DNA from: Mycobacterium adipatum
Lineage (GTDB): Bacteria; Actinomycetota; Actinomycetes; Mycobacteriales; Mycobacteriaceae
Direction of reading: 5' to 3'
DNA length: 64,000 bases
Assembly (NCBI RefSeq): GCF_001644575.1
Contig: NZ_CP015596.1
Coordinates: forward strand, 4,898,001-4,962,000
Under the pieces are notes generated by a model. That model did no database searches, had not been told where the DNA came from, and was given only the letters and a program-made list of their open reading frames with translations. Below, in pieces: positions 1 to 64,000 of this stretch. Each line of letters begins with the position of its first letter. The first letter of the stretch is position 1. The position numbers and the translations under genes are program-made.

Positions 1-2637
<2,637 letters not shown>

Positions 2638-2641
<4 letters not shown>

Positions 2642-3279
2642 CCCGCCTGGTCCTGGGCTCGGCGTCAGCGGGTCGCCTCGGCGTGCTGCGCCACGCCGGC
2701 ATCGAGCCGGTGGTCGTGGTGTCCGATGTCGACGAGGACGCGATCATCGCGCGGATGGCCGACGCCGCCCCGGTCACGGTGGTGGCGGCGCTGGCTACCG
2801 CCAAGGCCCACCGCGTCGTCGAACTTCTCGACGCCGATATCGCCGCCGATTGCGTGGTCATCGGGTGCGATTCGATGCTGGAAGTCGACGGCGTGCTGCG
2901 GGGCAAGCCGGGCAGCGTCGAGGCCGCCCGCCGCCAGTGGCAGTCCGCGGCGGGGCGGGCCGGACTGCTGCACACCGGGCACAGCGTGGTGCGGGTCCGG
3001 GCCGGTGCCGTCACCGGCGAGACCGCCCGAACGGGTACCACCACAGTGCGTTTCGGGGTTCCCGGCGATGACGATCTGGACGCCTATCTGGCCGGCGGCG
3101 AGCCGCTCTGGGTGGCCGGCGCATTCACCTTGGACGGCCTGGGCGGCTGGTTCATCGACGGTATCGACGGGGACCCGTCCAACGTCATCGGTGTGAGCCT
3201 GCCCCTGCTGCGCCAGCTGCTGGCACAGCTGGGGGTATCGGTCGCCGCGCTGTGGGCGGCCAACCGGGTCGCCGGCTGA
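2638..3279 (+). CDS. maf: Maf-family nucleoside triphosphate pyrophosphatase
   Basis: House-cleaning enzyme (Rv3282 homologue) that hydrolyses non-canonical or modified nucleoside triphosphates to monophosphates plus PPi. The 213-residue product starts with the Maf signature [17 protein letters not shown] and carries the DSDVDE-like VSDVDED motif, the catalytic-base region [13 protein letters not shown] and the GKP loop (LRGKPGS). The GTG start overlaps the accE5 stop (GTGA), which is why this start was preferred over upstream in-frame codons. Last gene of the accD5 operon; the following gene starts 56 bp later. Confidence 0.93.
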
Positions 3280-3335
3280 CCGCTGACCTGGCGGCCCACG
3301 CGTCGAATCGGCCGGCGACGGGTAATCCACCCGGC

Positions 3336-3875
3336 ATGGCCGATACCGCCGTGCTCGTCATCGACATGCTGAACGCCTACCGGCATCCGGACGCCGACCG
3401 GTTGACCGGCAGTGTCGCCGAGATCATCGACCCGCTGTCCAACCTCATCGAGGATTCGCGGCAGCGCGACGGCGTGGACGTCGTCTACGTCAACGACAAT
3501 CACGGTGACTTCACCGGCGACTGGGATGACGTCGTGCGCGGCGCCCTCGACGGCGCACGCCCGGACCTCGTCGAACCCATCCTGCCGAGCCCCGGCTGCC
3601 TGCGGCTCACCAAGGTTCGGCACAGCGCCTTCTACTCGACCCAGCTGCACTACCTGTTGACCCAGCTCGGCACGCGCCGGGTGGTGCTCACCGGTCAGGT
3701 CACCGAGCAGTGCGTGCTCTACACCGCGCTCGATGCCTAAGTCCGCCACTACGACGTGGTGGTGCCGCGCGACGCGGTGGCGCATATCGATGCAGGTCTG
3801 GGTGAAGCCGCCTGCCAGATGATGCAGCGCAACATGAAGGCCGACATCGTGGCGGCCGCGGACTGCCTGCCCTAG
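3336..3875 (+). pseudogene. Isochorismatase-family cysteine hydrolase, interrupted by an in-frame stop
   Basis: The family hydrolyses isochorismate or amides (nicotinamidase-like). From ATG 3336 the frame encodes AVLVIDMLNAY (catalytic Asp), the KVRHSAFYSTQL lysine region and the cysteine loop VVLTGQVTEQCVLYTALDA. It then meets TAA at 3738-3740, after 134 codons. The same frame continues without further stops for 44 codons (VRHYDVVVPRDAV and on to TAG at 3873-3875). That is exactly the expected C-terminal part, including the conserved VVPRD segment. A single substitution (for example TAC or CAC to TAA) explains the break. The catalytic Cys lies before the stop, but the last strand and helix would be lost. 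Either a recent pseudogene or a sequencing error. Confidence 0.85.
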
Positions 3876-3931
3876 CCGTTTGCACCGACGGGCGCACGCG
3901 CAGCCGAACTACCCATGGGTAGGCTCATGGG

Positions 3932-4828
3932 GTGTCGCTTCCTGCCGATCCAGATCCCGCCCTCGCCGCTTATGCGCATCCCGAACGCCTGGTCACCGCG
4001 GATTGGTTGTCGGCCAATCTCGGCCGCCCCGGGTTGGCCATCGTGGAGTCCGACGAGGACGTCCTGCTCTACGACACCGGCCACATCCCCGGCGCGGTGA
4101 AGATCGACTGGCACACCGACCTCAACGACCCGAACGTCCGCGACTACATCGACGGCGCGCAGTTCGCCGACCTGATGAACCGCAAGGGCATCTCCCGCGA
4201 TGACACCGTGGTGATCTACGGCGACAAGAGCAACTGGTGGGCCGCCTACGCGCTGTGGGTATTCACCCTGTTCGGTCACCCCGACGTGCGCCTGCTCGAC
4301 GGTGGTCGTGACCTGTGGGTGAGCAACGGGCGCGACACCACGCTGGACGTGCCGAGCAAGCCGAGCACCGGCTACCCGGTCGTCGAGCGCGCCGACGCCG
4401 CGATCCGCGCGTTCCGCGAGGACGTGCTGGATGCGCTGGGCCAGGAACCGCTGATCGATGTCCGCTCGCCCCAGGAGTACACCGGCGAGCGCACTCACAT
4501 GCCCGACTACCCCGAGGAGGGCGCGCTGCGGGGCGGGCACATCCCGACCGCGGTGTCGATCCCGTGGGCCAAGGCAGCCGAGGACAGCGGGCGGTTCCGC
4601 AGCCGGGCCGACCTCGACGCGCTGTACGGCCACCTCACCGCCGACGACAAGACCATCGTCTACTGCCGCATCGGCGAACGGTCCAGCCACACCTGGTTCG
4701 TGCTGACCCACCTGCTGGGCCTGCCCAACGTCCGTAACTACGACGGGTCCTGGACCGAGTGGGGCAACGCGGTCCGGGTGCCGGTGGCCGTCGGCAGCGA
4801 ACCGGGCGCGGCACCCGGCACACGATGA
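3932..4828 (+). CDS. sseA: Thiosulfate sulfurtransferase SseA
   Basis: Two-domain rhodanese (Rv3283 homologue) moving sulfane sulfur, for example thiosulfate to thiol acceptors. The 298 residues comprise an inactive N-terminal rhodanese domain (about 20-140) and a catalytic C-terminal domain (about 165-290). The active loop is [12 protein letters not shown], with Cys245 as sulfur carrier. The CRIGER loop and very close match to M. tuberculosis SseA make the assignment firm. The GTG start at 3932 gives SLPADPDP, matching the homologue. The stop overlaps the ATG of the SufE-like gene (ATGA), so sulfur transfer between the two products is likely. Confidence 0.96.
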
Positions 4829-5241
4829 CCCTGCCCGCGGCGCTCGCCGAGGTCGTCGGGGAGTTCGGCGCGGTCACCGGCCAGGACAAGCTGCAGCTTC
4901 TGCTGGAGTTCGCCAATGAGCTTCCGGCGTTACCGTCGCACCTGGAGGAGGCCGCGATGGAGCCCGTCCCCGAGTGTCAGTCCCCGCTGTTCCTCGATGT
5001 CGACGCGACCGATCCCGAGCATGTGCGGCTGTATTTCAGCGCACCCGCCGAAGCGCCCACCACCCGGGGGTTCGCCTCGATCCTCGCGGCCGGCCTGGAC
5101 GGGCAGTCCGCTGCCGACATCCTGGCCGTGCCCGACGATTTCTATGCCGACCTGGGCCTGGCCGCCTTGATCAGCCCGCTGCGACTGCGCGGGATGTCGG
5201 CGATGCTGGCCCGGATCAAGCGGCGGTTACGCGCGAGCTGA
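4825..5241 (+). CDS. SufE-like sulfur acceptor protein
   Basis: Rv3284 homologue, 138 residues, SufE family. SufE proteins take persulfide sulfur from a sulfur donor and pass it on for Fe-S cluster assembly. The expected active Cys is present at residue 51 (VPECQSPLF), the same position as in E. coli SufE. The C-terminal [13 protein letters not shown] segment is also typical (family pattern SRxNGL). It is translationally coupled to sseA, which suggests SseA as the donor rather than SufS; that is inference. No SufS or other suf gene lies in this window. Confidence 0.92.
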
Positions 5242-5290
5242 GCAGCGACGAGCCGCTGTGAGGGACATCACCGTTGTCGCTGGTGTCAAT

Positions 5291-5308
5291 ATTGCCGACC
5301 ACGGCAAT
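5291..5308. other. Inverted repeat ATTGCC-N6-GGCAAT
   Basis: Perfect 6-bp arms separated by GACCAC, in the 199-bp gap between the sufE-like gene and the phosphatase-superfamily gene. It could be an operator for the downstream gene or a weak terminator hairpin. A good ribosome-binding site (AGGAAAGGGG, 5421-5430) precedes the downstream ATG. Nothing else in this gap is recognisable. Confidence 0.35.
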
Positions 5309-5440
5309 TCCCGCCGATCCGTGCCAGAATGGCCGGTAGCCAGCTAACTGGCCAGCGCCGTCCGCAGCGCCTGCCCCGGCCATCCACCCGGCGCGGGCGG
5401 GGCCAGTAGCAAAGGACGATCAGGAAAGGGGCCCAGCTCG

Positions 5441-6874
5441 ATGAATCGGCAGGCCAGAGACGTCATTCTGTATGAACTCAACGAAGTGCCGTGGGATGTC
5501 GTCGACATCTACGTCAAGCACCGTCCCGACTCGCACATCGCCGCGCTGCTGGCCGAGGGTCAGTCGCTGACCACCGTGCACGAGGACCGCGAAGAGTTGC
5601 AGGGCCTGCAGCCGTGGCGCACCTGGCCCACCCTGCACACCTCCTCCTACGAGCACAACTCCTTCGACCTGGGGCAGGACCCCTCGACATTCCGCGGCGA
5701 CCCGATCTGGGATGTGGCCGAGCGGGCCGGCCTGTCCGTCGGATTGTTCGGCCCGATGCAGAGCTGGCCGGCACGGCAGTTCACGCACGGCGGTTTCTAC
5801 GTGCCGGATACCTTTGCCTCCGACGCCAAGACCTATCCGCCCGCGCTGGAACGGTTTCAGGCGTTCAACCTGGCGATGACAGGAGAGAACGGCTTCTCCC
5901 CCGATTCGGCGTTGAGCCCCAAGGCATTGGCCGGCACGGCCGTGGACCTGGTGCGGCTCGGACTGACCCCGCGGGCCACCGCCACGCTGGCCACCCATCT
6001 GGTCAAGGAGCGAATCGACCCGCGCTACAAGGCTTTCCGGTCGGCAATGCAGGCGCCGCTGAGCTTCGACCTGTACTGGCGCCAGCACCGCAAGACCAAG
6101 CCGCGTCTCAGCGTCTTCTTCACCAACCACGTCGCCGGCATGATGCACCGGTTCTGGGGCGACGGGATGCCCGGGTACACCGAGAAGTACGAGTACGACG
6201 CCGACGAGGTGTACGGCAGTTTCATCATCGCCGCCATGGACATCACCGACCGCCAGATGGGGCGCATCCGTAAGTACCTGGCCAAGCATCCGCAGTCGAT
6301 GCTGGTGCTGTCGGCCAGCATGGGCCAGGGTCCGGTGGCGGTGCCCAAGCTCGACGGCGGCCGGTTCGTCCTCGACGATCACACCAAGCTGGTGGCCACG
6401 CTCGGCCTCAAGCCCGCCGAGGTGGCCCTGGCGATGTACCCGATGCTCTCTCTGGTGTTCGAATCCGAGGCCGACGCCGCCGAAGCGGTGGCACCGCTGG
6501 AGTCGGTTCTGGTCAACGGCACCGACCGACTGTTCGCCCGGTTGCGGGTGGAGGGCAAGACCGTCACCTTCGGCATCGACTACACCGTCCCCGGCGAGGA
6601 CACCACGACGGTGACCGTGCGCCCCTCCGGCGCCGCCACCGCCGTGAACGTGCCGGCCACCGACCTCGGGCTGAGCGTGCATGCGCGGATCGGCGGGGTG
6701 AACACCGGTTACCACATCCCGGAGGGCATTTTGCTGGCCGCGGGCGCCGGCGTCACCGCGGACCCATCCCGCAAGGAGGTCGACATCCTCGACGTGGCGC
6801 CGTCACTGTTGGCCAACGCGCTCGGTGTGGAGCCGGCACCGTCGATGAAGGGCATCCCCACCCTCTTCGGCTGA
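5441..6874 (+). CDS. Alkaline-phosphatase-superfamily (type I phosphodiesterase-like) protein
   Basis: A 477-residue cytoplasmic-looking protein with no signal peptide. The fold assignment comes from the N-terminal strand VILYELNEV, the candidate nucleophile region WRTWPTLHTSSYEHN (Thr/Ser near 64-69), the FFTNHVAGMMHRFWG metal-site-like segment (residues 226-240) and the late strand MLVLSASMG. In active family members that last motif is normally SDHG; here it reads SASMGQG, so one metal-binding Asp-His pair seems absent. Similar proteins occur in surface polysaccharide gene sets. It interrupts the M. tuberculosis gene order between Rv3284 and accA3. Function unknown; could be a divergent phosphodiesterase or sulfatase-like enzyme or a non-catalytic relative. 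Confidence 0.65.
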   Translation: MNRQARDVILYELNEVPWDVVDIYVKHRPDSHIAALLAEGQSLTTVHEDREELQGLQPWRTWPTLHTSSYEHNSFDLGQDPSTFRGDPIWDVAERAGLSVGLFGPMQSWPARQFTHGGFYVPDTFASDAKTYPPALERFQAFNLAMTGENGFSPDSALSPKALAGTAVDLVRLGLTPRATATLATHLVKERIDPRYKAFRSAMQAPLSFDLYWRQHRKTKPRLSVFFTNHVAGMMHRFWGDGMPGYTEKYEYDADEVYGSFIIAAMDITDRQMGRIRKYLAKHPQSMLVLSASMGQGPVAVPKLDGGRFVLDDHTKLVATLGLKPAEVALAMYPMLSLVFESEADAAEAVAPLESVLVNGTDRLFARLRVEGKTVTFGIDYTVPGEDTTTVTVRPSGAATAVNVPATDLGLSVHARIGGVNTGYHIPEGILLAAGAGVTADPSRKEVDILDVAPSLLANALGVEPAPSMKGIPTLFG

Positions 6875-6898
6875 ACCCGCTTCTCGACTGCTGTCAAA

Positions 6899-6933
6899 CA
6901 ACGGCGGCGCCCCGTTCCGGGGCGCCGCCGTTG
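6899..6933 (+). terminator. Strong GC-rich hairpin terminator
   Basis: A perfect 15-bp stem (CAACGGCGGCGCCCC and its complement) around the 5-nt loop GTTCC begins 25 bp after the phosphatase-superfamily stop. There is no T-tract, which is usual for mycobacterial hairpin terminators. It isolates accA3 from upstream transcription. Confidence 0.85.
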
Positions 6934-7101
6934 CGGTCAGACGGTGCATTCGCGGGCATTCCCGCAGCACAGCTACCGAGCACGTCAAACGTACCGACGA
7001 GTAACAAGCGTGGCTTACCGAAAGGGTAACGGTAACTTGCCGGAAAATCGGGGGTCCGACTCGCCACCCCGGAATTGGACACATAAACTTCGCCCGATAC
7101 A

Positions 7102-8941
<1,840 letters not shown>

Positions 8942-8953
8942 CACTCGTCCACT

Positions 8954-9000
8954 GGCCACTTATGGCACGGATTCTCGGGAATCCGATGCCATAAGTGGCC
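8954..9000 (+). terminator. Long hairpin terminator after accA3
   Basis: Arms GGCCACTTATGGCA (8954-8967) and its complement (8987-9000) continue inward as CGGATT/AATCCG. One bulged A separates the two stem parts, and the loop is 6 nt (CTCGGG). The total is about 20 bp of pairing, starting 12 bp after the accA3 stop. It could serve as terminator or attenuator for the small gene that follows 21 bp later. Confidence 0.8.
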
Positions 9001-9021
9001 ATTCGGCATTCTGGAGGCGCG

Positions 9022-9354
9022 ATGGAACCCGTCGAGATCAACAACGGCCAGTGGTACCTGCGTGGGCTGCGCTGCGATGACCGTGTCGACGATCGCCCAG
9101 CCCTGACCGACATGGGCGAGGACGATCTGGACTACGTCCATGACGCGGCCGACGGCTGGGTCGACGACACCCGCTACACCTGGGCGGTCTGCGAACCGAC
9201 CACCGGCGAGATGCTGGCCGAGGTGGCCCTGGACCCCGTCTCGGGCCACATGTCGAGCCGGGCCCGGCCGGGCTTCGAGGACGTCGCCGCGATATCCGAG
9301 GACACCGTGCGCCGCTACGCCTCGGCCGCGCTGGGCCTGCAGGTGCACACTTAA
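9022..9354 (+). CDS. Small conserved mycobacterial protein (GNAT-like N-terminus)
   Basis: A 110-residue acidic protein starting MEPVEINNGQWYLRGLR, preceded by GGAGG (9013-9017). The first 80 residues resemble the N-terminal strands of RimJ/RimL-type GNAT acetyltransferases (WYLRGLR..., then TWAVCEPTTGEMLAEVAL). The acetyl-CoA-binding Q/RxxGxG/A loop is absent, so acetyltransferase activity is unlikely. The C-terminus ends in an RRYASAALGLQVHT helix. It converges with the nucleotidyltransferase gene, overlapping its stop codon by 4 nt. Function unknown. Confidence 0.7.
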   Translation: MEPVEINNGQWYLRGLRCDDRVDDRPALTDMGEDDLDYVHDAADGWVDDTRYTWAVCEPTTGEMLAEVALDPVSGHMSSRARPGFEDVAAISEDTVRRYASAALGLQVHT

Positions 9355-9908
9355 CCGGGTTCGTCGATATCGGCGCCGGTGGCCAGGTCAGCGCATTCCA
9401 CCGCGATGACATCGGCGCGGGTCCGCAGGAACGGACCGGCGCCCACGTCACCGTTCAGCCCCGCCAGCAGCTCCGGGAAATGCCGGTGTGCGATGACGAC
9501 GGGATGGCCCGGGCGACCCTCATACACCGCCCTGGCCAGCCCGGACGACCCCGTCCGGGCCGCGTCGAGCACCCTGCGCACCACGTCGGCGCCGATATCC
9601 GGGGTGTCCACCAGGTGCACGACGGCCCACGCCGCATCCGCCGCGGCGTTCAGCCCGGCCCGCAGGGAGGCCGAGAGCCCGTCGGACCAGTCGGGGGCGT
9701 GTACCGCACGGCCCGGGACGGGTATCTCCACGGCGTCCGCGCCCGCCGCGCCAAGCACCACGATCACCTCATCGCAGCCGCCGCGATCCAGGGCCGCAAC
9801 CGCCCGCTCTAGCCAATACCCTTCTGCGGCGAGAACTTTCGGCTGGCCATACCGACTACCGGCGCCGGCGGCGAGAACCACGCCGACAGCGCGGGCGTCA
9901 CTGGACAT
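9351..9908 (-). CDS. MobA-like NTP transferase (molybdenum cofactor nucleotidyltransferase family)
   Basis: 185-residue nucleotidyltransferase of the MobA/MocA type, which transfers GMP or CMP to molybdopterin. The N-terminal nucleotide-binding signature VGVVLAAGAGSRYGQPK is clear, followed by the metal-binding Asp of LVDTPDIGADVV and a C-terminal RPGHPVVIAHRHFPEL segment shared with MocA-type enzymes. ATG 9908 gives MSSDARAVGV; the longer open frame upstream is low-complexity and non-homologous. No molybdoenzyme or Moco biosynthesis gene lies nearby, so the substrate is open; it resembles single MocA-like genes adjoining CO-dehydrogenase-family operons. Confidence 0.8.
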   Translation of the reverse strand: MSSDARAVGVVLAAGAGSRYGQPKVLAAEGYWLERAVAALDRGGCDEVIVVLGAAGADAVEIPVPGRAVHAPDWSDGLSASLRAGLNAAADAAWAVVHLVDTPDIGADVVRRVLDAARTGSSGLARAVYEGRPGHPVVIAHRHFPELLAGLNGDVGAGPFLRTRADVIAVECADLATGADIDEPG

Positions 9909-10193
9909 GACACCAGTGTGCCGGTGACGACGTCCGGGCCGAAAGCGGCCGGGCCGTCCGCGTGTTCCTGAGAGTCCGGTAAGGCAATTGTTCGCCATGA
10001 TCATGTGGCGTAGGGTCGGTACCAGGTTGAGTTCACAGCCGGCATCACGCGTCATCGCACTCACGGGGCCCACGAGAGTCCCCGCAGACATTCCTCAAGC
10101 CCATGGGGTCGATTCTTTTCGAACTTCGCACACGCGGACGCGTGCCCGCACGATCAGGTTCATCCAGGTGCATCCGACTGATGGAGTCCGCAA

Positions 10194-10565
10194 ATGTCCC
10201 ACCTCAGCGCCACCGCGCGAATGGCCGCCCCGCAACACCTCACCCGCGACCGGGCGACCTACACGAGCCAGTCCCTACCCCCTTCGACCGTGGTGATCAC
10301 CGTCGAGGGCGAACTCGACGCCGCCAACACCGCGCACTTCGGCTCTTATGTCGAACTGCGACTGGGCACCGCCGACAAGCTGGTGCTCGATCTCAGCGGA
10401 GTGACATTCTTTGCCGCAGAGGCATTTTCAGCTGTACACAAGGTCAGCGTGCAAGCCGCCGGCCAGAATGTCCAGTGGAACCTGCTGACCAGCGACCCGG
10501 TCGAGCGGATGCTGCGGATCTGCGATCCCGATCACGCGCTCACCGATCTGCGCCGCGCGGGCTGA
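10194..10565 (+). CDS. STAS-domain anti-sigma factor antagonist-like protein
   Basis: A 123-residue STAS protein (SpoIIAA/RsbV fold). Anti-anti-sigma factors bind the anti-sigma kinase (here RsbW) and free the sigma factor. The strand TVVITVEGELDAANTAHFG (32-50) and the KLVLDLSGVTFFAAEAFSAV segment (62-81) are diagnostic. In regulated members the second segment contains a phosphorylatable Ser/Thr (FxDSSG or FxGTxG). Here it is FFAAEA (72-77), so no phospho-acceptor is visible. It converges on sigF with a 1-bp gap and no terminator between. Start ATG 10194 has a TGGAG ribosome site. The 285-bp gap before it shows no clear promoter. Likely a SigF-network partner, constitutively in the unphosphorylated-like state. 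Confidence 0.85.
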   Translation: MSHLSATARMAAPQHLTRDRATYTSQSLPPSTVVITVEGELDAANTAHFGSYVELRLGTADKLVLDLSGVTFFAAEAFSAVHKVSVQAAGQNVQWNLLTSDPVERMLRICDPDHALTDLRRAG

Positions 10566-10566
10566 A

Positions 10567-11319
10567 CTACTGCAACTCGTCGCGCAAGCGGGCCAGGGAT
10601 TTCGCCAGCAAGCGCGAGACATGCATCTGGGAGATGCCCACCCGCTCGGCGATCTGCGACTGCGTCATCGACTCGAAGAACCTCAGGATCAGCACCGTGC
10701 GTTCACGCTCGGGCAGGGTGGCCAACAGCGGCCGCAGCGCCTCTCGGTTCTCGATCTGATCCAGCGCATCGTCGGATGAACCCAGCGTGTCGGCGATCGC
10801 CGGGGCCTCGTCATCACCGGAACCACCACTGTCGATGGACAGCGTGTTGTACGAGCTGCCGGCGATCAGGCCCTCGACCACCTCTTCGCGATCCATCCCG
10901 AGTTCGGCGGCGAGTTCGCTGGGGGTCGGCGCATGGCCCAGCCGCTGTGACAGCTCGGCGGTCGCCGCACCCAAACGCAGGTGCAGTTCCTTGAGCCGGC
11001 GCGGCACCTTCACCGACCAGCCGTTGTCCCGGAAGTGCCTGCGCACCTCCCCCATGATGGTGGGGACGGCATAGGACGCGAAGTCCGAGCCGGCATCGAC
11101 GTCAAAGCGGTTGACCGCGTTGACCAAACCGACGCGCGCTACCTGCACCAGGTCGTCGCGCGCTTCACCGCGCCCCTCGAACCGGCGCGCGATGTGATCG
11201 GCCAGCGGCAGGCAGCGTTGCACAATCCGCTCGCGTTGACGTGCGAATTGTGCTGAGCCATCGGGGAGTTCGCGGAGCTCGCGGAACATCTCGATGACGT
11301 CGGCGTATTCCGAGCTCAC
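10567..11319 (-). CDS. sigF: RNA polymerase sigma factor SigF
   Basis: Group 3 stress and stationary-phase sigma factor, 250 residues. Region 2 contains DDLVQVARVGLVNAVNRFD and the -10 recognition helix DFASYAVPTIMGEVRRHFRD. Region 3 (WSVKVPRRLKELHLRL) and the region 4 HTH (TQSQIAERVGISQMHVSRLLAKSL) are intact. The GTG start overlaps the rsbW stop (GTGA), giving coupled synthesis of sigma and anti-sigma factor. Transcribed from the SigF-type promoter upstream of rsbW (11770-11796), so it is autoregulated. Confidence 0.97.
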   Translation of the reverse strand: MSSEYADVIEMFRELRELPDGSAQFARQRERIVQRCLPLADHIARRFEGRGEARDDLVQVARVGLVNAVNRFDVDAGSDFASYAVPTIMGEVRRHFRDNGWSVKVPRRLKELHLRLGAATAELSQRLGHAPTPSELAAELGMDREEVVEGLIAGSSYNTLSIDSGGSGDDEAPAIADTLGSSDDALDQIENREALRPLLATLPERERTVLILRFFESMTQSQIAERVGISQMHVSRLLAKSLARLRDELQ

Positions 11320-11741
11320 TGCAGCAGGCTCGCTCGTCTCGCAGTGAGCGCGATCCCGAATACGCCGTCGCCGTCGTTGAAGGTGCTGACCTCATCGGTC
11401 AGTGAGTTGAGCACATGCCAGCTGAAGCTGCCGGGAGACACGATCGCCTCCTCGTCGCCGTCGCAGGTCGCCGATGCGCGCACCACCAGCGCATCCGCGC
11501 GCGGTTCGACGCGCACCACCAGGGCCGAACCGGCCACCGCGGACCGGATCAACCTGGTGGCGGCCTCGTCGACCGCCAGCCGCAAATCCGAGACCGCGTC
11601 GAAATCCAGATCCTCGAACGTAGCGACAGCGGACACCAGAGCCCGCAGCACGGCCAGGTTCTCCACGGTGGCCGCCACCCGAAGTTCGACCGATCTGTCC
11701 GCGACGGCCGCACCATCGTGCGTGCCCGTACTCTGCACCAT
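11316..11741 (-). CDS. rsbW: Anti-sigma F factor RsbW/UsfX
   Basis: A 141-residue GHKL-ATPase-type anti-sigma factor (Rv3287c homologue) that sequesters SigF. The fold is recognised from SVELRVAATVENLAVLRALV, the N-box region DLRLAVDEAATRLI (acidic base and Asn-equivalent) and the C-terminal G-rich ATP lid region (STFNDGDGVFGIALTARR). As in other mycobacterial RsbW proteins, kinase activity may be weak or absent. Start ATG 11741 follows a strong AGGAGG; the longer upstream frame runs through the promoter and is excluded. First gene of the rsbW-sigF operon. Confidence 0.95.
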   Translation of the reverse strand: MVQSTGTHDGAAVADRSVELRVAATVENLAVLRALVSAVATFEDLDFDAVSDLRLAVDEAATRLIRSAVAGSALVVRVEPRADALVVRASATCDGDEEAIVSPGSFSWHVLNSLTDEVSTFNDGDGVFGIALTARRASLLQ

Positions 11742-11769
11742 CTGACCTCCTGCTGAATCCGCTCGGAGG

Positions 11770-11796
11770 TTACCCCACATCGGCGGGTCGCTAACC
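11770..11796 (-). promoter_or_regulatory. SigF-type promoter of rsbW-sigF
   Basis: Read leftward: GGTTA (11796-11792), 16 bp, GGGTAA (11775-11770). This fits the mycobacterial SigF consensus GGTTT-N15-17-GGGTAY and lies 28 bp upstream of the rsbW ATG. It implies positive autoregulation of sigF. Confidence 0.85.
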
Positions 11797-11903
11797 AACG
11801 GTGTTGACCGACACAGCGGTGCGTCCTCGAACAGAGTGCGGGCCACCCCAGGCGAGCGCCGGACGCCCCGCGCGCGGGCGATCGTGTCGACCCGCCCGGC
11901 GAG

Positions 11904-11909
11904 TACCCT
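11904..11909 (+). promoter_or_regulatory. -10 element (TACCCT) of the small acidic protein gene
   Basis: A TANNNT hexamer ends 6 bp before ATG 11916. No ribosome-binding site is visible, so a leaderless transcript is likely. Confidence 0.45.
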
Positions 11910-11915
11910 CGAGTC

Positions 11916-12113
11916 ATGACCAGACCAGTTCCCGACGAGGTGCCCGAGGCCGACGCCATCGAGCAGTCCCGCGACGACTCGGAGCCGGTATCTGACCCCG
12001 AGGCCCCCGACCTTGCCGGCGACGCGCCACCGTTGGAGGTCGGCACCGCCGATTGGCAGGAACAGGCCACCGCTGTCGAAGCGGATGCCGATGAGTTCGA
12101 TCGGCGCGACTGA
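11916..12113 (+). CDS. Small acidic conserved hypothetical protein
   Basis: A 65-residue, highly acidic, Pro-rich protein (MTRPVPDEVPEADAIEQ to DEFDRRD) with no membrane segment and no recognised domain; probably intrinsically disordered. Codon use and third-position GC fit a real gene, and similar small proteins occur widely in mycobacteria. Divergent from rsbW, with about 175 bp between them. Function unknown. Confidence 0.65.
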   Translation: MTRPVPDEVPEADAIEQSRDDSEPVSDPEAPDLAGDAPPLEVGTADWQEQATAVEADADEFDRRD

Positions 12114-12150
12114 CTGACCGGGCATTCCCGACGGCATCGCGAGATCCGTG

Positions 12151-12177
12151 GGTTTGCACCCGACACACAGTGGGCAC
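12151..12177 (+). promoter_or_regulatory. SigF-like promoter of the DoxX-family gene
   Basis: GGTTT (12151-12155), 16 bp, GGGCAC (12172-12177). It differs from the SigF -10 consensus GGGTAY at one base. It ends 9 bp before ATG 12187, so the message would be essentially leaderless. Confidence 0.6.
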
Positions 12178-12186
12178 TCTCGCGCC

Positions 12187-13023
12187 ATGTTGGTTCGTCG
12201 AATCGCCCGCCCACTGTTGTCAGCCGCATTCATCGGACAGGGCATCGAAGCCCTCCGCGATGTGAAGCCCGCCGCCGAGACCGTTCAACCGGCGCTCGAC
12301 GCCGCTCAAGCGCTCCCGAGTTCGGTGGCCGACCAGATCCCCGATAACGCCGTCACCGTGGCGCGCATCAATGCCGCGGTGCAGATCGGGGGCGGACTGC
12401 TATTGGCCACCGGACGCATCCCGCGGGTCGCGTCGGCACTGCTGGCGGCCACCGTGGTGCCCGGCAACCTCGGTAGGCACATGTTCTGGGAGGAAAGCGA
12501 TCCCGCACTCAAGGCCGAGAAGCGCCGCGGCTTCCTGACCGACCTGAGCCTGATCGGGGGCTTGGTGCTCGCCTCCGCCGACACGGCGGGCAAGCCGTCC
12601 CTGGGTTGGCGTGGACGGCGCGCCGGACGCCGTGTCGCCGAGCGGGTTTCGGCCGTGCTGCCGTCCTCCTCGCACGATGCCCTGATCGACGCCGAACTGG
12701 CCGAGAAGCTCAGCCACGGTGTGCAGACCGGCGTCGACCGCGGCCGCGAATTCGCCGAGACGGCCTACGAACGGGCCGTCCCGCTGGCGGCCACCGCCTA
12801 CGAGCGCAGCGCCAAAGCACTGCGCAAGGCCGAGGACCGGGCGGCCCCGTTGGCCGCCGAAGCCTACGAACGCGGCGCGCACGTTTTGCAGAAGGGCGCC
12901 GACCGGGCCGCGCCGTTGGCCGCCGAAGCTCGCCGCCGAGGCGCGGAGCTAGCCGAGACCGCCCTCGAGCAGGGCGGCGATCAGCTGTCTTCGGGCTGGC
13001 GCCGGGTGCGCAAGCAGATCTGA
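12187..13023 (+). CDS. DoxX-family membrane protein with repetitive amphipathic tail
   Basis: A 278-residue protein. Residues 1-140 form a DoxX-like four-helix membrane domain (MLVRRIARPLLSAAFIGQGI start, then ARINAAVQIGGGLLLATG and a hydrophobic LIGGLVLAS segment). Residues 170-265 are an Ala/Glu/Arg-rich stretch with approximate repeats of the type ERAxPLAAxAYER and DRAAPLAAEA, resembling an apolipoprotein-like amphipathic helix. DoxX proteins are linked to oxidative stress responses in mycobacteria. The SigF-like promoter and the neighbouring sigF locus point to a stress role. Start chosen at the first Met, with homologous MLVRR. Confidence 0.8.
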   Translation: MLVRRIARPLLSAAFIGQGIEALRDVKPAAETVQPALDAAQALPSSVADQIPDNAVTVARINAAVQIGGGLLLATGRIPRVASALLAATVVPGNLGRHMFWEESDPALKAEKRRGFLTDLSLIGGLVLASADTAGKPSLGWRGRRAGRRVAERVSAVLPSSSHDALIDAELAEKLSHGVQTGVDRGREFAETAYERAVPLAATAYERSAKALRKAEDRAAPLAAEAYERGAHVLQKGADRAAPLAAEARRRGAELAETALEQGGDQLSSGWRRVRKQI

Positions 13024-13054
13024 CGCGACTCCACGAACTGTCCACCGCGGTGGT

Positions 13055-13747
13055 TCAGGCCGGCTTGTCGGCCTGGATCACCGCGATCGTCTGCTGCCGG
13101 CGCCCGACGGCCAGCCGCCCGGTCCGCTCCAACCAGCGGGCCTGTTCGGCGAGCGCCGTCCCGAATCGGACCTGGTCGCTCAGCACGACGCGCGCATCCA
13201 GCCCGCTGTCCGACAATTGCCGCAGTGAGCGCTCGATATCGGCAAACTCGGACTGGACCAACAGCAACGTGCCGCCGGCGGTGAGCATGTCGGCGGCCAC
13301 CCGACACAGCGGATCCAAGATCACCCGCCCGTCCGGCCCGCCGTTCCACGGCGTGCTGGGTGCACCCCACGCGCCGGGGGGCGCACCGTCGCCATGACCG
13401 GGTTCGGTCGGCAGGCTCGGGGGGTTGCACGCCACCACGTCGAACGGCGCGCACTCCAGCGCCTGCGTCCAGGAGCCGAGCCTCACGTCCACCCGGGCCC
13501 CGGCCACCGATGCGCGGGTGCGCGCATAGCGAACCGCGTGCGCACAGATGTCGAACCCAGTCACGCTCGCGGCGCCCAGACCGGCCACGGCCATGGCGAC
13601 CACACCGCTGCCCGAGCACAGATCGAGCGCCCGCCGCCCGACCACCGGAACCGATTCCCGCACCGCCCGTATGAGCAGGTGCGAATCCTGTTGCGGCCGA
13701 TACACAGCGGTGGCGTCCAGGGCCACCCCGGTCAGCGTCGGTCTCAC
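13055..13747 (-). CDS. HemK/PrmC-like class I SAM-dependent methyltransferase
   Basis: A 230-residue Rossmann methyltransferase. Motif I is LDLCSGSGVVAMAVA (41-55), followed by the acidic loop GFDICAHAV and the catalytic NPPS motif (VACNPPSLPTEP, 106-116) of the N5-glutamine and N6-adenine methyltransferase group. It lacks the PrmC N-terminal helical domain, so the substrate is uncertain; HemK2/MTQ2-like enzymes have this short form. The GTG start at 13747 overlaps the stop of the upstream LLM oxidoreductase gene (GTGA), so the two are coupled. Confidence 0.82.
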   Translation of the reverse strand: MRPTLTGVALDATAVYRPQQDSHLLIRAVRESVPVVGRRALDLCSGSGVVAMAVAGLGAASVTGFDICAHAVRYARTRASVAGARVDVRLGSWTQALECAPFDVVACNPPSLPTEPGHGDGAPPGAWGAPSTPWNGGPDGRVILDPLCRVAADMLTAGGTLLLVQSEFADIERSLRQLSDSGLDARVVLSDQVRFGTALAEQARWLERTGRLAVGRRQQTIAVIQADKPA

Positions 13748-14727
13748 CCCAGCTCCGCGCGCAGCGCGCTCAGCAGCGGCGTGGCCGCCTCGGCAAGGAA
13801 CTGGTCCTGGGTGTCCCCGCCGATCTGGATCAATGCGATATCGGTAAAGCCGGCGTCCCGGTAGGGTCGCACGGCCTCGACGATGGCGTCGAGATCGGGC
13901 CCGCACGGTATGGCCGACGCCACGTCGTCGGGTCGGACGAACTTGGTTGCCGCAGCGAACCCCGCGGGGGTCGGCAGGTCGGCGTTGACCGGCCAACCGC
14001 CGGCGAACCACCGGAATTGATCGTGGGCCCGCGCCACGGCGGTGTCGCGGTCGGGATCCCAGCAGACCGGTAGCTGACCGACGACGCGGCCCTCGGTCAG
14101 GCCCATGCCTTGGCGCTGATGGTGCCACCCCTGCACGACGTCGCCGTCGGGAGCGGTGTTGATCAGATGATCGGACAGCACGGCCAGTTGCTCGACCGCC
14201 CGCTGCCCACCCATCGCGACCGCCAGCCCGACCGGTTCGGCCGGCAGGTCCCACAACCGGGCGGAGTCCACGGTGAAATAGTCGCCGGTGAAGTCCACCA
14301 GCTCGCCGCCGAACAGCTCCCGGATCACCCTGATGGCCTCGGCCAGCATGTCGAGTCTGCGGCCCGCGGTCGGCCACCCCTGGCCGACCACGTGTTCGTT
14401 CAGGTTCTCGCCGCTTCCCAGCCCGAGGGTGAATCTGCCCTCGGCCAGGATCTGCACCGTCGCGGCCTGCTGCGCGACCACCGCAGGGTGGTACCGCATC
14501 GTCGGGCACGTCACGTACGAGTACAGGCCGACCTCGCTGGTGGCGTGGGCCACCGCACCCAGCACCGGCCACGCGTTGGGTGCGTGCCCCTGCGCCGCCA
14601 GCCACGGCGAGTAGTGATCACTGCAGACCTCGAAGTCGAACCCGACCTGTTCGGCGGAAACCGCATGGCGAACAAGATCTTTGGGACCAGCCTGCTCGGT
14701 CATCAAGGTGTATCCGAATCTGGTCAT
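13744..14727 (-). CDS. F420-dependent LLM-class oxidoreductase (TIGR03557-like)
   Basis: A 327-residue luciferase-like TIM barrel. MTRFGYTLMTEQAGPKDLVRHA, FDFEVCSDHYSPWL and RFTLGLGSGENLNEHVVG are typical of mycobacterial F420-dependent enzymes related to glucose-6-phosphate dehydrogenases (Fgd-like). Substrate unknown. Start ATG 14727 agrees with homologues; an upstream GTG/ATG in the same frame would add about seven unlikely residues. Coupled to the downstream methyltransferase gene. Confidence 0.85.
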   Translation of the reverse strand: MTRFGYTLMTEQAGPKDLVRHAVSAEQVGFDFEVCSDHYSPWLAAQGHAPNAWPVLGAVAHATSEVGLYSYVTCPTMRYHPAVVAQQAATVQILAEGRFTLGLGSGENLNEHVVGQGWPTAGRRLDMLAEAIRVIRELFGGELVDFTGDYFTVDSARLWDLPAEPVGLAVAMGGQRAVEQLAVLSDHLINTAPDGDVVQGWHHQRQGMGLTEGRVVGQLPVCWDPDRDTAVARAHDQFRWFAGGWPVNADLPTPAGFAAATKFVRPDDVASAIPCGPDLDAIVEAVRPYRDAGFTDIALIQIGGDTQDQFLAEAATPLLSALRAELG

Positions 14728-14768
14728 TGCCCCGGCATACCCACCCACCGACGGGGCAAACGCTCTGA

Positions 14769-15302
14769 TCAGTCCCCGGGTCCGTACCGGTTGTCATCGC
14801 ACTCCGGCGACCCGGCACGGATCCGCAGTGAGAGCGGGAACACCAGCCAGCAGGCCGCAATGCCGACCGCGGTGACCGTGCCCGCCACGACACCGGCCCA
14901 GAGTTCGAGCACCGCGCCGAAGATCAACACCATCACCCCGGCCAGCGTGAGCGCCAGCAGCACGATGCCGGCGTAGGCGAGTCGATGCGCCTGCCCCACG
15001 ACGACGTCGAGCCGGTGCCGCCGGAACAACACCCGATGGATCCCGATCGGCGCGATCAGCAATACCGTCGCCCCGATCGAGCAGGACACCGTGCACAGGT
15101 AGACGATCCGCAGCGGGGACCGCAGGTCCTCGAAGCCATCATGGAAGGGCAGGGTCAGCAGCAGACCCGTCAGCAGTTGAACCCCGGTCTGCACCACCCG
15201 TAGTTCCTGCAGCAGGCTGGACCAATTGCGGTCCAGCCGTTGCGCGCTCGTCTCGTGACGGGCGGCTTCGTTCCAGCGCCGATCGCGCTGCACGCGATCC
15301 AC
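14769..15302 (-). CDS. Four-helix membrane protein (DUF6328-like)
   Basis: A 177-residue inner-membrane protein. It has a charged N-terminus (about 1-35) with NWSSLLQELRVVQTGVQLLTG, four predicted hydrophobic helices (roughly 38-52, 68-88, 108-130, 135-158) and a polar tail. The LLQELRVVQTGVQ motif is characteristic of DUF6328 proteins. GTG 15302 is the most upstream plausible start after a weak CGAGGG. It is third in a leftward operon (30 bp behind the 51-residue gene) that begins at a SigF-type promoter. Function unknown; probably envelope stress. Confidence 0.75.
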   Translation of the reverse strand: MDRVQRDRRWNEAARHETSAQRLDRNWSSLLQELRVVQTGVQLLTGLLLTLPFHDGFEDLRSPLRIVYLCTVSCSIGATVLLIAPIGIHRVLFRRHRLDVVVGQAHRLAYAGIVLLALTLAGVMVLIFGAVLELWAGVVAGTVTAVGIAACWLVFPLSLRIRAGSPECDDNRYGPGD

Positions 15303-15332
15303 CGTGCCCTCGGATCTTCGACCTCAAGGTCG

Positions 15333-15488
15333 CTAGAACCAGGCGCGCCTGCCGGCAACCGGCCGTCCGATCGCGCCGAGGGCCCAGAAGACCGCACCCA
15401 CGACGAGTAGGACGACGCCCACCACCCAGAGCAGGTAGACATCGAGCACGAGGCCGAGAATCAGCAGTATTGCTCCGAGAACGATCAC
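15333..15488 (-). CDS. Tiny membrane protein (DUF6131-like)
   Basis: A 51-residue protein made of two hydrophobic helices (VIVLGAILLILGLVL and YLLWVVGVVLLVVGAVFW) and the C-terminal signature GRPVAGRRAWF, seen in DUF6131 proteins of mycobacteria. The GTG start at 15488 overlaps the stop of the preceding gene (GTGA). Second gene of the SigF-type operon. Confidence 0.8.
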   Translation of the reverse strand: MIVLGAILLILGLVLDVYLLWVVGVVLLVVGAVFWALGAIGRPVAGRRAWF

Positions 15489-15718
15489 GACACCCTCATT
15501 TCCATCGATCCCATCGAACTGGGTTCCGGCAGTTTGCAATCGGTCACCTTGGGGTTGACGCCCCCGTAGTTCAGCGGTCCGGCGACCACGGTCAACGCGA
15601 TGGTTCCGGCGGTCGCGCAGTTGGCCGATCCGCTGTCGAAGTAATCGCGCTGCCACGCCGCGAACACGCCTATCAACAACCAGATCAACACGAGCGTGCC
15701 GATGAGTCCGCGTCCCAT
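15485..15718 (-). CDS. Small secreted or membrane-anchored protein
   Basis: A 77-residue protein with a single N-terminal hydrophobic segment (GLIGTLVLIWLLIGVFAAW), serving as signal anchor, followed by an extracytoplasmic tail with two Cys (SANCATAG and TDCKLPEP). Start ATG 15718 has an ideal TTGGAGG site. First gene of a three-gene operon behind a near-perfect SigF promoter (15759-15785). Function unknown; homologues sit with DUF6131 genes. Confidence 0.8.
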   Translation of the reverse strand: MGRGLIGTLVLIWLLIGVFAAWQRDYFDSGSANCATAGTIALTVVAGPLNYGGVNPKVTDCKLPEPSSMGSMEMRVS

Positions 15719-15758
15719 GGAAGCCTCCAAGATTGCCGTGGATGAATGCAGCCCGCGG

Positions 15759-15785
15759 GTACCCGTTTGACGGCTGCGTCAAACA
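15759..15785 (-). promoter_or_regulatory. Near-perfect SigF promoter for the small membrane-protein operon
   Basis: Read leftward: TGTTT (15785-15781), 16 bp, GGGTAC (15764-15759). It matches GGTTT-N15-17-GGGTAY except at the first base. The spacer is almost entirely occupied by the palindrome GTTTGACG-GCTG-CGTCAAAC (15765-15784), a possible operator within the promoter. The downstream ATG is 40 bp away. Confidence 0.85.
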
Positions 15786-15820
15786 TCCCGACCCCGGATC
15801 CATGGGCGATCATCGGGTCA

Positions 15821-15847
15821 TGTTTGGCCCACCGAGACACCGGGAAG
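15821..15847 (+). promoter_or_regulatory. Possible SigF promoter of csbD-like gene
   Basis: TGTTT (15821-15825), 16 bp, GGGAAG (15842-15847). The -10 half deviates from GGGTAY at one or two bases. About 53 bp upstream of ATG 15901, and divergent from the promoter at 15759-15785. Confidence 0.45.
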
Positions 15848-15900
15848 ACCTGTGGGGTGCGGGACTACTCCAATCCACTCCCGTAGCGGAAAGGTTGAAC

Positions 15901-16137
15901 ATGACTGACAAGAAGACCGGTCCCGAATCTGGCGTCAGCGGCATCGTCGAGGACGTCAAGGGCAAGGCAAAGGAAGCCGTCGGCACCGTCACCGGCCGCG
16001 ACGACTTGGTCCGCGAGGGCGAGGCCCAGCAGGACAAGGCAGACGCCGAGCGCGACGTGGCCAAGAAGGAGGCCGAGGCCGAGAGCGCACGCGCCGGGGC
16101 CCAGGCCGCCGAGGAGCGCCAGAAGGCCGAGCAGTAA
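15901..16137 (+). CDS. CsbD-family general stress protein
   Basis: A 78-residue, highly charged, helical protein. The SGIVEDVKGKAKEAVGTVTGRDDLVREGEAQQ segment is the CsbD signature; the C-terminal 35 residues are an AEAESARAGAQAAEERQ-type coiled-coil tail. CsbD is a sigma-B-controlled stress protein in Bacillus, and the SigF setting here is the actinobacterial counterpart. ATG 15901 is chosen because the CsbD domain begins there and GGAAAGG precedes it. Confidence 0.88.
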   Translation: MTDKKTGPESGVSGIVEDVKGKAKEAVGTVTGRDDLVREGEAQQDKADAERDVAKKEAEAESARAGAQAAEERQKAEQ

Positions 16138-16160
16138 CGAGCCTGGCGCGCAACGGAACC

Positions 16161-16191
16161 GGCCCAGCCCAGCACCCCGCGGGGCTGGGCC
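16161..16191 (+). terminator. Rho-independent terminator after csbD-like gene
   Basis: GGCCCAGCCC (16161-16170) pairs with GGGCTGGGCC (16182-16191) around an 11-nt loop and is followed by CTTTCC. It lies 24 bp after the csbD-like stop and also faces the end of usfY. Confidence 0.85.
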
Positions 16192-16203
16192 TTTCCGTGT
16201 GCG

Positions 16204-16512
16204 CTAGCTGGCCGGCCGCTGCCTGATGGCCTCGGGGTGTTCTGCGTACCAACGGTCTTCGATGCGGCGTACCCGAATGTGCTCCACCGCCATCCAGAGC
16301 GCCCCGATGAGGAAGCCCGCGACCGACAGCGAGCCCAGCATCAGGCCGACATCGTGATGCCGGGTGGCGAACGCGGCCAGGCACCCGACGAACAGCACAA
16401 GGGCAAGGCCGATGACGATGAGCGCGGGCATGATGACGTTGTCTTTCATGGACTCGCCGGCGTGCGTGCGCGTCGTGCGGGTGTGATCGACAGGATCTTT
16501 GGGGCCTTTCAT
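16204..16512 (-). CDS. usfY: UsfY-like membrane protein
   Basis: A 102-residue protein matching Rv3288c (UsfY): N-terminal DPVDHTRTTRTHAGESMKD, two hydrophobic helices (about 27-47 and 55-75) and the C-terminal RRIEDRWYAEHPEAIRQR signature. In M. tuberculosis usfY lies directly upstream of usfX-sigF; here about 4.5 kb of other genes separate them. Start ATG 16512. No clear SigF promoter was found in the 98 bp upstream. Function unknown; SigF-linked stress protein. Confidence 0.85.
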   Translation of the reverse strand: MKGPKDPVDHTRTTRTHAGESMKDNVIMPALIVIGLALVLFVGCLAAFATRHHDVGLMLGSLSVAGFLIGALWMAVEHIRVRRIEDRWYAEHPEAIRQRPAS

Positions 16513-16610
16513 GGCTGACTTCCTTTTCCCCGACCGACTTCTCCTGCTCCGCCCGTGACCGGGCTACCTCCAGGGTAGGACCGTGGGTGCACCCGTGCGG
16601 GAGAACGACG

Positions 16611-16970
16611 TCATCCGCCGAACCCGGCCAGCGCGGGCAGACTCATGGTCAGCACCGTCATCATCAGCAGCATCAGAAACCAGCCGGCGCCCTGCCACGC
16701 CCACCATGTCTGCCGGTTCCTCCACGTCTGATAGGTGCGCACGAACGCGCGGACCCCACCGCCGAACAGGATCACCGGCGCACCGAGCGCCAACACCAGC
16801 CGCTGCGGACTCCCGCACGACACCGAGTCGACGAGGGCGCCGGCGCAGCTTCGGGTCAGCACGGCCGCGACGATGAGGAACAGGACGCCCAGCACGGCGG
16901 TCACGAGTCCGAACCGGATCGCCGAGGCGACCTCTGGGTCGTCGCGCCGCAGCGGTGCGCCGGTACCCAT
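16611..16970 (-). CDS. Rv3289c-like membrane protein
   Basis: A 119-residue protein starting MGTGAPLRRDDPEVASAIRFG, with three hydrophobic segments (about 18-38, 55-72, 92-112), a Cys pair (SCAG and VSCGSP) in the first loop, and the WWAWQGAGWFL motif. It matches the gene next to usfY in M. tuberculosis in both position and sequence character. ATG 16970 is chosen over the longer in-frame extension because homologues begin MGTG. Function unknown. Confidence 0.8.
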   Translation of the reverse strand: MGTGAPLRRDDPEVASAIRFGLVTAVLGVLFLIVAAVLTRSCAGALVDSVSCGSPQRLVLALGAPVILFGGGVRAFVRTYQTWRNRQTWWAWQGAGWFLMLLMMTVLTMSLPALAGFGG

Positions 16971-17064
16971 GTCAGCGCGCCGCCGAGCGCATCTCGCGAC
17001 GGGGCTCACCGGTGGAGCCGTACCTCATGGACGGTGGATGCCCGGCACGGCCGGGGCGCAAACG

Positions 17065-17751
17065 TCAGGACTCCACGCGCAGATGCGCGGTCAACAGCAG
17101 TCGGTCGTACACGCTGCGGTGCGGCAGAAGCTCCTGGTAGTCGAGTTCGAGGAAATCTCTGGCGATCCGCTCGGCGAGCGCCCGCAGCTTGGTGTTGGTC
17201 TCCTGCGAACGCCAGCGCAACAGCTCGAACGCGGCGTCCGCGTTGATGCGGTATATCAACATCAGCATGCCCTTGGCCTGCTCGATCCCGCTGCGGGCCT
17301 CGGCGATCTCGGCGACCGCCTCGCTGACCCGTTCTTGCTGGTCACGCGCGCCGCTCTGAGCCGAAGGTGTCACGTCGATGTAGAAGCCGTGGCTTCCCAC
17401 CACCGTCACACCGTCGTCGCCGAACAGCCGATCGGCGACGACCACCACGTGATGGGTGTCGCCGTGGGTGTCCACGATCCGGTGCCGGGTGCTGAACGCC
17501 GCGCCAGTGCGCCGGATCTCTGCCAGAGTGGCCGACACGTGACCGAAGTCGTCCGGATGCTTATGGGCGAGAACCAGTTCCGTCGTCGGATGCACCGTGC
17601 CCGGCTGGTAGCCATGCATGCGCTCGACCTGCTCCGACCATTCCCACCGCTCGTCGGCGAGGTAGAAGCGGAACCAGCCCACATGCTGATGTTCGCCGCC
17701 GGCGAGTGCGCCGTCGTCCGGTGGCTGTTCGCCGTCGTGTCCATCGCTCAT
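17065..17751 (-). CDS. PAS-ANTAR transcription antitermination regulator
   Basis: A 228-residue cytoplasmic sensor. The N-terminal PAS domain (about 23-130) includes WFRFYLADERWEWSEQVERMHGY and FGHVSATLAEIRRTG. The C-terminal ANTAR RNA-binding domain (about 145-205) contains GIEQAKGMLMLIYRINADAAFELLRWRSQ. ANTAR proteins bind paired hairpins in leader RNAs and prevent termination. It follows the ArsR gene by 11 bp on the same strand and is probably co-transcribed with SRPBCC-ArsR. Targets unknown. Confidence 0.9.
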   Translation of the reverse strand: MSDGHDGEQPPDDGALAGGEHQHVGWFRFYLADERWEWSEQVERMHGYQPGTVHPTTELVLAHKHPDDFGHVSATLAEIRRTGAAFSTRHRIVDTHGDTHHVVVVADRLFGDDGVTVVGSHGFYIDVTPSAQSGARDQQERVSEAVAEIAEARSGIEQAKGMLMLIYRINADAAFELLRWRSQETNTKLRALAERIARDFLELDYQELLPHRSVYDRLLLTAHLRVES

Positions 17752-17762
17752 ATCGAGATGGA

Positions 17763-18113
17763 TTATGCCGAATCGTCGGCCCCTTCAGCGATTCGCTTGA
17801 TAGCCAAAAGGCGACGATCCCATTGCTGCCCGATCACTGCCAATTGGGTCCCCAGCGCACTCAGCCTGGCACCCAGCGCGCGGTAGCGGATCTCGCGGCC
17901 GGCCCGTACAGACTCGACGAGGCCGGCGTCGGCGAGCACCGACAGGTGTTTGGCGATCGCCTGCCGGCTCACCGGCAGGCGGGAAGCCAACCCGCTGGCC
18001 GACATCTCGGCAGCGCCGAGTTCGGTGAGGATGCGCCAACGAGTTTCGTCGGCCAGCACGGCCAGCACACCGGGCAGCGCCGCCGGTTCGGTGTCCACAG
18101 CGTTCGCCGTCAC
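17763..18113 (-). CDS. ArsR-family winged-helix repressor
   Basis: A 116-residue repressor. The winged helix-turn-helix reads VLADETRWRILTEL, then GLASRLPVSRQAIAKHLSVLADAGLV, ending with the wing SVRAGREIRYRA. No metal-binding ELCVCDL-type box is visible, so it is probably not a metal sensor. The GTG start at 18113 overlaps the stop of the SRPBCC gene; ArsR-SRPBCC pairs are common. Two inverted repeats with GGTTGC/GCAACC half-sites upstream of the operon (18551-18613) are its likely operators. Confidence 0.9.
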   Translation of the reverse strand: MTANAVDTEPAALPGVLAVLADETRWRILTELGAAEMSASGLASRLPVSRQAIAKHLSVLADAGLVESVRAGREIRYRALGARLSALGTQLAVIGQQWDRRLLAIKRIAEGADDSA

Positions 18114-18538
18114 GACCCCGCCGTCAGGAATTCGACCAGTTCGCCGAGTTCGGCGGTCCAGCCACCCTGATTCTCGGCGTGTGCGGCTTCCGGGTTCGCC
18201 AGCTCCTCGAAACCGCTCTCCACCAGCGCGAGTCGGGTTCCGCCGTCGATCTCGCAGAGTTCGATGCGCACCGTCGTCGAGTTCCCGGGGACCGGGTCGG
18301 TGTCTTCCTCCCTGGCCCATCGGTAGACCAGCAGGCGGGGCTTGTCGGCCTGTTCGACGCGCACCCGGAACTTGCCGTGTTCGGACCAGCCGAAGAAACC
18401 GGTGCCGCCGGCCACGGGGTCCAACTCGGCGCTGTCACCGAGCCACTGCGCAATCAGATCCGCTTCGGTGAGGGCCGACCACACCTTCGTGATGGGTGCC
18501 GCGATATCGATGCTGCGGGTGATGTCGAGCGTGTCCAT
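18110..18538 (-). CDS. SRPBCC (AHSA1-type) ligand-binding protein
   Basis: A 142-residue START/Bet v1-like protein beginning MDTLDITRSIDIAAPITKVWSAL, followed by ADLIAQWLGDSA and the C-terminal helix NQGGWTAELGELVEFL. Such proteins bind hydrophobic ligands, and many are partnered with an ArsR regulator, as here through an overlapping stop/start. Start ATG 18538 has a GGGAGAG ribosome site. Biological ligand unknown. Confidence 0.9.
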   Translation of the reverse strand: MDTLDITRSIDIAAPITKVWSALTEADLIAQWLGDSAELDPVAGGTGFFGWSEHGKFRVRVEQADKPRLLVYRWAREEDTDPVPGNSTTVRIELCEIDGGTRLALVESGFEELANPEAAHAENQGGWTAELGELVEFLTAGS

Positions 18539-18550
18539 GATCTCTCCCTC

Positions 18551-18613
18551 GGTTGCCGTATCTGCAACCACAGGATTGCACATCAGCGGGCAATGGCGCA
18601 ACCCTCGGGTTGC
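18551..18613. promoter_or_regulatory. Paired ArsR operator candidates
   Basis: GGTTGC-N7-GCAACC (18551-18569) and the tighter GCAACCC-TC-GGGTTGC (18598-18613) share the same half-site. They flank the presumed promoter between the SRPBCC gene (leftward, start 18538) and the nuclease-like gene (rightward, start 18647). Both divergent units may be controlled. Confidence 0.6.
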
Positions 18614-18646
18614 AGTTGCGCGGTCGTGTCGGAGCCTGCGCCTACC

Positions 18647-19189
18647 ATGCGAACCGTGCGGATCAAAATCGTTCTCGCGGTCGGCATCACCGCCGGCGCC
18701 CTCACCCTTGCCGCCGGCGCCGGCTGGCCACTGGCGTTGGCCGCCGCGGGGCTCGCACCTCTCGCGCTGGCCGCCGTGCCGCATTTCCTGACCGGGTTGC
18801 GCACGCCGGCCCCTGCCGAGAATCCGATCGACGCCATGTCGGGCACCGAGTTCGAGGACTACATCGCGCGCATCGCCCGCTCGTGCGGCGCGCCGGTGAT
18901 CATGACATCCGTCACCGGGGACTGGGGCGTCGATCTCGTCGTCGGCCGCCGGCCGGATCGGCTTGCCGTGCAATGCAAGCGGTTGAATCGACCGGTCGGT
19001 ACCAGCGCCGTCCAGGAGGTGGTGGCCGGCGCCGCGATGCAGGACTGCACCCACACGATGGTCGTCACCAACAACGAGTTCACGCCGGCTGCGCGCAAGC
19101 TTGCCGAACGCCACGCCTGCGTCCTGGTCAGCGGCACGGATATCCCCCGGCTCAAGGGATTGATCCGCGGACTGACTACATCGCGGTGA
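18647..19189 (+). CDS. Membrane-anchored Mrr-like restriction endonuclease-fold protein
   Basis: A 180-residue protein. Two N-terminal hydrophobic segments (about 5-20 and 22-45, very Ala/Leu rich) are followed by an Mrr-type PD-(D/E)XK nuclease domain. The domain contains GTEFEDYIARIARSCG (first acidic residue), GDWGVDLVV (catalytic Asp) and LAVQCKRLNRPVG (QxK). The Mrr family cleaves modified DNA or is stress-induced. The short form with membrane anchors is widespread in actinobacteria but poorly characterised. ATG 18647 is the upstream-most start after the operator region. It converges with lat, overlapping 14 bp. Confidence 0.8.
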   Translation: MRTVRIKIVLAVGITAGALTLAAGAGWPLALAAAGLAPLALAAVPHFLTGLRTPAPAENPIDAMSGTEFEDYIARIARSCGAPVIMTSVTGDWGVDLVVGRRPDRLAVQCKRLNRPVGTSAVQEVVAGAAMQDCTHTMVVTNNEFTPAARKLAERHACVLVSGTDIPRLKGLIRGLTTSR

Positions 19190-20516
19190 GCACCTCGCGC
19201 ACCGCGTCGACGGCGGCATCGATCTCGCCGGCCGTCACCGTCAACGCCGGCCGGAACCGTACCGAGTCCGCGCCGCTGGCCAGCATGATGACCTGCCGCT
19301 CCCACAATCGCTGGATCAGTTCGTCGCGCGCGGCGGCGGTCGGCATGCTGAATGCGCACATCAGCCCGCGGCCCCGCGGGTCGAGCACCCGGCCCGGGAA
19401 CTCGTCGGCCAGCTCACACAGCCGATCCAGCAGGCGGCGTCCCGCGGCGGCGGCATTGGCGATCAGCTCATCGGCCTCGATGACCTCCAGGATGCGCCGC
19501 GCGCGGACCATGTCGGTGAGGTTCCCGCCCCAGGTGGAGTTGATCCGCGAGCTCACGTGGAACACGTTGTCGGCCACTTCATCGACGCGTCCCCCGGCCA
19601 TCACGCCGCATACCTGAGTCTTCTTGCCGAAGGCCACCACATCCGGAGTGACACCCAATTGCTGGTAGGCCCAAGCGGTTCCGGTGATACCACAGCCGGT
19701 CTGCACCTCGTCGAAGATGAGCAGCGCGTCGAACTCATCACACAACGCACGCATGGCCGCGAAGAACTGCGGGCGGATATGCCGGTCGCCCCCCTCCCCC
19801 TGGATCGGTTCGGCGATGAAGCAGGCGATGTCATGCGGATGCCGCTCGAATGCGGCACGCGCCTGGCGAAGTGACTCGGCCTCCAACGCGGCCATATCGG
19901 CGCCGGGCCGCAGATAGGGGGCGTCGATACGCGGCCAGTCGAACTTCGGAAAACGGGCGACCTTGTTGGGATCGGTGTTGGTCAGCGACATCGTGTAGCC
20001 ACTGCGGCCATGAAACGCGCCGCGCAGGTGCAGAACCCGCGTGCCCAGTGCCGGATCGATACCGCGGGCCTCATTGCGCCGACTCTTCCAGTCAAAGGCC
20101 ACCTTCAGTGCGTTCTCGACGGCCAGCGCGCCGCCGTCGACGAAGAACAGATGCGGCAGAGCCGGGTCGCCCAGCACCCGGGCGAACGCGTCCACGAAGC
20201 GCGCCATCGGGACCGTGTAGATATCGGAGTTGCTGGGCTTGTTGACCGCCGCCTGGGCCAGTTCGGCGCGGAAGGTCTCGTCGTCGGCCAGCGCCGGATG
20301 GTTCATCCCGAGTGCCGACGAGGCGAAGAACGTGAACATGTCCAGGTAACGGCGGCCGTCGCGGGCGTCGACCAGAACCGAGCCGCGGGATCGGTCGAGA
20401 TCGAGCACCAGGTCCATGCCGTCGGCCAGCATGTTGCGACTCAGCACATCGTGCACCTGGCGGGCGGGGATCTGAGCGGGGCGCTGATGGCGCGCGGAAG
20501 GCAGGACAGCGGTCAT
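19176..20516 (-). CDS. lat: L-lysine epsilon-aminotransferase
   Basis: PLP-dependent class III aminotransferase (Rv3290c homologue, 446 residues). It converts L-lysine and 2-oxoglutarate to 2-aminoadipate 6-semialdehyde (cyclising to piperideine-6-carboxylate) and glutamate. Features: the FFVDGGALAVENALK PLP-phosphate region, LLIFDEVQTGCGITG with the pyridine-binding Asp269, and the Schiff-base Lys in FGKKTQ (Lys299). In M. tuberculosis lat is strongly induced in persistence and controlled by LrpA, whose gene lies 49 bp upstream on the same strand. Pcd, the next enzyme of the route, is encoded 2 kb away. Confidence 0.96.
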   Translation of the reverse strand: MTAVLPSARHQRPAQIPARQVHDVLSRNMLADGMDLVLDLDRSRGSVLVDARDGRRYLDMFTFFASSALGMNHPALADDETFRAELAQAAVNKPSNSDIYTVPMARFVDAFARVLGDPALPHLFFVDGGALAVENALKVAFDWKSRRNEARGIDPALGTRVLHLRGAFHGRSGYTMSLTNTDPNKVARFPKFDWPRIDAPYLRPGADMAALEAESLRQARAAFERHPHDIACFIAEPIQGEGGDRHIRPQFFAAMRALCDEFDALLIFDEVQTGCGITGTAWAYQQLGVTPDVVAFGKKTQVCGVMAGGRVDEVADNVFHVSSRINSTWGGNLTDMVRARRILEVIEADELIANAAAAGRRLLDRLCELADEFPGRVLDPRGRGLMCAFSMPTAAARDELIQRLWERQVIMLASGADSVRFRPALTVTAGEIDAAVDAVREVLTAM

Positions 20517-20565
20517 GCCGCCACTCTAACGCAATATTTACACTCGATGCACGTTGAAACAGTAA

Positions 20566-21027
20566 CTATTCCGGCAGATATGTTCTTCCATCGTAAAAAG
20601 TCTGTAAGATGATGGTGCTTCGCGTGCGGACATTGGCCGCCGTGCGGATCCGCTGCAGCAGGTCTTCCAGCGTCCGCGCCGAGGCGACCCGCACCAACAG
20701 CACATAACTCTCATCGCCGGCCACCGAGTAGCACGACTCGATCTCGTCGATGTGGCGCAGCCGGGCCGGGGCGTCATCGGGTTGAGAGGGATCAAGAGGA
20801 GTGATGGCCACGAACGCCGACAGCATGTGCCCGACCGTCTCGGGGTTGACCCGGGCGGTGTACCCGGTCACCACGCCGCGGGATTCCAGCCGCCGCACCC
20901 GCGACTGGACCGCCGAGACCGAGAGTCCGGTGGTGGTCGCGAGATGCGCCAGCGTCGCGCGACCGTCCGCGATGAGTTCCCGCACCAGGATCCGATCGAT
21001 CTCGTCGAGGTGCTCGGTGTCGACCAT
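20566..21027 (-). CDS. lrpA: Lrp/AsnC-family regulator LrpA
   Basis: A 153-residue feast/famine regulator (Rv3291c homologue). N-terminal HTH (HLDEIDRILVRELIADGRATLAHLATTTGLSVSAVQSRVRRLE) and C-terminal RAM effector domain (SVAGDESYVLLVRVAS with the amino-acid-binding turn). Known to bind the lat promoter and respond to amino acids in M. tuberculosis. It is divergent from the DUF1338 gene, with only 18 bp between the two start codons. Confidence 0.95.
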   Translation of the reverse strand: MVDTEHLDEIDRILVRELIADGRATLAHLATTTGLSVSAVQSRVRRLESRGVVTGYTARVNPETVGHMLSAFVAITPLDPSQPDDAPARLRHIDEIESCYSVAGDESYVLLVRVASARTLEDLLQRIRTAANVRTRSTIILQTFYDGRTYLPE

Positions 21028-21045
21028 GGCCGGAGACTATCGCAG

Positions 21046-22245
21046 ATGACCGTGCCCACTTCACAGTTGCGCGCATCGTTCGCCGCGACACTGTCGCAGA
21101 TGTACGGCGCCGAGGTTCCCGCGTACACCACGCTGGTGGAGGTCACCTCCGAGGTGAACCGCGAGTGTGCGGGCTCGGATCGACTCGGCTCGCTCGCGCG
21201 GGTCACCGCCGAACGCCACGGGGCGATCCGGGTGGGCAGCGCCGCCGAACTCGCCGACACGGCCGACCTTTTCGCGGCGTTCGGCATGTTCCCGGTGGGG
21301 TTCTACGATCTGCGCGCGGCGAAGTCACCGGTGCCGGTGGTATCGACCGCGTTCCGCCCCATCGACCCGGACGAATTGGACGCCAATCCTTTTCGGGTGT
21401 TCACCTCCATGCTTGCCACCGCCGACACGAGGTTCTTCTCCGCCGAGCTGAGGGCCAGGGTGGACCACTTCGTCGCCCGGCGTCAGCTCTTCGACCCGGC
21501 CCTGATCGCCCAGGCCCGCCGCATCGCCGCCGATGGATGCCCGCGGGCCGAGGCCGGCGACTTCGTCCGGCGTGCCGCCGCCGCATTCGCGCTGTCCCGC
21601 GATCCGATCGACAAGGCCTGGTACGACGAATTGTCGGCGGTGTCGGCGGTCGCCGCCGATATCGCCGGCGTGCGCACCACCCACATCAACCACCTCACCC
21701 CGCGGGTGCTGGACATCGACGAGCTGTATGCCCGGATGACCGCACGGGGTGTCACCATGATCGAGGCGATCCAGGGACCACCACGCACCACCGGGCCGGC
21801 GGTACTGCTGCGCCAGACCTCGTTTCGGGCGCTGGCCGAACCGCGCCGCTTCCGCGCCCCGGACGGCACGGTGTTCGACGGCACGTTGCGGGTGCGCTTC
21901 GGCGAGGTCGAGGCGCGCGGCGTGGCGCTCACGCCGGCCGGGCGGGCGCGCTACGACGCCGCCATGACCGATCCCGAACACTGGGACCGGTACTTCCCGG
22001 ACGACGACACCGCGATGGCGGCCCAAGGCCTCGCCTACTATCGCGGCGGGGACCCGACCAAACCCGTTGTCTACGAGGATTTCCTGCCCGCTTCGGCAGC
22101 GGGGATCTTCCGCTCCAACCTGGACTCCGACGCCGCGCCGGTGCAGATATCCGACGAGTCGGGCTACAGCCCGGACTGGATGTCGGGCGCCATCGACCAC
22201 CACATCCACGACCCTTACGCCCTCTACGAGAAAGCGGCATCATGA
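21046..22245 (+). CDS. 2-oxoadipate dioxygenase/decarboxylase (HglS-like, DUF1338)
   Basis: Rv3292 homologue, 399 residues. The DUF1338 family includes HglS of Pseudomonas putida, an Fe(II) enzyme converting 2-oxoadipate to 2-hydroxyglutarate in lysine catabolism. Probable metal and substrate residues are visible: ERHGAIRVG (His58, Arg62), THINHLTPR (His213 or His216) and FGEVEARG (Glu287 or Glu289). Lat and Pcd on either side make 2-aminoadipate from lysine; one transamination would give 2-oxoadipate, so this gene plausibly completes the route to the TCA cycle. ATG 21046 lies 18 bp from lrpA and no ribosome site is seen. The stop overlaps pcd (ATGA). Confidence 0.8.
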   Translation: MTVPTSQLRASFAATLSQMYGAEVPAYTTLVEVTSEVNRECAGSDRLGSLARVTAERHGAIRVGSAAELADTADLFAAFGMFPVGFYDLRAAKSPVPVVSTAFRPIDPDELDANPFRVFTSMLATADTRFFSAELRARVDHFVARRQLFDPALIAQARRIAADGCPRAEAGDFVRRAAAAFALSRDPIDKAWYDELSAVSAVAADIAGVRTTHINHLTPRVLDIDELYARMTARGVTMIEAIQGPPRTTGPAVLLRQTSFRALAEPRRFRAPDGTVFDGTLRVRFGEVEARGVALTPAGRARYDAAMTDPEHWDRYFPDDDTAMAAQGLAYYRGGDPTKPVVYEDFLPASAAGIFRSNLDSDAAPVQISDESGYSPDWMSGAIDHHIHDPYALYEKAAS

Positions 22246-23786
22246 CCGTCATGCACACGAACACGCTCCCCACCGCAACCGACCTCCGCGACCGGGTACG
22301 TGTCGCGCTGCAGGCGATCGGCGCCGACGCCCGGCTCGAGGCACCGAACCAGCCGGGACTGCCCGCCGGCAGCCCGATCAGCGGCAACGTGCTCTTCACG
22401 GTGCCCGAGCACACTGCGGCCGACACCGAGGAGGCCATCGCCGCCGCAGCCGCGGCCTTCCTGGACTGGCGGACCACTCCCGCACCGGTGCGCGGCGCCC
22501 TGGTGGCACGGCTCGGTGAACTGCTCACCGAGCACAAGTCCGATCTCGCGACCCTGGTGACCGTGGAGGCCGGCAAGATCACCTCCGAGGCGCTCGGCGA
22601 GGTACAGGAGATGATCGACATCTGCCAATTCGCCGTCGGCCTGTCCCGCCAGCTCTACGGCAAGACGATCGCCTCCGAGCGGCCCGGCCACCGGCTCATG
22701 GAGACCTGGCATCCGGTGGGCGTGGTCGGTGTCATCACCGCGTTCAACTTCCCGGTCGCGGTGTGGGCGTGGAACACCGCGATCGCGCTGGTGTGCGGGG
22801 ACACCGTGGTCTGGAAGCCCTCGGAGTTGACTCCGCTGACCGCCATCGCGTGCCAGGCCCTGATCGAACGCGCCTGCGCCGACGTCGGTGCCCCGCCGGA
22901 GGTGTCCCGCCTCGTCCAGGGTGGTCGCGAGATCGGCGAGAAGCTCGTCGACGATCCGCGGGTCGCCCTGGTCAGCGCGACCGGATCGGTGCGGATGGGA
23001 CGCGAGGTCGGACCCCGGGTCGCCGCGCGGTTCGGCAAGGCACTGCTCGAACTCGGTGGCAACAACGCCGCCATCGTCACCCCGTCGGCGGATCTCGACC
23101 TCGCGGTGCGCGCCATCGTGTTCTCGGCGGCCGGGACGGCGGGCCAACGGTGCACCACCTTGCGCCGGGTCATCGCGCACACCTCGATCGCCGAGGAACT
23201 GTGTCGTCGGGTGGCCGCGGCCTACGCCTCGCTGCCGATCGGCGACCCCTCCACCGAGGGAAACCTCGTCGGTCCGTTGATCCATGCCCGCGCATACCGC
23301 GATATGGTCGGCGCACTCGAGGCGGCCCGCGCCGACGGCGGTGAGGTGATCGGTGGGCACCGCCACGATGTCGGGGACGAGGGCGCCTACTACGTGTCCC
23401 CGGCGCTGGTGCGCATGCCCGCACAGACCGAGGTGGTGCACCACGAGACGTTCGCCCCGATCCTCTACGTGCTGACCTACGAGGATCTGGACTCCGCGAT
23501 CGAGCTGAACAACGCGGTACCGCAGGGACTTTCCTCGGCGATCTTCACCACCGACATCCGCGAGGCCGAGCGGTTCATGGCCGCCGACGGATCGGACTGC
23601 GGTATCGCCAACGTGAACATCGGCACCTCGGGTGCGGAGATCGGCGGCGCGTTCGGCGGTGAGAAGCAGACCGGCGGCGGCCGGGAATCGGGATCGGACT
23701 CCTGGAAGGCCTATATGCGCCGGGCGACCAACACCGTCAACTACTCCGGCGAGCTGCCGCTTGCTCAGGGCGTGCGATTCGGGTGA
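22242..23786 (+). CDS. pcd: Piperideine-6-carboxylate / 2-aminoadipate semialdehyde dehydrogenase
   Basis: NAD(P)-dependent aldehyde dehydrogenase of the ALDH7 (antiquitin-like) family, 514 residues (Rv3293 homologue). It oxidises the Lat product to 2-aminoadipate. Catalytic Cys304 lies in GTAGQRCTTLRR and Glu270 in LLELGGNN; the cofactor region is ITAFNFPVAVWAWN. The C-terminal GESGS-type motif (TGGGRESGSDSWKAYMRRAT) fits ALDH7. ATG 22242 overlaps the stop of the DUF1338 gene, so the two enzymes are co-translated. Confidence 0.93.
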   Translation: MTVMHTNTLPTATDLRDRVRVALQAIGADARLEAPNQPGLPAGSPISGNVLFTVPEHTAADTEEAIAAAAAAFLDWRTTPAPVRGALVARLGELLTEHKSDLATLVTVEAGKITSEALGEVQEMIDICQFAVGLSRQLYGKTIASERPGHRLMETWHPVGVVGVITAFNFPVAVWAWNTAIALVCGDTVVWKPSELTPLTAIACQALIERACADVGAPPEVSRLVQGGREIGEKLVDDPRVALVSATGSVRMGREVGPRVAARFGKALLELGGNNAAIVTPSADLDLAVRAIVFSAAGTAGQRCTTLRRVIAHTSIAEELCRRVAAAYASLPIGDPSTEGNLVGPLIHARAYRDMVGALEAARADGGEVIGGHRHDVGDEGAYYVSPALVRMPAQTEVVHHETFAPILYVLTYEDLDSAIELNNAVPQGLSSAIFTTDIREAERFMAADGSDCGIANVNIGTSGAEIGGAFGGEKQTGGGRESGSDSWKAYMRRATNTVNYSGELPLAQGVRFG

Positions 23787-23833
23787 GCGGGGCCGGGTCC
23801 AACCCGGGTTGCTGTGCTCCTGCCCGCCGCACG

Positions 23834-23839
23834 TAATAT
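23834..23839 (+). promoter_or_regulatory. -10 element (TAATAT) of htpG
   Basis: A good TANNNT hexamer ends 8 bp before GTG 23848, so the transcript is expected to start at or next to the initiation codon. No Shine-Dalgarno sequence is present. Confidence 0.6.
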
Positions 23840-23847
23840 CGAGGGCT

Positions 23848-25761
23848 GTGAGCGAGCAGGTCGAACAGCGGGAATTCCAGGCAGAGGCCCGTCAACTGTT
23901 GCAGCTGATGGTGCACTCCATCTACTCCAACAAGGACTCGTTCCTGCGGGAACTGGTCTCGAATGCCTCCGACGCCCTGGACAAGTTACGACTCGCGGCG
24001 TACCAGGACAAGGACCTGGACGTCGATACCTCCGACCTGCACATCGACATCGACCCCGATGGCGCTGCGCGCACGCTGACGATCCGCGACAACGGCATCG
24101 GCATGTCCCGCGACGAGGTCGTGGAGCTGATCGGCACGCTCGCCAAGTCCGGCACCGGCGAGCTGCGCCGCAAGCTCAGCGAGGCGCAGCAGCAGGGTGA
24201 GGTCAGCGACCTCATCGGCCAGTTCGGCATCGGGTTCTATTCGACGTTCATGGTGGCCGACAGGGTCGTGCTACTGACCCGCAAGGCGGGCGAGAGTACC
24301 GCCACCCGTTGGGAATCCAGCGGTGACGGCACCTATACGATCGCCACGGTCGACGACGCCCCACAGGGCACGTCGGTGACGTTGCACCTCAAGCCCGAAG
24401 ACGCCGACGACGAGCTGCACGACTACACCGCACCGTGGAAGATCCGGCAGCTGGTCAAGAAGTATTCCGACTTCATCTCCTGGCCCATCCGGATGGAGGT
24501 CGAGAAGACCGTCCCGGCTCCGGAAGGCGCCGAGGAGGGCACCGAGCCGACCGTCACCACCGAGATCGAGACCGTCAACTCGCGCACCGCACTGTGGGCG
24601 AAGCCCAAGAGCGAGGTCTCCGACGAGGAGTACCAGGAGTTCTACCGCCACATTGCGCATGCGTGGGACGAGCCGCTCGACGTCATCGCGATGAAGGCCG
24701 AAGGCACCTTCGAGTACCAGGCGCTGTTGTTCATCCCCTCGCAGGCGCCGTTCGACCTGTTCAACCGCGACGGGCGCACCGGTGTGCAACTGTACGTCAA
24801 GCGCGTGTTCATCATGGGTGACTGCGACGAGCTGCTTCCTGAGTACCTGCGGTTCGTCAAGGGTGTCGTCGACGCACAGGACATGTCGCTCAACGTGTCT
24901 CGTGAGATTCTTCAGCAGGACCGCCAGATCAAGGTGATCCGGCGCAGCCTCACCAAGAAGGTGCTCTCGGCGATCAAAGACCTGCAGGCCAACCGCCCGG
25001 ACGACTACGCGACCTTCTGGTCGCAGTTCGGCCGCGCATTCAAGGAGGGTCTGCTCTCGGATCCCGACAATCGCGACACCGTGCTCGGCCTGTCGGCGTT
25101 CGCATCGACCTTCAGCCCGGACAACCCGACGACGCTGACCGACTACGTGGGGCGGATGCGGGAGGGCCAGGAACAGATCTTCTACGCCACGGGTGAATCA
25201 CGCCAGGTGCTGGAGCGCTCACCGCACCTGGAGGCGTTCAAGGCCAAGGGCTTCGAAGTGCTGCTGCTCACCGATCCCGTCGACGAGGTGTGGGTCGACG
25301 CGGTACCGGAGTTTCAGGGCAAGGCGCTGCAGTCGGTGGCCAAGGGCGAGGTCGACCTCGGCGACACGGATACCGACAAGCCGGATCACGGTGAGTTCGC
25401 CGAGTTGCTCACCTGGTTGCAGGAGACCCTCGACGAACACGTCAAGGAAGTGCGGCTCTCGACCCGACTGACCTCGTCGCCTGCCTGTCTGATCACCGAC
25501 ACCTTCGGCATCACTCCACAATTGGCGCGCATGTACCGCGCCTCGGGCCAGGACGTACCCGTCGGCAAGCGGATCCTGGAGCTCAATCCCGATCACGCCC
25601 TCGTCACGGCGTTGCGGGACGGCTTGGCATCGGGGGCCGAAGGTCTCCGCGATGCAGCCGAGTTGCTCTACGGCACAGCGCTTCTCGCCGAGGGTGGCTC
25701 GCTCGACGATCCGGCACACTTCGCCGCCATCCTGGCTGACCGGTTGGCCAAGACCTTCTAG
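23848..25761 (+). CDS. htpG: Molecular chaperone HtpG (Hsp90)
   Basis: Bacterial Hsp90, 637 residues. The N-terminal GHKL ATPase begins [20 protein letters not shown], with [12 protein letters not shown] (catalytic Glu, metal-binding Asn), [14 protein letters not shown] and [10 protein letters not shown]. The middle domain runs from about residue 240 ([14 protein letters not shown]) and includes the [28 protein letters not shown] catalytic-Arg region. The dimerisation domain ends LADRLAKTF. In M. tuberculosis htpG is Rv2299c, elsewhere, so its place after pcd differs. GTG 23848 follows a near-consensus -10, probably leaderless. Confidence 0.96.
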
Positions 25762-25793
25762 CAGGTCGGTCGTGGTGCGTCGCGCAGGCAACC

Positions 25794-26948
25794 TCAGCGC
25801 CGAACGTCGGCCTCCAACTCCGCCAGCACCGCCTCGGTATCGGCGCCCAACGCCGGTGCCGGTCCGCGGACATGGCCCGGGGTACGGGAGAACCAGGTCG
25901 GCACACCGGGAAACCGGACCGGGCCGTCCGGGGTCTGGACCGTCTCGAACAGCCCGGCGGCGTTGAGCTGCGGCGAATCGAACAGCGCGTCGAGGGTGTT
26001 GATCGGTGTTGCCGGTATCTCCAACTCCGCGAACAGATCCAGCCACTGCGCGGTGGTGCGCTCCCGCATGGTCTGCGCGACCAGCCCGTACACCGTGTCG
26101 ATCTGCTTGGCGCGCAGTTCCAGCGTGGCGTAGGCGTCGGAATTCCAGGCCGGCCGCACCGCATCGATGAAGGCGCGCCAGTGCTTGTCGTTGTAGATCA
26201 GCGCGGCGACGAACCCGTCCTTGGTCTCGTACGGGCGCCGGTTCGGTGCCACGGTGCGCGGGTAGATCGCCGGCCCGACGGGCGGGTCGAAGATGGCGCC
26301 GTTGGCGTGCTCGACGAGCATGAAGGAAGCCATCGTCTCGAACATGCTGACCTCCACCTCCTGACCCTCACCGGTGCGCTCGCGGTGGAACAGCGCCATC
26401 ATGGTGGCGTACAACGCGGTCAGGCCGGTGACCTTGTCGGCCATGATGGTCGCGACGTAGGTGGCATCGCCGGTCAGCTGCTTCTGCACCGCGGGCAGCC
26501 CGCACTCCGCCTGGATGGTGTCGTCGTATGCGGGCCGGTCGGCATCCGGGCCACGCCTGCTGTACCCATAGCAGTTGGTGTAGACGATCTTGGGGTTGAT
26601 CGCGGCGACCGATTCGTAGTCGAACCCGAGTCTCGCTATCGCCTTGGCCCGCATGGAGTGGATGAACACGTCTGCCGTCGCGACCAGTGCGCGCAGCGCC
26701 GCCGCACCCTGTTCGGAGCGCAGATCCAGTACGACACTGCGCTTCCCGCGGTTCACATTCACGAACACGCCGTTCATACCCGGCGACGGACCCACCGCCA
26801 CGTTGCGGGTGATGTCCCCTTCGGGTGGCTCGATCTTGATGACGTCGGCACCCATGTCGGCCATGATCTGGGTGCAGTACGGGCCCATCACCACCGAGGT
26901 GACGTCGATGACGCGCACCCCGTGCAGCGGCCCCCGATGGTCACTCAT
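25794..26948 (-). CDS. CaiB/BaiF-family CoA-transferase
   Basis: Class III CoA-transferase, 384 residues, moving CoA between carboxylic acids. Features: N-terminal LHGVRVIDVTSVVMGPYCTQIMADMGADVIKIE, the NRGKRSVVLDL motif, and the catalytic Asp in IMADKVTGLTALYATMMAL. Last gene of the leftward catabolic operon; its start overlaps the upstream SDR gene by 8 nt. It probably activates or exchanges CoA on an acid intermediate of the pathway. Donor and acceptor are unknown. Confidence 0.92.
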   Translation of the reverse strand: MSDHRGPLHGVRVIDVTSVVMGPYCTQIMADMGADVIKIEPPEGDITRNVAVGPSPGMNGVFVNVNRGKRSVVLDLRSEQGAAALRALVATADVFIHSMRAKAIARLGFDYESVAAINPKIVYTNCYGYSRRGPDADRPAYDDTIQAECGLPAVQKQLTGDATYVATIMADKVTGLTALYATMMALFHRERTGEGQEVEVSMFETMASFMLVEHANGAIFDPPVGPAIYPRTVAPNRRPYETKDGFVAALIYNDKHWRAFIDAVRPAWNSDAYATLELRAKQIDTVYGLVAQTMRERTTAQWLDLFAELEIPATPINTLDALFDSPQLNAAGLFETVQTPDGPVRFPGVPTWFSRTPGHVRGPAPALGADTEAVLAELEADVRR

Positions 26949-27861
26949 GCTGGGCCCCTTGGGATGCCATGGCGAACGAGTACCTGATGTGGTCGGTGTG
27001 GCCGTCGGGCACCGGCGGGAACACCAGCGGCGCCGTGTCGTCGCGAATCTGCTCGATATCGGCCGCGACGTCCTCGACCGACCACGACGGCCGGTAGACG
27101 CCGGCCGTCTCGGCGACGAAGGCACGGGCCACCCTGCCGCCTATCGCTATCAGCATCTCGCCGGTCACCGAGCAGCTCTCGTGCGACAGCCAGGCCACCA
27201 TCGGCGCCACCAATTCCGGCCCCATCGGCGGGTAGGACGAGGTGTCGATACCCTCCGCCATCCGGGTGACCGCGCTGGGTACGACGACGTTGCAGGTGAC
27301 GTTGTGTGCGGCACCCTCCAGCGCGGCCACATTGGACAGCCCGACCAGACCCGCCTTCGCGACGGCGTAGTTGGCCACGCCGTGGTTTCCGTAGAGTCCT
27401 CCAATGGAGGAGGTCAGCACGATGCGGCCGAAGCCGTTGTCGCACATGATCGGAAAGGCCGGGCGCAGCACATGGAACCCACCGCGCAGGTGCACATCGA
27501 GGACGGCGTCGAAGTCCTGGTAGCTCAGCTCCCGCAGCGGCGCGCGGCGCACCGTGCCGGCGTTGTGGATCAGGATGTCGACGCGACCGTAGTTCCGCAC
27601 GGCCGCGTCGATGATGGCCCGGCCCCCGTCGGCGGTGGCCACCGAGTCCGTGCTCGCGATGGCATGCCCACCGGCAGCGACGATCTCACGAACCACGTCG
27701 TCGGCGGGCCCCCCGTCTGCTCCCTCACCGGTCAGAGTGCCACCGACGTCGTTCACGACGACCTTCGCACCGCGCGAGGCCAGCAGGAGTGCGTACTCGC
27801 GGCCCAGCCCACGGCCGCCGCCGGTGATGACGGCGACGCGGTCGTCGAAGCGCAGGGTCAC
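26941..27861 (-). CDS. SDR-family dehydrogenase (multifunctional-enzyme type 2-like)
   Basis: A 306-residue short-chain dehydrogenase. NAD-binding GGGRGLGREYA, the NNAG equivalent IHNAGTVRR, catalytic Ser in VLTSSIGGLYGN and YAVAK (Tyr-x-x-x-Lys). The early VVVNDVGG segment and length resemble the (3R)-hydroxyacyl-CoA dehydrogenase part of peroxisomal-type multifunctional enzymes, suggesting a beta-oxidation step on a CoA ester. The GTG start overlaps the BVMO stop (GTGA). Confidence 0.88.
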   Translation of the reverse strand: MTLRFDDRVAVITGGGRGLGREYALLLASRGAKVVVNDVGGTLTGEGADGGPADDVVREIVAAGGHAIASTDSVATADGGRAIIDAAVRNYGRVDILIHNAGTVRRAPLRELSYQDFDAVLDVHLRGGFHVLRPAFPIMCDNGFGRIVLTSSIGGLYGNHGVANYAVAKAGLVGLSNVAALEGAAHNVTCNVVVPSAVTRMAEGIDTSSYPPMGPELVAPMVAWLSHESCSVTGEMLIAIGGRVARAFVAETAGVYRPSWSVEDVAADIEQIRDDTAPLVFPPVPDGHTDHIRYSFAMASQGAQHE

Positions 27862-29696
27862 CTGATCTCCAGCCCCGCCAGATCGCCCGCGGCACGCCAG
27901 TCGGCGATCAGGTCATCGAAGGCGTAGAAACCGGGCGCATAGAAGTCGCCGAGGAAGCCCCCGTTGCGTACCGCGCTACCGCGCCCCTCGTTGTTGTAAT
28001 AGCCGGGCGTGCAGGATAGTTCGAAGGCCGAGTTGTCGATCGAGAGTTCCCGCACGGTCGCCACCCAGCTCTCCTGGCCCTGCTGGCTCGGTTCCACCGT
28101 GGTGGCACCGCGGCGCTGGGCCTCGGAGATGATGTAGGCGATGTGGCGGGCCTGCTGCTCGAACATCGCGGTGGTGTTGGCCGACACCCCGCCCTGGATG
28201 AAGCCCATGAAGAACTGGTTGGGGAATCCGCGGCTGGTCATCCCGTGCAGCGTCTTGTAGTCGTCGCGCCAGTGGTCGAACAGCGAGAGTCCGTCGCGGC
28301 CGGTGATCCGCTCGATCGCGAACCGCCGGTGGATCTCGGTGGAGATCTCGAAGCCGCTGGCGAAGATCACGCAATCGACCTCGTATTCCACGCCGTCAGC
28401 GACGATGCCCTTCTCGGTCAGCCGCTGCACACCCTTGGAAGCCGAGACGTCCACCAAGGTGACGTTGGGCCGGTTGAAGGTGTCCAGATAGTGTTCACTG
28501 GAGGTCGGCCGCTTACACATGAAACGGTAGTACGGCTTGAGCGCCTCGGCGGTGCCCGGGTCGGTGACGATCTCGGCGACGCGGCGACGCAGCCGCTCCA
28601 TGATCTTGTAGTCCTCTTCCTCCCGGAACGCCATGATCTGCTCGATACTCACCGAGGCGGGATCGTCGCTGGCCGCGATCCGGGCCGTCAGGTTCCGCCC
28701 GAGCTCAGTCCAGAAGTCACACACCAGATCCGGTTCGCCGAACACCACTCCGACGAACGGTGACCAGTTGTGGAAGTTGCGCTTGCGTTCCTCCTGCCAG
28801 CCCGGCTGCAGCGCTGCAGCCCACTCCGCGTCGGTGGGCGGGTTGGACCGCTCGTCGACCGAGGAGGGGGTCCGCTGGAACACGAAGAGTTCTTTGGCGT
28901 CGCGGCCGAGGTGCGGCACCAGCTGGATGCCGGTCGCACCGGTGCCGACCAGCGCCACCCGCTTGTCGGCGAGCTTGTGCAGCCCGCCGTCGGCGTCACC
29001 TCCGGTGTAGTCGTAATCCCAACGTGCCGAATGAAAGACGTGTCCGGAGAAGTCCTTGATACCGGGGATCCCCGGCAGCTTCGGCCGGTTATAGGAGCCC
29101 TGCGCCATCACCACGAACCGGGCCCGGATCTCGTCGCCGCGGTCGGTGCTGATCTGCCACCGCTGCGTGGCATCCTCCCAGCACAGTTCCCGCACCTGGG
29201 TGGAGAACAGCGCACCGTCGTACAGTCCGAAGTGCTTCCCGATATTGCGGCAGTGCTGCAGGATCTCGGCGCCGTCGGCGAACTTCTTGCTCGGCATGAA
29301 GTCGAGCTCTTCGAGCAGCGGGATGTAACAGTACGCGTCGTTGTCGCATTGGATTCCGGGGAACCGGTTCCAGTACCACACCCCGCCGAAGTCACCGGCC
29401 ATCTCGATGACCCGGATCCCCTCGACCCCGGCCTTCTTCAGGTAGGCCCCGGCCAGCAGACCCGCGAAACCGCCACCGAGGATGACGACGTCGACGTCCT
29501 CGACGACCGGGTCCCGTTCGACGACCGTCGTGTACGGGTCCACCTCGTAGAATTCGGCGAGATCGTCCTCGAGCTCCAGGTATTGGTCGGCGCCGTCGGG
29601 TCGCAGCCGTTTCGCCCGTTCGGCGGCGTACTTCTCGCGCAGCGCCGGAATGTCGATATCGGCCGGGGGGTCCGTCGGTCCGCACGGGGTCGTCAT
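27858..29696 (-). CDS. Baeyer-Villiger flavin monooxygenase
   Basis: A 612-residue type I BVMO that inserts oxygen next to a ketone (ketone to ester or lactone) using FAD and NADPH. FAD-binding GGGFAG lies at 74-79; the BVMO fingerprint FSGHVFHSARWDY at 216-228; and the NADPH motif GTGATG at 251-256. An N-terminal extension of about 60 residues before the FAD domain (PALREKYAAERAKRLRPDG) is typical of the cyclopentadecanone- and steroid-type BVMO group. Start ATG 29696 overlaps the stop of the LLM gene. Substrate unknown. Confidence 0.93.
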   Translation of the reverse strand: MTTPCGPTDPPADIDIPALREKYAAERAKRLRPDGADQYLELEDDLAEFYEVDPYTTVVERDPVVEDVDVVILGGGFAGLLAGAYLKKAGVEGIRVIEMAGDFGGVWYWNRFPGIQCDNDAYCYIPLLEELDFMPSKKFADGAEILQHCRNIGKHFGLYDGALFSTQVRELCWEDATQRWQISTDRGDEIRARFVVMAQGSYNRPKLPGIPGIKDFSGHVFHSARWDYDYTGGDADGGLHKLADKRVALVGTGATGIQLVPHLGRDAKELFVFQRTPSSVDERSNPPTDAEWAAALQPGWQEERKRNFHNWSPFVGVVFGEPDLVCDFWTELGRNLTARIAASDDPASVSIEQIMAFREEEDYKIMERLRRRVAEIVTDPGTAEALKPYYRFMCKRPTSSEHYLDTFNRPNVTLVDVSASKGVQRLTEKGIVADGVEYEVDCVIFASGFEISTEIHRRFAIERITGRDGLSLFDHWRDDYKTLHGMTSRGFPNQFFMGFIQGGVSANTTAMFEQQARHIAYIISEAQRRGATTVEPSQQGQESWVATVRELSIDNSAFELSCTPGYYNNEGRGSAVRNGGFLGDFYAPGFYAFDDLIADWRAAGDLAGLEIR

Positions 29697-30874
29697 GCGA
29701 GAGCGTTCTCCGGCAGCGCGGCGGGATGCAACGGGGCGGCCATCTCGTGCACCGCGGGCAGTACCTCCTGGGCGAACAGTCGGGTGCTTTCCATGGCGTC
29801 CTCATACGGCATGGTGCCGAACTGCGGGACGATCGTCACCTCGGAGAACGAGCACGCCTGTTGTGCGGCCTTCAGCTTCTCGAACACCACTTCCGGGGTC
29901 CCGATCAGCAGATTGGAGGCGTGGTATCCGGGCGGGCCGCCCTTCTTCTGGTCGCCCACCTGCGAGGCCAGCACCGCGGTCGCGGTGGCTTCGCGCGCGG
30001 CGTAGGCCTCATACCCCTTGACGCCGTTGAAGTTGGACGCGTCGGCAAATCCGTAGTGGACGTTGACATCCCGGTTCGCCGTCCAGATCCACTCCTCGGT
30101 CAGCGCGGCCAGCTTGTCGTCATCCTTGGCCGTGCAGTACATGAACATCACGTTCTTGGGCTGACACGGCTCGAAGCCCTCCTCGGCGCGGAAGGTGTTG
30201 ACCTTGCGGACCTCCTCGCCGGCATCCCAGATCGGCTTGTTGCCGACGAACAGCGGCACCATGCCGCGCCGCGACAGGATCTCCAGCGATTCCGCGGTCG
30301 AGGACGAACTGTAGATCCGCGAGAACAGGTCCTTGCTGATCGGTTCGGGTCGCAACGACATCTCCGGGAAGCTGAAGATCTCTCCGTCATAGGAGAACCG
30401 CTCCCCACCGAACGCCAACTCCAGGATGTCGAGGGTTTCGTTGAAGCGCTGCCTGCTCTGCTCGCGTGGCACGCCGACGGCGTCGAACTCGCTCTTGGAC
30501 ACTCCCCGCCCGATGCCGATGGTGTCGTACCGGCCATTGGAGACGATGTCCAGATAGGCGATCTGGTGCGCCAGGCGCACCGGGTTCCACCACGGCGCGA
30601 CCGCCACGAAGGTGCCCAGACTGACTCGCTCGGTCCGCCCGGCGAAATACGTCAGGGCCTGGATCGGGTTGGGCGTCATACCATATGGGGTGCCCTGGTG
30701 CTCGGGGAACCAGATCCCGTCGTAGCCCAGCGGCTCGGCCAGGTCGCCGAGCGCCAACGCGGCCTGCACGCACACGTGGTCCGGTGTGGTGGGCGCGGCG
30801 CGGAAATCACCCGCCATCACCCGTTCCCAGTCGCGCGAGTTCTGCGCACCCGTACCCAGATTGACCTTCATCAT
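29693..30874 (-). CDS. LLM-class flavin-dependent monooxygenase
   Basis: A 393-residue bacterial-luciferase-like TIM-barrel enzyme using reduced FMN (or F420). Motifs: LAEPLGYDGIWFPEHQGTPYGM, RVSLGTFVAVAPWWNPVRLAHQIAYLDIVSNGRYDTIGIGRG and the late CSFSEVTIVPQFG. The family includes type II BVMOs and alkane or terpenoid monooxygenases. It is coupled to the type I BVMO by an ATGA overlap. Two consecutive ATGs (30874 and 30871) could start. The Rieske oxygenase gene lies upstream, behind a hairpin. Confidence 0.88.
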   Translation of the reverse strand: MMKVNLGTGAQNSRDWERVMAGDFRAAPTTPDHVCVQAALALGDLAEPLGYDGIWFPEHQGTPYGMTPNPIQALTYFAGRTERVSLGTFVAVAPWWNPVRLAHQIAYLDIVSNGRYDTIGIGRGVSKSEFDAVGVPREQSRQRFNETLDILELAFGGERFSYDGEIFSFPEMSLRPEPISKDLFSRIYSSSSTAESLEILSRRGMVPLFVGNKPIWDAGEEVRKVNTFRAEEGFEPCQPKNVMFMYCTAKDDDKLAALTEEWIWTANRDVNVHYGFADASNFNGVKGYEAYAAREATATAVLASQVGDQKKGGPPGYHASNLLIGTPEVVFEKLKAAQQACSFSEVTIVPQFGTMPYEDAMESTRLFAQEVLPAVHEMAAPLHPAALPENALA

Positions 30875-30890
30875 CGTCTCCTTTGCCTGT

Positions 30891-30939
30891 GATTTGTGGA
30901 GTCTTAGCCGGACTCATTACGGCTAAGACTCCACAAATC
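30891..30939 (-). terminator. 20-bp perfect hairpin between Rieske oxygenase and LLM genes
   Basis: Arms 30891-30910 (GATTTGTGGAGTCTTAGCCG) and 30920-30939 are perfectly complementary around a 9-nt loop. The hairpin begins 1 bp after the Rieske stop codon and ends 16 bp before the LLM gene. In the leftward operon it can act as a terminator or attenuator, or protect the upstream mRNA segment. No T-tract. Confidence 0.75.
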
Positions 30940-30940
30940 G

Positions 30941-32365
30941 CTAGATGTCGTGGGGTTCTCCGCTGCCCATGTACTTGGACAGCTGGTAATGCAGGTTCAC
31001 GGTGCTGCGTTCCCGATACGGATTGGGCAGCGTGCCGGGGAAGCCGGCCGACTTCATGCCCTGCTGCACGGCGGCCATATTGGAAAAGTCCTGTGGCAGA
31101 ACCGAAAGCCAGTTCGGTGAATCCTTCGGCGTATAGACCCACTCCGTCTGGGGTTCACCCCCTTCGGGGTACAGCTCGAAGACGGCGACCTCGAAGATGC
31201 ACTTGTTGGGGTCATAGCTCGGATCGGGACGCGCGGCATAACACAGCGCACTGGTCAGCCCCTGTCCCACTTGGAAGTTCGGGAAGATCTGCCAGGCCGT
31301 TCCGCTCTGGCCCAGGATATCGGGCGGGATGGTCGGCCATATCACGCCGCGGGCCTCGTCATCGCGGCGCGCCGAGGCCAGCCAGTGCGCCAGCACCTGA
31401 TCGGCCGGAGTGCCCTCGGGCAACTCATCGACCAGCCGCTTGGCGGCCTCCACCAGCGTCCTCGTCGTCGTCGCGTTGGTCTCTTCCATGGTGTAGACCT
31501 GCATCTCGGCGGTGGAGATGCGCGGGTCACCGGTACCGAGCCGGATCTTGGACTTGGTCTCGTCCATGCCCTTGGGGGCGTCATAACCGATATTGCTGTG
31601 CTTGCCCTGGGCCTTGGCCCAACCCTTGAACTCGCCGAACTTGTTGAACTCCGGGTGGGTGGTGAACACGTGGTAGGTCTCGTTGAAGGCCTCCATCGCG
31701 ACTTTCCAGTTGCAGTCGAAGTACAGCCATTTGCGCCACTTGTAGCGCATGTTCTCCAGGCCGAACGGATCCAGGATCTTCGCGGCCGGCATCAGGTAGT
31801 CGGCCAGCGACTCGGCCTCGGGGTCCATGTTGATGAACAACCAGCCACCCCAGGTGTCCACCTGCACCGGCGCCAGGTGCGTGTTCGCCGGGGTGAGCTT
31901 GCCCTGCCAGTCGTCCTGCTCGCGGATGTGCGTACAGGTGCCGTCCAGACCATAGGTCCAGCCGTGGAACCCGCAGACGAAGGACTTGCGCGCCCGGCCC
32001 ACGGCGTTCTTGGCGCCCTCCGGGTTGTCGATCAGCTTGCGCCCGCGGTGCATGCACACGTTGTGGTGGGCCGTGAACGAATCGGCCGAGTTCCCTGTGC
32101 CGGTGCGCACCACGATGATCGAGTCGTCGAGGATGTCGTAGGTCAGATAGCCGCCCACCTCGGGGATCTCATCGACCCGGCCCACCTGCTGCCACACCTT
32201 GCGCCACAGTCTGTCTCGTTCATTGCGCGCGTACTCCGGACAGATGTACGCATCGACAGGGATGGTCATCGCCGACGACAGATCCTCGGCGACCCGCCCC
32301 GTGGCGTCGTCGGGTTCGGCATCCACCTCGATGGTGGCGTCGAGATCGGATTCGGTGTGCGTCAC
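30941..32365 (-). CDS. Rieske non-haem iron ring-hydroxylating oxygenase, alpha subunit
   Basis: A 474-residue oxygenase. The Rieske [2Fe-2S] ligands are CMHRG (Cys104, His106) and CGFHGW (Cys131, His134). The catalytic mononuclear iron site is in NETYHVFTTHPE (His232, His237), preceded by KVAMEAF. It hydroxylates aromatic or alicyclic substrates and needs electrons from a ferredoxin and reductase; none is encoded in this island. No beta subunit gene is present, so it is probably an alpha-only enzyme. It is 12 bp downstream of the SDR gene that starts the operon. Confidence 0.93.
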   Translation of the reverse strand: MTHTESDLDATIEVDAEPDDATGRVAEDLSSAMTIPVDAYICPEYARNERDRLWRKVWQQVGRVDEIPEVGGYLTYDILDDSIIVVRTGTGNSADSFTAHHNVCMHRGRKLIDNPEGAKNAVGRARKSFVCGFHGWTYGLDGTCTHIREQDDWQGKLTPANTHLAPVQVDTWGGWLFINMDPEAESLADYLMPAAKILDPFGLENMRYKWRKWLYFDCNWKVAMEAFNETYHVFTTHPEFNKFGEFKGWAKAQGKHSNIGYDAPKGMDETKSKIRLGTGDPRISTAEMQVYTMEETNATTTRTLVEAAKRLVDELPEGTPADQVLAHWLASARRDDEARGVIWPTIPPDILGQSGTAWQIFPNFQVGQGLTSALCYAARPDPSYDPNKCIFEVAVFELYPEGGEPQTEWVYTPKDSPNWLSVLPQDFSNMAAVQQGMKSAGFPGTLPNPYRERSTVNLHYQLSKYMGSGEPHDI

Positions 32366-32377
32366 CTGTTTGTCCTT

Positions 32378-33223
32378 TCAGATCCGACGGATCGCGCTGC
32401 GGAAGTTGTCGTCCTTGAGGAACAGCGAGGTGTTGTCCGCCCCGAGGTGCGTCCAGCGCAGGTTGAGCCCGCCGTCGACGAGCAGCGTCTGCCCGGTGAC
32501 ATAGCCTGCGAGATCGGACAGCAGAAACATGATCGCGCCGGCCTGCTCGAGCGGGGTTCCCCGGCGCCCCATGGCGATTGCGGCGCGGTCCCGTTCGGGG
32601 TCCTCCTCGACGTAGGTGGCCGACGCCGCGGTCTCGGTGACCCCGGGTGCGACGGCATTGACGCGGATACCGTACGGGGCCAGTTCGACGCCCAGGGTCC
32701 TGGTCGCGGCGACGACAGCGGCCTTGGCCGTGCCGTAGGCGATGTGGAACGGTGCGCTGTTCATCCCGCTGATCGAGGACACCGACACGATCGAGCCGGG
32801 GCCACCGGCGGCACGGATCTCGGCAGCGACCGCCTGGCTCATGAAGAACATCGTCTCCAGGTTTGCGGTGAACAGGTCCCGCCAGTCCGATCGTGTGACA
32901 CGGGTGGCCGGCATCCAGGTCTCCGGCGCGGCGCCGCCCGCGATGTTCACCAGACCGTAGAGCGACCCGTCCGCGGAGCGGGCGGCCTCCAGCACCGTCG
33001 CGATGCCCTCGTCGGTCGCGGCGTCGGCGGTCACCGGTATCACCGGCAGCCCACTGTCGGCCAGTGGCGCGACATGGGTGTCCAGGTTGGCCCGCGAGCG
33101 GCTCACCGCGATGACCGTGGCGCCGGCCTCGGCCGCCAGCCGCGTGACCGTGGTCCCGATTCCGCCTCCGCCGGCACCGGAGACGACGACGATTCGCCCG
33201 TCGAGCCTCAGGTGGTCAGCCAT
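32378..33223 (-). CDS. SDR-family oxidoreductase
   Basis: A 281-residue classical SDR. Cofactor loop VVVSGAGGGGIGTTVTRLA, NIAGGAAPE (NNAG variant), catalytic Ser in VSVSSISGMN, YGTAK (Tyr and Lys) and the C-terminal GQTLLVDGGLNLRW. First gene of the leftward catabolic operon, right at the divergent promoter. It likely oxidises the alcohol or dihydrodiol made by the neighbouring Rieske oxygenase to the ketone used by the BVMO (inference). Start ATG 33223. Confidence 0.9.
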   Translation of the reverse strand: MADHLRLDGRIVVVSGAGGGGIGTTVTRLAAEAGATVIAVSRSRANLDTHVAPLADSGLPVIPVTADAATDEGIATVLEAARSADGSLYGLVNIAGGAAPETWMPATRVTRSDWRDLFTANLETMFFMSQAVAAEIRAAGGPGSIVSVSSISGMNSAPFHIAYGTAKAAVVAATRTLGVELAPYGIRVNAVAPGVTETAASATYVEEDPERDRAAIAMGRRGTPLEQAGAIMFLLSDLAGYVTGQTLLVDGGLNLRWTHLGADNTSLFLKDDNFRSAIRRI

Positions 33224-33260
33224 GTCCCGCTGCTCTCGACCCGCCGAAGTCGGCGATCAT

Positions 33261-33368
33261 TTGTCCGTACAACATATGCCGCTCTACTCATTGGAGAACA
33301 CTATTCCGCAGCGGTTATGTGGCCGTCAAGAGCGATCCGCGACCGTGTTCGGACTATTGTCTGGACTA
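33261..33368. promoter_or_regulatory. Two GT-N4-AC operator candidates in the divergent promoter
   Basis: TTGTCCGTACAA (33261-33272) and TTGTCTGGACTA (33357-33368) share TTGTC-N-G-N-AC-N-A. They sit 37 bp and 25 bp from the two divergent start codons (33223 and 33394). HutC-type GntR regulators, one of which is encoded second in the rightward operon, bind GT-N4-AC-type palindromes. The 170-bp gap shows no other clear structure. Confidence 0.5.
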
Positions 33369-33393
33369 GGTGTGAGTTGATAGCGTCCAGCAC

Positions 33394-34986
33394 ATGAGCA
33401 TCGCGCAGACCGGGCGGTATCCAGTCGGGTCGCCACCGGACACCGCCGCCGGCTGGTTGCTGACCCGTCTCACGGCGCCCAGCAGGCTGTTCGGCGCCAA
33501 CGGTCTGCGCACCGGTCCCGACGGACGCCTGTACATCGCGCAGGTGACCGGGAGTCAGGTCAGCGCACTGGATGTGGGCACCGGCGAGATCGAGACCATC
33601 TGCGCCAAGGGCGGCGACATCGTCGCCCCCGATGATCTGGCCTTCGGCGCCGACGGTGGCCTGTACGCGACCGAGGTGATGGACGGCCGGGTCAGTGCAC
33701 GCGACGCGTCCGGGACCGCCCGCGTGCTACGCGACGATCTGCCGTCGGCCAACGGCATCACCTTCCATCAGGGCCGATTGTTCGTCAACGAGTGCCGCGA
33801 TGGCGGCCGATTGCTGGAGATGGACCTCACCGGCGGCGAACCACGGCTCATCCTGGCCGACCTGCCCTCCCCCAACGCCATGGAGGTCGGGCCCGACGGG
33901 CTGCTGTACTTCCCGGTGATGACCGCCAATCAGATCTGGCGGGTACATCCCGACGGTGGCGAGACCGAGGTCGTGGCCGGTGATCTCGGGGTACCGGACT
34001 CGGTCAAATTCGATGCCGACGGCACCATCGTGTCCACCCAGGTCGCCAGCGGTCAGGTGTTGCGCATCGATCCGCGCACCGGAGCCAAGACCGTGCTGTG
34101 CACCTTGACCCCCGGGTTGGACAACTGCGCGTTCGTCGACGGTCGGCTGTTCGTCTCCCACTTCACCGGCGCCATCACCGAGATCCTCGGGAACGGCGAT
34201 ACGCGCGCACTGCTGCCCGGCGGACTGAACTGGCCGCTCGACATCGTCGTCGGCGCAGACGGCCTGCTGTATGTCGCCGACGGAACCTATCTCTACCGCG
34301 TGCGTGCCGGTGGCGCACCGCAGACCGTCGGCATGCTGTTCAGCCCCGGTTACCCGGGGTTCGTGCGCGGGCTGACCGTGGCCGGGCCCGGCGAGTTCGT
34401 GGTCACCACGTCGGGCGGGCAGGTCGCCCGCTACCGCCCCGCCGACAACGAAACCACCTATCTGGCAGACGGTCTGGACCAGCTCTACGGAGTCACCCTG
34501 TTGCCCGACGGCACCCCGGTCGTCGTCGAACAGGGCACCGGACGGGTACTTGCCGTCAGTGGCTCCGGCACGCAGGTACTGGCCGCGGATCTGGATACCC
34601 CGGTCGGGGTGACCACCGATGCCGACGGGACCGTCCTGGTGTCGGTGGCCGGGGCGGTGCTGCGCGTGACGGCGTCGGGAACCGAGACCGTCGTCGACGG
34701 TCTCGTCACTCCGCACGGCATCCTGGTGGGCGCCGGCACGCTGTACATCCTCGACGCCGGCACCAAGTCCGTCATCGCCGTCGACCTCACCACCGGAGCA
34801 CGCCGCACCCTGGCCGCCGGACTACCGGTCGGGGCACCACCGGGCGTCACGCCGAAACCGCTACGCGGGATGCCTCCGTTCTCCGGCCCGCAGGGCCCAT
34901 TCGCCGGCCTCACGGCGGGACCCGATGGCACACTTTACTTTTCGGCCGACGGCGAGGGCAGCGTGTTCGCGCTGCGACCGGCGTGA
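33394..34986 (+). CDS. SMP-30/gluconolactonase-like beta-propeller protein
   Basis: A 530-residue protein with many repeats of the blade motif PDGxLY (for example NGLRTGPDGRLYIAQV, DLAFGADGGLYATEV, NAMEVGPDGLLYFPV, DIVVGADGLLYVADG). It probably forms two propeller-like sections (about 20-290 and 300-530). No signal peptide is visible. The SMP-30 superfamily includes lactonases, so a role in opening the lactone made by the BVMO is attractive; no catalytic metal site was assigned with confidence. First gene of the rightward operon; its stop overlaps the GntR start. Confidence 0.75.
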   Translation: MSIAQTGRYPVGSPPDTAAGWLLTRLTAPSRLFGANGLRTGPDGRLYIAQVTGSQVSALDVGTGEIETICAKGGDIVAPDDLAFGADGGLYATEVMDGRVSARDASGTARVLRDDLPSANGITFHQGRLFVNECRDGGRLLEMDLTGGEPRLILADLPSPNAMEVGPDGLLYFPVMTANQIWRVHPDGGETEVVAGDLGVPDSVKFDADGTIVSTQVASGQVLRIDPRTGAKTVLCTLTPGLDNCAFVDGRLFVSHFTGAITEILGNGDTRALLPGGLNWPLDIVVGADGLLYVADGTYLYRVRAGGAPQTVGMLFSPGYPGFVRGLTVAGPGEFVVTTSGGQVARYRPADNETTYLADGLDQLYGVTLLPDGTPVVVEQGTGRVLAVSGSGTQVLAADLDTPVGVTTDADGTVLVSVAGAVLRVTASGTETVVDGLVTPHGILVGAGTLYILDAGTKSVIAVDLTTGARRTLAAGLPVGAPPGVTPKPLRGMPPFSGPQGPFAGLTAGPDGTLYFSADGEGSVFALRPA

Positions 34987-35735
34987 CACCGCGCACGGCC
35001 GAAGCGGCCGAGCACCGCTACCTGCAGGTGGCCCGGACACTGCGCAAGGAGATCGTGGACGGGGTCTACCCCGTCGGATCGCAACTGCCCACCGAGCACG
35101 AACTGTGCGACCGCTTCGCGGTCAGCCGGTACACCGTGCGCGAAGCGCTACGCCGGCTCCGTGACGACAACCTGGTGTCCTCGCGGCCGCGGACCGGCAC
35201 CCTGGTGGTACCGCGCCCGTCGACGAGTTCCTATGCCCAGGACGTGATGTCGATCGACGACCTGTTGGCGTTCGCGGCGGGGACGCACTTCGAGATCGAG
35301 TCCAATGCGATGGTGACCATCGACACCGAACTGGCCGGGCGCACGGGACTGCGGCCGGGCGAGCAGTGGCTTGCGGTGCGCGGCTACCGTCGGGACGCCG
35401 TGGCGAACACCCCGATCTGTCGCACCGAGTACTACGTGAACCGGGCCTTCGCGGCGGTCGGCCGGATGCTGCAGCGCAATTCGGGTCCGATCTTCCCGCT
35501 CATCGAGGATCTCTATGGAGTCAGCATCACCGAGGTGCATCAGGAGATCACCGCGGTCGCGCTGCCTGCCGATCTCGCCGTGCTGCTCGACGCGGACGCC
35601 GGGGCCCCCGCACTGCAGATGCAGCGCAGCTACCGGACCTCCGACGGAGAGGTTGCCCAGGTCACCGTCAACACCCACCCGGCGTCCCGGTATCGGCATT
35701 CGATGACCATGCGCCGCGTCAAGGACCAACCGTGA
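34983..35735 (+). CDS. GntR-family regulator (HutC subfamily, UTRA domain)
   Basis: A 250-residue regulator with the GntR winged helix RYLQVARTLRKEIVDGVYPVGSQLPTEHELCDRFAVSRYTVREALRRL (about 12-60). A C-terminal UTRA ligand-binding domain (about 85-245) contains WLAVRGYRRD, TEYYVNRAFAAVG and VHQEITAVALP. The GTG start overlaps the stop of the propeller gene. It probably senses a pathway substrate or CoA intermediate and controls both divergent operons. Confidence 0.92.
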   Translation: MTPRTAEAAEHRYLQVARTLRKEIVDGVYPVGSQLPTEHELCDRFAVSRYTVREALRRLRDDNLVSSRPRTGTLVVPRPSTSSYAQDVMSIDDLLAFAAGTHFEIESNAMVTIDTELAGRTGLRPGEQWLAVRGYRRDAVANTPICRTEYYVNRAFAAVGRMLQRNSGPIFPLIEDLYGVSITEVHQEITAVALPADLAVLLDADAGAPALQMQRSYRTSDGEVAQVTVNTHPASRYRHSMTMRRVKDQP

Positions 35736-37231
35736 GCACACTCGCCGCCGCGCTTGGCACTGCGGCACAAGAGCGTCCGGACCGGGTGCTCATCGTCGAC
35801 GGAGACGTCGAACTGAGCACCGCCACGTTGTACCGGCAGGCGGGGGCCCTGGCCACCTCGATGTCACGGCGGATGCGCGTGGGCAGCGTGGTGTCCTTCA
35901 TGTTGCCCAACTGGCACGAGGCCGCCATCGTCTATCTGGCCGCGGCGATCTCCGGCATGGTGGTCAATCCGATCCTGCCGTCGCTGCGCGACAGCGAACT
36001 GCGGTTCATCCTGTCCGACGCGGACGTGCGGATGATCGTCATCCCCGGGCAGTTTCGCGGATTCGACTACGCCGCGATGCTGTCGCGGGTGACCGCCGAG
36101 ATGCCCGCGCCGCCCGAGGTCGTCGTGGTACGCGGGGAACATCCGGGGCAGACACCGCTGCCCGAACTGCTCGAAGCGCCGGCCGCCGCCGCGTCGGAGT
36201 CGGACCCCGCCGCGGCGCGCATGATCATGTACACCTCGGGTACCACCGGCCGGCCCAAGGGGGTTCTGCACAGCGATGAGTCGATCGAAGGCCTGATCCG
36301 CCAGATCGGTCGATACTGGCGCATCGATGCGGGTGACACGTTCCTGGTGCCTTCACCGATCGCTCATGTCGGCGGGTCCATCTACGCCTTCGAATGCCCC
36401 TTGCTGCTCGGCTCGAGCGCCGTGCTGATGGACACGTGGGACCCTGATGCCGCGGTCGCACTCATGCAGCAGCATCGGGTCACCCACATGGCCGGTGCCA
36501 CACCGTTTCTGGACGGTTTGCTCGGCGCCGCCGAACGCGCCGGCAGCCGGTTGCCGGATCTGAAGGTGTTCATCTGCGGTGGCGCGTCGGTGCCTCCGGC
36601 GCTGATCCGCAGGGCAGCAGACTATTTCGACAACGCGGTCGTGACCCGTGTGTACGGGTCCACCGAGGTTCCGGTAACCACCGTGGGTTCCCTGGAATGC
36701 GCGGATCGTGCGGCCGACACCGACGGACACGCAGGCATCGCCGAGATCACGATCGTCGACGGCGAGATCCGGGTGCGGGGCCCGCAGATGTGCAAGGGGT
36801 ACCTACACCGGGAGGATGGCGCGTCGGCGCTCGACGAGAACGGGTACTTCCGTACCGGAGATCTCGGCCATCTCACCGCCGACGGTCACCTGGTGGTGAC
36901 CGGGCGCGCGAAGGACATCATCATCCGCAACGGCGAGAACATCTCCCCCAAGGAAGTCGAGGACATCCTGATCGGCCATCCGGAGATCGCCGAGATCGCC
37001 GTCGTGGGGATCCCCGATGCGCGCACCGGCGAGCGGGCGTGCGCGGTGATCGTTCCGCACGCCCGCAGCATCCCCGGGCTCGCCGATCTGCGCGATCTGC
37101 TGACCGCGCACGGCGTCGCCAGGTTCAAGACCCCCGAGCAGGTGGTCGTCTGGGATGCGTTGCCCAAGAACGATGCCGGAAAGGTGCTCAAGCACCAGAT
37201 CCGGGCCACGCTGAGCAAGGGGGGCAACTGA
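35732..37231 (+). CDS. Acyl-CoA ligase (AMP-forming), first of two
   Basis: A 499-residue ANL-superfamily ligase activating a carboxylic acid as its CoA thioester. P-loop IMYTSGTTGRPKGVLHS (about residues 168-184), A5 motif VYGSTEVPVTT, A7 YFRTGDLG, A8 hinge GRAKDIIIRNGENISPKEVE and the A10 lysine in PKNDAGKVLKHQ. The GTG start overlaps the GntR stop. Substrate unknown; most like FadD-type ligases for cyclic or aromatic acids. Confidence 0.93.
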   Translation: MSTLAAALGTAAQERPDRVLIVDGDVELSTATLYRQAGALATSMSRRMRVGSVVSFMLPNWHEAAIVYLAAAISGMVVNPILPSLRDSELRFILSDADVRMIVIPGQFRGFDYAAMLSRVTAEMPAPPEVVVVRGEHPGQTPLPELLEAPAAAASESDPAAARMIMYTSGTTGRPKGVLHSDESIEGLIRQIGRYWRIDAGDTFLVPSPIAHVGGSIYAFECPLLLGSSAVLMDTWDPDAAVALMQQHRVTHMAGATPFLDGLLGAAERAGSRLPDLKVFICGGASVPPALIRRAADYFDNAVVTRVYGSTEVPVTTVGSLECADRAADTDGHAGIAEITIVDGEIRVRGPQMCKGYLHREDGASALDENGYFRTGDLGHLTADGHLVVTGRAKDIIIRNGENISPKEVEDILIGHPEIAEIAVVGIPDARTGERACAVIVPHARSIPGLADLRDLLTAHGVARFKTPEQVVVWDALPKNDAGKVLKHQIRATLSKGGN

Positions 37232-37232
37232 C

Positions 37233-38006
37233 ATGCAGGTGGCGATCGTGACCGGCGCGAGCAGCGGCATCGGTTTCGGCTGTGCCGTCAAACTCGCCGA
37301 GGCCGGCATGGCGGTGCTCGGCGCCGGCCGCGATACCGACCGACTGACCGACCTGGCGCAGGCCATCGGTGACCCGGATCGGGTGGCGACGCTGGCCGTC
37401 GACCTGACCGCCGACGACGCCCCGGCCCGGATCGTCGACGCGGCGGTATCCCGTTGGGGCCATGTCGATTTCCTGGTCAACAATGCCGGTGTGGGCAGTC
37501 CCAAGCCGTTGCACGAGACCGATGACGAGTCGCTGGACTATTTCCTGGGGCTGATGCTGCGCGCACCGTTCCGGCTGGCCCGCGATGTGCTGCCGCATAT
37601 GGGTCCCGGCTCGGCCATCATCAACGTCACCTCGACGTTCGCGGTGGTGGGTGGGATGCGGGGCGGCGCCTATTCGGCGGCCAAGGGCGGCCTCACCGCA
37701 TTGACGGGCCACATCGCCTGTCAGTATGGCGCCGAGGGTATCCGCTGCAATGCGGTGGCCCCCGGGGTGACGCTGACCCCGATGGTCGCCACCCGGCTCG
37801 AAGACGAACGTTTCCGCAAGATCAACACCGAGATGACCCCGCACACCCGCCTCGGCACCGTCGACGATATCGCCAGCACGGTGGCGTTCCTGTGCTCTCC
37901 CGGAGGTGCTTTCATCAACGGGCAGACCATCGTCGTCGACGGCGGCTGGAGTTCGACGAAATATCTGTCGGATTTCGCACTGACCTCGCAGTGGGTCGCC
38001 AGGTGA
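37233..38006 (+). CDS. SDR-family oxidoreductase
   Basis: A 257-residue classical SDR: VTGASSGIGFG cofactor loop, NNAGVGSP, catalytic Ser in NVTSTFAVVGG, YSAAK (Tyr, Lys) and NGQTIVVDGGWSS. It sits 1 bp after the first ligase gene, and its stop overlaps the second ligase start (GTGA). Likely a hydroxyacyl-CoA or alcohol dehydrogenase in the pathway. Confidence 0.9.
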   Translation: MQVAIVTGASSGIGFGCAVKLAEAGMAVLGAGRDTDRLTDLAQAIGDPDRVATLAVDLTADDAPARIVDAAVSRWGHVDFLVNNAGVGSPKPLHETDDESLDYFLGLMLRAPFRLARDVLPHMGPGSAIINVTSTFAVVGGMRGGAYSAAKGGLTALTGHIACQYGAEGIRCNAVAPGVTLTPMVATRLEDERFRKINTEMTPHTRLGTVDDIASTVAFLCSPGGAFINGQTIVVDGGWSSTKYLSDFALTSQWVAR

Positions 38007-39484
38007 ATCTGTTCGCGGTACTCGACCAGGCCGCAACGCGTTTCGGCGATCGCGGCGCGGTGTACCTCGGCAACGAGCAATGCCACACGTTCGCCGGGCT
38101 CCGCGATCGGGCGTTGCGGCTGGCGTCATCCATATCGGCGAACAGGGATACCGGGGCACGGATCGCGATCGCCAGCGAAAACCGCCCCGAGATCATCGAG
38201 TTGATGTTCGCGGTCTGGGCCGCCGGCTGCGCGGTCGTCCCGATCAACTTCAAGCTGCATCCCCTGGAGATGGCGCAGATCCTCGAGGATTGCCGCGCCG
38301 CCGTCGTCTTCGCATCCCCGAAGATCGCCGGCGGTCTCGCCGCGGTCACCGATGTGGCGGTCGAAAACATCGAATCCCCCGCGTATGCCGCTCGCCTGCA
38401 CACGCAGCCGGCCGTGCCGGCCATCGTGGACCCCGGCGCGCTGGCCTGGCTGTTCTACACCAGCGGCACCACCGGTAAGTCCAAGGGCGCGATGCTCTCG
38501 CACCGCAACCTGATGGCGATGACGGTGGCGCACCTGGCGGACTTCGACTCTCCGGACGAAAATTCCAGTCTCGTGCACGGGGCTCCGATGTCGCACGGCT
38601 CGGGTCTCTACATCGCGCCCTACATCCTGCGGGGCGCGCGGCAGGTCATCCCCGCTTCGTCGGGTTTCGACCCCGAGGAGTTTCTCGACCTGTGCGGCCA
38701 CCACCCCCGCACCAGCTGCTTCCTCGCGCCGACCATGGTGGCGCGGCTGCTCGCCACGGGCCGGCCGCGCCCGCAGAACCTCACGACCATCGTCTACGGC
38801 GGTGGCCCGATGTACCTGGACACGCTCAAGAAGGCGATGGCCACGTTCGGGCCGACCCTGGTCCAGCTCTACGGGCAGGGTGAGGCACCGATGACCATCA
38901 CCGGGTTGCGCAAGTGCGACCACCTCTCCGGCGATGGGCTGGCCGACGATGCGATCCTCGGCTCAGTGGGTTATCCGCGCAGCGGCGTCGAGGTCGCGGT
39001 GCTCGACGCCGACGGGAATCCCGCAGCGGTCGGTGAGATCGGTGAGATCGCCTGCCGCGGTGACGTCGTCATGTCGGGCTACTGGAACAACGCGGCAGCG
39101 ACGTCGAGCACCCTGGTCGGCGGATGGTTGCACACCGGGGACATGGGATCCTTCGATGCACGCGGATACCTGACCCTGCGCGACCGCTCCAAGGACGTGG
39201 TGATCAGCGGCGGCAGCAACATCTACCCGCGCGAGGTCGAGGAGGTGCTCCTGGAACACGCCGGCGTCGAAGAGGCGTGTGTCGTCGGCGCACCGGACGA
39301 GGACTGGGGCGAGATGGTGGTGGCGTTCATCGTCGGGACGGCCGCCGAGGCGGACCTCGACGCTCACCTGCTGGAGCGGATCGCCCGGTTCAAGCGGCCC
39401 AAACGCTACATCTACGTCGACGAACTGCCCAAAAATAGCTACGGCAAGGTCCTCAAACGGGAGTTGCGCGAGTCGGTCCGCTGA
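38003..39484 (+). CDS. Acyl-CoA ligase (AMP-forming), second of two
   Basis: A 493-residue ANL ligase distinct from the one 770 bp upstream. P-loop LFYTSGTTGKSKGAMLSH, A5 YGQGEAPMTI, A7 HTGDMGSFD, A8 RDRSKDVVISGGSNIYPREVE and A10 lysine in PKNSYGKVLKRE. Two different ligases in one operon suggest that two acids, for example the two halves of a cleaved ester or an entry acid and a ring-opened intermediate, are activated. The GTG start overlaps the SDR stop. Confidence 0.93.
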   Translation: MNLFAVLDQAATRFGDRGAVYLGNEQCHTFAGLRDRALRLASSISANRDTGARIAIASENRPEIIELMFAVWAAGCAVVPINFKLHPLEMAQILEDCRAAVVFASPKIAGGLAAVTDVAVENIESPAYAARLHTQPAVPAIVDPGALAWLFYTSGTTGKSKGAMLSHRNLMAMTVAHLADFDSPDENSSLVHGAPMSHGSGLYIAPYILRGARQVIPASSGFDPEEFLDLCGHHPRTSCFLAPTMVARLLATGRPRPQNLTTIVYGGGPMYLDTLKKAMATFGPTLVQLYGQGEAPMTITGLRKCDHLSGDGLADDAILGSVGYPRSGVEVAVLDADGNPAAVGEIGEIACRGDVVMSGYWNNAAATSSTLVGGWLHTGDMGSFDARGYLTLRDRSKDVVISGGSNIYPREVEEVLLEHAGVEEACVVGAPDEDWGEMVVAFIVGTAAEADLDAHLLERIARFKRPKRYIYVDELPKNSYGKVLKRELRESVR

Positions 39485-39503
39485 GCCCTGGTAGACACGA
39501 CCC

Positions 39504-40301
39504 ATGCAGATCGAAGGCAAGGTTGCCGTCATCACCGGGGCGGGATCGGGTATCGGCCGGGCACTGGCGCTGGCGTTGGCCGCCGCCGGGGCGTCGGTGG
39601 TCGCCGGGGACATCGATGCCGCCGCCGCCGCGCAGACCGCTGCGACCATCGGTGAACGCGCGCTCGGGGTGGGTGCCGATGCCGCGTCGGCCGCCGGTAT
39701 CGCCGCCCTGCTCGACGCCGCACGGGAGGCGTTCGGCCGCGTCGACATCTATGTCGCCAACGCCGGCATCATCGGCGTGCCGGGTCTGGGCGGTGACAGC
39801 GACTGGGATCGTGTGCTGGAGGTGAATCTGCGCGCGCACATCCGGGCCGCCGACGCACTGCTGCCGGACTGGATCGACCGCGGCAGTGGCTATTTCGTCA
39901 GCGTCGCCTCGGCAGCCGGGCTGCTCACCCAGGTGGGCGCCGCCGGGTACGCGGTCAGCAAGCACGCCGCCGTGGGCTTTGCCGAGTGGTTGTCGATCAC
40001 CTACGGGGACAAGGGGATCGGCGTGACATGCGTATGCCCGATGGGGGTTGCCACACCGCTACTGGAGGCGATCACCGGCGCCGAGGACGCCACCGCCCGG
40101 GTCGCGGCCGCGTCCATCACCACCGCCGGTGAGGTACTGAGCGCCGAGGATGTGGCGGCGGCGACGCTGGCCGGGGTTCGCGAGGACCGCTTCCTGGTGC
40201 TGCCGCACGCATCGGTTCTCGACATGTACCGGGGCAAGGGCACCGATTACGACCGCTGGATCTCCGGGATGCGGCGATACCAGCGCGCGTTGAACGGCTG
40301 A
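39504..40301 (+). CDS. SDR-family oxidoreductase
   Basis: A 265-residue SDR: VITGAGSGIGRALALAL, NAGIIGVPG, catalytic Ser in SVASAAGLLTQ, YAVSK, then KGIGVTCVCPMGVATPL. The ending lacks the usual DGG motif, but FLVLPHASVLDMY and YDRWISGMRRYQ are typical of a mycobacterial SDR subgroup. It lies 19 bp after the second ligase gene; last gene of the rightward operon. Confidence 0.88.
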   Translation: MQIEGKVAVITGAGSGIGRALALALAAAGASVVAGDIDAAAAAQTAATIGERALGVGADAASAAGIAALLDAAREAFGRVDIYVANAGIIGVPGLGGDSDWDRVLEVNLRAHIRAADALLPDWIDRGSGYFVSVASAAGLLTQVGAAGYAVSKHAAVGFAEWLSITYGDKGIGVTCVCPMGVATPLLEAITGAEDATARVAAASITTAGEVLSAEDVAAATLAGVREDRFLVLPHASVLDMYRGKGTDYDRWISGMRRYQRALNG

Positions 40302-40327
40302 GAACGCTCGGGGCGGGGCGGACGCCG

Positions 40328-40813
40328 CTAGCCGACGGCGATATCGGCGGCGCTGATGCCGGACAGGTCGGGCACGTTCTGCATGAGCTCGATGCGGGTG
40401 CCGTCGGGGTCGGTCAGGTAGATGAACCGGCCGGCCGCCGGGTCGGCGGTATCGCCCAGCACGGTGCGCGTCGACTCCACGAGGGTTCCGCCCGCGGCGA
40501 GGATCGCGGCGGTCAAGCCGTCGACGTCCTCGACCCGGAAGGACAGGTGCGTGAAGCCCAGTTCGGTCATCGGTTTGCGCTGTCCCGACCCGGTGATCGG
40601 CACGTCGACCCACTGCAACAATTCGATGCGGATGTCATCGCGGATGAGCATCGCCGAGCGGAATCGGCCTTCCTGCTCCATGGTCGCGGCGACTTCGTTG
40701 TTGTCGAAGTCGAGCCGATAGAGCACTACGAACCCGAACACATCGGTGTAGAAGCGGATCGAGCGGTCGAGGTCGGTGACGCAGATACCGATATGCGAGA
40801 AACCCTGGATCAT
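40328..40813 (-). CDS. VOC-family (glyoxalase/extradiol dioxygenase fold) protein
   Basis: A 161-residue vicinal-oxygen-chelate protein with two beta-alpha-beta-beta-beta modules. Candidate metal ligands are His7 (FSHIGICVTDLDRS), Glu in RIELLQW, His in FTHLSFRVEDVD and Glu in RIELMQNV, the full set expected for an active metalloenzyme. It faces the catabolic operon and may be part of the pathway (lyase, epimerase or dioxygenase), or independent. Start ATG 40813. Confidence 0.87.
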   Translation of the reverse strand: MIQGFSHIGICVTDLDRSIRFYTDVFGFVVLYRLDFDNNEVAATMEQEGRFRSAMLIRDDIRIELLQWVDVPITGSGQRKPMTELGFTHLSFRVEDVDGLTAAILAAGGTLVESTRTVLGDTADPAAGRFIYLTDPDGTRIELMQNVPDLSGISAADIAVG

Positions 40814-40922
40814 CAGTGGAGTGTGCCAGAGCCCGGCGCCGCCCAGGCGTGTTTGCTGTCAGACGCACCCGATGTCGCATTCGCCTGACGCGATCGACGC
40901 AGCGGGCTGCCGATCCCGGGCG

Positions 40923-41273
40923 CTAGTTGTCGCAGCGGGCCCGGAAATCCGTGCTGGGCTGCCGGATGCCCCGGAGCTCGTCGCGCACTTGCGGATTGAC
41001 GTCCATGTACGCGCTCAGCTCGGCCCGGCGCTCCTCCTGCGTCTTGTCTTGCAGGCCGGTGAAGAAGTCGTTCACCGGCGGGTGGGTGAACAGGTAGGCC
41101 GATGTCGCGGCGGTGACGCCGGCGATCACACCGGCCAGGTCGGCGGCGGTGCAGTTGGGCGGTGGCGGCGGAGGGAGCGGCTCCGCCGACGCCGTTGCGA
41201 CGGAACCGAACACGGCCAGCGCACCGAAGGCCGCAGCGAGTATGCGCCGCGCCGGGATGGGATTGATCAGCAT
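40923..41273 (-). CDS. Secreted hemophore-like haem-binding protein
   Basis: A 116-residue secreted protein. The signal peptide ILAAAFGALAVFGSVATASA is probably cut at ASA-EP. The mature helical domain begins PPPPPPNCTAADLAGVIAGVTAATSAYLFTHPPVN and ends FRARCDN, with two Cys likely forming a disulfide. This is the mycobacterial haem-binding (hemophore, Rv0203-type) family. ATG 41273 has a strong GAGGAG site. Second gene of a two-gene leftward unit. Confidence 0.85.
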   Translation of the reverse strand: MLINPIPARRILAAAFGALAVFGSVATASAEPLPPPPPPNCTAADLAGVIAGVTAATSAYLFTHPPVNDFFTGLQDKTQEERRAELSAYMDVNPQVRDELRGIRQPSTDFRARCDN

Positions 41274-41302
41274 GCCGCTCTCCTCGATCGATTGGTGGGT
41301 AC

Positions 41303-41662
41303 TCATCGCCCGCGACCGCCCCGGCCGCCGCCACCGCCGGCGTTGGGCCGGCCGCCGCCGGGCAGTCCGATATCGGGGCCGCCGGGACCACCCGGCCGTC
41401 CCAGGTCCGGGTCGAGATTGACGTCGATCTCCCAACCCCAGGCGTCGTCACAGGCATACCAGTCGTAGTCGCACGGGTACGGGACGTACGGACCGGAGGA
41501 ACCGCTCGGCCCGTCACCGGTGTTCGAGCCGCGGACTTCTCCTTGCGAACAGATCGTCGTTCCCCCCGCGCTCGTGCAGTCCGCGGTCGCGGCGGGGGTG
41601 GGAGCGGCACCGAGACCTGCACCGATGAGCACCGGCACGGCGAGAACCTGGAACAGTCGCAT
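41303..41662 (-). CDS. Secreted Gly/Pro-rich cysteine-containing protein
   Basis: A 119-residue protein with a signal peptide (MRLFQVLAVPVLIGAGLGAA) and a mature domain with four Cys (ADCTSAGGTTICSQG and PYPCDYDWYACDDAWGW). The C-terminal tail is low-complexity and ends in a Gly/Arg stretch. ATG 41662 follows GAAGGAG. It is 29 bp upstream of the hemophore-like gene on the same strand, suggesting joint secretion; the haem connection is inference. Function unknown. Confidence 0.8.
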   Translation of the reverse strand: MRLFQVLAVPVLIGAGLGAAPTPAATADCTSAGGTTICSQGEVRGSNTGDGPSGSSGPYVPYPCDYDWYACDDAWGWEIDVNLDPDLGRPGGPGGPDIGLPGGGRPNAGGGGGRGGRGR

Positions 41663-41786
41663 CACTGACTCCTTCAACCGTCGTGAACCAGCGCCGGAGG
41701 TGGCTGCCCCGATCATAGGCCCGTATGCGCCCACCCGGACCGGGATTGCCGCAGGTCATCGTGACTTGTCGGTGGGTAGGGGCACC

Positions 41787-44700
41787 ATGGAGAACGTGCC
41801 CGCCGCCGAGGATCCCCTGGCCCGGTTCAGTCCGCTGACCCGGGAGTGGTTCCACGGCACCTTCCCGGCCCCCACCGCGGCCCAGCAGCAGGCGTGGTCG
41901 GCGATCGCCGACGGGCACAACACGCTGGTCGTGGCCCCGACCGGGTCGGGCAAGACGCTGGCGGCATTCCTGTGGGCCATCGATGACCTGGCCCAGCATC
42001 CGTCCACGACATCGGGGCGGAGCAGGCCGGGCACCCGGGTCCTCTACGTGTCTCCGCTCAAGGCGCTGGCCGTCGATGTCGAGCGCAACCTGCGCACCCC
42101 GTTGACCGGTCTCGCGCGGGTGGCCGAGCGCGCGGAGATGCCCGCGCCGAGCATCACGGTCGGTGTCCGCTCCGGGGACACCACCGCCAAAGATCGCCGC
42201 GATCTGATCTCCAGACCGCCGGACATCCTGATCACCACGCCCGAGTCGCTGTTCTTGATGCTCACCTCCGCGGCCCGCGACACGCTGGCCGATGTGCGCA
42301 CCGTCATCATCGACGAGGTGCATGCCGTCGCCGCCACCAAACGCGGTGCACACCTGGCCGTTTCGCTGGAGCGCTTGGACGCGCTGCTCCCCCGTCCCGC
42401 CCAGCGGATCGGTTTGTCGGCCACCGTGCGCCCCGCCGAGGAGGTGGCCCGGTTCCTGGCCGGGTCGGCGCCGACCACGATCGTCGCGCCGCCCGCGGAC
42501 AAGACCTTCGAATTGCAGGTCCAGGTTCCGGTGCCGGATATGACGAACCTGACCGAAGGTTCCATCTGGCCCGATGTCGAGGAGCGCATCGTCGATCTGG
42601 TCGAAGCGCATCGGTCCTGCATCGTGTTCGCCAATTCGCGGCGGCTCGCGGAGCGGCTCACCTCACGGCTCAACGAGATCCACGCGCAGCGCTGCGGTGT
42701 CGAACTTCCCACCGGCCCCAACCCGAAGGTCCCCGCCGGTGCGCCGGCCCACGTGATGGCCAGTGGGCAGAGCTTCGGCGCCCCGACGGTGCTGGCCAAG
42801 GCCCATCACGGCTCGGTCAGCAAGGAGCAGCGGGCGCTGGTCGAGGACGATCTCAAGAGCGGGCGGCTCAAGGCCGTGGTCGCCACCTCCAGCCTGGAAC
42901 TCGGTATCGACATGGGCGCGGTGGACCTGGTGATCCAGGTGTCCGCGCCGCCCTCGGTGGCCAGCGGTCTGCAGCGGGTCGGCCGGGCCGGACACCAGGT
43001 CGGCGAGATATCGCAGGGCGTGCTCTTCCCGAAGCACCGCACCGACCTGATCGACTGTGCGGTCACGGTGCAGCGGATGCGCGCCGGCCAGATCGAGACC
43101 ATGCGGGTACCCGCGAACCCGCTCGACGTGCTCGCCCAACACACGGTGGCCGCTGCCGCTCTCGAACCGTTGGACGCCGACGCCTGGTTCGACACCGTGC
43201 GGCGCAGCGCCCCCTTCGCGACACTGCCGCGCAGCGCCTTCGAGGCCACCCTGGACCTGCTGTCCGGGAAATATCCGTCGACCGAGTTCGCCGAGCTGCG
43301 CCCCAGACTGGTCTACGACCGCGACGCTCGCTCGCTCACGGCACGCCCCGGCGCGCAGCGGCTGGCCGTCACCTCCGGTGGCGCCATCCCCGACCGCGGC
43401 ATGTTCACCGTCTACCTGGCGTCCGAGTCCGAGAAGCCCTCCAGAGTCGGCGAACTCGACGAGGAGATGGTTTACGAGTCGCGGCCCGGGGACGTCATCT
43501 CCCTCGGTGCCACCAGCTGGCGCATCACCGAGATCACCCACGACCGGGTACTGGTGGTGCCCGCGCCCGGCCTGCCGGCCCGGTTGCCGTTCTGGCGCGG
43601 TGACAGCGTGGGACGTCCCGCCGAGCTCGGCGCCGCGGTCGGCGCGTTCACCGGCGAGCTCGCCCAGCTGGGATCCGACGACTTCCGGAAGCGTTGCCGG
43701 GAGACCGGATTCGACGAGTTCGCCACCGACAACCTGTGGCAGCTGCTCGACGAGCAACGGCAATCCACCGGTGCGGTCCCCAGTGACACCACGCTGATCG
43801 TGGAGCGCTTCCACGACGAGCTGGGTGACTGGCGGGTGATCCTGCACTCCCCGTACGGACTGCGCGTGCACGGTCCGCTGGCGCTGGCCGTCGCGCGACG
43901 GTTGCGCGAGCGTTACGGCATCGACGAGAAACCCACCGCCTCCGATGACGGCATCATCGTGCGGCTGCCCGACGGTGGCGATGATCCACCCGGGGCGGAC
44001 CTTTTCGTGTTCGACGCCGACGAGCTGGAGCCCATCGTGACCGACGAGGTCGGCGGCTCCGCACTGTTCGCCTCCCGGTTCCGCGAGTGCGCCGCGCGGG
44101 CGCTGCTGCTGCCGCGCCGGCATCCGGGCAAGCGTTCGCCGCTGTGGCATCAGCGTCAGCGGGCGGCCCAACTGCTCGACGTGGCGCGCAAATACCCCGA
44201 CTTCCCCATCGTGCTGGAGACCGTGCGGGAGTGCCTGCAGGACGTCTACGACGTGCCCGCCCTGACCGATGTGATGAACGGGATCGCCCAGCGCAGAATC
44301 CGGCTGCTCGAGGTCGAAACCGCCACACCGTCACCGTTCGCCGCGGCGGCGCTGTTCGGATACGTGGGCGCGTTCATGTACGAGGGTGACAGCCCGTTGG
44401 CCGAACGACGGGCCGCGGCACTGTCGCTGGACACCGTGCTGCTCGCCGAACTGCTGGGCCGGGTGGAGCTGCGTGACCTGCTCGACCCCGATGTCGTCAC
44501 CGCGACGACCAGGGCGCTGCAGCATCTGGACGCCGACCGGTCCGCCCGTGACGCGGAAGGTGTCGCCGATCTGCTGCGGCTGCTCGGCCCGCTCACCGAG
44601 GCCGAGATCGCCGAGCGGTGCGCGCAGGACGATATCGGCGGCTGGCTGGAGGGGTTGCGCGCAGCCCGGCGGGCGCTGACCGTGTCGTACGCGGGCTCGA

Positions 44701-46328
44701 CATGGTGGGTGACGGTCGAAGATGTCGCGTTGTTGCGCGACGGTGTCGGTGTGGCGGTGCCGGTCTGGGTGCCGGCCGGACTCACCGAATCGGTCTCCGA
44801 CCCACTCGGCGAGCTGCTGGGCCGCTACGCGCGCACCCGCGGGCCTTTCGGCACCGAGCAGGCGGCCGCCCGCTTCGGCCTGGGCATCCGCGTCGCCGCC
44901 GACGTGTTGGGCCGGCTGGCCGGCGATGGCCGGTTGATCCGCGGCGAGTTCACCGAGGCGATCGCGGGCTCATCCGAGCAGTGGTGTGACACAACTGTTC
45001 TCAAGATTCTTCGGCGACGCTCATTGGCCGCGTTGCGGGCGGCGGTCGAGCCGGTCAGCACGGCGGCCTACGGCAGGTTCCTGCCCGCCTGGCAACACGT
45101 CGGATCCGCGCACAATCGTGGGGTGGACGGCCTGGCCGTGGTGATCGAGCAGCTGGCGGGTCAGCCACTGCCGGCATCGGCCATCGAAACCCTGGTGCTA
45201 CCCCAGCGGGTCGCCGACTATCAGCCCGCCATGCTGGACGAACTGTTGGCCTCGGGCGAGGTGAGCTGGTCCGGGATGGGGCAGATCGGGGCATCCGACG
45301 GCTGGATCGCCTTCCATCTCGGTGACTCCGCGCCGCTGACACTGGCCACCCCCGTCGAGATCGAGTTCACCGATCACCATCGCGCCATCATGGGGTCGCT
45401 GGGCTCGTCCGGTCAGGCCGGCGGGGCCTACTTCTTCCGCCAACTGGCCGACGGCGGATCCGAGGGCGATCTCAAAACGGCGCTGTGGGAACTCATCTGG
45501 GCCGGCTGGGTCACCGGCGACACCTTCGCGCCGGTGCGCGCCCTCCTGTCCGGTCCGCGCCGCGCCGGCACTCCCTCGCATCGTCAGCGCCAACGGCCCC
45601 CGCGGCTGAGCCGCTACAGCCTGGCCCAGGGTCAGCAGCGGGCCGATCCGACGGTGGCCGGTCGCTGGTCGGCATTGCCGGCCGCCGCACCGGATTCCAC
45701 GGTGCGCGCCCACTTTCAGGCCGAACTGCTGCTGAACCGCTTCGGGGTGCTCACCCGGGGCGCGGCCGACGGCGTGCCCGGCGGATTCGCGATGTTGTAC
45801 AAGGTGCTCACCGCGTTCGAGGATGCCGGCCGCTGTCAGCGCGGCTACTTCGTGGAATCTCTGGGCGGCGCGCAGTTCGCCACGGCGCCGACGGTCGACA
45901 GGCTGCGGTCGTATCTCGACGGTATCGATCCGCAGCGCCCGGCGCTGCACGCCGTCGTGCTGGCCGCCACCGACCCGGCCAATCCCTACGGCATGGCGTT
46001 GCCGTGGCCCGATGTCACCGATGTCGGTCACCGCCCGGGACGCAAGGCCGGCGCGTTGGTGGCACTGGTCGATGGACGGCTCGTCTGGTTCCTGGAGCGG
46101 GGAGGCAAATCGCTGCTGAGCTTCGGCGCCGATCCCGACGCCCAGGGCGCCGCGGCCGCCGCGCTGGCCGACCTGGTGGGCGCCGGCCGGATCCCGTCGC
46201 TGTTGGTCGAGCGTGTCAACGGCGTCGGCGTGCTCGATCCCGGGGCGGGCGAGGACCACGCGGGGGTGCTGGAGGCGCTGGTGGGCGCCGGGTTCGCCCG
46301 CACACCACGGGGGCTACGCCTGCGCTGA
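41787..46328 (+). CDS. lhr: Large ATP-dependent helicase Lhr
   Basis: Superfamily 2 DNA-dependent ATPase/helicase of 1513 residues, the same length as M. tuberculosis Lhr (Rv3296). It translocates 3' to 5' on single-stranded DNA and unwinds RNA:DNA hybrids; it is induced with DNA-damage genes in mycobacteria. Walker A APTGSGKT (50-57), DEVH box (176-179), motif III LSATV, and motifs V/VI in SSLELGIDMGAVDLVIQV and GLQRVGRAGHQVG. A winged-helix and Lhr core follow, then a long C-terminal Lhr-CTD. ATG 41787 gives MENVPAAEDPLARFSP; upstream in-frame codons are non-homologous. Confidence 0.97.
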   Translation: MENVPAAEDPLARFSPLTREWFHGTFPAPTAAQQQAWSAIADGHNTLVVAPTGSGKTLAAFLWAIDDLAQHPSTTSGRSRPGTRVLYVSPLKALAVDVERNLRTPLTGLARVAERAEMPAPSITVGVRSGDTTAKDRRDLISRPPDILITTPESLFLMLTSAARDTLADVRTVIIDEVHAVAATKRGAHLAVSLERLDALLPRPAQRIGLSATVRPAEEVARFLAGSAPTTIVAPPADKTFELQVQVPVPDMTNLTEGSIWPDVEERIVDLVEAHRSCIVFANSRRLAERLTSRLNEIHAQRCGVELPTGPNPKVPAGAPAHVMASGQSFGAPTVLAKAHHGSVSKEQRALVEDDLKSGRLKAVVATSSLELGIDMGAVDLVIQVSAPPSVASGLQRVGRAGHQVGEISQGVLFPKHRTDLIDCAVTVQRMRAGQIETMRVPANPLDVLAQHTVAAAALEPLDADAWFDTVRRSAPFATLPRSAFEATLDLLSGKYPSTEFAELRPRLVYDRDARSLTARPGAQRLAVTSGGAIPDRGMFTVYLASESEKPSRVGELDEEMVYESRPGDVISLGATSWRITEITHDRVLVVPAPGLPARLPFWRGDSVGRPAELGAAVGAFTGELAQLGSDDFRKRCRETGFDEFATDNLWQLLDEQRQSTGAVPSDTTLIVERFHDELGDWRVILHSPYGLRVHGPLALAVARRLRERYGIDEKPTASDDGIIVRLPDGGDDPPGADLFVFDADELEPIVTDEVGGSALFASRFRECAARALLLPRRHPGKRSPLWHQRQRAAQLLDVARKYPDFPIVLETVRECLQDVYDVPALTDVMNGIAQRRIRLLEVETATPSPFAAAALFGYVGAFMYEGDSPLAERRAAALSLDTVLLAELLGRVELRDLLDPDVVTATTRALQHLDADRSARDAEGVADLLRLLGPLTEAEIAERCAQDDIGGWLEGLRAARRALTVSYAGSTWWVTVEDVALLRDGVGVAVPVWVPAGLTESVSDPLGELLGRYARTRGPFGTEQAAARFGLGIRVAADVLGRLAGDGRLIRGEFTEAIAGSSEQWCDTTVLKILRRRSLAALRAAVEPVSTAAYGRFLPAWQHVGSAHNRGVDGLAVVIEQLAGQPLPASAIETLVLPQRVADYQPAMLDELLASGEVSWSGMGQIGASDGWIAFHLGDSAPLTLATPVEIEFTDHHRAIMGSLGSSGQAGGAYFFRQLADGGSEGDLKTALWELIWAGWVTGDTFAPVRALLSGPRRAGTPSHRQRQRPPRLSRYSLAQGQQRADPTVAGRWSALPAAAPDSTVRAHFQAELLLNRFGVLTRGAADGVPGGFAMLYKVLTAFEDAGRCQRGYFVESLGGAQFATAPTVDRLRSYLDGIDPQRPALHAVVLAATDPANPYGMALPWPDVTDVGHRPGRKAGALVALVDGRLVWFLERGGKSLLSFGADPDAQGAAAAALADLVGAGRIPSLLVERVNGVGVLDPGAGEDHAGVLEALVGAGFARTPRGLRLR

Positions 46329-46331
46329 ATC

Positions 46332-46345
46332 TGTCAAAAGTGACA
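46332..46345. promoter_or_regulatory. Inverted repeat TGTCA-AAAG-TGACA
   Basis: A short palindrome lying between the lhr stop and the DUF2834 gene, 28 bp before its start. A TetR- or MarR-size operator is possible; it is too short to be a convincing terminator. Confidence 0.35.
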
Positions 46346-46373
46346 AAACTCGACGCGGCTGTCCGATACTTCG

Positions 46374-46856
46374 ATGATGGTCTCGCTCATCGTTCATCTC
46401 GTCCTGGGCATCGGCGTCGTCACCTGGATCGTGCGCGCGAATCGACAGATCTTCACCCGCCCCGCCGACGGCAGTCCGATGTTCTCGCCGCTGGAGATTC
46501 TGTTCTACGTCATCGGCGCGGTGTCGATCGTGCTCGGTTACTACTTCAACCATCAGTTCGTCGCCACCTACGCGGTCGCGGGCGGGAACCCGATCTGGGG
46601 TCCCGGCAGTTGGCAGCAGTTCATCATGCTCGGCTATGCGAATCCGGCGGCGGCGTCGGCCAGCCAGGATTACACCATCATCAACGTGATCCTGCTCCCG
46701 CTGTTCACCATCGTCGATGGCTACCGGCGGGGGATCAGACGCCCGTGGCTGTTTTTCGTGTCCAGCCTGTTCACCAGTTGCGCGTTTGCCTACGCGTTCT
46801 ACTTCGCCACCGTGGACCGCGTGCACCGGCAACAGCGGGCCCTGACCACCGTCTGA
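46374..46856 (+). CDS. DUF2834-like membrane protein
   Basis: A 160-residue integral membrane protein with about four helices (2-22, 40-62, 98-115, 122-146). The YVIGAVSIVLGYYFNHQFV and WGPGSWQQFIMLGYANPAAAS segments are characteristic of a DUF2834-type family. Two adjacent ATGs (46374 and 46377) could start; no clear ribosome site. It lies between lhr and nei, where M. tuberculosis has none. Function unknown. Confidence 0.75.
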   Translation: MMVSLIVHLVLGIGVVTWIVRANRQIFTRPADGSPMFSPLEILFYVIGAVSIVLGYYFNHQFVATYAVAGGNPIWGPGSWQQFIMLGYANPAAASASQDYTIINVILLPLFTIVDGYRRGIRRPWLFFVSSLFTSCAFAYAFYFATVDRVHRQQRALTTV

Positions 46857-46892
46857 CGCCGTCGCGGCGAGAGCGGACATGTTCAATGGGGT

Positions 46893-47648
46893 ATGCCCGA
46901 AGGTGACACCGTCTTCCGCACCGCCGCCAAGCTGCGCGAGGCGCTGGTCGGCAAGACGCTGACCCGCTGCGATATCCGGGTGCCCCGCCACGCGACGGTG
47001 AATCTCACCGGACAGGTCGTCGACGAGGTACTCAGCCGCGGTAAGCACCTGTTCATCCGGGTGGGTGAGTCCAGCATCCATTCCCACCTCAAAATGGACG
47101 GCAGTTGGCGGATCGGGACGGCGAAGGTGCCCGCACACAAGGTCCGCATCGTGCTGGGCACCGCTGACGCCACGGCCACCGGTATCGACCTGGGCATCCT
47201 CGATGTGCTGGAACGCCGCCATGACCAGGATGTGGTGGCCCATCTCGGACCGGACCTACTGGGCCCCGATTGGGACGCACACCTGGCCGCGGCGAATCTG
47301 ATTGCCCAGCCGGACCGCGAACTCGCCGAAGCACTGCTGGATCAGCGGGTGATGGCCGGCGTCGGAAATGTCTTCGCCAACGAGCTGTGCTTCGTCTTCG
47401 GCCGAGCCCCGAACGCCGCGGCGGGCACCCTGTCGGATCCGCTTCGGGTGGCCCGGCGCGCGCGTGACATGCTGTGGCTCAACCGACTCCAGGTGAATCG
47501 CACCACCACCGGTAACACCCGGCGTGGCGAACAGGTCTGGGTGTACGGCCGGGCCGGAGAGCCGTGTCGCCGCTGTCGCACCACCATCAAGATGGACAAC
47601 AGCGGCGACCGGATCAGGTATTGGTGCCCGAATTGTCAGGCAGCGTGA
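46893..47648 (+). CDS. nei: Endonuclease VIII / DNA glycosylase-AP lyase Nei1
   Basis: Base-excision repair glycosylase (Rv3297 homologue, 251 residues) removing oxidised pyrimidines. The N-terminal catalytic Pro2-Glu3 (MPEGDTVFR), the H2TH domain including [18 protein letters not shown], and the C-terminal zinc finger (PCRRCRTT ... YWCPNC) are intact. Placed after lhr as in M. tuberculosis. The 3' end overlaps the convergent desaturase gene by 13 bp. Confidence 0.96.
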
Positions 47649-48814
47649 GGCATTTCGTCGTTCCGGGAGGTCGGCTTGCGGTCGGGCAGGGCCAGCCGCA
47701 GAATCTTGCGGACCACGGTGGCGAACTGCTTCGGCAGCGGGCCGGTGTTGTAGGGCAGGCCGTAGCGCTCGCAGATCTCACGGACCTCGACCGAGATCTC
47801 GGCGTGCCGGTGCGCCGGGATGTCCGGGAACAGGTGGTGTTCGATTTGGAAGGACAGGTTGCCGCTGAGGATGTGGAACCACTTCCCGCCGGTCAGGTTG
47901 GCCGAGCCGAGCAGCTGGCGGAAGTACCACTGGCCGCGTGATTCACTCTTGGTCTCTTCGATGGAAAATTCCTGGGTGCCCTCCGGGAAGTGCCCGCAGA
48001 AGATGATCATGTAGGACCACACGTTGCGCATCAGGTTGGCGGTCATGTTGCCGGCGAACACCCACGGTGCGAACGGGCCGGCCAGCAGCGGGAACGCCAC
48101 GTAATCCTTCAACGTCTGCTTCTTGGTCTTCTGCCAGATGCCGCGCAGGATGTCACGCTTGTCGGCGACGCTGATCTCGCCGGCCCGGATGCGTTCGGTC
48201 TCCACTTCGTGCAGGGCGACGCCGTACTGGAACAGCACCATCAGCAGGAACGCGTACACCGGGTTACCCAGGTAGTACGGAGACCATCTCTGATCCTCGC
48301 TCATCCGCAGGACGCCGTAGCCGATATCGCGGTCCATGTCGACGATGTTGGTGTAGGTGTGGTGCATGTAGTTGTGCGAATGCCGCCACTGGTCGGACGG
48401 GCAGGCGTTGTCCCATTCGAACGTCTTGCTGGACAAGGCCGGATCGCCGGTCCAGTCGTACTGGCCGTGCATGATGTTGTGGCCGATCTCCATGTTGTCG
48501 AGGATCTTGGCGATCCCGAGCATGGCGGTGCCCGCCAGCCAGAAGGGCGGGAAGATGCCGCCGAACAGCAGGGCCCGGCCACCGACCTCGAGGGTGCGTT
48601 GGGCCTTGATGACCTTGCGGATATAGGTGGTGTCCCGCTCACCGAGGTCGGCGATCACGCGTTCGCGGATCGCGTCGAGTTCGGCGCCGAACGCATCGGC
48701 CTGCTCGGGGGTCAGGGAGTACTTGTCGGAGCGCACCGCGCGGTTACGGATGTCCTGGGGGCGAGCGGAGCGACGGGAAATGTCCTGGGGGCGAGCGGAA
48801 ATCGTGTCAGTCAT
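47636..48814 (-). CDS. desA3: DesA3-type membrane acyl-CoA delta-9 desaturase
   Basis: A 392-residue integral-membrane di-iron desaturase similar to M. tuberculosis DesA3 (stearoyl-CoA to oleoyl-CoA). His boxes: GHNIMH (111-116), HSHNYMHH (145-152) and QIEHHLFP (323-330); hydrophobic segments lie at about 83-105, 185-205 and 240-275. Electrons come from the adjacent ferredoxin reductase (Rv3230c-like), 17 bp upstream. The N-terminus (residues 5-24) is a duplicated SARPQDI(S/R) segment encoded by a DNA repeat. Start ATG 48814. Confidence 0.92.
48751..48799 (-). repeat. 30-bp-period direct repeat in the 5' coding end of desA3
   Basis: TGTCCTGGGGGCGAGCGGA occurs at 48751-48769 and again at 48781-48799, exactly 30 bp apart. 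It encodes the duplicated SARPQDI segment. As in accE5, a GAGCGRAGCGA-like mini-repeat has expanded in frame at the start of a gene. Confidence 0.9.
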
Positions 48815-48831
48815 TGCTGTTCCTTCCGTTC

Positions 48832-49887
48832 TCAGAGTTCGATGGCGACGTCACCGACGGGGGCGGTGACGCAGATCTGGATGTCTTCACCGTCGGCGGT
48901 GGACACCGCTCCGGTGATGAGGTTTCGGACCGCACCGCTCTTCTTGAAGCGGGTGCAGCTGTGGCAGATGCCCATCCGGCAGCCGCTCTCCGGGTTGAGT
49001 CCGGCGGCTTCGGCCTGGGCCAGCAGCGGCTGCCCGTCGTCGACGACGTCGACACCGCTGTCGGTGAAGGTGATGGTGCCGCCGCTGGTTTCGGTGGGCA
49101 GCGCGAACTCGGGGGGCACGAAGCTCTCCGAGTACGCCTGCGGGAAGATCTCACGGACAGCCTCGATGAGCACCGCGGGACCGCACACGAACACGGCATC
49201 CGGGTCGGGCATCGCGGCCGCCAGGTGCTCGGGGCCGAACCGGCCGTCGAGATCGGAGCCGGTGGTGTCGCGGGTGTAGCCGTGCAGCACCCGCACACCC
49301 GGCAGCGCGTCGAGTTCCTGCCGATAGCAGGCCTCGGCCGCGGTGCGCGCGTAGTGGATGAACGCGATCTCGCCGGAGAATCCCTCGGCGCGCAGCGTGC
49401 GCACCATGGACAGCACCGGGGTGATGCCGCTGCCGCCGGAGACGAACAGGAGGCGTCGCGGGCGCACGGGCGGCATCACGAAGTCGCCGCCGACGGAGTC
49501 CAGGCCGACCACCATGCCCGGCCGGGCGTGATCGCACAGGTAGGTGGAGACCAGGCCGTCGTCGTGCCGCCCGATCGTCAGTTCGATCAGCGGGCTGCCC
49601 TCGGCGCTGGCCGGTGAGTAACAGCGGGTACGGCGCCGCCCGTCGATCTCGACGGACAGGTTGATGTGCTGGCCGGCACGGAAGCCGGCGAAGGCCCCGT
49701 TGGGCTGCAGCGTCAAGGTGACGCTGCGTGAAGTTTGGCGGCGGACGGCCACGACGCGTGCGCGGGCCTGGTCCTGCGTCCAGGTCGGGTCGACGATCTC
49801 GGTGTAGCGGTCGACACCGTGGGGTCCGGTGAGCAGATTCAGCAGCGGAGACCGGGACATCCGCCGCGTCAATGTTTCGGTGAACAT
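48832..49887 (-). CDS. Ferredoxin-NAD(P)H oxidoreductase partner of DesA3 (Rv3230c-like)
   Basis: A 351-residue flavoprotein that supplies electrons to the desaturase. FAD-binding RCYSPASAEG, NADPH-binding LLFVSGGSGITPVLSMVR, and a C-terminal plant-type [2Fe-2S] domain with Cys ligands in ESGCRMGICHSC and IQICVTAP. ATG 49887 (MFTETLTRRMSRSP) fits the homologous start. ATG 49917 or TTG 49923 would add 10-12 residues and lie outside the first operator. It forms an operon with desA3. The first FabR/DesT-like operator overlaps the start codon. Confidence 0.9.
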   Translation of the reverse strand: MFTETLTRRMSRSPLLNLLTGPHGVDRYTEIVDPTWTQDQARARVVAVRRQTSRSVTLTLQPNGAFAGFRAGQHINLSVEIDGRRRTRCYSPASAEGSPLIELTIGRHDDGLVSTYLCDHARPGMVVGLDSVGGDFVMPPVRPRRLLFVSGGSGITPVLSMVRTLRAEGFSGEIAFIHYARTAAEACYRQELDALPGVRVLHGYTRDTTGSDLDGRFGPEHLAAAMPDPDAVFVCGPAVLIEAVREIFPQAYSESFVPPEFALPTETSGGTITFTDSGVDVVDDGQPLLAQAEAAGLNPESGCRMGICHSCTRFKKSGAVRNLITGAVSTADGEDIQICVTAPVGDVAIEL

Positions 49888-49973
49888 ATGTACACTCTGA
49901 TCCTGTCGGAAGCGCATGGTCAAGGAAATGCTGCAGGTTGTGATGGGCGTAACACAGTGAACAGTCGTACTCT
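49879..49973. promoter_or_regulatory. Two copies of an 18-bp operator, RGTGAAC-N4-GTACWCT
   Basis: GGTGAACATATGTACACT (49879-49896) and AGTGAACAGTCGTACTCT (49956-49973) are the same imperfect palindrome, 77 bp apart. They lie in the gap between the reductase-desA3 operon and the divergent TetR gene. They resemble the DesT operator of Pseudomonas (AGTGAAC-N4-GTTGACT), and the adjacent regulator is FabR/DesT-like. Likely sites for acyl-CoA-responsive repression. Confidence 0.7.
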
Positions 49974-50037
49974 CGAATCACAAACACCCGATAATGGCAT
50001 CGTCGGAGCTCAGAGCGGGTATACGCCGGTAGGCTCT

Positions 50038-50730
50038 ATGGTTGTGGCAAGTGACCTTTCCAAGTCTCGAACGGGTCGTTCCGACCGCTCGAGCAAGTCA
50101 CGCTCGCGCGACACCTTGTCGCGCGACGAACGCAAAGAGGTCACCCGCCGCGCCATCGTCGCGGCCGCCCTGCATCTTCTGGAGGAGGGCAGCTTCACCG
50201 GCCTGAGCCTGCGCGAGGTCACCCGCGAGGCCGGCATCGTGCCCGCGGCGTTCTACCGGCACTTCGATTCCATGGAGTCACTCGGCCTGGTTCTCATCGA
50301 CGAGTCGTTCCGGTCGCTGCGGGATATGCTCCGCGGCGCCCGGGCCGGAAAGCTCGACCCCAACCACGTCATCGACTCATCCGCCGAGATCCTGATCACC
50401 GGGATCAGCGAGCGCCGCGAGCACTGGCGCTTCATCACTCGCGAACGCGCCAGCGGCGTCGCGTCGCTGCGGTATGCCATTCGCACCGAAATACGGCTGC
50501 TCACTTCGGAACTGGCGATCGACCTGGCCCGCTTCCCGGGGCTGAAGAACTGGAGCAGCGAGGACCTCAACATCCTGGCGAACCTGTTCGTCAACGCGAT
50601 GATCTCCATCGCCGAACTGGTCGAAGATGTCACCGACCCGGCCGCCCTGGAGGCCATCAAGCAGACCGCGATCAAGCAATTGTCGATGATCACGATCGGC
50701 GTGCGGGGATGGCGCAGCGAGGACACCTAG
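50038..50730 (+). CDS. FabR/DesT-like TetR-family regulator of fatty acid desaturation
   Basis: A 230-residue repressor. The HTH region LSLREVTREAGIVPAAFYRHFDSMESLGLVLIDES is strikingly like E. coli FabR and the P. aeruginosa DesT group, which sense the saturated/unsaturated acyl-CoA pool. The C-terminal domain includes WRFITRERASGVASLRYAIRTEI, also FabR-like. It is preceded by a basic Ser/Arg-rich tail (residues 1-35). ATG 50038 is assumed; GTG 50044 would suit a leaderless transcript from TAGGCT (50030-50035). Divergent from the desA3 operon with two operator-like sites between. Confidence 0.85.
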   Translation: MVVASDLSKSRTGRSDRSSKSRSRDTLSRDERKEVTRRAIVAAALHLLEEGSFTGLSLREVTREAGIVPAAFYRHFDSMESLGLVLIDESFRSLRDMLRGARAGKLDPNHVIDSSAEILITGISERREHWRFITRERASGVASLRYAIRTEIRLLTSELAIDLARFPGLKNWSSEDLNILANLFVNAMISIAELVEDVTDPAALEAIKQTAIKQLSMITIGVRGWRSEDT

Positions 50731-50740
50731 TGTGTGGGCC

Positions 50741-51529
50741 ATGGCACACCTGGAGCTGACCCACCCGCGCCCCGAGATCGCCGTCATCACGCTCAACCGC
50801 CCGGAGAAACTCAACGCGCTGTCCTCGACACTGGTGGAGGAGCTGCACAGCACCCTCGACACCATCAAGAACGACAACGACTGCCGGGTGGTGGTGCTGA
50901 CCGGAGCGGGGCGCGGATTCTGCGCCGGCCTGGACCTCACCGATACCGATTCCCCGGCGGCCTCGGCCGGACTGGAGGCGCCGCGCGCGGGGATGCGCTG
51001 GCAGGAACGCATCGCCGAGCTGACCGTGAAGCTGCACCGGCTGCGCCAGCCGGTGCTCGCCGCGGTGAACGGCCCCGCCTATGGCGGGGGCTTCGCGCTG
51101 GCGATGGCCAGCGACATCCGCATCGCGGCTTCCTCCGCACTGTTCTGTACCCAGTTCATCAAGCTGGGCCTCGGGGGCTGCGATATCGGCGTCAGCTACA
51201 CCCTGCCGCGCATCATCGGGGCCGGGCCGGCGTTCGATCTGATCCTCACCGCCCGCACCGTCGAGGCCGACGAGGCCCTGCGGTTGGGCATGGTGTCGCG
51301 GGTCTGCGCCGATGGCGCGGTCCTGCAGGACGCGCTGCAGATCGCCGAGACACTCTGCGGCTACGGGAAATTCGGGCTCGAATCGACCAAACAGGTGCTG
51401 TGGGCCAATCTGGAGGCCGGCAGCCTGGAGAGCGCCCTGCATGTCGAGAACCGTAGTCAGATCCTGTCCTCGTCCAGCGGGGAGATGCGGGCGTTCGTCC
51501 AGGCGTTCGCCCGCCGCAAGACCGACTAG
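50741..51529 (+). CDS. Enoyl-CoA hydratase/isomerase family protein
   Basis: A 262-residue crotonase-fold protein. EIAVITLNRPEKLNAL start, oxyanion-hole GAGRGFCAGLDLTD and NGPAYGGGFALAMASDIRIA, then KLGLGGCDIGVSYTLPR, where the second acidic catalytic residue is Asp rather than Glu. It could hydrate or isomerise enoyl-CoA, or have another crotonase activity. It starts 10 bp after the FabR-like gene and may be co-transcribed. ATG 50741 is preferred over GTG 50732. Confidence 0.88.
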   Translation: MAHLELTHPRPEIAVITLNRPEKLNALSSTLVEELHSTLDTIKNDNDCRVVVLTGAGRGFCAGLDLTDTDSPAASAGLEAPRAGMRWQERIAELTVKLHRLRQPVLAAVNGPAYGGGFALAMASDIRIAASSALFCTQFIKLGLGGCDIGVSYTLPRIIGAGPAFDLILTARTVEADEALRLGMVSRVCADGAVLQDALQIAETLCGYGKFGLESTKQVLWANLEAGSLESALHVENRSQILSSSSGEMRAFVQAFARRKTD

Positions 51530-52296
51530 CGGGGCGTCCCGCCCCCATCGACGATGACCACCTGGCCGGTCATGTAGCTGCCCGCCCGCGAGCACAGCAA
51601 CAGCGCCGCACCGACCATCTCGTCGGGTTCGGCCAACCGCTTCATCAGGGTGCCCGCGGCCATCGCGTCGATGACCTGCTGCGGGTTGTTGCGCATCATG
51701 TCGGTGTCGACCGGCCCGGGCGCAATCGCGTTGACGCGAATGCCCGACGAGGCCAGTTCGGCCGCCATCGACCGGGTCACCGACATCAAGGCCGCCTTGG
51801 CGGAGGCGTAGATGGACAATGCGGGCGCGAAATTGAACGCACCCACCGACACCATGTTGAGCACCGCCGCCGACGGGCTCTGCACCAGGTGCGGCAACGC
51901 GTGCTGCACCAGGAACACCGGGCCCTGCAGATTGACCGAGTAGGACTTCGTCCAGGCATCCGGAGTCATCTGGCCCAGCGGTTGGGCCAGAGCATTGGCC
52001 GCATTGTTGACCACCACGTCGATACCGCCGAACTCCGCCACGGTGGCCGATACCAGCGCGGCGAGCGAGTCGGGATCACCCACATGGGTCGGGACCCCGA
52101 GCGCCTCGCCACCCAGCCCGCGCAGGTGCGCGGCGGCCGCCTCGCAGGCGTCGGCCTTGCGACTGGCCACCGCCACCCGCGCACCCGCCAGGACGAAGCC
52201 CTCGGCCAGCGCCAGACCGATTCCGCGGGTGCCGCCGGTGACGATCACCGTGCGATCCGACATGTCGAACAGTTGGTCAAAACCGGTGCGATCCAC
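51526..52296 (-). CDS. SDR-family oxidoreductase
   Basis: A 256-residue classical SDR: VTGGTRGIGLALAEG, NNAANALAQ, catalytic Ser in NMVSVGAFNF, YASAK and GQVVIVDGGGTPR. The start is uncertain. GTG 52296 gives VDRTGFDQLFDMSDRTVIV, similar to homologues; ATG 52263 begins at the domain; ATG 52389 would add 31 residues with no homology but has GGAGG upstream. Convergent with the enoyl-CoA hydratase gene (4-bp overlap). Substrate unknown. Confidence 0.85.
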   Translation of the reverse strand: MDRTGFDQLFDMSDRTVIVTGGTRGIGLALAEGFVLAGARVAVASRKADACEAAAAHLRGLGGEALGVPTHVGDPDSLAALVSATVAEFGGIDVVVNNAANALAQPLGQMTPDAWTKSYSVNLQGPVFLVQHALPHLVQSPSAAVLNMVSVGAFNFAPALSIYASAKAALMSVTRSMAAELASSGIRVNAIAPGPVDTDMMRNNPQQVIDAMAAGTLMKRLAEPDEMVGAALLLCSRAGSYMTGQVVIVDGGGTPR

Positions 52297-52491
52297 GCGG
52301 GTCAGTAGATCAGATCGGCGCTGTCCGGTCGTGGAGAACGCGGTGCCACGCGACCAGTGGCGCGCGGTGAGCGAAAACCGCTCCGTCATACATTGGCGGG
52401 CCTCCGCTGTCAGAATCCGGGCTTGCGACTAATCTCAATCGGAACCGGGCATACCTACCGCAAAGGTTGAACCCGTCACTCTGGAGGTGGA

Positions 52492-53259
52492 ATGCAGATC
52501 GCTGGGCGCGGGTTCGGCAAAATTGCCGGTTCGGTTCTGCACCGCCGGAACTACACCGCAGCACGCAACATGCTGCGGGTATACGAGCATCCGGCGCAGG
52601 TCTTCCGGCGCTACCTCACCGGCTCCGGCAGCTATCCCACCAGCCTGCGGGTACGCACCCCGTTGGGTTGGGTGACCCTGCGGCTCTACACGGCACACGA
52701 CCTGTTGACGGTGAACGAGATCTTCTGCCGGTCCGACTACTACGCCGGCGTCGACGACCGCGTCATCGTCGACTTCGGCTCGAACATCGGCATCTCCGCG
52801 GCCTACTTCCTGTCCCGGAACCCGGACGCCTTCACCTATCTGTTCGAGCCGTTGCCCCGTAACGTCGGCCGCCTGCAGGAAAACCTGCGACCGTTCGAGG
52901 ACCGCTACGCCCTGCGGGAAGTTGCGGTCGGCGTGGTCGACGGTGAGGTCGAGTTCGGCTGGGAGGAAACCGGCCGCTACGGCGGGGTGAATGCCGAACT
53001 CGGCAATTCACTGACGGTGACATGTGTCAATTCCCAGCAGATTCTGCGCGACGTCGTAGCAAAGCACGGCCACATCGACATCCTGAAGATCGATATCGAG
53101 GGATTGGAAGCGGCCGTCATCGGGAACATCCCGGTGGATTTGGCCCGCAACATCAAGAAGCTCTACGTCGAATGGCTGTTCGCCGAGAATCCCTTGGCGC
53201 AGACGCACACACTGCAGCATTGGGGCGGTATCGCGCAGTTCACGCTCAAGTCGCACTGA
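52492..53259 (+). CDS. FkbM-family methyltransferase
   Basis: A 255-residue SAM-dependent O-methyltransferase-like protein. The FkbM signature VDFGSNIGISAAYFLSRNP (motif I), YLFEPLPRNVGRL and DILKIDIEGLEAAVI is clear. FkbM members methylate sugars or polyketides, so a glycolipid or polysaccharide target is possible. Start ATG 52492 has CTGGAGGTGGA upstream. Its 3' end overlaps the convergent pseudouridine synthase gene by 14 bp. Confidence 0.9.
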   Translation: MQIAGRGFGKIAGSVLHRRNYTAARNMLRVYEHPAQVFRRYLTGSGSYPTSLRVRTPLGWVTLRLYTAHDLLTVNEIFCRSDYYAGVDDRVIVDFGSNIGISAAYFLSRNPDAFTYLFEPLPRNVGRLQENLRPFEDRYALREVAVGVVDGEVEFGWEETGRYGGVNAELGNSLTVTCVNSQQILRDVVAKHGHIDILKIDIEGLEAAVIGNIPVDLARNIKKLYVEWLFAENPLAQTHTLQHWGGIAQFTLKSH

Positions 53260-54109
53260 GCAGCGTCCTGGCGCTGGTGAACCGGCGTGGTTGGCCGCTG
53301 AGCGGATCGTCGAATTCCAGCCGCTGCGCCAGCAGCTGCAGCGGGCGGCTGAAATCGTCGGCGGCCACCTCTCGGATATCCGGATACAACGAGTCGTTGA
53401 TGATCGGCACGCCGAGCGAGGCCATCTGCACGCGCAGTTGGTGGGTGCGCCCGGTGCGTGGCGTCAGCCGGTACACCCCGTCGCAGAGGAGTTCGACGTG
53501 GGTTTCGGCGTTCGGCTCGCCCGGCTCCTCATAGGCCTGTAATCGGCCGCGCACCTTGACGATCCGGCTTCTGCACACCGTCGGCAGGTCGACCGCCGGT
53601 GTGCCGGCCGCGCGCGCCAGATAGGTCTTCCGGGTGCGCTGCTCGGCGAACAGCCGCTGGTAGGCGCCCCGCACCTCACGCCGCGCGGTGAACAGCAGCA
53701 CCCCGGCCGTCAGCCGGTCCAACCGGTGCGCGGGGCTCAGTTCCGGGAGGTCGAGTTCGCGCCGCAGGCGCACCAACGCGGTCTGCACGACGTGCCCGCC
53801 ACGGGGCATGGTGGCCAGGAAGTGTGGCTTGTCGACCACCACAATGTCCTTGTCGCGGTGCAGGATCGGCATCTCGAACGGAACCGGCACCTCGTCGGGC
53901 AGGTCGCGATAGAGATAGACGACGGCACCGGGCGGCAATACCGTCGACGCGCCGACCACCGTGCCATCGGCGCACACCACCTCCCCGGCCAGAACCTTGG
54001 TGGCCGCCTTCTCGCCGAACCGGTCAGCCAGTTCGACGAGCACCGCCCCGCCGCGCAGGCGTATCCGCGTCGGCCCCAGCCCATCACGGTCGGGCAGCGG
54101 AGCACTCAA
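53246..54109 (-). CDS. RluA-family pseudouridine synthase (Rv3300c-like)
   Basis: A 287-residue RNA pseudouridine synthase. The RluA active-site motif AHRLDRLTAGVLLF (catalytic Asp) is present, with the KPHFLATMPRG and RTGRTHQLRVQMASLG conserved segments. A short N-terminal S4-like region (ILVELADRFGEKAAT-type) is present. The likely start is TTG 54109, which overlaps the glpD2 stop (TTGA) and indicates coupling. Target RNA unknown. Confidence 0.9.
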   Translation of the reverse strand: MSAPLPDRDGLGPTRIRLRGGAVLVELADRFGEKAATKVLAGEVVCADGTVVGASTVLPPGAVVYLYRDLPDEVPVPFEMPILHRDKDIVVVDKPHFLATMPRGGHVVQTALVRLRRELDLPELSPAHRLDRLTAGVLLFTARREVRGAYQRLFAEQRTRKTYLARAAGTPAVDLPTVCRSRIVKVRGRLQAYEEPGEPNAETHVELLCDGVYRLTPRTGRTHQLRVQMASLGVPIINDSLYPDIREVAADDFSRPLQLLAQRLEFDDPLSGQPRRFTSARTLLSAT

Positions 54110-55857
54110 TTCAGCGGAACCGGTTCCAGGATCTCCGCGCGCGCCTCCGGTGCGGCCGCCCGCAGCGCGTCCGCCGACTCGTCATCGGGCTGGGTCTGCG
54201 AGCGCACCTCGGCCTCGACGCGCGCCAGATATGTTTCGACCTCGCGGTCGACGTCCGCGGCGCTCCACCCCAGCGCGGGTGCCACCACTTCGGCGACCTC
54301 GCGGGCACAGTCCACACCACGGTGCGGGTACTCGATGGAGATCCGCATGCGCCGGGCGAGGATGTCCTCCAGGTGCAGAGCGCCCTCGGCGACCACCGCG
54401 TACACCGCCTCCACCTTCAGATACACCGGAGCATCGGTGATCGGTTCCAGCAGTTCGGGTTTGACCACCCCATTCTCGGAGGCCATGGCCAGCACCTCAC
54501 CGATCAGCGATCCGTAGCGATCCAGCAGATGGCGCACCCGGTAGGGGTGCAGGCCGTAATGCGAACCGACATGCGCGGTCTGGTTGACCAACGCGAAGTA
54601 GCCGTCCGCGCCCACCAGCGGCACCTTCTCGGTGATGGACGGCGCGACGCGGGTCGGCACGAACTCGGCCGCCGCGTCGATCGCGTCCTGCCCCATCACC
54701 CGGTAGGTGGTGTACTTTCCGCCCGCGATCGCCACCAGTCCGGGTGAGGGCACCGCGACCGCATGCTCGCGGGAGAGCTTCGAGGTCGACTCACTCTCCC
54801 CGGCCAGCAGCGGCCGCAGGCCCGCGTACACGCCGTCGATGTCGTCGTGGGTCAACGGGGTGGCCAGCACCTTGTTGACGTGTCCGAGGATGTAGTCGAT
54901 ATCGGCTTTGGTCGCGGCCGGATGCGCGAGGTCCAGATTCCAGTCGGTGTCGGTGGTGCCGATGATCCAGTGCGTGCCCCACGGAATGACGAACAGCACC
55001 GACTTCTCGGTGCGCAGGATGATCGCCACCTCGCTGACGACGCGGTCGCGCGGCACCACGATGTGCACCCCCTTGGAGGCACGCACCCGGAATCGGCCGC
55101 GTTCCTTGGACAATGCCTGGATCTCGTCGGTCCACACCCCGGTGGCGTTCACCACGACGTGCCCGTGCACCTCGGTCACCGCTCCGTTCTCGGAGTCGCG
55201 CACCTTGACCCCGGTCACCCGGTCGCCCTCGCGCAGCAGCGCCACCACCTGAGTGGATGTGCGCACCACCGCCCCGTAGTGCGCCGCGGTGCGGGCCACC
55301 GTCATGGTGTGCCGGGCATCGTCGACCACGGTGTCGTAGTAGCGGATGCCGCCGATCAGTGAGCTTCGCTTGAGTCCGGGCGCCAGCCGCAGCGCGCCCG
55401 CCCGGAGCAGATGTTTCTGCGCCGGAACCGATTTCGCGCCACCCAGCTGGTCGTAGAGGAAGATGCCTGCGGCGACGTACGGGCGCTCCCAGAGCCGCTT
55501 GGTCAGCGGGAACAGGAACGGCAGCGGCTTGACCAGATGCGGCGCCAGCGTCGTGAGCGACAGTTCGCGTTCGTGCAACGCCTCGCGCACCAGACCGAAT
55601 TCCAGCTGTTCCAGATAGCGAAGTCCGCCGTGGAACATCTTGGAGCTCCGGCTGGAGGTGCCCGACGCGAAATCGCGGGCCTCCACCAACGCCACCCGCA
55701 GCCCGCGGGTCGCCGCGTCCAGCGCCGCGCCGGCACCGACCACCCCGCCGCCGATGACCACGACGTCGAACTGTTCGCTACCGAGCCGTTCCCAGGCGAT
55801 CGCGCGCTGGGTAGGCCCGAGTTGAGCTTGACCATTGCCTGAAATCGGGTCAGTCAC
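54106..55857 (-). CDS. glpD2: Aerobic glycerol-3-phosphate dehydrogenase GlpD2
   Basis: FAD-dependent, membrane-associated enzyme oxidising glycerol-3-phosphate to dihydroxyacetone phosphate and reducing the quinone pool (Rv3302c homologue, 583 residues). FAD motif FDVVVIGGGVVGAGAALDAATRG, then ARDFASGTSSRSSKMFHGGLRYLEQ and GGKYTTYRVMGQDA; the C-terminal DAO_C domain runs from about 430. Positioned between lpdA and Rv3300c as in M. tuberculosis, but phoY1, which normally lies between glpD2 and Rv3300c, is missing. Confidence 0.96.
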   Translation of the reverse strand: MTDPISGNGQAQLGPTQRAIAWERLGSEQFDVVVIGGGVVGAGAALDAATRGLRVALVEARDFASGTSSRSSKMFHGGLRYLEQLEFGLVREALHERELSLTTLAPHLVKPLPFLFPLTKRLWERPYVAAGIFLYDQLGGAKSVPAQKHLLRAGALRLAPGLKRSSLIGGIRYYDTVVDDARHTMTVARTAAHYGAVVRTSTQVVALLREGDRVTGVKVRDSENGAVTEVHGHVVVNATGVWTDEIQALSKERGRFRVRASKGVHIVVPRDRVVSEVAIILRTEKSVLFVIPWGTHWIIGTTDTDWNLDLAHPAATKADIDYILGHVNKVLATPLTHDDIDGVYAGLRPLLAGESESTSKLSREHAVAVPSPGLVAIAGGKYTTYRVMGQDAIDAAAEFVPTRVAPSITEKVPLVGADGYFALVNQTAHVGSHYGLHPYRVRHLLDRYGSLIGEVLAMASENGVVKPELLEPITDAPVYLKVEAVYAVVAEGALHLEDILARRMRISIEYPHRGVDCAREVAEVVAPALGWSAADVDREVETYLARVEAEVRSQTQPDDESADALRAAAPEARAEILEPVPLN

Positions 55858-55931
55858 GGCTACGAGCCTACGTTGCGCGACCCGCCGGTGTGGCCCACCA
55901 GGGCGCAGACCTCGCCTTTGGTCGAGGTCGG

Positions 55932-57347
55932 CTAGTCCAGATCGTCGTGGGCCATCAGTCGGCGCGCGGCCTCCACGATGGACCCGGACAGCGACGGGTA
56001 CACCGACAGCGTCTGGGCCAGATCGGTCACCGTCAGGTTGTTCTGCACCGCCAGCGCGATCGGCAGGATCAGCTCCGAGGCGATCGGTGCGACCACCACA
56101 CCGCCGATCACCACGCCGGTGGCGGGCCGGCAGAAAATCTTGACGAAGCCGCGCCGGAGCAACGACATCTTCGCCCGGGCATTGGTGGTCAGCGGCAGCA
56201 TCAGCGTCCGGGCGGGCACCGCACCGCTGTCGATCGCGGTCTGCGGGACGCCGACGGCGGCGATCTCCGGCCGGGTGAACACCGCCGCGGCCACCGTCCG
56301 CAGCCGGATCGGCGAGACCCCCTCGCCGAGGGCGTGGTACATCGCGATGCGGCCCTGCATGGCGGCCACCGAGGCCAGCGGAAGCAGACCGGTGCAGTCA
56401 CCGGCGGCATAGATGCCCGGCGCCGAGGTGCGCGACACCCGGTCCACGCCGAGGTAATTGCCCGGCCCGAGTTCGATACCCACCCGCTCCAGGCCCAGTC
56501 CCCCGGTGTTGGGCACCGAACCCACCGTCATCAGGGCGTGGCTGCCCTCGACGACGCGACCGTCGGCCAACGCGACCTTGATGCCGCGCTCGGTGCGGGT
56601 CACCGCATCGGCGCGGGCGTTCTTGACCAGCTGCACGCCGCGCTCGGCGAACGCCTCCTCCAGCACCGCGGCGGCATCGGAATCCTCGTGCGGAAGGATC
56701 TGGTCACGGCTGGCCACCACCGTCACCTTGACCCCCAGCTCGGTGTAGGCGCTGCAGAACTCGGCGCCGGTGACACCCGAACCCACGATGACCAGATGCT
56801 CGGGGAGTTCGGTCAGGTCATAGAGCTGGCGCCAATTCAGGATGCGTTCACCGTCGGGGCGCGCGTTGGGCAGCACCCGCGGGGTGGCGCCCGTGGCGAT
56901 CAGCACGACGTCGGCCTTGAGCACCCCCGTCTTGCCGTCGCGGGTGACCACCTTGACCCGATGCGTCGCCATGCCCGGCACGTCATCGACGAGTTCGCCG
57001 CGGCCCTGCACCACGGAGACGCCCTGGCTGAGCAGCTGCGCGCCGATATCCGCGGACTGCGATCTGGCCAGCGTCTTGACCCTGTTGTGGATCTGACCCA
57101 ACGAGATCTTGGCGTCGTCGATGGCGATGTCGAAGCCCAGGCCATTGGCCCGGCGCAGCTCGGTGCGCACGCCGGTGGAGGCGATGAACGTCTTGGACGG
57201 GACGCAGTCGAACAGCACACAGGCACCGCCGATGCCGTCGGAGTCCACGACGGTCACCTGAGCAGCCTCGGGTCCGCGGGCCGCGGCGACGAGAGCTGCC
57301 TCATAGCCGGCGGGGCCGCCGCCGATGATCACGATGCGGGTTGCCAC
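55932..57347 (-). CDS. lpdA: NAD(P)H quinone reductase LpdA
   Basis: Flavoprotein disulfide reductase family member (Rv3303c homologue, 471 residues) acting as NAD(P)H:quinone reductase that protects against oxidative stress. FAD motif VIIGGGPAGYEAAL (6-19), NAD(P) motif VIVGSGVTGAEF and GIYAAGDCTGLLPLASVAAMQGR. The redox region reads GGACVLFDCVPSK, with Cys43 and Cys48 in CxxxxC spacing. The M. tuberculosis protein has lost the first Cys. The C-terminal catalytic His of true lipoamide dehydrogenases (HPTLSE) is absent (YPSLSGS). It ends about 22 residues earlier than LpdA of M. tuberculosis. Confidence 0.94.
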   Translation of the reverse strand: MATRIVIIGGGPAGYEAALVAAARGPEAAQVTVVDSDGIGGACVLFDCVPSKTFIASTGVRTELRRANGLGFDIAIDDAKISLGQIHNRVKTLARSQSADIGAQLLSQGVSVVQGRGELVDDVPGMATHRVKVVTRDGKTGVLKADVVLIATGATPRVLPNARPDGERILNWRQLYDLTELPEHLVIVGSGVTGAEFCSAYTELGVKVTVVASRDQILPHEDSDAAAVLEEAFAERGVQLVKNARADAVTRTERGIKVALADGRVVEGSHALMTVGSVPNTGGLGLERVGIELGPGNYLGVDRVSRTSAPGIYAAGDCTGLLPLASVAAMQGRIAMYHALGEGVSPIRLRTVAAAVFTRPEIAAVGVPQTAIDSGAVPARTLMLPLTTNARAKMSLLRRGFVKIFCRPATGVVIGGVVVAPIASELILPIALAVQNNLTVTDLAQTLSVYPSLSGSIVEAARRLMAHDDLD

Positions 57348-57428
57348 GTGACAAACCTAGTGGGTCGGTGCGCTCGAGCCCACACGACCGATCTCCCGGG
57401 TCGCTGCGCTCTCCCCCGCCGGACCCCT

Positions 57429-57434
57429 TAAAGT
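57429..57434 (+). promoter_or_regulatory. -10 element (TAAAGT) of the GGCT-like gene
   Basis: A TANNNT hexamer ends 7 bp before GTG 57442, consistent with leaderless transcription; no ribosome site is visible. Confidence 0.5.
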
Positions 57435-57441
57435 TGGGCCC

Positions 57442-57915
57442 GTGCCGCTCTACGCCGCTTACGGATCGAACATGCATCCGGAACAGATGCTGCAGCGAGC
57501 TCCGCATTCACCGATGGCGGGAACCGGCTGGCTGTACGGCTGGCGACTGACCTTCGGCGGTGAGGATCTCAGCTGGGAAGGCGCGTTGGCGACCCTGGTC
57601 GAGGATCCACTGTCCCGGGTGTTCGTGGTGCTCTATGACGTCACCCCCGAGGACGAAGAGAACCTGGACCGCTGGGAGGGTTCCGAGCTGGGCTTCCACA
57701 AGAAGATCCGCTGCCGGGTCGACCGGCTCACCTCCGACACCACCACCGACCCGGTGCTGGCCTGGCTCTACGTGGTCGATGCTTGGGAGGGCGGGGTGCC
57801 TTCGGCCCGCTATCTCGGCGTGATGGCCGACGCCGCGGAGATCGCCGGCGCGCCCGCGGAGTACGTGCACGACCTGCGCATCCGCCCCGCCGGCAACGTC
57901 GGGCCCGGCACCTAG
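57442..57915 (+). CDS. Gamma-glutamylcyclotransferase-like protein (Rv3304-like)
   Basis: A 157-residue protein of the GGCT/BtrG fold. The substrate-binding YGSN motif is near the N-terminus (LYAAYGSNMHPEQM), and the catalytic Glu is likely in DRWEGSELGFHKK. Family members cleave gamma-glutamyl peptides to 5-oxoproline. Divergent from lpdA with about 95 bp between, as in M. tuberculosis. A hairpin begins in the stop codon. Confidence 0.88.
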   Translation: MPLYAAYGSNMHPEQMLQRAPHSPMAGTGWLYGWRLTFGGEDLSWEGALATLVEDPLSRVFVVLYDVTPEDEENLDRWEGSELGFHKKIRCRVDRLTSDTTTDPVLAWLYVVDAWEGGVPSARYLGVMADAAEIAGAPAEYVHDLRIRPAGNVGPGT

Positions 57916-57933
57916 CTCGCGCTTGGCGCGAGC
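57915..57933 (+). terminator. Compact hairpin after the GGCT-like gene
   Basis: GCTCGCGC-TTG-GCGCGAGC: a perfect 8-bp stem with a 3-nt loop, beginning with the last base of the stop codon. No T-tract follows. Confidence 0.6.
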
Positions 57934-58367
57934 GGCCATGTCTGTACACGGACACGCCGCCGCAGGTGGCATTGTGTGGTCACTCAGGCGACCGCGCGGC
58001 ACAGATGCCGTTGCAGGCGGCCGCAAGACAAGTCGAGACCTCTCAGCAGCATTCCCCGGTCCGGTTCCGCGCGGGGTGCAGATGCCGTGCCAAAGCCTCG
58101 TCAGTGATCCGCAGGCGAGCGCGTGCTCGAATCCGCGTCGGGTGACGTGCTGCAGGATCTGTCCACTGGCGGCAACGCCACCCTGCCGGTCGAAGAGTTC
58201 GGCGAGCGCATCGGGCACGCCCACGATCGTCGGCGACGGAGCGCCCTCAGCGACAGGGCCGCGAACGGATCTGTGGACGGCGCCACGATTGTGCACAACC
58301 GGCGTTGACGAGCGACCCCAAACTGTCCCGGATCACGGCGTGCCGGCGTACCGACACGGTCGCTCGC
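57928..58367. repeat. Imperfect 22-bp inverted repeats flanking the AbiEi-like remnant
   Basis: The complement of 57928-57949 (GTGTACAGACATGGCCGCTCGC) and 58346-58367 (GCGTACCGACACGGTCGCTCGC) match at 18 of 22 positions in inverted orientation. They bracket about 400 bp containing a decayed gene and no intact one. They could be ends of a small mobile or excised element. No target duplication was recognised. Confidence 0.4.
57984..58218 (-). pseudogene. Frameshifted remnant of an AbiEi-like/DUF559-type protein gene
   Basis: Read leftward from GTG 58218, one frame gives VPDALAELFDRQGGVAASGQ, continuing HVTRRGFEHALACGSLTRLWHG. This resembles the N-terminal winged helix of AbiEi-type (type IV antitoxin) and DUF559 proteins of actinobacteria. 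Near 58056 the similarity continues only in another frame, as LLRGLDLSCGR, the next conserved segment, before a TGA at 57986-57984. Nothing further of the family is recognisable. A frameshifted and truncated remnant is the simplest reading. The rest of the 456-bp gap (57916-58371) shows no other gene. Confidence 0.5.
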
Positions 58368-58371
58368 AATG

Positions 58372-59541
58372 TCAGAATCCGGCGGACTGCTCGACCAGGT
58401 TCACCATCGTGCGCACCCCCACCGCGAGCGCGCGCTCGTCCAGATCGAAGGTCGGCTGGTGCAGGTCCAGCTGTGGACCGCGCCCGGACCACACGCCCAG
58501 GCGTGCCATCGCCCCGGGCACCTCCTCCAGGTACCAGGAGAAGTCCTCGCCACCCCCGGACTGGTGGGTGTCGGCCAGCGCGGTCGGCCCGAGCGCCTCG
58601 ATCGCGTGAGTGAGGATCCGGGTGGACACCTCCTCGTTGACCACCGGCGGTACACCACGGCGGTAGTTCACGCTGTACTCCACGGCCAGCGGCGCCAGCA
58701 GCGACGAAACAATCTCGCCGACAAGCGATTCCAGGGTCAGCCAGGTTTCCCTGCTGGCGGTCCGGATGGTTCCCGCCAGGGTGCCGGTTTGCGGAATCGC
58801 GTTGGCCGCAACACCGGCGTTGACCGCACCCCACACCATCACGGTGCTCTTGCGGGGATCGATGCGTCGTGACAGCACCCCGGGGACCCCGGTAATCAGG
58901 GTGCCCAGCGCGTAGACCAGATCACCGGTCAGATGCGGCCGCGACGTGTGACCGCCCGGGGAGTGCAGGGTGATCTCGATCGAATCGGCGGCCGAGGTGA
59001 TCGGGCCCAGCCGCACCGCGACCTTGCCCACCTCCAGCCGGGGGTCGCAGTGCAGGGCGAAGATCCGCGCGACCCCGGCGACCGCACCGGCGGCGACCGC
59101 GTCGATCGCGCCACCGGGCATCAGTTCCTCGGCCGGCTGGAAGATCAGCCGCACGCCCGCCGGCAGTTCCGGGGCCGACGCCATGGCCAGCCCGGCACCG
59201 AGCAGCACGCTGGTGTGCGCGTCGTGCCCGCACGCGTGTGCGACGCCGGGCACCGTGGAGCCGAACGGCAGTCCGGTGCGTTCGGCCATCGGAAGCGCAT
59301 CCATATCGGCGCGCAACGCGATCCGCGGGCGATCCTCCGGCCCGAAGTCACAGGTCAGGCCGGTGCCTCCGGGCAGCACCTTCGGGTTCAGGCCGGCGTC
59401 GGCCAGTCGGTTCGCCACGAACTCGGTGGTCGCGAACTCCTGGCGGCCGAGTTCTGGGTGGGCGTGGATGTGCCGGCGCCAGGCCACCAGATCATCGTGG
59501 TGGGCGGCCAACCATGCCTCGGTATGGGCGCGCAGCGTCAT
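58372..59541 (-). CDS. amiA1: M20-family metallo-amidohydrolase AmiA1
   Basis: A 389-residue M20D peptidase/amidohydrolase (Rv3305c homologue) of the hippurate/IAA-amino-acid hydrolase type, hydrolysing N-acyl amino acids. Metal-binding motifs: LRADMDALPM, ACGHDAHTSVLLGAG, QPAEELMPGGA (catalytic Glu pair) and the late His in LDLHQPTFD. The lid domain includes HSPGGHTSRPHLTGD. The stop of amiB1 overlaps its start by 4 nt. Confidence 0.94.
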   Translation of the reverse strand: MTLRAHTEAWLAAHHDDLVAWRRHIHAHPELGRQEFATTEFVANRLADAGLNPKVLPGGTGLTCDFGPEDRPRIALRADMDALPMAERTGLPFGSTVPGVAHACGHDAHTSVLLGAGLAMASAPELPAGVRLIFQPAEELMPGGAIDAVAAGAVAGVARIFALHCDPRLEVGKVAVRLGPITSAADSIEITLHSPGGHTSRPHLTGDLVYALGTLITGVPGVLSRRIDPRKSTVMVWGAVNAGVAANAIPQTGTLAGTIRTASRETWLTLESLVGEIVSSLLAPLAVEYSVNYRRGVPPVVNEEVSTRILTHAIEALGPTALADTHQSGGGEDFSWYLEEVPGAMARLGVWSGRGPQLDLHQPTFDLDERALAVGVRTMVNLVEQSAGF

Positions 59542-60722
59542 GACGCCCTCCGCCGGGCGTGCGCTTCCATCACCCGTCCACGTTCGGCCGCGTTCTCGGC
59601 CAACGCGACAACGGTGCGCGCCAGCATGATCGAACCGTCGATGACCGCCTTGTCCGCGCTGGCCCCGGCGGCGGCGGCGGCGAACTGCGGCTGGTGCAGC
59701 GAGGCGCCACCGGCGTCGATGCCCACCACCGGGTGGATCCCCGGCAGCACCTGGGTGACATTGCCCATATCGGTACTGCCCAACGGCAAGGCTGCCTCCA
59801 ATTCCACCGGCAGCGGGTGCCGGCCGTTGCGAATCATCTCCGCGCGGAACACCGCGGCCAGGAACGGATCCGGGGCCAGTGCGTCATAGGGCGGCGCGGT
59901 CTCGACGACGGTGTGCTCGCACCCGGTGGCCAATGCGCCGGAGGCGAAACAACCGGCCATCCTGGCCTCCAGGGCGCGCAACGATTCCATGTCGTTGGCG
60001 CGCATCGTGTAGCGCAATTCGGCATGTGCGGGAATCACATTGGTGGCCTGCCCGCCGTCGGTGACGATGCCGTGCATCATCTGGCCCGGGGCGAGCTGCT
60101 GGCGCAGCAGCCCGACGGCCACTTGCGCGACGGTGACGGCGTCGGCGGCGTTGATACCCAGATACGGCGCCACCGCCGCGTGGGATTCGCGTCCGGTGTA
60201 GCTGACGGCGACCTCGGAGAGCGCCAGCGAGCGAGCCGCCGCGATATCGGCGGGACCGGGGTGCAGCATCACCGACGCGGCAATATCGTCGAACGCTCCG
60301 GCGTTGAGCAACAACACCTTTCCGCCACCGGCCTCCTCGGCGGGCGTGCCGATGAGCACGACCGTCAGATCCAGTGCGTCGGCCACCTCGGCGAGCGCCA
60401 GCGCGGTGCCCACCGCCGACGCCGCGATGATGTTGTGCCCGCAGGCATGCCCGATCCCGGGCAACGCGTCGTATTCCGCGCAGATACCGACCACCAACGA
60501 CCCGCTGCCGTACACGGCCCGGAAAGCGGTGTCGAGGCCGCCGGGGGCGGCCTCGATGAGGAAACCGCGTTCGGCGGCCAGCGCCTGGGTTTTGGCGCAG
60601 CTGCGGTGCTCGGCGAACGCCAGTTCGGGCTCGGCGTGGATATCGTGCGACAGCGCGACAAGGTCACCGCTGCGGCGGTGGACGGCGTCCTCGACGCTCG
60701 CGGACGCGGTGACCGTGGACAT
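59538..60722 (-). CDS. amiB1: M20-family metallo-amidohydrolase AmiB1
   Basis: A 394-residue M20D amidohydrolase (Rv3306c homologue), paralogous to AmiA1. [47 protein letters not shown], and [22 protein letters not shown] carry the metal and catalytic residues. Typical of peptidoglycan-derived or aminobenzoyl-glutamate hydrolases; the true substrate is unknown. Divergent from deoD with 18 bp between start codons. Confidence 0.94.
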
Positions 60723-60740
60723 CCTGGCAGTATCTCACTC

Positions 60741-61535
60741 GTGTCAGATCCACAGTCGGCCGCCAACGACGCCGCCACCGCGATCAGCGAACGCACCGGG
60801 GTGCCGGTGCACGACGTGGCCGTGGTGCTCGGCTCGGGGTGGGCTCCCGCGCTGGCCGCACTGGGCGAGCCGACGGCCTCCGTTCCGATGGCCGACCTGC
60901 CGGGTTTCACCCCGCCCACCGCGGCCGGGCACGGCGGCCAGGTGTTTTCGGTGCCGATCGGCGCGCGCCGGGCGCTGGTGCTCGTCGGGCGCATTCACGC
61001 CTATGAGGGTCATGATCTTGCCCACGTGGTGCATCCGGTGCGGACGGCGTGCGCCGCGGGTGCCGGGACCGTGATCCTGACCAACGCGGCGGGCGGGCTG
61101 CGGGCCGACATGGCGGTCGGGCAGCCGGTGCTGATCAGCGACCATCTGAACCTCACCGCACGGTCGCCACTGGTGGGAGCGCAGTTCGTCGACCTGGTGG
61201 ACGCCTACGCCCCACGCCTGCGCGCCGTCGCCCGCGGCATCGACCCCACGCTGGCCGAGGGGGTGTACGCCGGTCTGCCCGGGCCGCACTACGAGACGCC
61301 CGCCGAGATCCGGATGCTGCGCACCCTGGGTGCCGATCTGGTCGGGATGTCCACGGTGCACGAGACGATCGCCGCCCGGGCCGCCGGCGCCGAGGTCCTC
61401 GGCGTCTCGCTGGTGACGAACCTGGCCGCCGGCATGACAGGTCAGCCGCTCAGTCACGACGAGGTGCTGGAGGCGGGCCGGCAGTCCGCGGCGCGGATGG
61501 GCGCCCTGCTGGCCGCGGTGATCGCGGCGCTGTGA
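60741..61535 (+). CDS. deoD: Purine nucleoside phosphorylase
   Basis: Trimeric PNP (Rv3307 homologue, 264 residues) phosphorolysing inosine and guanosine for purine salvage. Phosphate-binding [14 protein letters not shown], then [68 protein letters not shown] (catalytic Glu) and [17 protein letters not shown] (Asn). GTG 60741 has no ribosome site and is 18 bp from amiB1. In M. tuberculosis pmmB follows; here a TetR-monooxygenase insertion does. Confidence 0.95.
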
Positions 61536-61536
61536 G

Positions 61537-62082
61537 CTATTCGGTCAGATAGCGCTGCAGGGTCGGCCCGATCCATTCGACCACCTCACTGCGGGTCATC
61601 TCCGCCAACGGACCGAACGCCAGCACGTAGCGGCACAGGGCCATTCCGAGCACCTGCGAGGCGGCCAGACTTGCCCGCAGCGGGGCTTGCCGTGAATCGC
61701 CGAGCGCCTTGCCGATGACCGGCGCGAGTTGGGCGGCGAAGATGGTTCGCATCCGTTCGGCCACGGCGTCGTTGGTCACACCGGCGCGGAGCAGGATGAG
61801 CAGCGCCTCGTCGCGTTCCCACCGTTGTACGAAATGTTCGGCCAGCGCGGCGCCGAGTTGCTCGACGGGGACTACCGACAGGTCGGGCAGTTCGAGATCG
61901 AATTCGGCGGCGGCGGCGAACAGGCCCTCTTTGTTGCCGAAGTAGCGCATCACCATGGCCGGATCGATGCCGGCGTCGGCCGCGATGGCGCGGATGGTCC
62001 CGCGCTCATAACCCTCCGCCGCGAAGCGCTCCCGCGCCGCGGCCAGGATCGCGGCCTTGGTCTCGGTGCCGGGACGACGCAT
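61537..62082 (-). CDS. TetR-family repressor
   Basis: A 181-residue repressor with an N-terminal HTH (TKAAILAAARERFAAEGYERGTIRAIAADAGIDPAMVMRYFGNKEGLFAAA) and a TetR_C-type ligand domain including EHFVQRWERDEALLILLRAG. Divergent from the FAD monooxygenase gene with 97 bp between, in which three copies of one palindrome lie. It is probably autoregulated and controls the monooxygenase in response to a small molecule. Confidence 0.93.
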   Translation of the reverse strand: MRRPGTETKAAILAAARERFAAEGYERGTIRAIAADAGIDPAMVMRYFGNKEGLFAAAAEFDLELPDLSVVPVEQLGAALAEHFVQRWERDEALLILLRAGVTNDAVAERMRTIFAAQLAPVIGKALGDSRQAPLRASLAASQVLGMALCRYVLAFGPLAEMTRSEVVEWIGPTLQRYLTE

Positions 62083-62096
62083 ATCAACGATCGTAG

Positions 62097-62167
62097 GCCA
62101 ACACTCGTTGACTTACCGCATCCGCGCCCCTAACGTAGTCAACACACGTTGACCAACGTTTGTTGAC
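62097..62167. promoter_or_regulatory. Three copies of the operator RYCAAC-N4-GTTGAC
   Basis: GCCAAC-ACTC-GTTGAC (62097-62112), GTCAAC-ACAC-GTTGAC (62138-62153, perfect arms) and ACCAAC-GTTT-GTTGAC (62152-62167). The last two overlap by 2 bp. They cover most of the TetR/monooxygenase intergenic gap. Size and symmetry fit TetR dimer sites. Confidence 0.85.
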
Positions 62168-62179
62168 TTAGGAGGAGAG

Positions 62180-63325
62180 ATGACCACCGAACAGACGGAC
62201 GTCCTGGTGGTGGGCGCCGGACCGGTCGGCCTGACCGCCGCGATCGTGCTCACCCAGCGCGGACACGCGGTGACGGTGCTCGACAGCCAGACCGAAGGCG
62301 CCAACACCTCACGCGCGGCGGTGGTGCACTCGCGCACGCTGGAACTGCTCGAGCCCTACGGCGTGACACCCGAGCTGGTCGCCCGGGGCGTCCACATCCC
62401 GACCTTCACCGTCCGCGACCGCGACGACCTGCTGATGTCCATCCCGTTCGACACACTGCCGACGCCCTACCCGTACACCCTGATGATCTCGCAGGCCGAA
62501 ACCGAGACCCTTCTCCTGAAACGCCTGCACGACCTCGGCGGACGGGTGACCCGTCCGGCCTCGGTGAGCGCCGTCGACCAGGGACCCGACGGTGTTACCG
62601 CAACGCTGCGCGACGGTCAGCGCATACCTGCCCGCTACCTGATCGGCGCGGACGGCGTGCGCAGCACGATCCGCGAACAGATCGGAAGCGCGTTCAGCGG
62701 CAGCACCTACGCCGAGTCCTTCGTACTGGCCGACGTGCGGCTGTCCGGCGGCGTCCCGGTCGATGAGGTGATCCTCTATTTCGCCCCGGCCGGCCTCATG
62801 GTGCTCGCTCCGTTGCCGGATGACCGGTACCGCATCGTGGCCACCGTCGACGACGCCCCGGAGGTGCCCGATGCCGCCTTCGTGCAGCGGTTGCTCGATG
62901 AGCGCGGACCGCGATCCCGCTCGGCCGTGGTGCACGACGTGCAGTGGGGCTCTCGGTTCCGGGTGCATCACCGCGTCGCCGAAAGCTTTCGCGCCGGGCG
63001 GGTCTTGCTCGCCGGCGACGCCGCGCATGTCCATTCTCCGGCCGGCGGACAAGGCATGAATCTCGGCATCGAGGACGCCGTGACGGCCGCCGAGTGCTTG
63101 TCCGGTGCGCTACTCGGTCACGGGCGCACAGCGCTGGCGGGCTACGACACCCAGCGCCGTCAGGCCGCCGAGCGCGTGGTGCGGCTGGCCGATCGGCTCA
63201 CCGGGCTGGCCACGCTGTCCGCCCGCGGACGCCCGCTGCGCAACGCGGCGCTGCGGGTGGTCGGCGCGGTGCCGGCACCGCGCCGCCGCCTCGCGCTGCA
63301 GCTGTCCGGACTGGACCGGCGATGA
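62180..63325 (+). CDS. FAD-dependent aromatic-hydroxylase-type monooxygenase
   Basis: A 381-residue group A flavoprotein monooxygenase. FAD dinucleotide motif VLVVGAGPVGLTAAIVL (8-24), DG motif YLIGADGVRSTIR and the GD motif RVLLAGDAAHVHSPAGGQGMNLGIEDA. It is short for the family (many are 480-550 residues), lacking the C-terminal thioredoxin-like domain. Such enzymes hydroxylate phenolics or modify antibiotics such as rifamycins and tetracyclines. The ribosome site GGAGGAG (62171-62177) is excellent. The stop overlaps the next start by 4 nt. Confidence 0.92.
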   Translation: MTTEQTDVLVVGAGPVGLTAAIVLTQRGHAVTVLDSQTEGANTSRAAVVHSRTLELLEPYGVTPELVARGVHIPTFTVRDRDDLLMSIPFDTLPTPYPYTLMISQAETETLLLKRLHDLGGRVTRPASVSAVDQGPDGVTATLRDGQRIPARYLIGADGVRSTIREQIGSAFSGSTYAESFVLADVRLSGGVPVDEVILYFAPAGLMVLAPLPDDRYRIVATVDDAPEVPDAAFVQRLLDERGPRSRSAVVHDVQWGSRFRVHHRVAESFRAGRVLLAGDAAHVHSPAGGQGMNLGIEDAVTAAECLSGALLGHGRTALAGYDTQRRQAAERVVRLADRLTGLATLSARGRPLRNAALRVVGAVPAPRRRLALQLSGLDRR

Positions 63326-64000
63326 AGATCGTCGATGAGGAGCACGCGGTGCCGGTCACGCTCACCGCGCCCAACGACTTCGGGTACCTGCTGATCGCTG
63401 CGGAGATCGGCCGGTGGGCAGGGCCTTTCCCCTGGCCCAGTCGATCGCGCCGGCAGGCGCTCGCACGCGCCGCCGAGTGGTGCGCAGAACTCACGCACCG
63501 CGACGACGTGCTGGAGGCGGTCGTGTTCGGCGGTGCACTCCGACCACCCGGGGCGGGCGCCGCGCTGCTGGCCCGCGCCGGTGCCCGCCCGGCCCGGCAC
63601 GACCTCGTGGTCCTGATCCGGACCGCCGATATCGACGCCGTCGGCGCGGTACGCGCCGATGCCACCTTCCGCGCACTGGGCGCCGACATCGAACGCATCG
63701 CCCGGTACGGCTACCGCGTCGGCGCCGGTAACGCGGCCCGTATCGCCGACGTCGACCACGGCAGCAATCACTGGTTCTTGTTCAACTACTTTCACTGCGA
63801 GGACGCCAGGACCGTCTTCGAGGTGTGGAGGTACACGGCCGGGTGGTTCCAGCGGCGTACCGCTCTGCCGAACTCGACCCTGCTGCGGCCGCTGCCCGGC
63901 GAACCCGACGACTACCGCGTGATCAACCATGCCAGCTGGCCGCGGCTGCGCGACTTTCTGCCGGTGCTGCTGTTCCACCCGGAGTTCCGGTCGTTCGTGC
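63322..64000 (+). CDS. Hypothetical protein, possibly with an ABM-like domain (3' end beyond window)
   Basis: From ATG 63322 the frame is open to the end of the window (226 codons, no stop). The first part (MKIVDEEHAVPVTLTAPND) has no recognised domain. Residues 40-135 contain an alpha-beta region (ALARAAEWCAELTHRDDVLE ... HDLVVLIRTAD). The last part (NHWFLFNYFHCEDARTVFEVW, then TAGWFQRRTALPNSTLLRPL) resembles a dimeric alpha-beta barrel (ABM-type) domain. Coupled to the FAD monooxygenase by an ATGA overlap, so it is probably a partner in the same reaction or detoxification route. Confidence 0.75.
   Translation, partial: MKIVDEEHAVPVTLTAPNDFGYLLIAAEIGRWAGPFPWPSRSRRQALARAAEWCAELTHRDDVLEAVVFGGALRPPGAGAALLARAGARPARHDLVVLIRTADIDAVGAVRADATFRALGADIERIARYGYRVGAGNAARIADVDHGSNHWFLFNYFHCEDARTVFEVWRYTAGWFQRRTALPNSTLLRPLPGEPDDYRVINHASWPRLRDFLPVLLFHPEFRSFV

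Follow-up and report, generated by a model that had tools for sequence, protein, structure and literature searches.

A two-armed, catabolic-type gene cluster kept by most sampled mycobacterial species, in which a luciferase-like monooxygenase and a TPP enzyme with aldehyde dehydrogenase are mutually exclusive

Results

Organization of the locus

The window analysed in our study is a 64 000-nucleotide stretch of the Mycobacterium adipatum genome (NZ_CP015596.1, positions 4 898 001 to 4 962 000), and all coordinates refer to it. The locus holds 13 genes, six on the minus strand (25794-33223) diverging from six on the plus strand (33394-40301), with a VOC gene facing the latter (40328-40813). This is the layout of two divergent operons and a facing VOC gene described in the initial annotation, and the enzyme families named there agree with our Pfam assignments. 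Its description of the genes as mostly overlapping was about right, as the ten same-strand junctions comprise five 4 bp overlaps, one 8 bp overlap and four gaps of 1-66 bp. The features are listed below, with the number of loci carrying each gene where this was counted, out of 105 loci from the genus and 28 from outside it.

25794-26948, minus: CaiB/BaiF family III CoA-transferase (PF02515, 382 bits, for the longest reading frame, 25794-27125; 97/105 genus loci)
26941-27861, minus: SDR1, core short-chain dehydrogenase, PRK07791-like (Pfam; 105/105 genus and 28/28 other loci)
27858-29696, minus: type I Baeyer-Villiger monooxygenase, BVMO (105/105 genus and 28/28 other loci)
29693-30874, minus: LLM, luciferase-alpha-like flavin monooxygenase, the putative swapped step (PF00296)
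30941-32365, minus: RHO, Rieske oxygenase alpha subunit, CntA/GbcA-like (PF00355 and PF00848)
32378-33223, minus: SDR2, core short-chain dehydrogenase (Pfam; 104/105 genus and 27/28 other loci)
33261-33272, plus: predicted GntR operator 1, palindrome TTGTCCGTACAA, SDR2 side
33300-33329, minus: promoter-like site of the minus arm, TTGACG - 18 - AATAGT (consensus scan only)
33357-33368, plus: predicted GntR operator 2, palindrome TTGTCTGGACTA, propeller side
33394-34986, plus: PROP, tandem two-propeller protein, predicted lactonase
34983-35735, plus: GntR/UTRA (HutC-type) regulator (PF00392 and PF07702; 96/105 loci)
35732-37231, plus: ACS1, acyl-CoA/alicyclic acid-CoA ligase (PF00501; 96/105 loci)
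37233-38006, plus: SDR3 (Pfam; 96/105 loci)
38003-39484, plus: ACS2, second CoA ligase (Pfam; 72/105 loci)
39504-40301, plus: SDR4, lineage-specific neighbour (Pfam; 5/105 loci)
40328-40813, minus: VOC protein, lineage-specific neighbour (Pfam; 2/105 loci)

For the CaiB gene, the ATG at 26948 is a more likely start than 27125.

Protein families

The BVMO was assigned to type I, the hallmarks of which are the fingerprint FxGxxxHxxxW(P/D) and two Rossmann motifs; F216, G218, H222, W226 and D227, together with GGGFAG and GTGATG, were found in the window protein in a 13-row alignment. It resembles PtlE/PenE (pentalenolactone D/neopentalenolactone D synthase) over its full length, but scores 693.5 bits against the family model NF045818 (cut-off 1100), which marks it as a relative rather than a member, and its neighbours look catabolic. 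It also matched PDB 5mq6, which we take to be a polycyclic-ketone monooxygenase, at 392 bits.

In RHO, the Rieske ligands C104, H106, C131 and H134 and the iron-site residues H232 and H237 are invariant across 16 rows, as is E229, which takes the place of the CntA-like bridging glutamate (E205 in CntA, according to PMC7948474). The closest solved Rieske oxygenase by sequence is the carnitine monooxygenase CntA (PDB 6y9c), yet the match reaches only ~90 bits, and against the model for the glycine betaine monooxygenase GbcA the score of 116 bits (cut-off 670) places RHO outside that family. In addition to the glutamate, RHO and CntA share an alpha subunit without an adjoining beta subunit gene. 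However, CntA works with CntB, whereas RHO has no adjoining reductase gene, and none of the 13 island genes was recognized by Pfam as a Rieske reductase or a ferredoxin.

LLM belongs to the luciferase-like monooxygenase superfamily, as indicated both by PF00296 and by a fold match to luciferase, based upon a structure model of middling confidence (pLDDT 71). The nearest solved structures were 8cbb, 7bip and 1brl, and the closest solved relatives in sequence and fold were bacterial luciferase alpha and RslO1; identity to these is ~20-24 %, and LLM differs from them in sitting in a catabolic-type operon. An F420-dependent enzyme was considered and set aside, as sequence and fold favour the FMN luciferases; the score against the F420-dependent model TIGR03619 was 114.7 bits (cut-off 166.9).

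PROP scored 52 bits against the Pfam SGL family (cut-off 26.3), and its structure model reads as two propellers. SMP-30/gluconolactonase is a single six-bladed propeller with a Glu/Asn/Asp metal site. A metal-site search by profile alignment to solved structures, in which the alignments listed were to designed propellers only, yielded no assignment of SMP-30 metal ligands in PROP, and Foldseek with the whole two-propeller model placed LRP-type tandem propellers first, at a TM of only about 0.36, which says little about function. PROP differs from the beta-propeller lactonase RPA3624 (8djf) by its second propeller, and non-enzymatic NHL propellers match it as well as lactonases do.

Among the remaining proteins, the best NCBIfam model for ACS1 was cyclohexanecarboxylate-CoA ligase, under its cut-off, and SDR1 scored 227 bits against its NCBIfam model, again under the cut-off. 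The regulator matched the GntR DNA-binding domain at 73.6 bits and UTRA at 63 bits, which places it in the HutC/UTRA subfamily.

Divergent promoter region

The two palindromes, 96 bp apart, are the sole two matches in the 6.05 Mb genome. Both were present in 77 of 85 divergent promoter regions compared, with a spacing of 95-97 bp in 76 of these 77, and in 60 of the 77 the position of operator 1 carries TTGTCCGGACAA. This conservation suggests that a single GntR repressor probably governs the two arms via these predicted operators, and twin sites in a shared promoter region predict co-regulation of the arms. This goes part of the way to answering the objection, raised in the initial annotation, that the arms might not be co-expressed.

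Conservation within and beyond the genus

An orthologue of RHO was detected in 113 of 148 sampled genus genomes (G144 on a truncated match), and 13 RHO-negative genomes were assigned by elimination. From 96 of the 113, 97 loci were obtained, G116 contributing two, and the addition of eight further genus loci (L247-L254) gave n=105; three paralogous loci at ~51 % (L134-L136) were excluded from the counts. Outside the genus, 28 of 30 matches were used, two at contig edges being excluded. Genes were called by script within a 20 kb stretch per locus, and their labels were assigned with BLAST identity cut-offs of our choosing.

Comparison of the loci revealed a single order, CaiB-SDR-BVMO-(LLM)-RHO-SDR // propeller-GntR-ligase-SDR, in 96 of the 105 genus loci, which is more than a chance arrangement. 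This order and the spread of RHO argue against the 'island' claimed there, and recent horizontal acquisition was set aside on the distribution of RHO. SDR4 and VOC, which had been counted as members, are rare neighbours and were set aside as pathway genes; the conserved unit stops at ACS2 (39484).

The cluster also occurs in other actinobacteria, and outside the genus a five-gene core usually neighbours genes for a TPP enzyme and for an aldehyde dehydrogenase (ALDH), which a Sphingobium plasmid carries as well. In relatives, genes for acyl-CoA dehydrogenases and for an enoyl-CoA hydratase are linked to the cluster; in M. adipatum the acyl-CoA dehydrogenase genes that accompany the core in other species lie at a separate locus (L267).

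Mutual exclusion of LLM and the TPP enzyme

Among the 113 RHO-positive genomes, 37 carry the gene for LLM and 74 that for the TPP enzyme, no genome has both, and the two with neither are fragmented assemblies; 111 thus have exactly one. For LLM this corresponds to 35/105 genus loci and 37/148 genomes. No TPP enzyme orthologue was found in the M. adipatum genome (best match 28 %). ALDH accompanies the TPP gene in 74/74 genomes and LLM in 7/37; the Fisher values ignore relatedness. In the seven LLM genomes with an ALDH homologue, M. adipatum among them, it is separated from RHO by 120 kb or more, or sits on a different contig, so that LLM excludes the TPP gene and a linked ALDH alike. A minimum of 5-6 changes of state is needed on the operon tree, and a contrast test of LLM versus TPP gave p=0.0625 for five pairs, a number that cannot reach significance.

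ALDH counts were based upon the L250 protein as query. The L236 protein gave a single match (62 %), in an RHO-negative genome, because the L236 protein is an atypical ALDH; identities to the genus ALDHs fall as low as 42-44 %, values that we take to belong to L236.

Discussion

Our study describes a catabolic-type cluster that most sampled mycobacterial species have kept and for which the literature searched gave neither a name nor a substrate nor a publication. No characterized operon with this gene set was found in searches of open-licence PMC full texts, including searches on geosmin, terpenoids, steroids and Sphingobium, in line with the initial annotation, which knew of none. The nearest familiar systems are the chn/cpn-type cyclohexanol and cyclopentanol pathways, which convert an alcohol to a ketone, a lactone and a hydroxy acid. 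The cluster resembles these in its dehydrogenase, type I BVMO and lactone-opening enzyme, and most cluster relatives also have an aldehyde dehydrogenase. However, it differs in its Rieske oxygenase, CoA ligases, CaiB and TPP enzyme or LLM, in a BVMO nearest PtlE, and in a propeller in place of an alpha/beta-hydrolase lactonase; the chn-type cyclohexanol operon carries a gene for the latter, for which no Pfam match was found among the island genes.

Based upon gene content and order, we consider it fairly probable that the two arms encode the upper part of a pathway that degrades a ketone or alcohol of bulky alicyclic or terpenoid type, switched by GntR, in which LLM replaces a TPP lyase and ALDH. 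RHO would hydroxylate a ring carbon, drawing its electrons from a reductase encoded elsewhere. The resulting alcohol would be oxidized by SDR2 and/or SDR1 to a ketone, into which the BVMO would insert oxygen to give a lactone, and the propeller protein would hydrolyse this lactone. The ligases and CaiB would then form CoA thioesters, and acyl-CoA dehydrogenases, encoded at the second locus in M. adipatum, could continue the degradation. The full route proposed initially is supported in its order of Rieske oxygenase, SDR, type I BVMO, SMP-30/NHL-like propeller and CoA activation, but not in its use of LLM as a regular second Baeyer-Villiger step, which was set aside given that LLM occurs in a third of loci and excludes the TPP enzyme with its ALDH partner. 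A bulky alicyclic or terpenoid ketone is still the best guess at the substrate, as it was in the initial annotation, because the nearest characterized BVMOs are PtlE/PenE and PDB 5mq6.

This mutual exclusion suggests that LLM and the TPP enzyme with ALDH are two unrelated chemistries doing the same job. At one step of the route, a C-C bond adjacent to a carbonyl would have to be broken and the product released as a carboxylate. In most relatives this is likely done by a TPP-dependent lyase or hydrolase followed by aldehyde dehydrogenase. Cyclohexane-1,2-dione hydrolase and 2-hydroxyacyl-CoA lyases are TPP enzymes that cut C-C bonds beside a carbonyl, and both match the TPP alternative; acetolactate synthases match it as well or better, and acetolactate synthase, oxalyl-CoA decarboxylase/2-hydroxyacyl-CoA lyase and benzaldehyde lyase all outmatch cyclohexane-1,2-dione hydrolase. 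In M. adipatum and its kind, the luciferase-like flavin monooxygenase could give the acid directly in one O2-dependent step. That one O2- and flavin-dependent enzyme has replaced both others in this way at least five times, in an operon that is otherwise constant apart from a BVMO also swapped between two deep types, we regard as evenly poised. The exclusion offers two independent chemical clues to one intermediate and makes the substrate question testable. The predicted twin operators, unique in the genome, offer an inducer screen, as a compound that releases GntR is expected to be the substrate itself or a near relative.

The two genes might instead serve separate branches for related substrates or side groups, each species retaining the branch that handles the compound it encounters, a reading that we think rather unlikely. 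LLM and TPP enzymes are indeed unrelated families with different cofactors, and the BVMO falls into two deep types with at least 12 changes on the operon tree, a pattern that differing substrates among species would predict (groups and types were cut at 0.20 and 0.24, chosen after inspecting four cut-offs). However, substrate choice should yield some genomes with both genes, and none of the 113 has both. The presence of LLM is also only weakly tied to BVMO type (12/53 versus 19/44, p=0.048).

It seems improbable that the cluster, instead of serving a separate terpenoid or alicyclic route, acts on the side chain or D ring in sterol or bile-acid catabolism. Steroid degradation is known from mycobacteria and rhodococci, and BVMOs of the 5mq6 type accept polycyclic ketones. 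Of the accessory acyl-CoA dehydrogenases, one is short and lacks FAD-domain matches, and another weakly matches IpdE2. However, among the matches listed no island gene reached the cut-off of a curated steroid-specific model, and the regulator is of the GntR/UTRA kind, whereas KstR is a TetR-type regulator. Weaker evidence comes from studies of sterols in Mycobacterium, Nocardioides and M. neoaurum, in whose main text the terms Baeyer, GntR, gluconolactonase, ring-hydroxylating and luciferase do not occur and Rieske appears only for the 9alpha-hydroxylase KshA or in references.

A biosynthetic or tailoring role is highly doubtful: the nearest named BVMO family is biosynthetic, PtlE making pentalenolactone, but a Pfam scan of 18 ORFs of the window found no terpene cyclase, PKS or NRPS domain, and the CoA ligases, CaiB and relatives' linked acyl-CoA dehydrogenases and enoyl-CoA hydratase point to degradation.

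With regard to its position, the M. adipatum cluster lies between an htpG homologue on the left and lhr on the right. An htpG homologue was called within the 20 kb stretch in only 4 of the 105 loci, so this place is one of many that the cluster occupies.

Organization and spread of the cluster

In the window, the genes are laid out as two divergent arms and a facing gene:

Minus arm: CaiB (family III CoA-transferase), SDR1 (short-chain dehydrogenase), BVMO (type I Baeyer–Villiger monooxygenase), LLM (luciferase-like flavin monooxygenase), RHO (Rieske oxygenase), SDR2 (short-chain dehydrogenase)
Plus arm: PROP (two-propeller protein, predicted lactonase), GntR/UTRA (regulator), ACS1 (CoA ligase), SDR3 (short-chain dehydrogenase), ACS2 (CoA ligase), SDR4 (short-chain dehydrogenase)
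Facing the two arms: VOC

An htpG homologue lies on one flank and lhr on the other. In base composition the cluster differs little from the window as a whole, dipping slightly to 63 % G+C near 30–32 kb. All results come from comparing sequences and from prediction; counts and trees were drawn from an even sample of genomes, 148 for the genus, which is Mycobacterium in the wide sense. RHO protein matches at E≤1e-40 were found in 115 of these, 113 being orthologues (≥73 % identity, including one truncated copy in genome G144) and the other two distant matches. The best 80 of 424 named RHO-match loci were nearly all from Mycobacterium, Mycolicibacterium or Mycobacteriaceae, with one odd hit (L200) labelled as an Acidobacteria MAG.

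Across 105 genus loci, each read as a 20-kb stretch around RHO, SDR1, BVMO and RHO were present in all, SDR2 in 104, CaiB in 97, and PROP, GntR, ACS1 and SDR3 in 96 each; ACS2 (72), LLM (35), SDR4 (5) and VOC (2) were variably present within a two-armed order that was constant in 96/105 loci. Eight loci were reduced to SDR1-BVMO-RHO-SDR2, and one, on a Mycobacterium branderi plasmid (L119), had CaiB-SDR1-BVMO-RHO alone at the RHO place. The htpG homologue was called in just 4/105 stretches, and the cluster thus sits at differing genomic sites. In eight loci (L109, L111, L115–L118, L138 and L249; families named on L117) the core has two neighbours, dus and a gene for a desA-type fatty acid desaturase. 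Three fetched genomes (L134, L135 and L136) have a second, paralogous RHO of ~51 % identity, perhaps representing a sister pathway, and in two of them a GntR gene (53–61 %) and an LLM-like gene (~30 %) lie nearby.

At family level, counting the genus itself, RHO matches at E≤1e-100 occurred in 56/301 genomes and 9/31 genera. We read 28 loci beyond the genus, scoring gene presence by identity thresholds that we set ourselves. RHO, BVMO and SDR1 were present in all 28, SDR2 and PROP in 27 and CaiB in one; LLM, GntR/UTRA, ACS1 and SDR3 were found in none of the 28 at these thresholds. The usual layout was a single operon, PROP-SDR2-RHO-BVMO-SDR1, followed by genes for a thiamine-diphosphate enzyme (TPP; 26/28) and an aldehyde dehydrogenase (ALDH; 25/28). 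A second operon, encoding a GntR/FCD regulator (15/28), acyl-CoA dehydrogenases and an enoyl-CoA hydratase (12–14/28), often lies next to it. A Rhodococcus plasmid carries the core and TPP (79 %), its CoA-transferase, ligase, ALDH and LLM matches being distant (33, 28, 42 and 26 %). Within ~14 kb, a plasmid of the alphaproteobacterium Sphingobium has SDR2 (68 %), BVMO (56 %), RHO (51 %), TPP (71 %) and SDR1 (65 %), with partial matches only for ALDH (51 %) and PROP (57 %). In Sphingobium sp. RAC03 (L258, 10385–13628) the partially matching ALDH-like and propeller stretches have no listed gene, which may reflect annotation or decay, the PLSDB gene table being incomplete. Two other families of the class also have PROP, at 62–71 %.

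Exchange of LLM and the TPP–ALDH pair

LLM was present in 37/148 genus genomes (80–100 % identity) and TPP in 74/148 (70–78 %), every one of them RHO-positive, and the two were found together in none of the 148. Two RHO-positive genomes, G058 (540 contigs) and G111 (420 contigs), had neither. The 97 loci with genome data divided into 31 with LLM and without TPP and 66 with the reverse, with zero exceptions. Given this exclusion, ALDH would be expected to go with TPP, and it was present in 74/74 TPP-positive, 7/37 LLM-positive and 11/35 RHO-negative genomes. ALDH lay within 4 kb of TPP in 67 of 75 copies, the other eight being near RHO (seven reduced genomes and G144); in the seven LLM-positive genomes it was never within 120 kb of RHO. 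On an operon tree inferred with FastTree from eight other cluster proteins at 96 loci, the LLM state changed at least 6 times, 5 changes being forced by supported branches, and all five independent contrasts between LLM and TPP were opposite in direction (sign test, p=0.0625, the minimum reachable with five). Taken together, the exclusion counts, the ALDH distribution, and the tree changes with their opposite contrasts argue that a single gene, LLM, and a gene pair, TPP and ALDH, displace each other repeatedly.

Among solved structures, LLM comes nearest to bacterial luciferase alpha, an alkanal monooxygenase that converts an aldehyde into an acid, and to RslO1, a Baeyer–Villiger-type enzyme of rishirilide synthesis. 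The closest solved relatives of the TPP enzyme include acetolactate synthase, oxalyl-CoA decarboxylase/2-hydroxyacyl-CoA lyase and benzaldehyde lyase, with cyclohexane-1,2-dione hydrolase ranked lower. The ground shared by the two enzymes would be C–C cleavage or oxidation beside a carbonyl.

Other parts of the route lie elsewhere. Some 2.6 Mb from the cluster, the genome of the window groups at one locus (L267) orthologues of four of the acyl-CoA dehydrogenases of the second operon found beyond the genus (45–75 %) and of the FCD regulator (70 %). The small acyl-CoA dehydrogenase was found in 71/148 genus genomes, every one RHO-positive; in the seven sampled genomes with a reduced RHO locus it lies 3–5 kb from TPP at a second locus, which in G100 also holds the propeller gene. 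Genomes with the desA/dus neighbourhood, of which seven were sampled, likewise have TPP and this dehydrogenase at a second locus. Even where split, these genes are retained as one set. The 864-kb linear plasmid pJCM12687 of M. branderi (L119, L259) carries a further RHO-BVMO-SDR1-CaiB-TPP-ALDH copy, with propeller, GntR, ACS1 and SDR3 genes ~70–80 kb away and two P450 genes in between.

BVMO types

BVMO identities followed those of their neighbours least (Spearman 0.14–0.35 with nine genes, LLM excepted, for which it was 0.64), PROP being next weakest (0.15–0.46). Two types, of 58 and 47 genus loci, split at 76 % identity; under a finer cut into seven groups, BVMO group differed in 223 of the 507 locus pairs whose RHO proteins were ≥90 % identical (mean 73 %). 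The BVMO position (27858–29696 in the window), compared over the 105 genus loci, changed type at least 12 times on the operon tree, the operon being otherwise stable. Such repeated change fits substrate tuning, and it adds weight to the alternative that LLM and TPP mark substrate branches, rather than LLM replacing TPP and ALDH within one ring-opening route. A near relative of the window (L039) has the commoner BVMO type.

Predicted operators between the arms

The SDR2–PROP gap contains TTGTCCGTACAA and TTGTCTGGACTA, 96 bp apart from start to start. The motif was first spotted by eye in the window and counted afterwards; an unbiased 8-mer count over the gaps also ranked its letters top (83/85). 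Genome-wide, TTGTCYGKACWA matches twice, each time in this gap (0.03 matches expected in the window), and its reversed control never. Both sites were present in 77 of 85 gaps (84 loci and the window), spaced 95–97 bp apart in 76 of the 77, and TTGTCNNGACNA matched at least once in 85/85 gaps versus ~1.2 of 84 random stretches of equal length. The spacing is about nine helical turns and would suit one repressor working both promoters through the two predicted operators. A short terminator-like hairpin was called at 33242–33255 of the window, close to predicted operator 1 (SDR2 side) and within the divergent promoter region.
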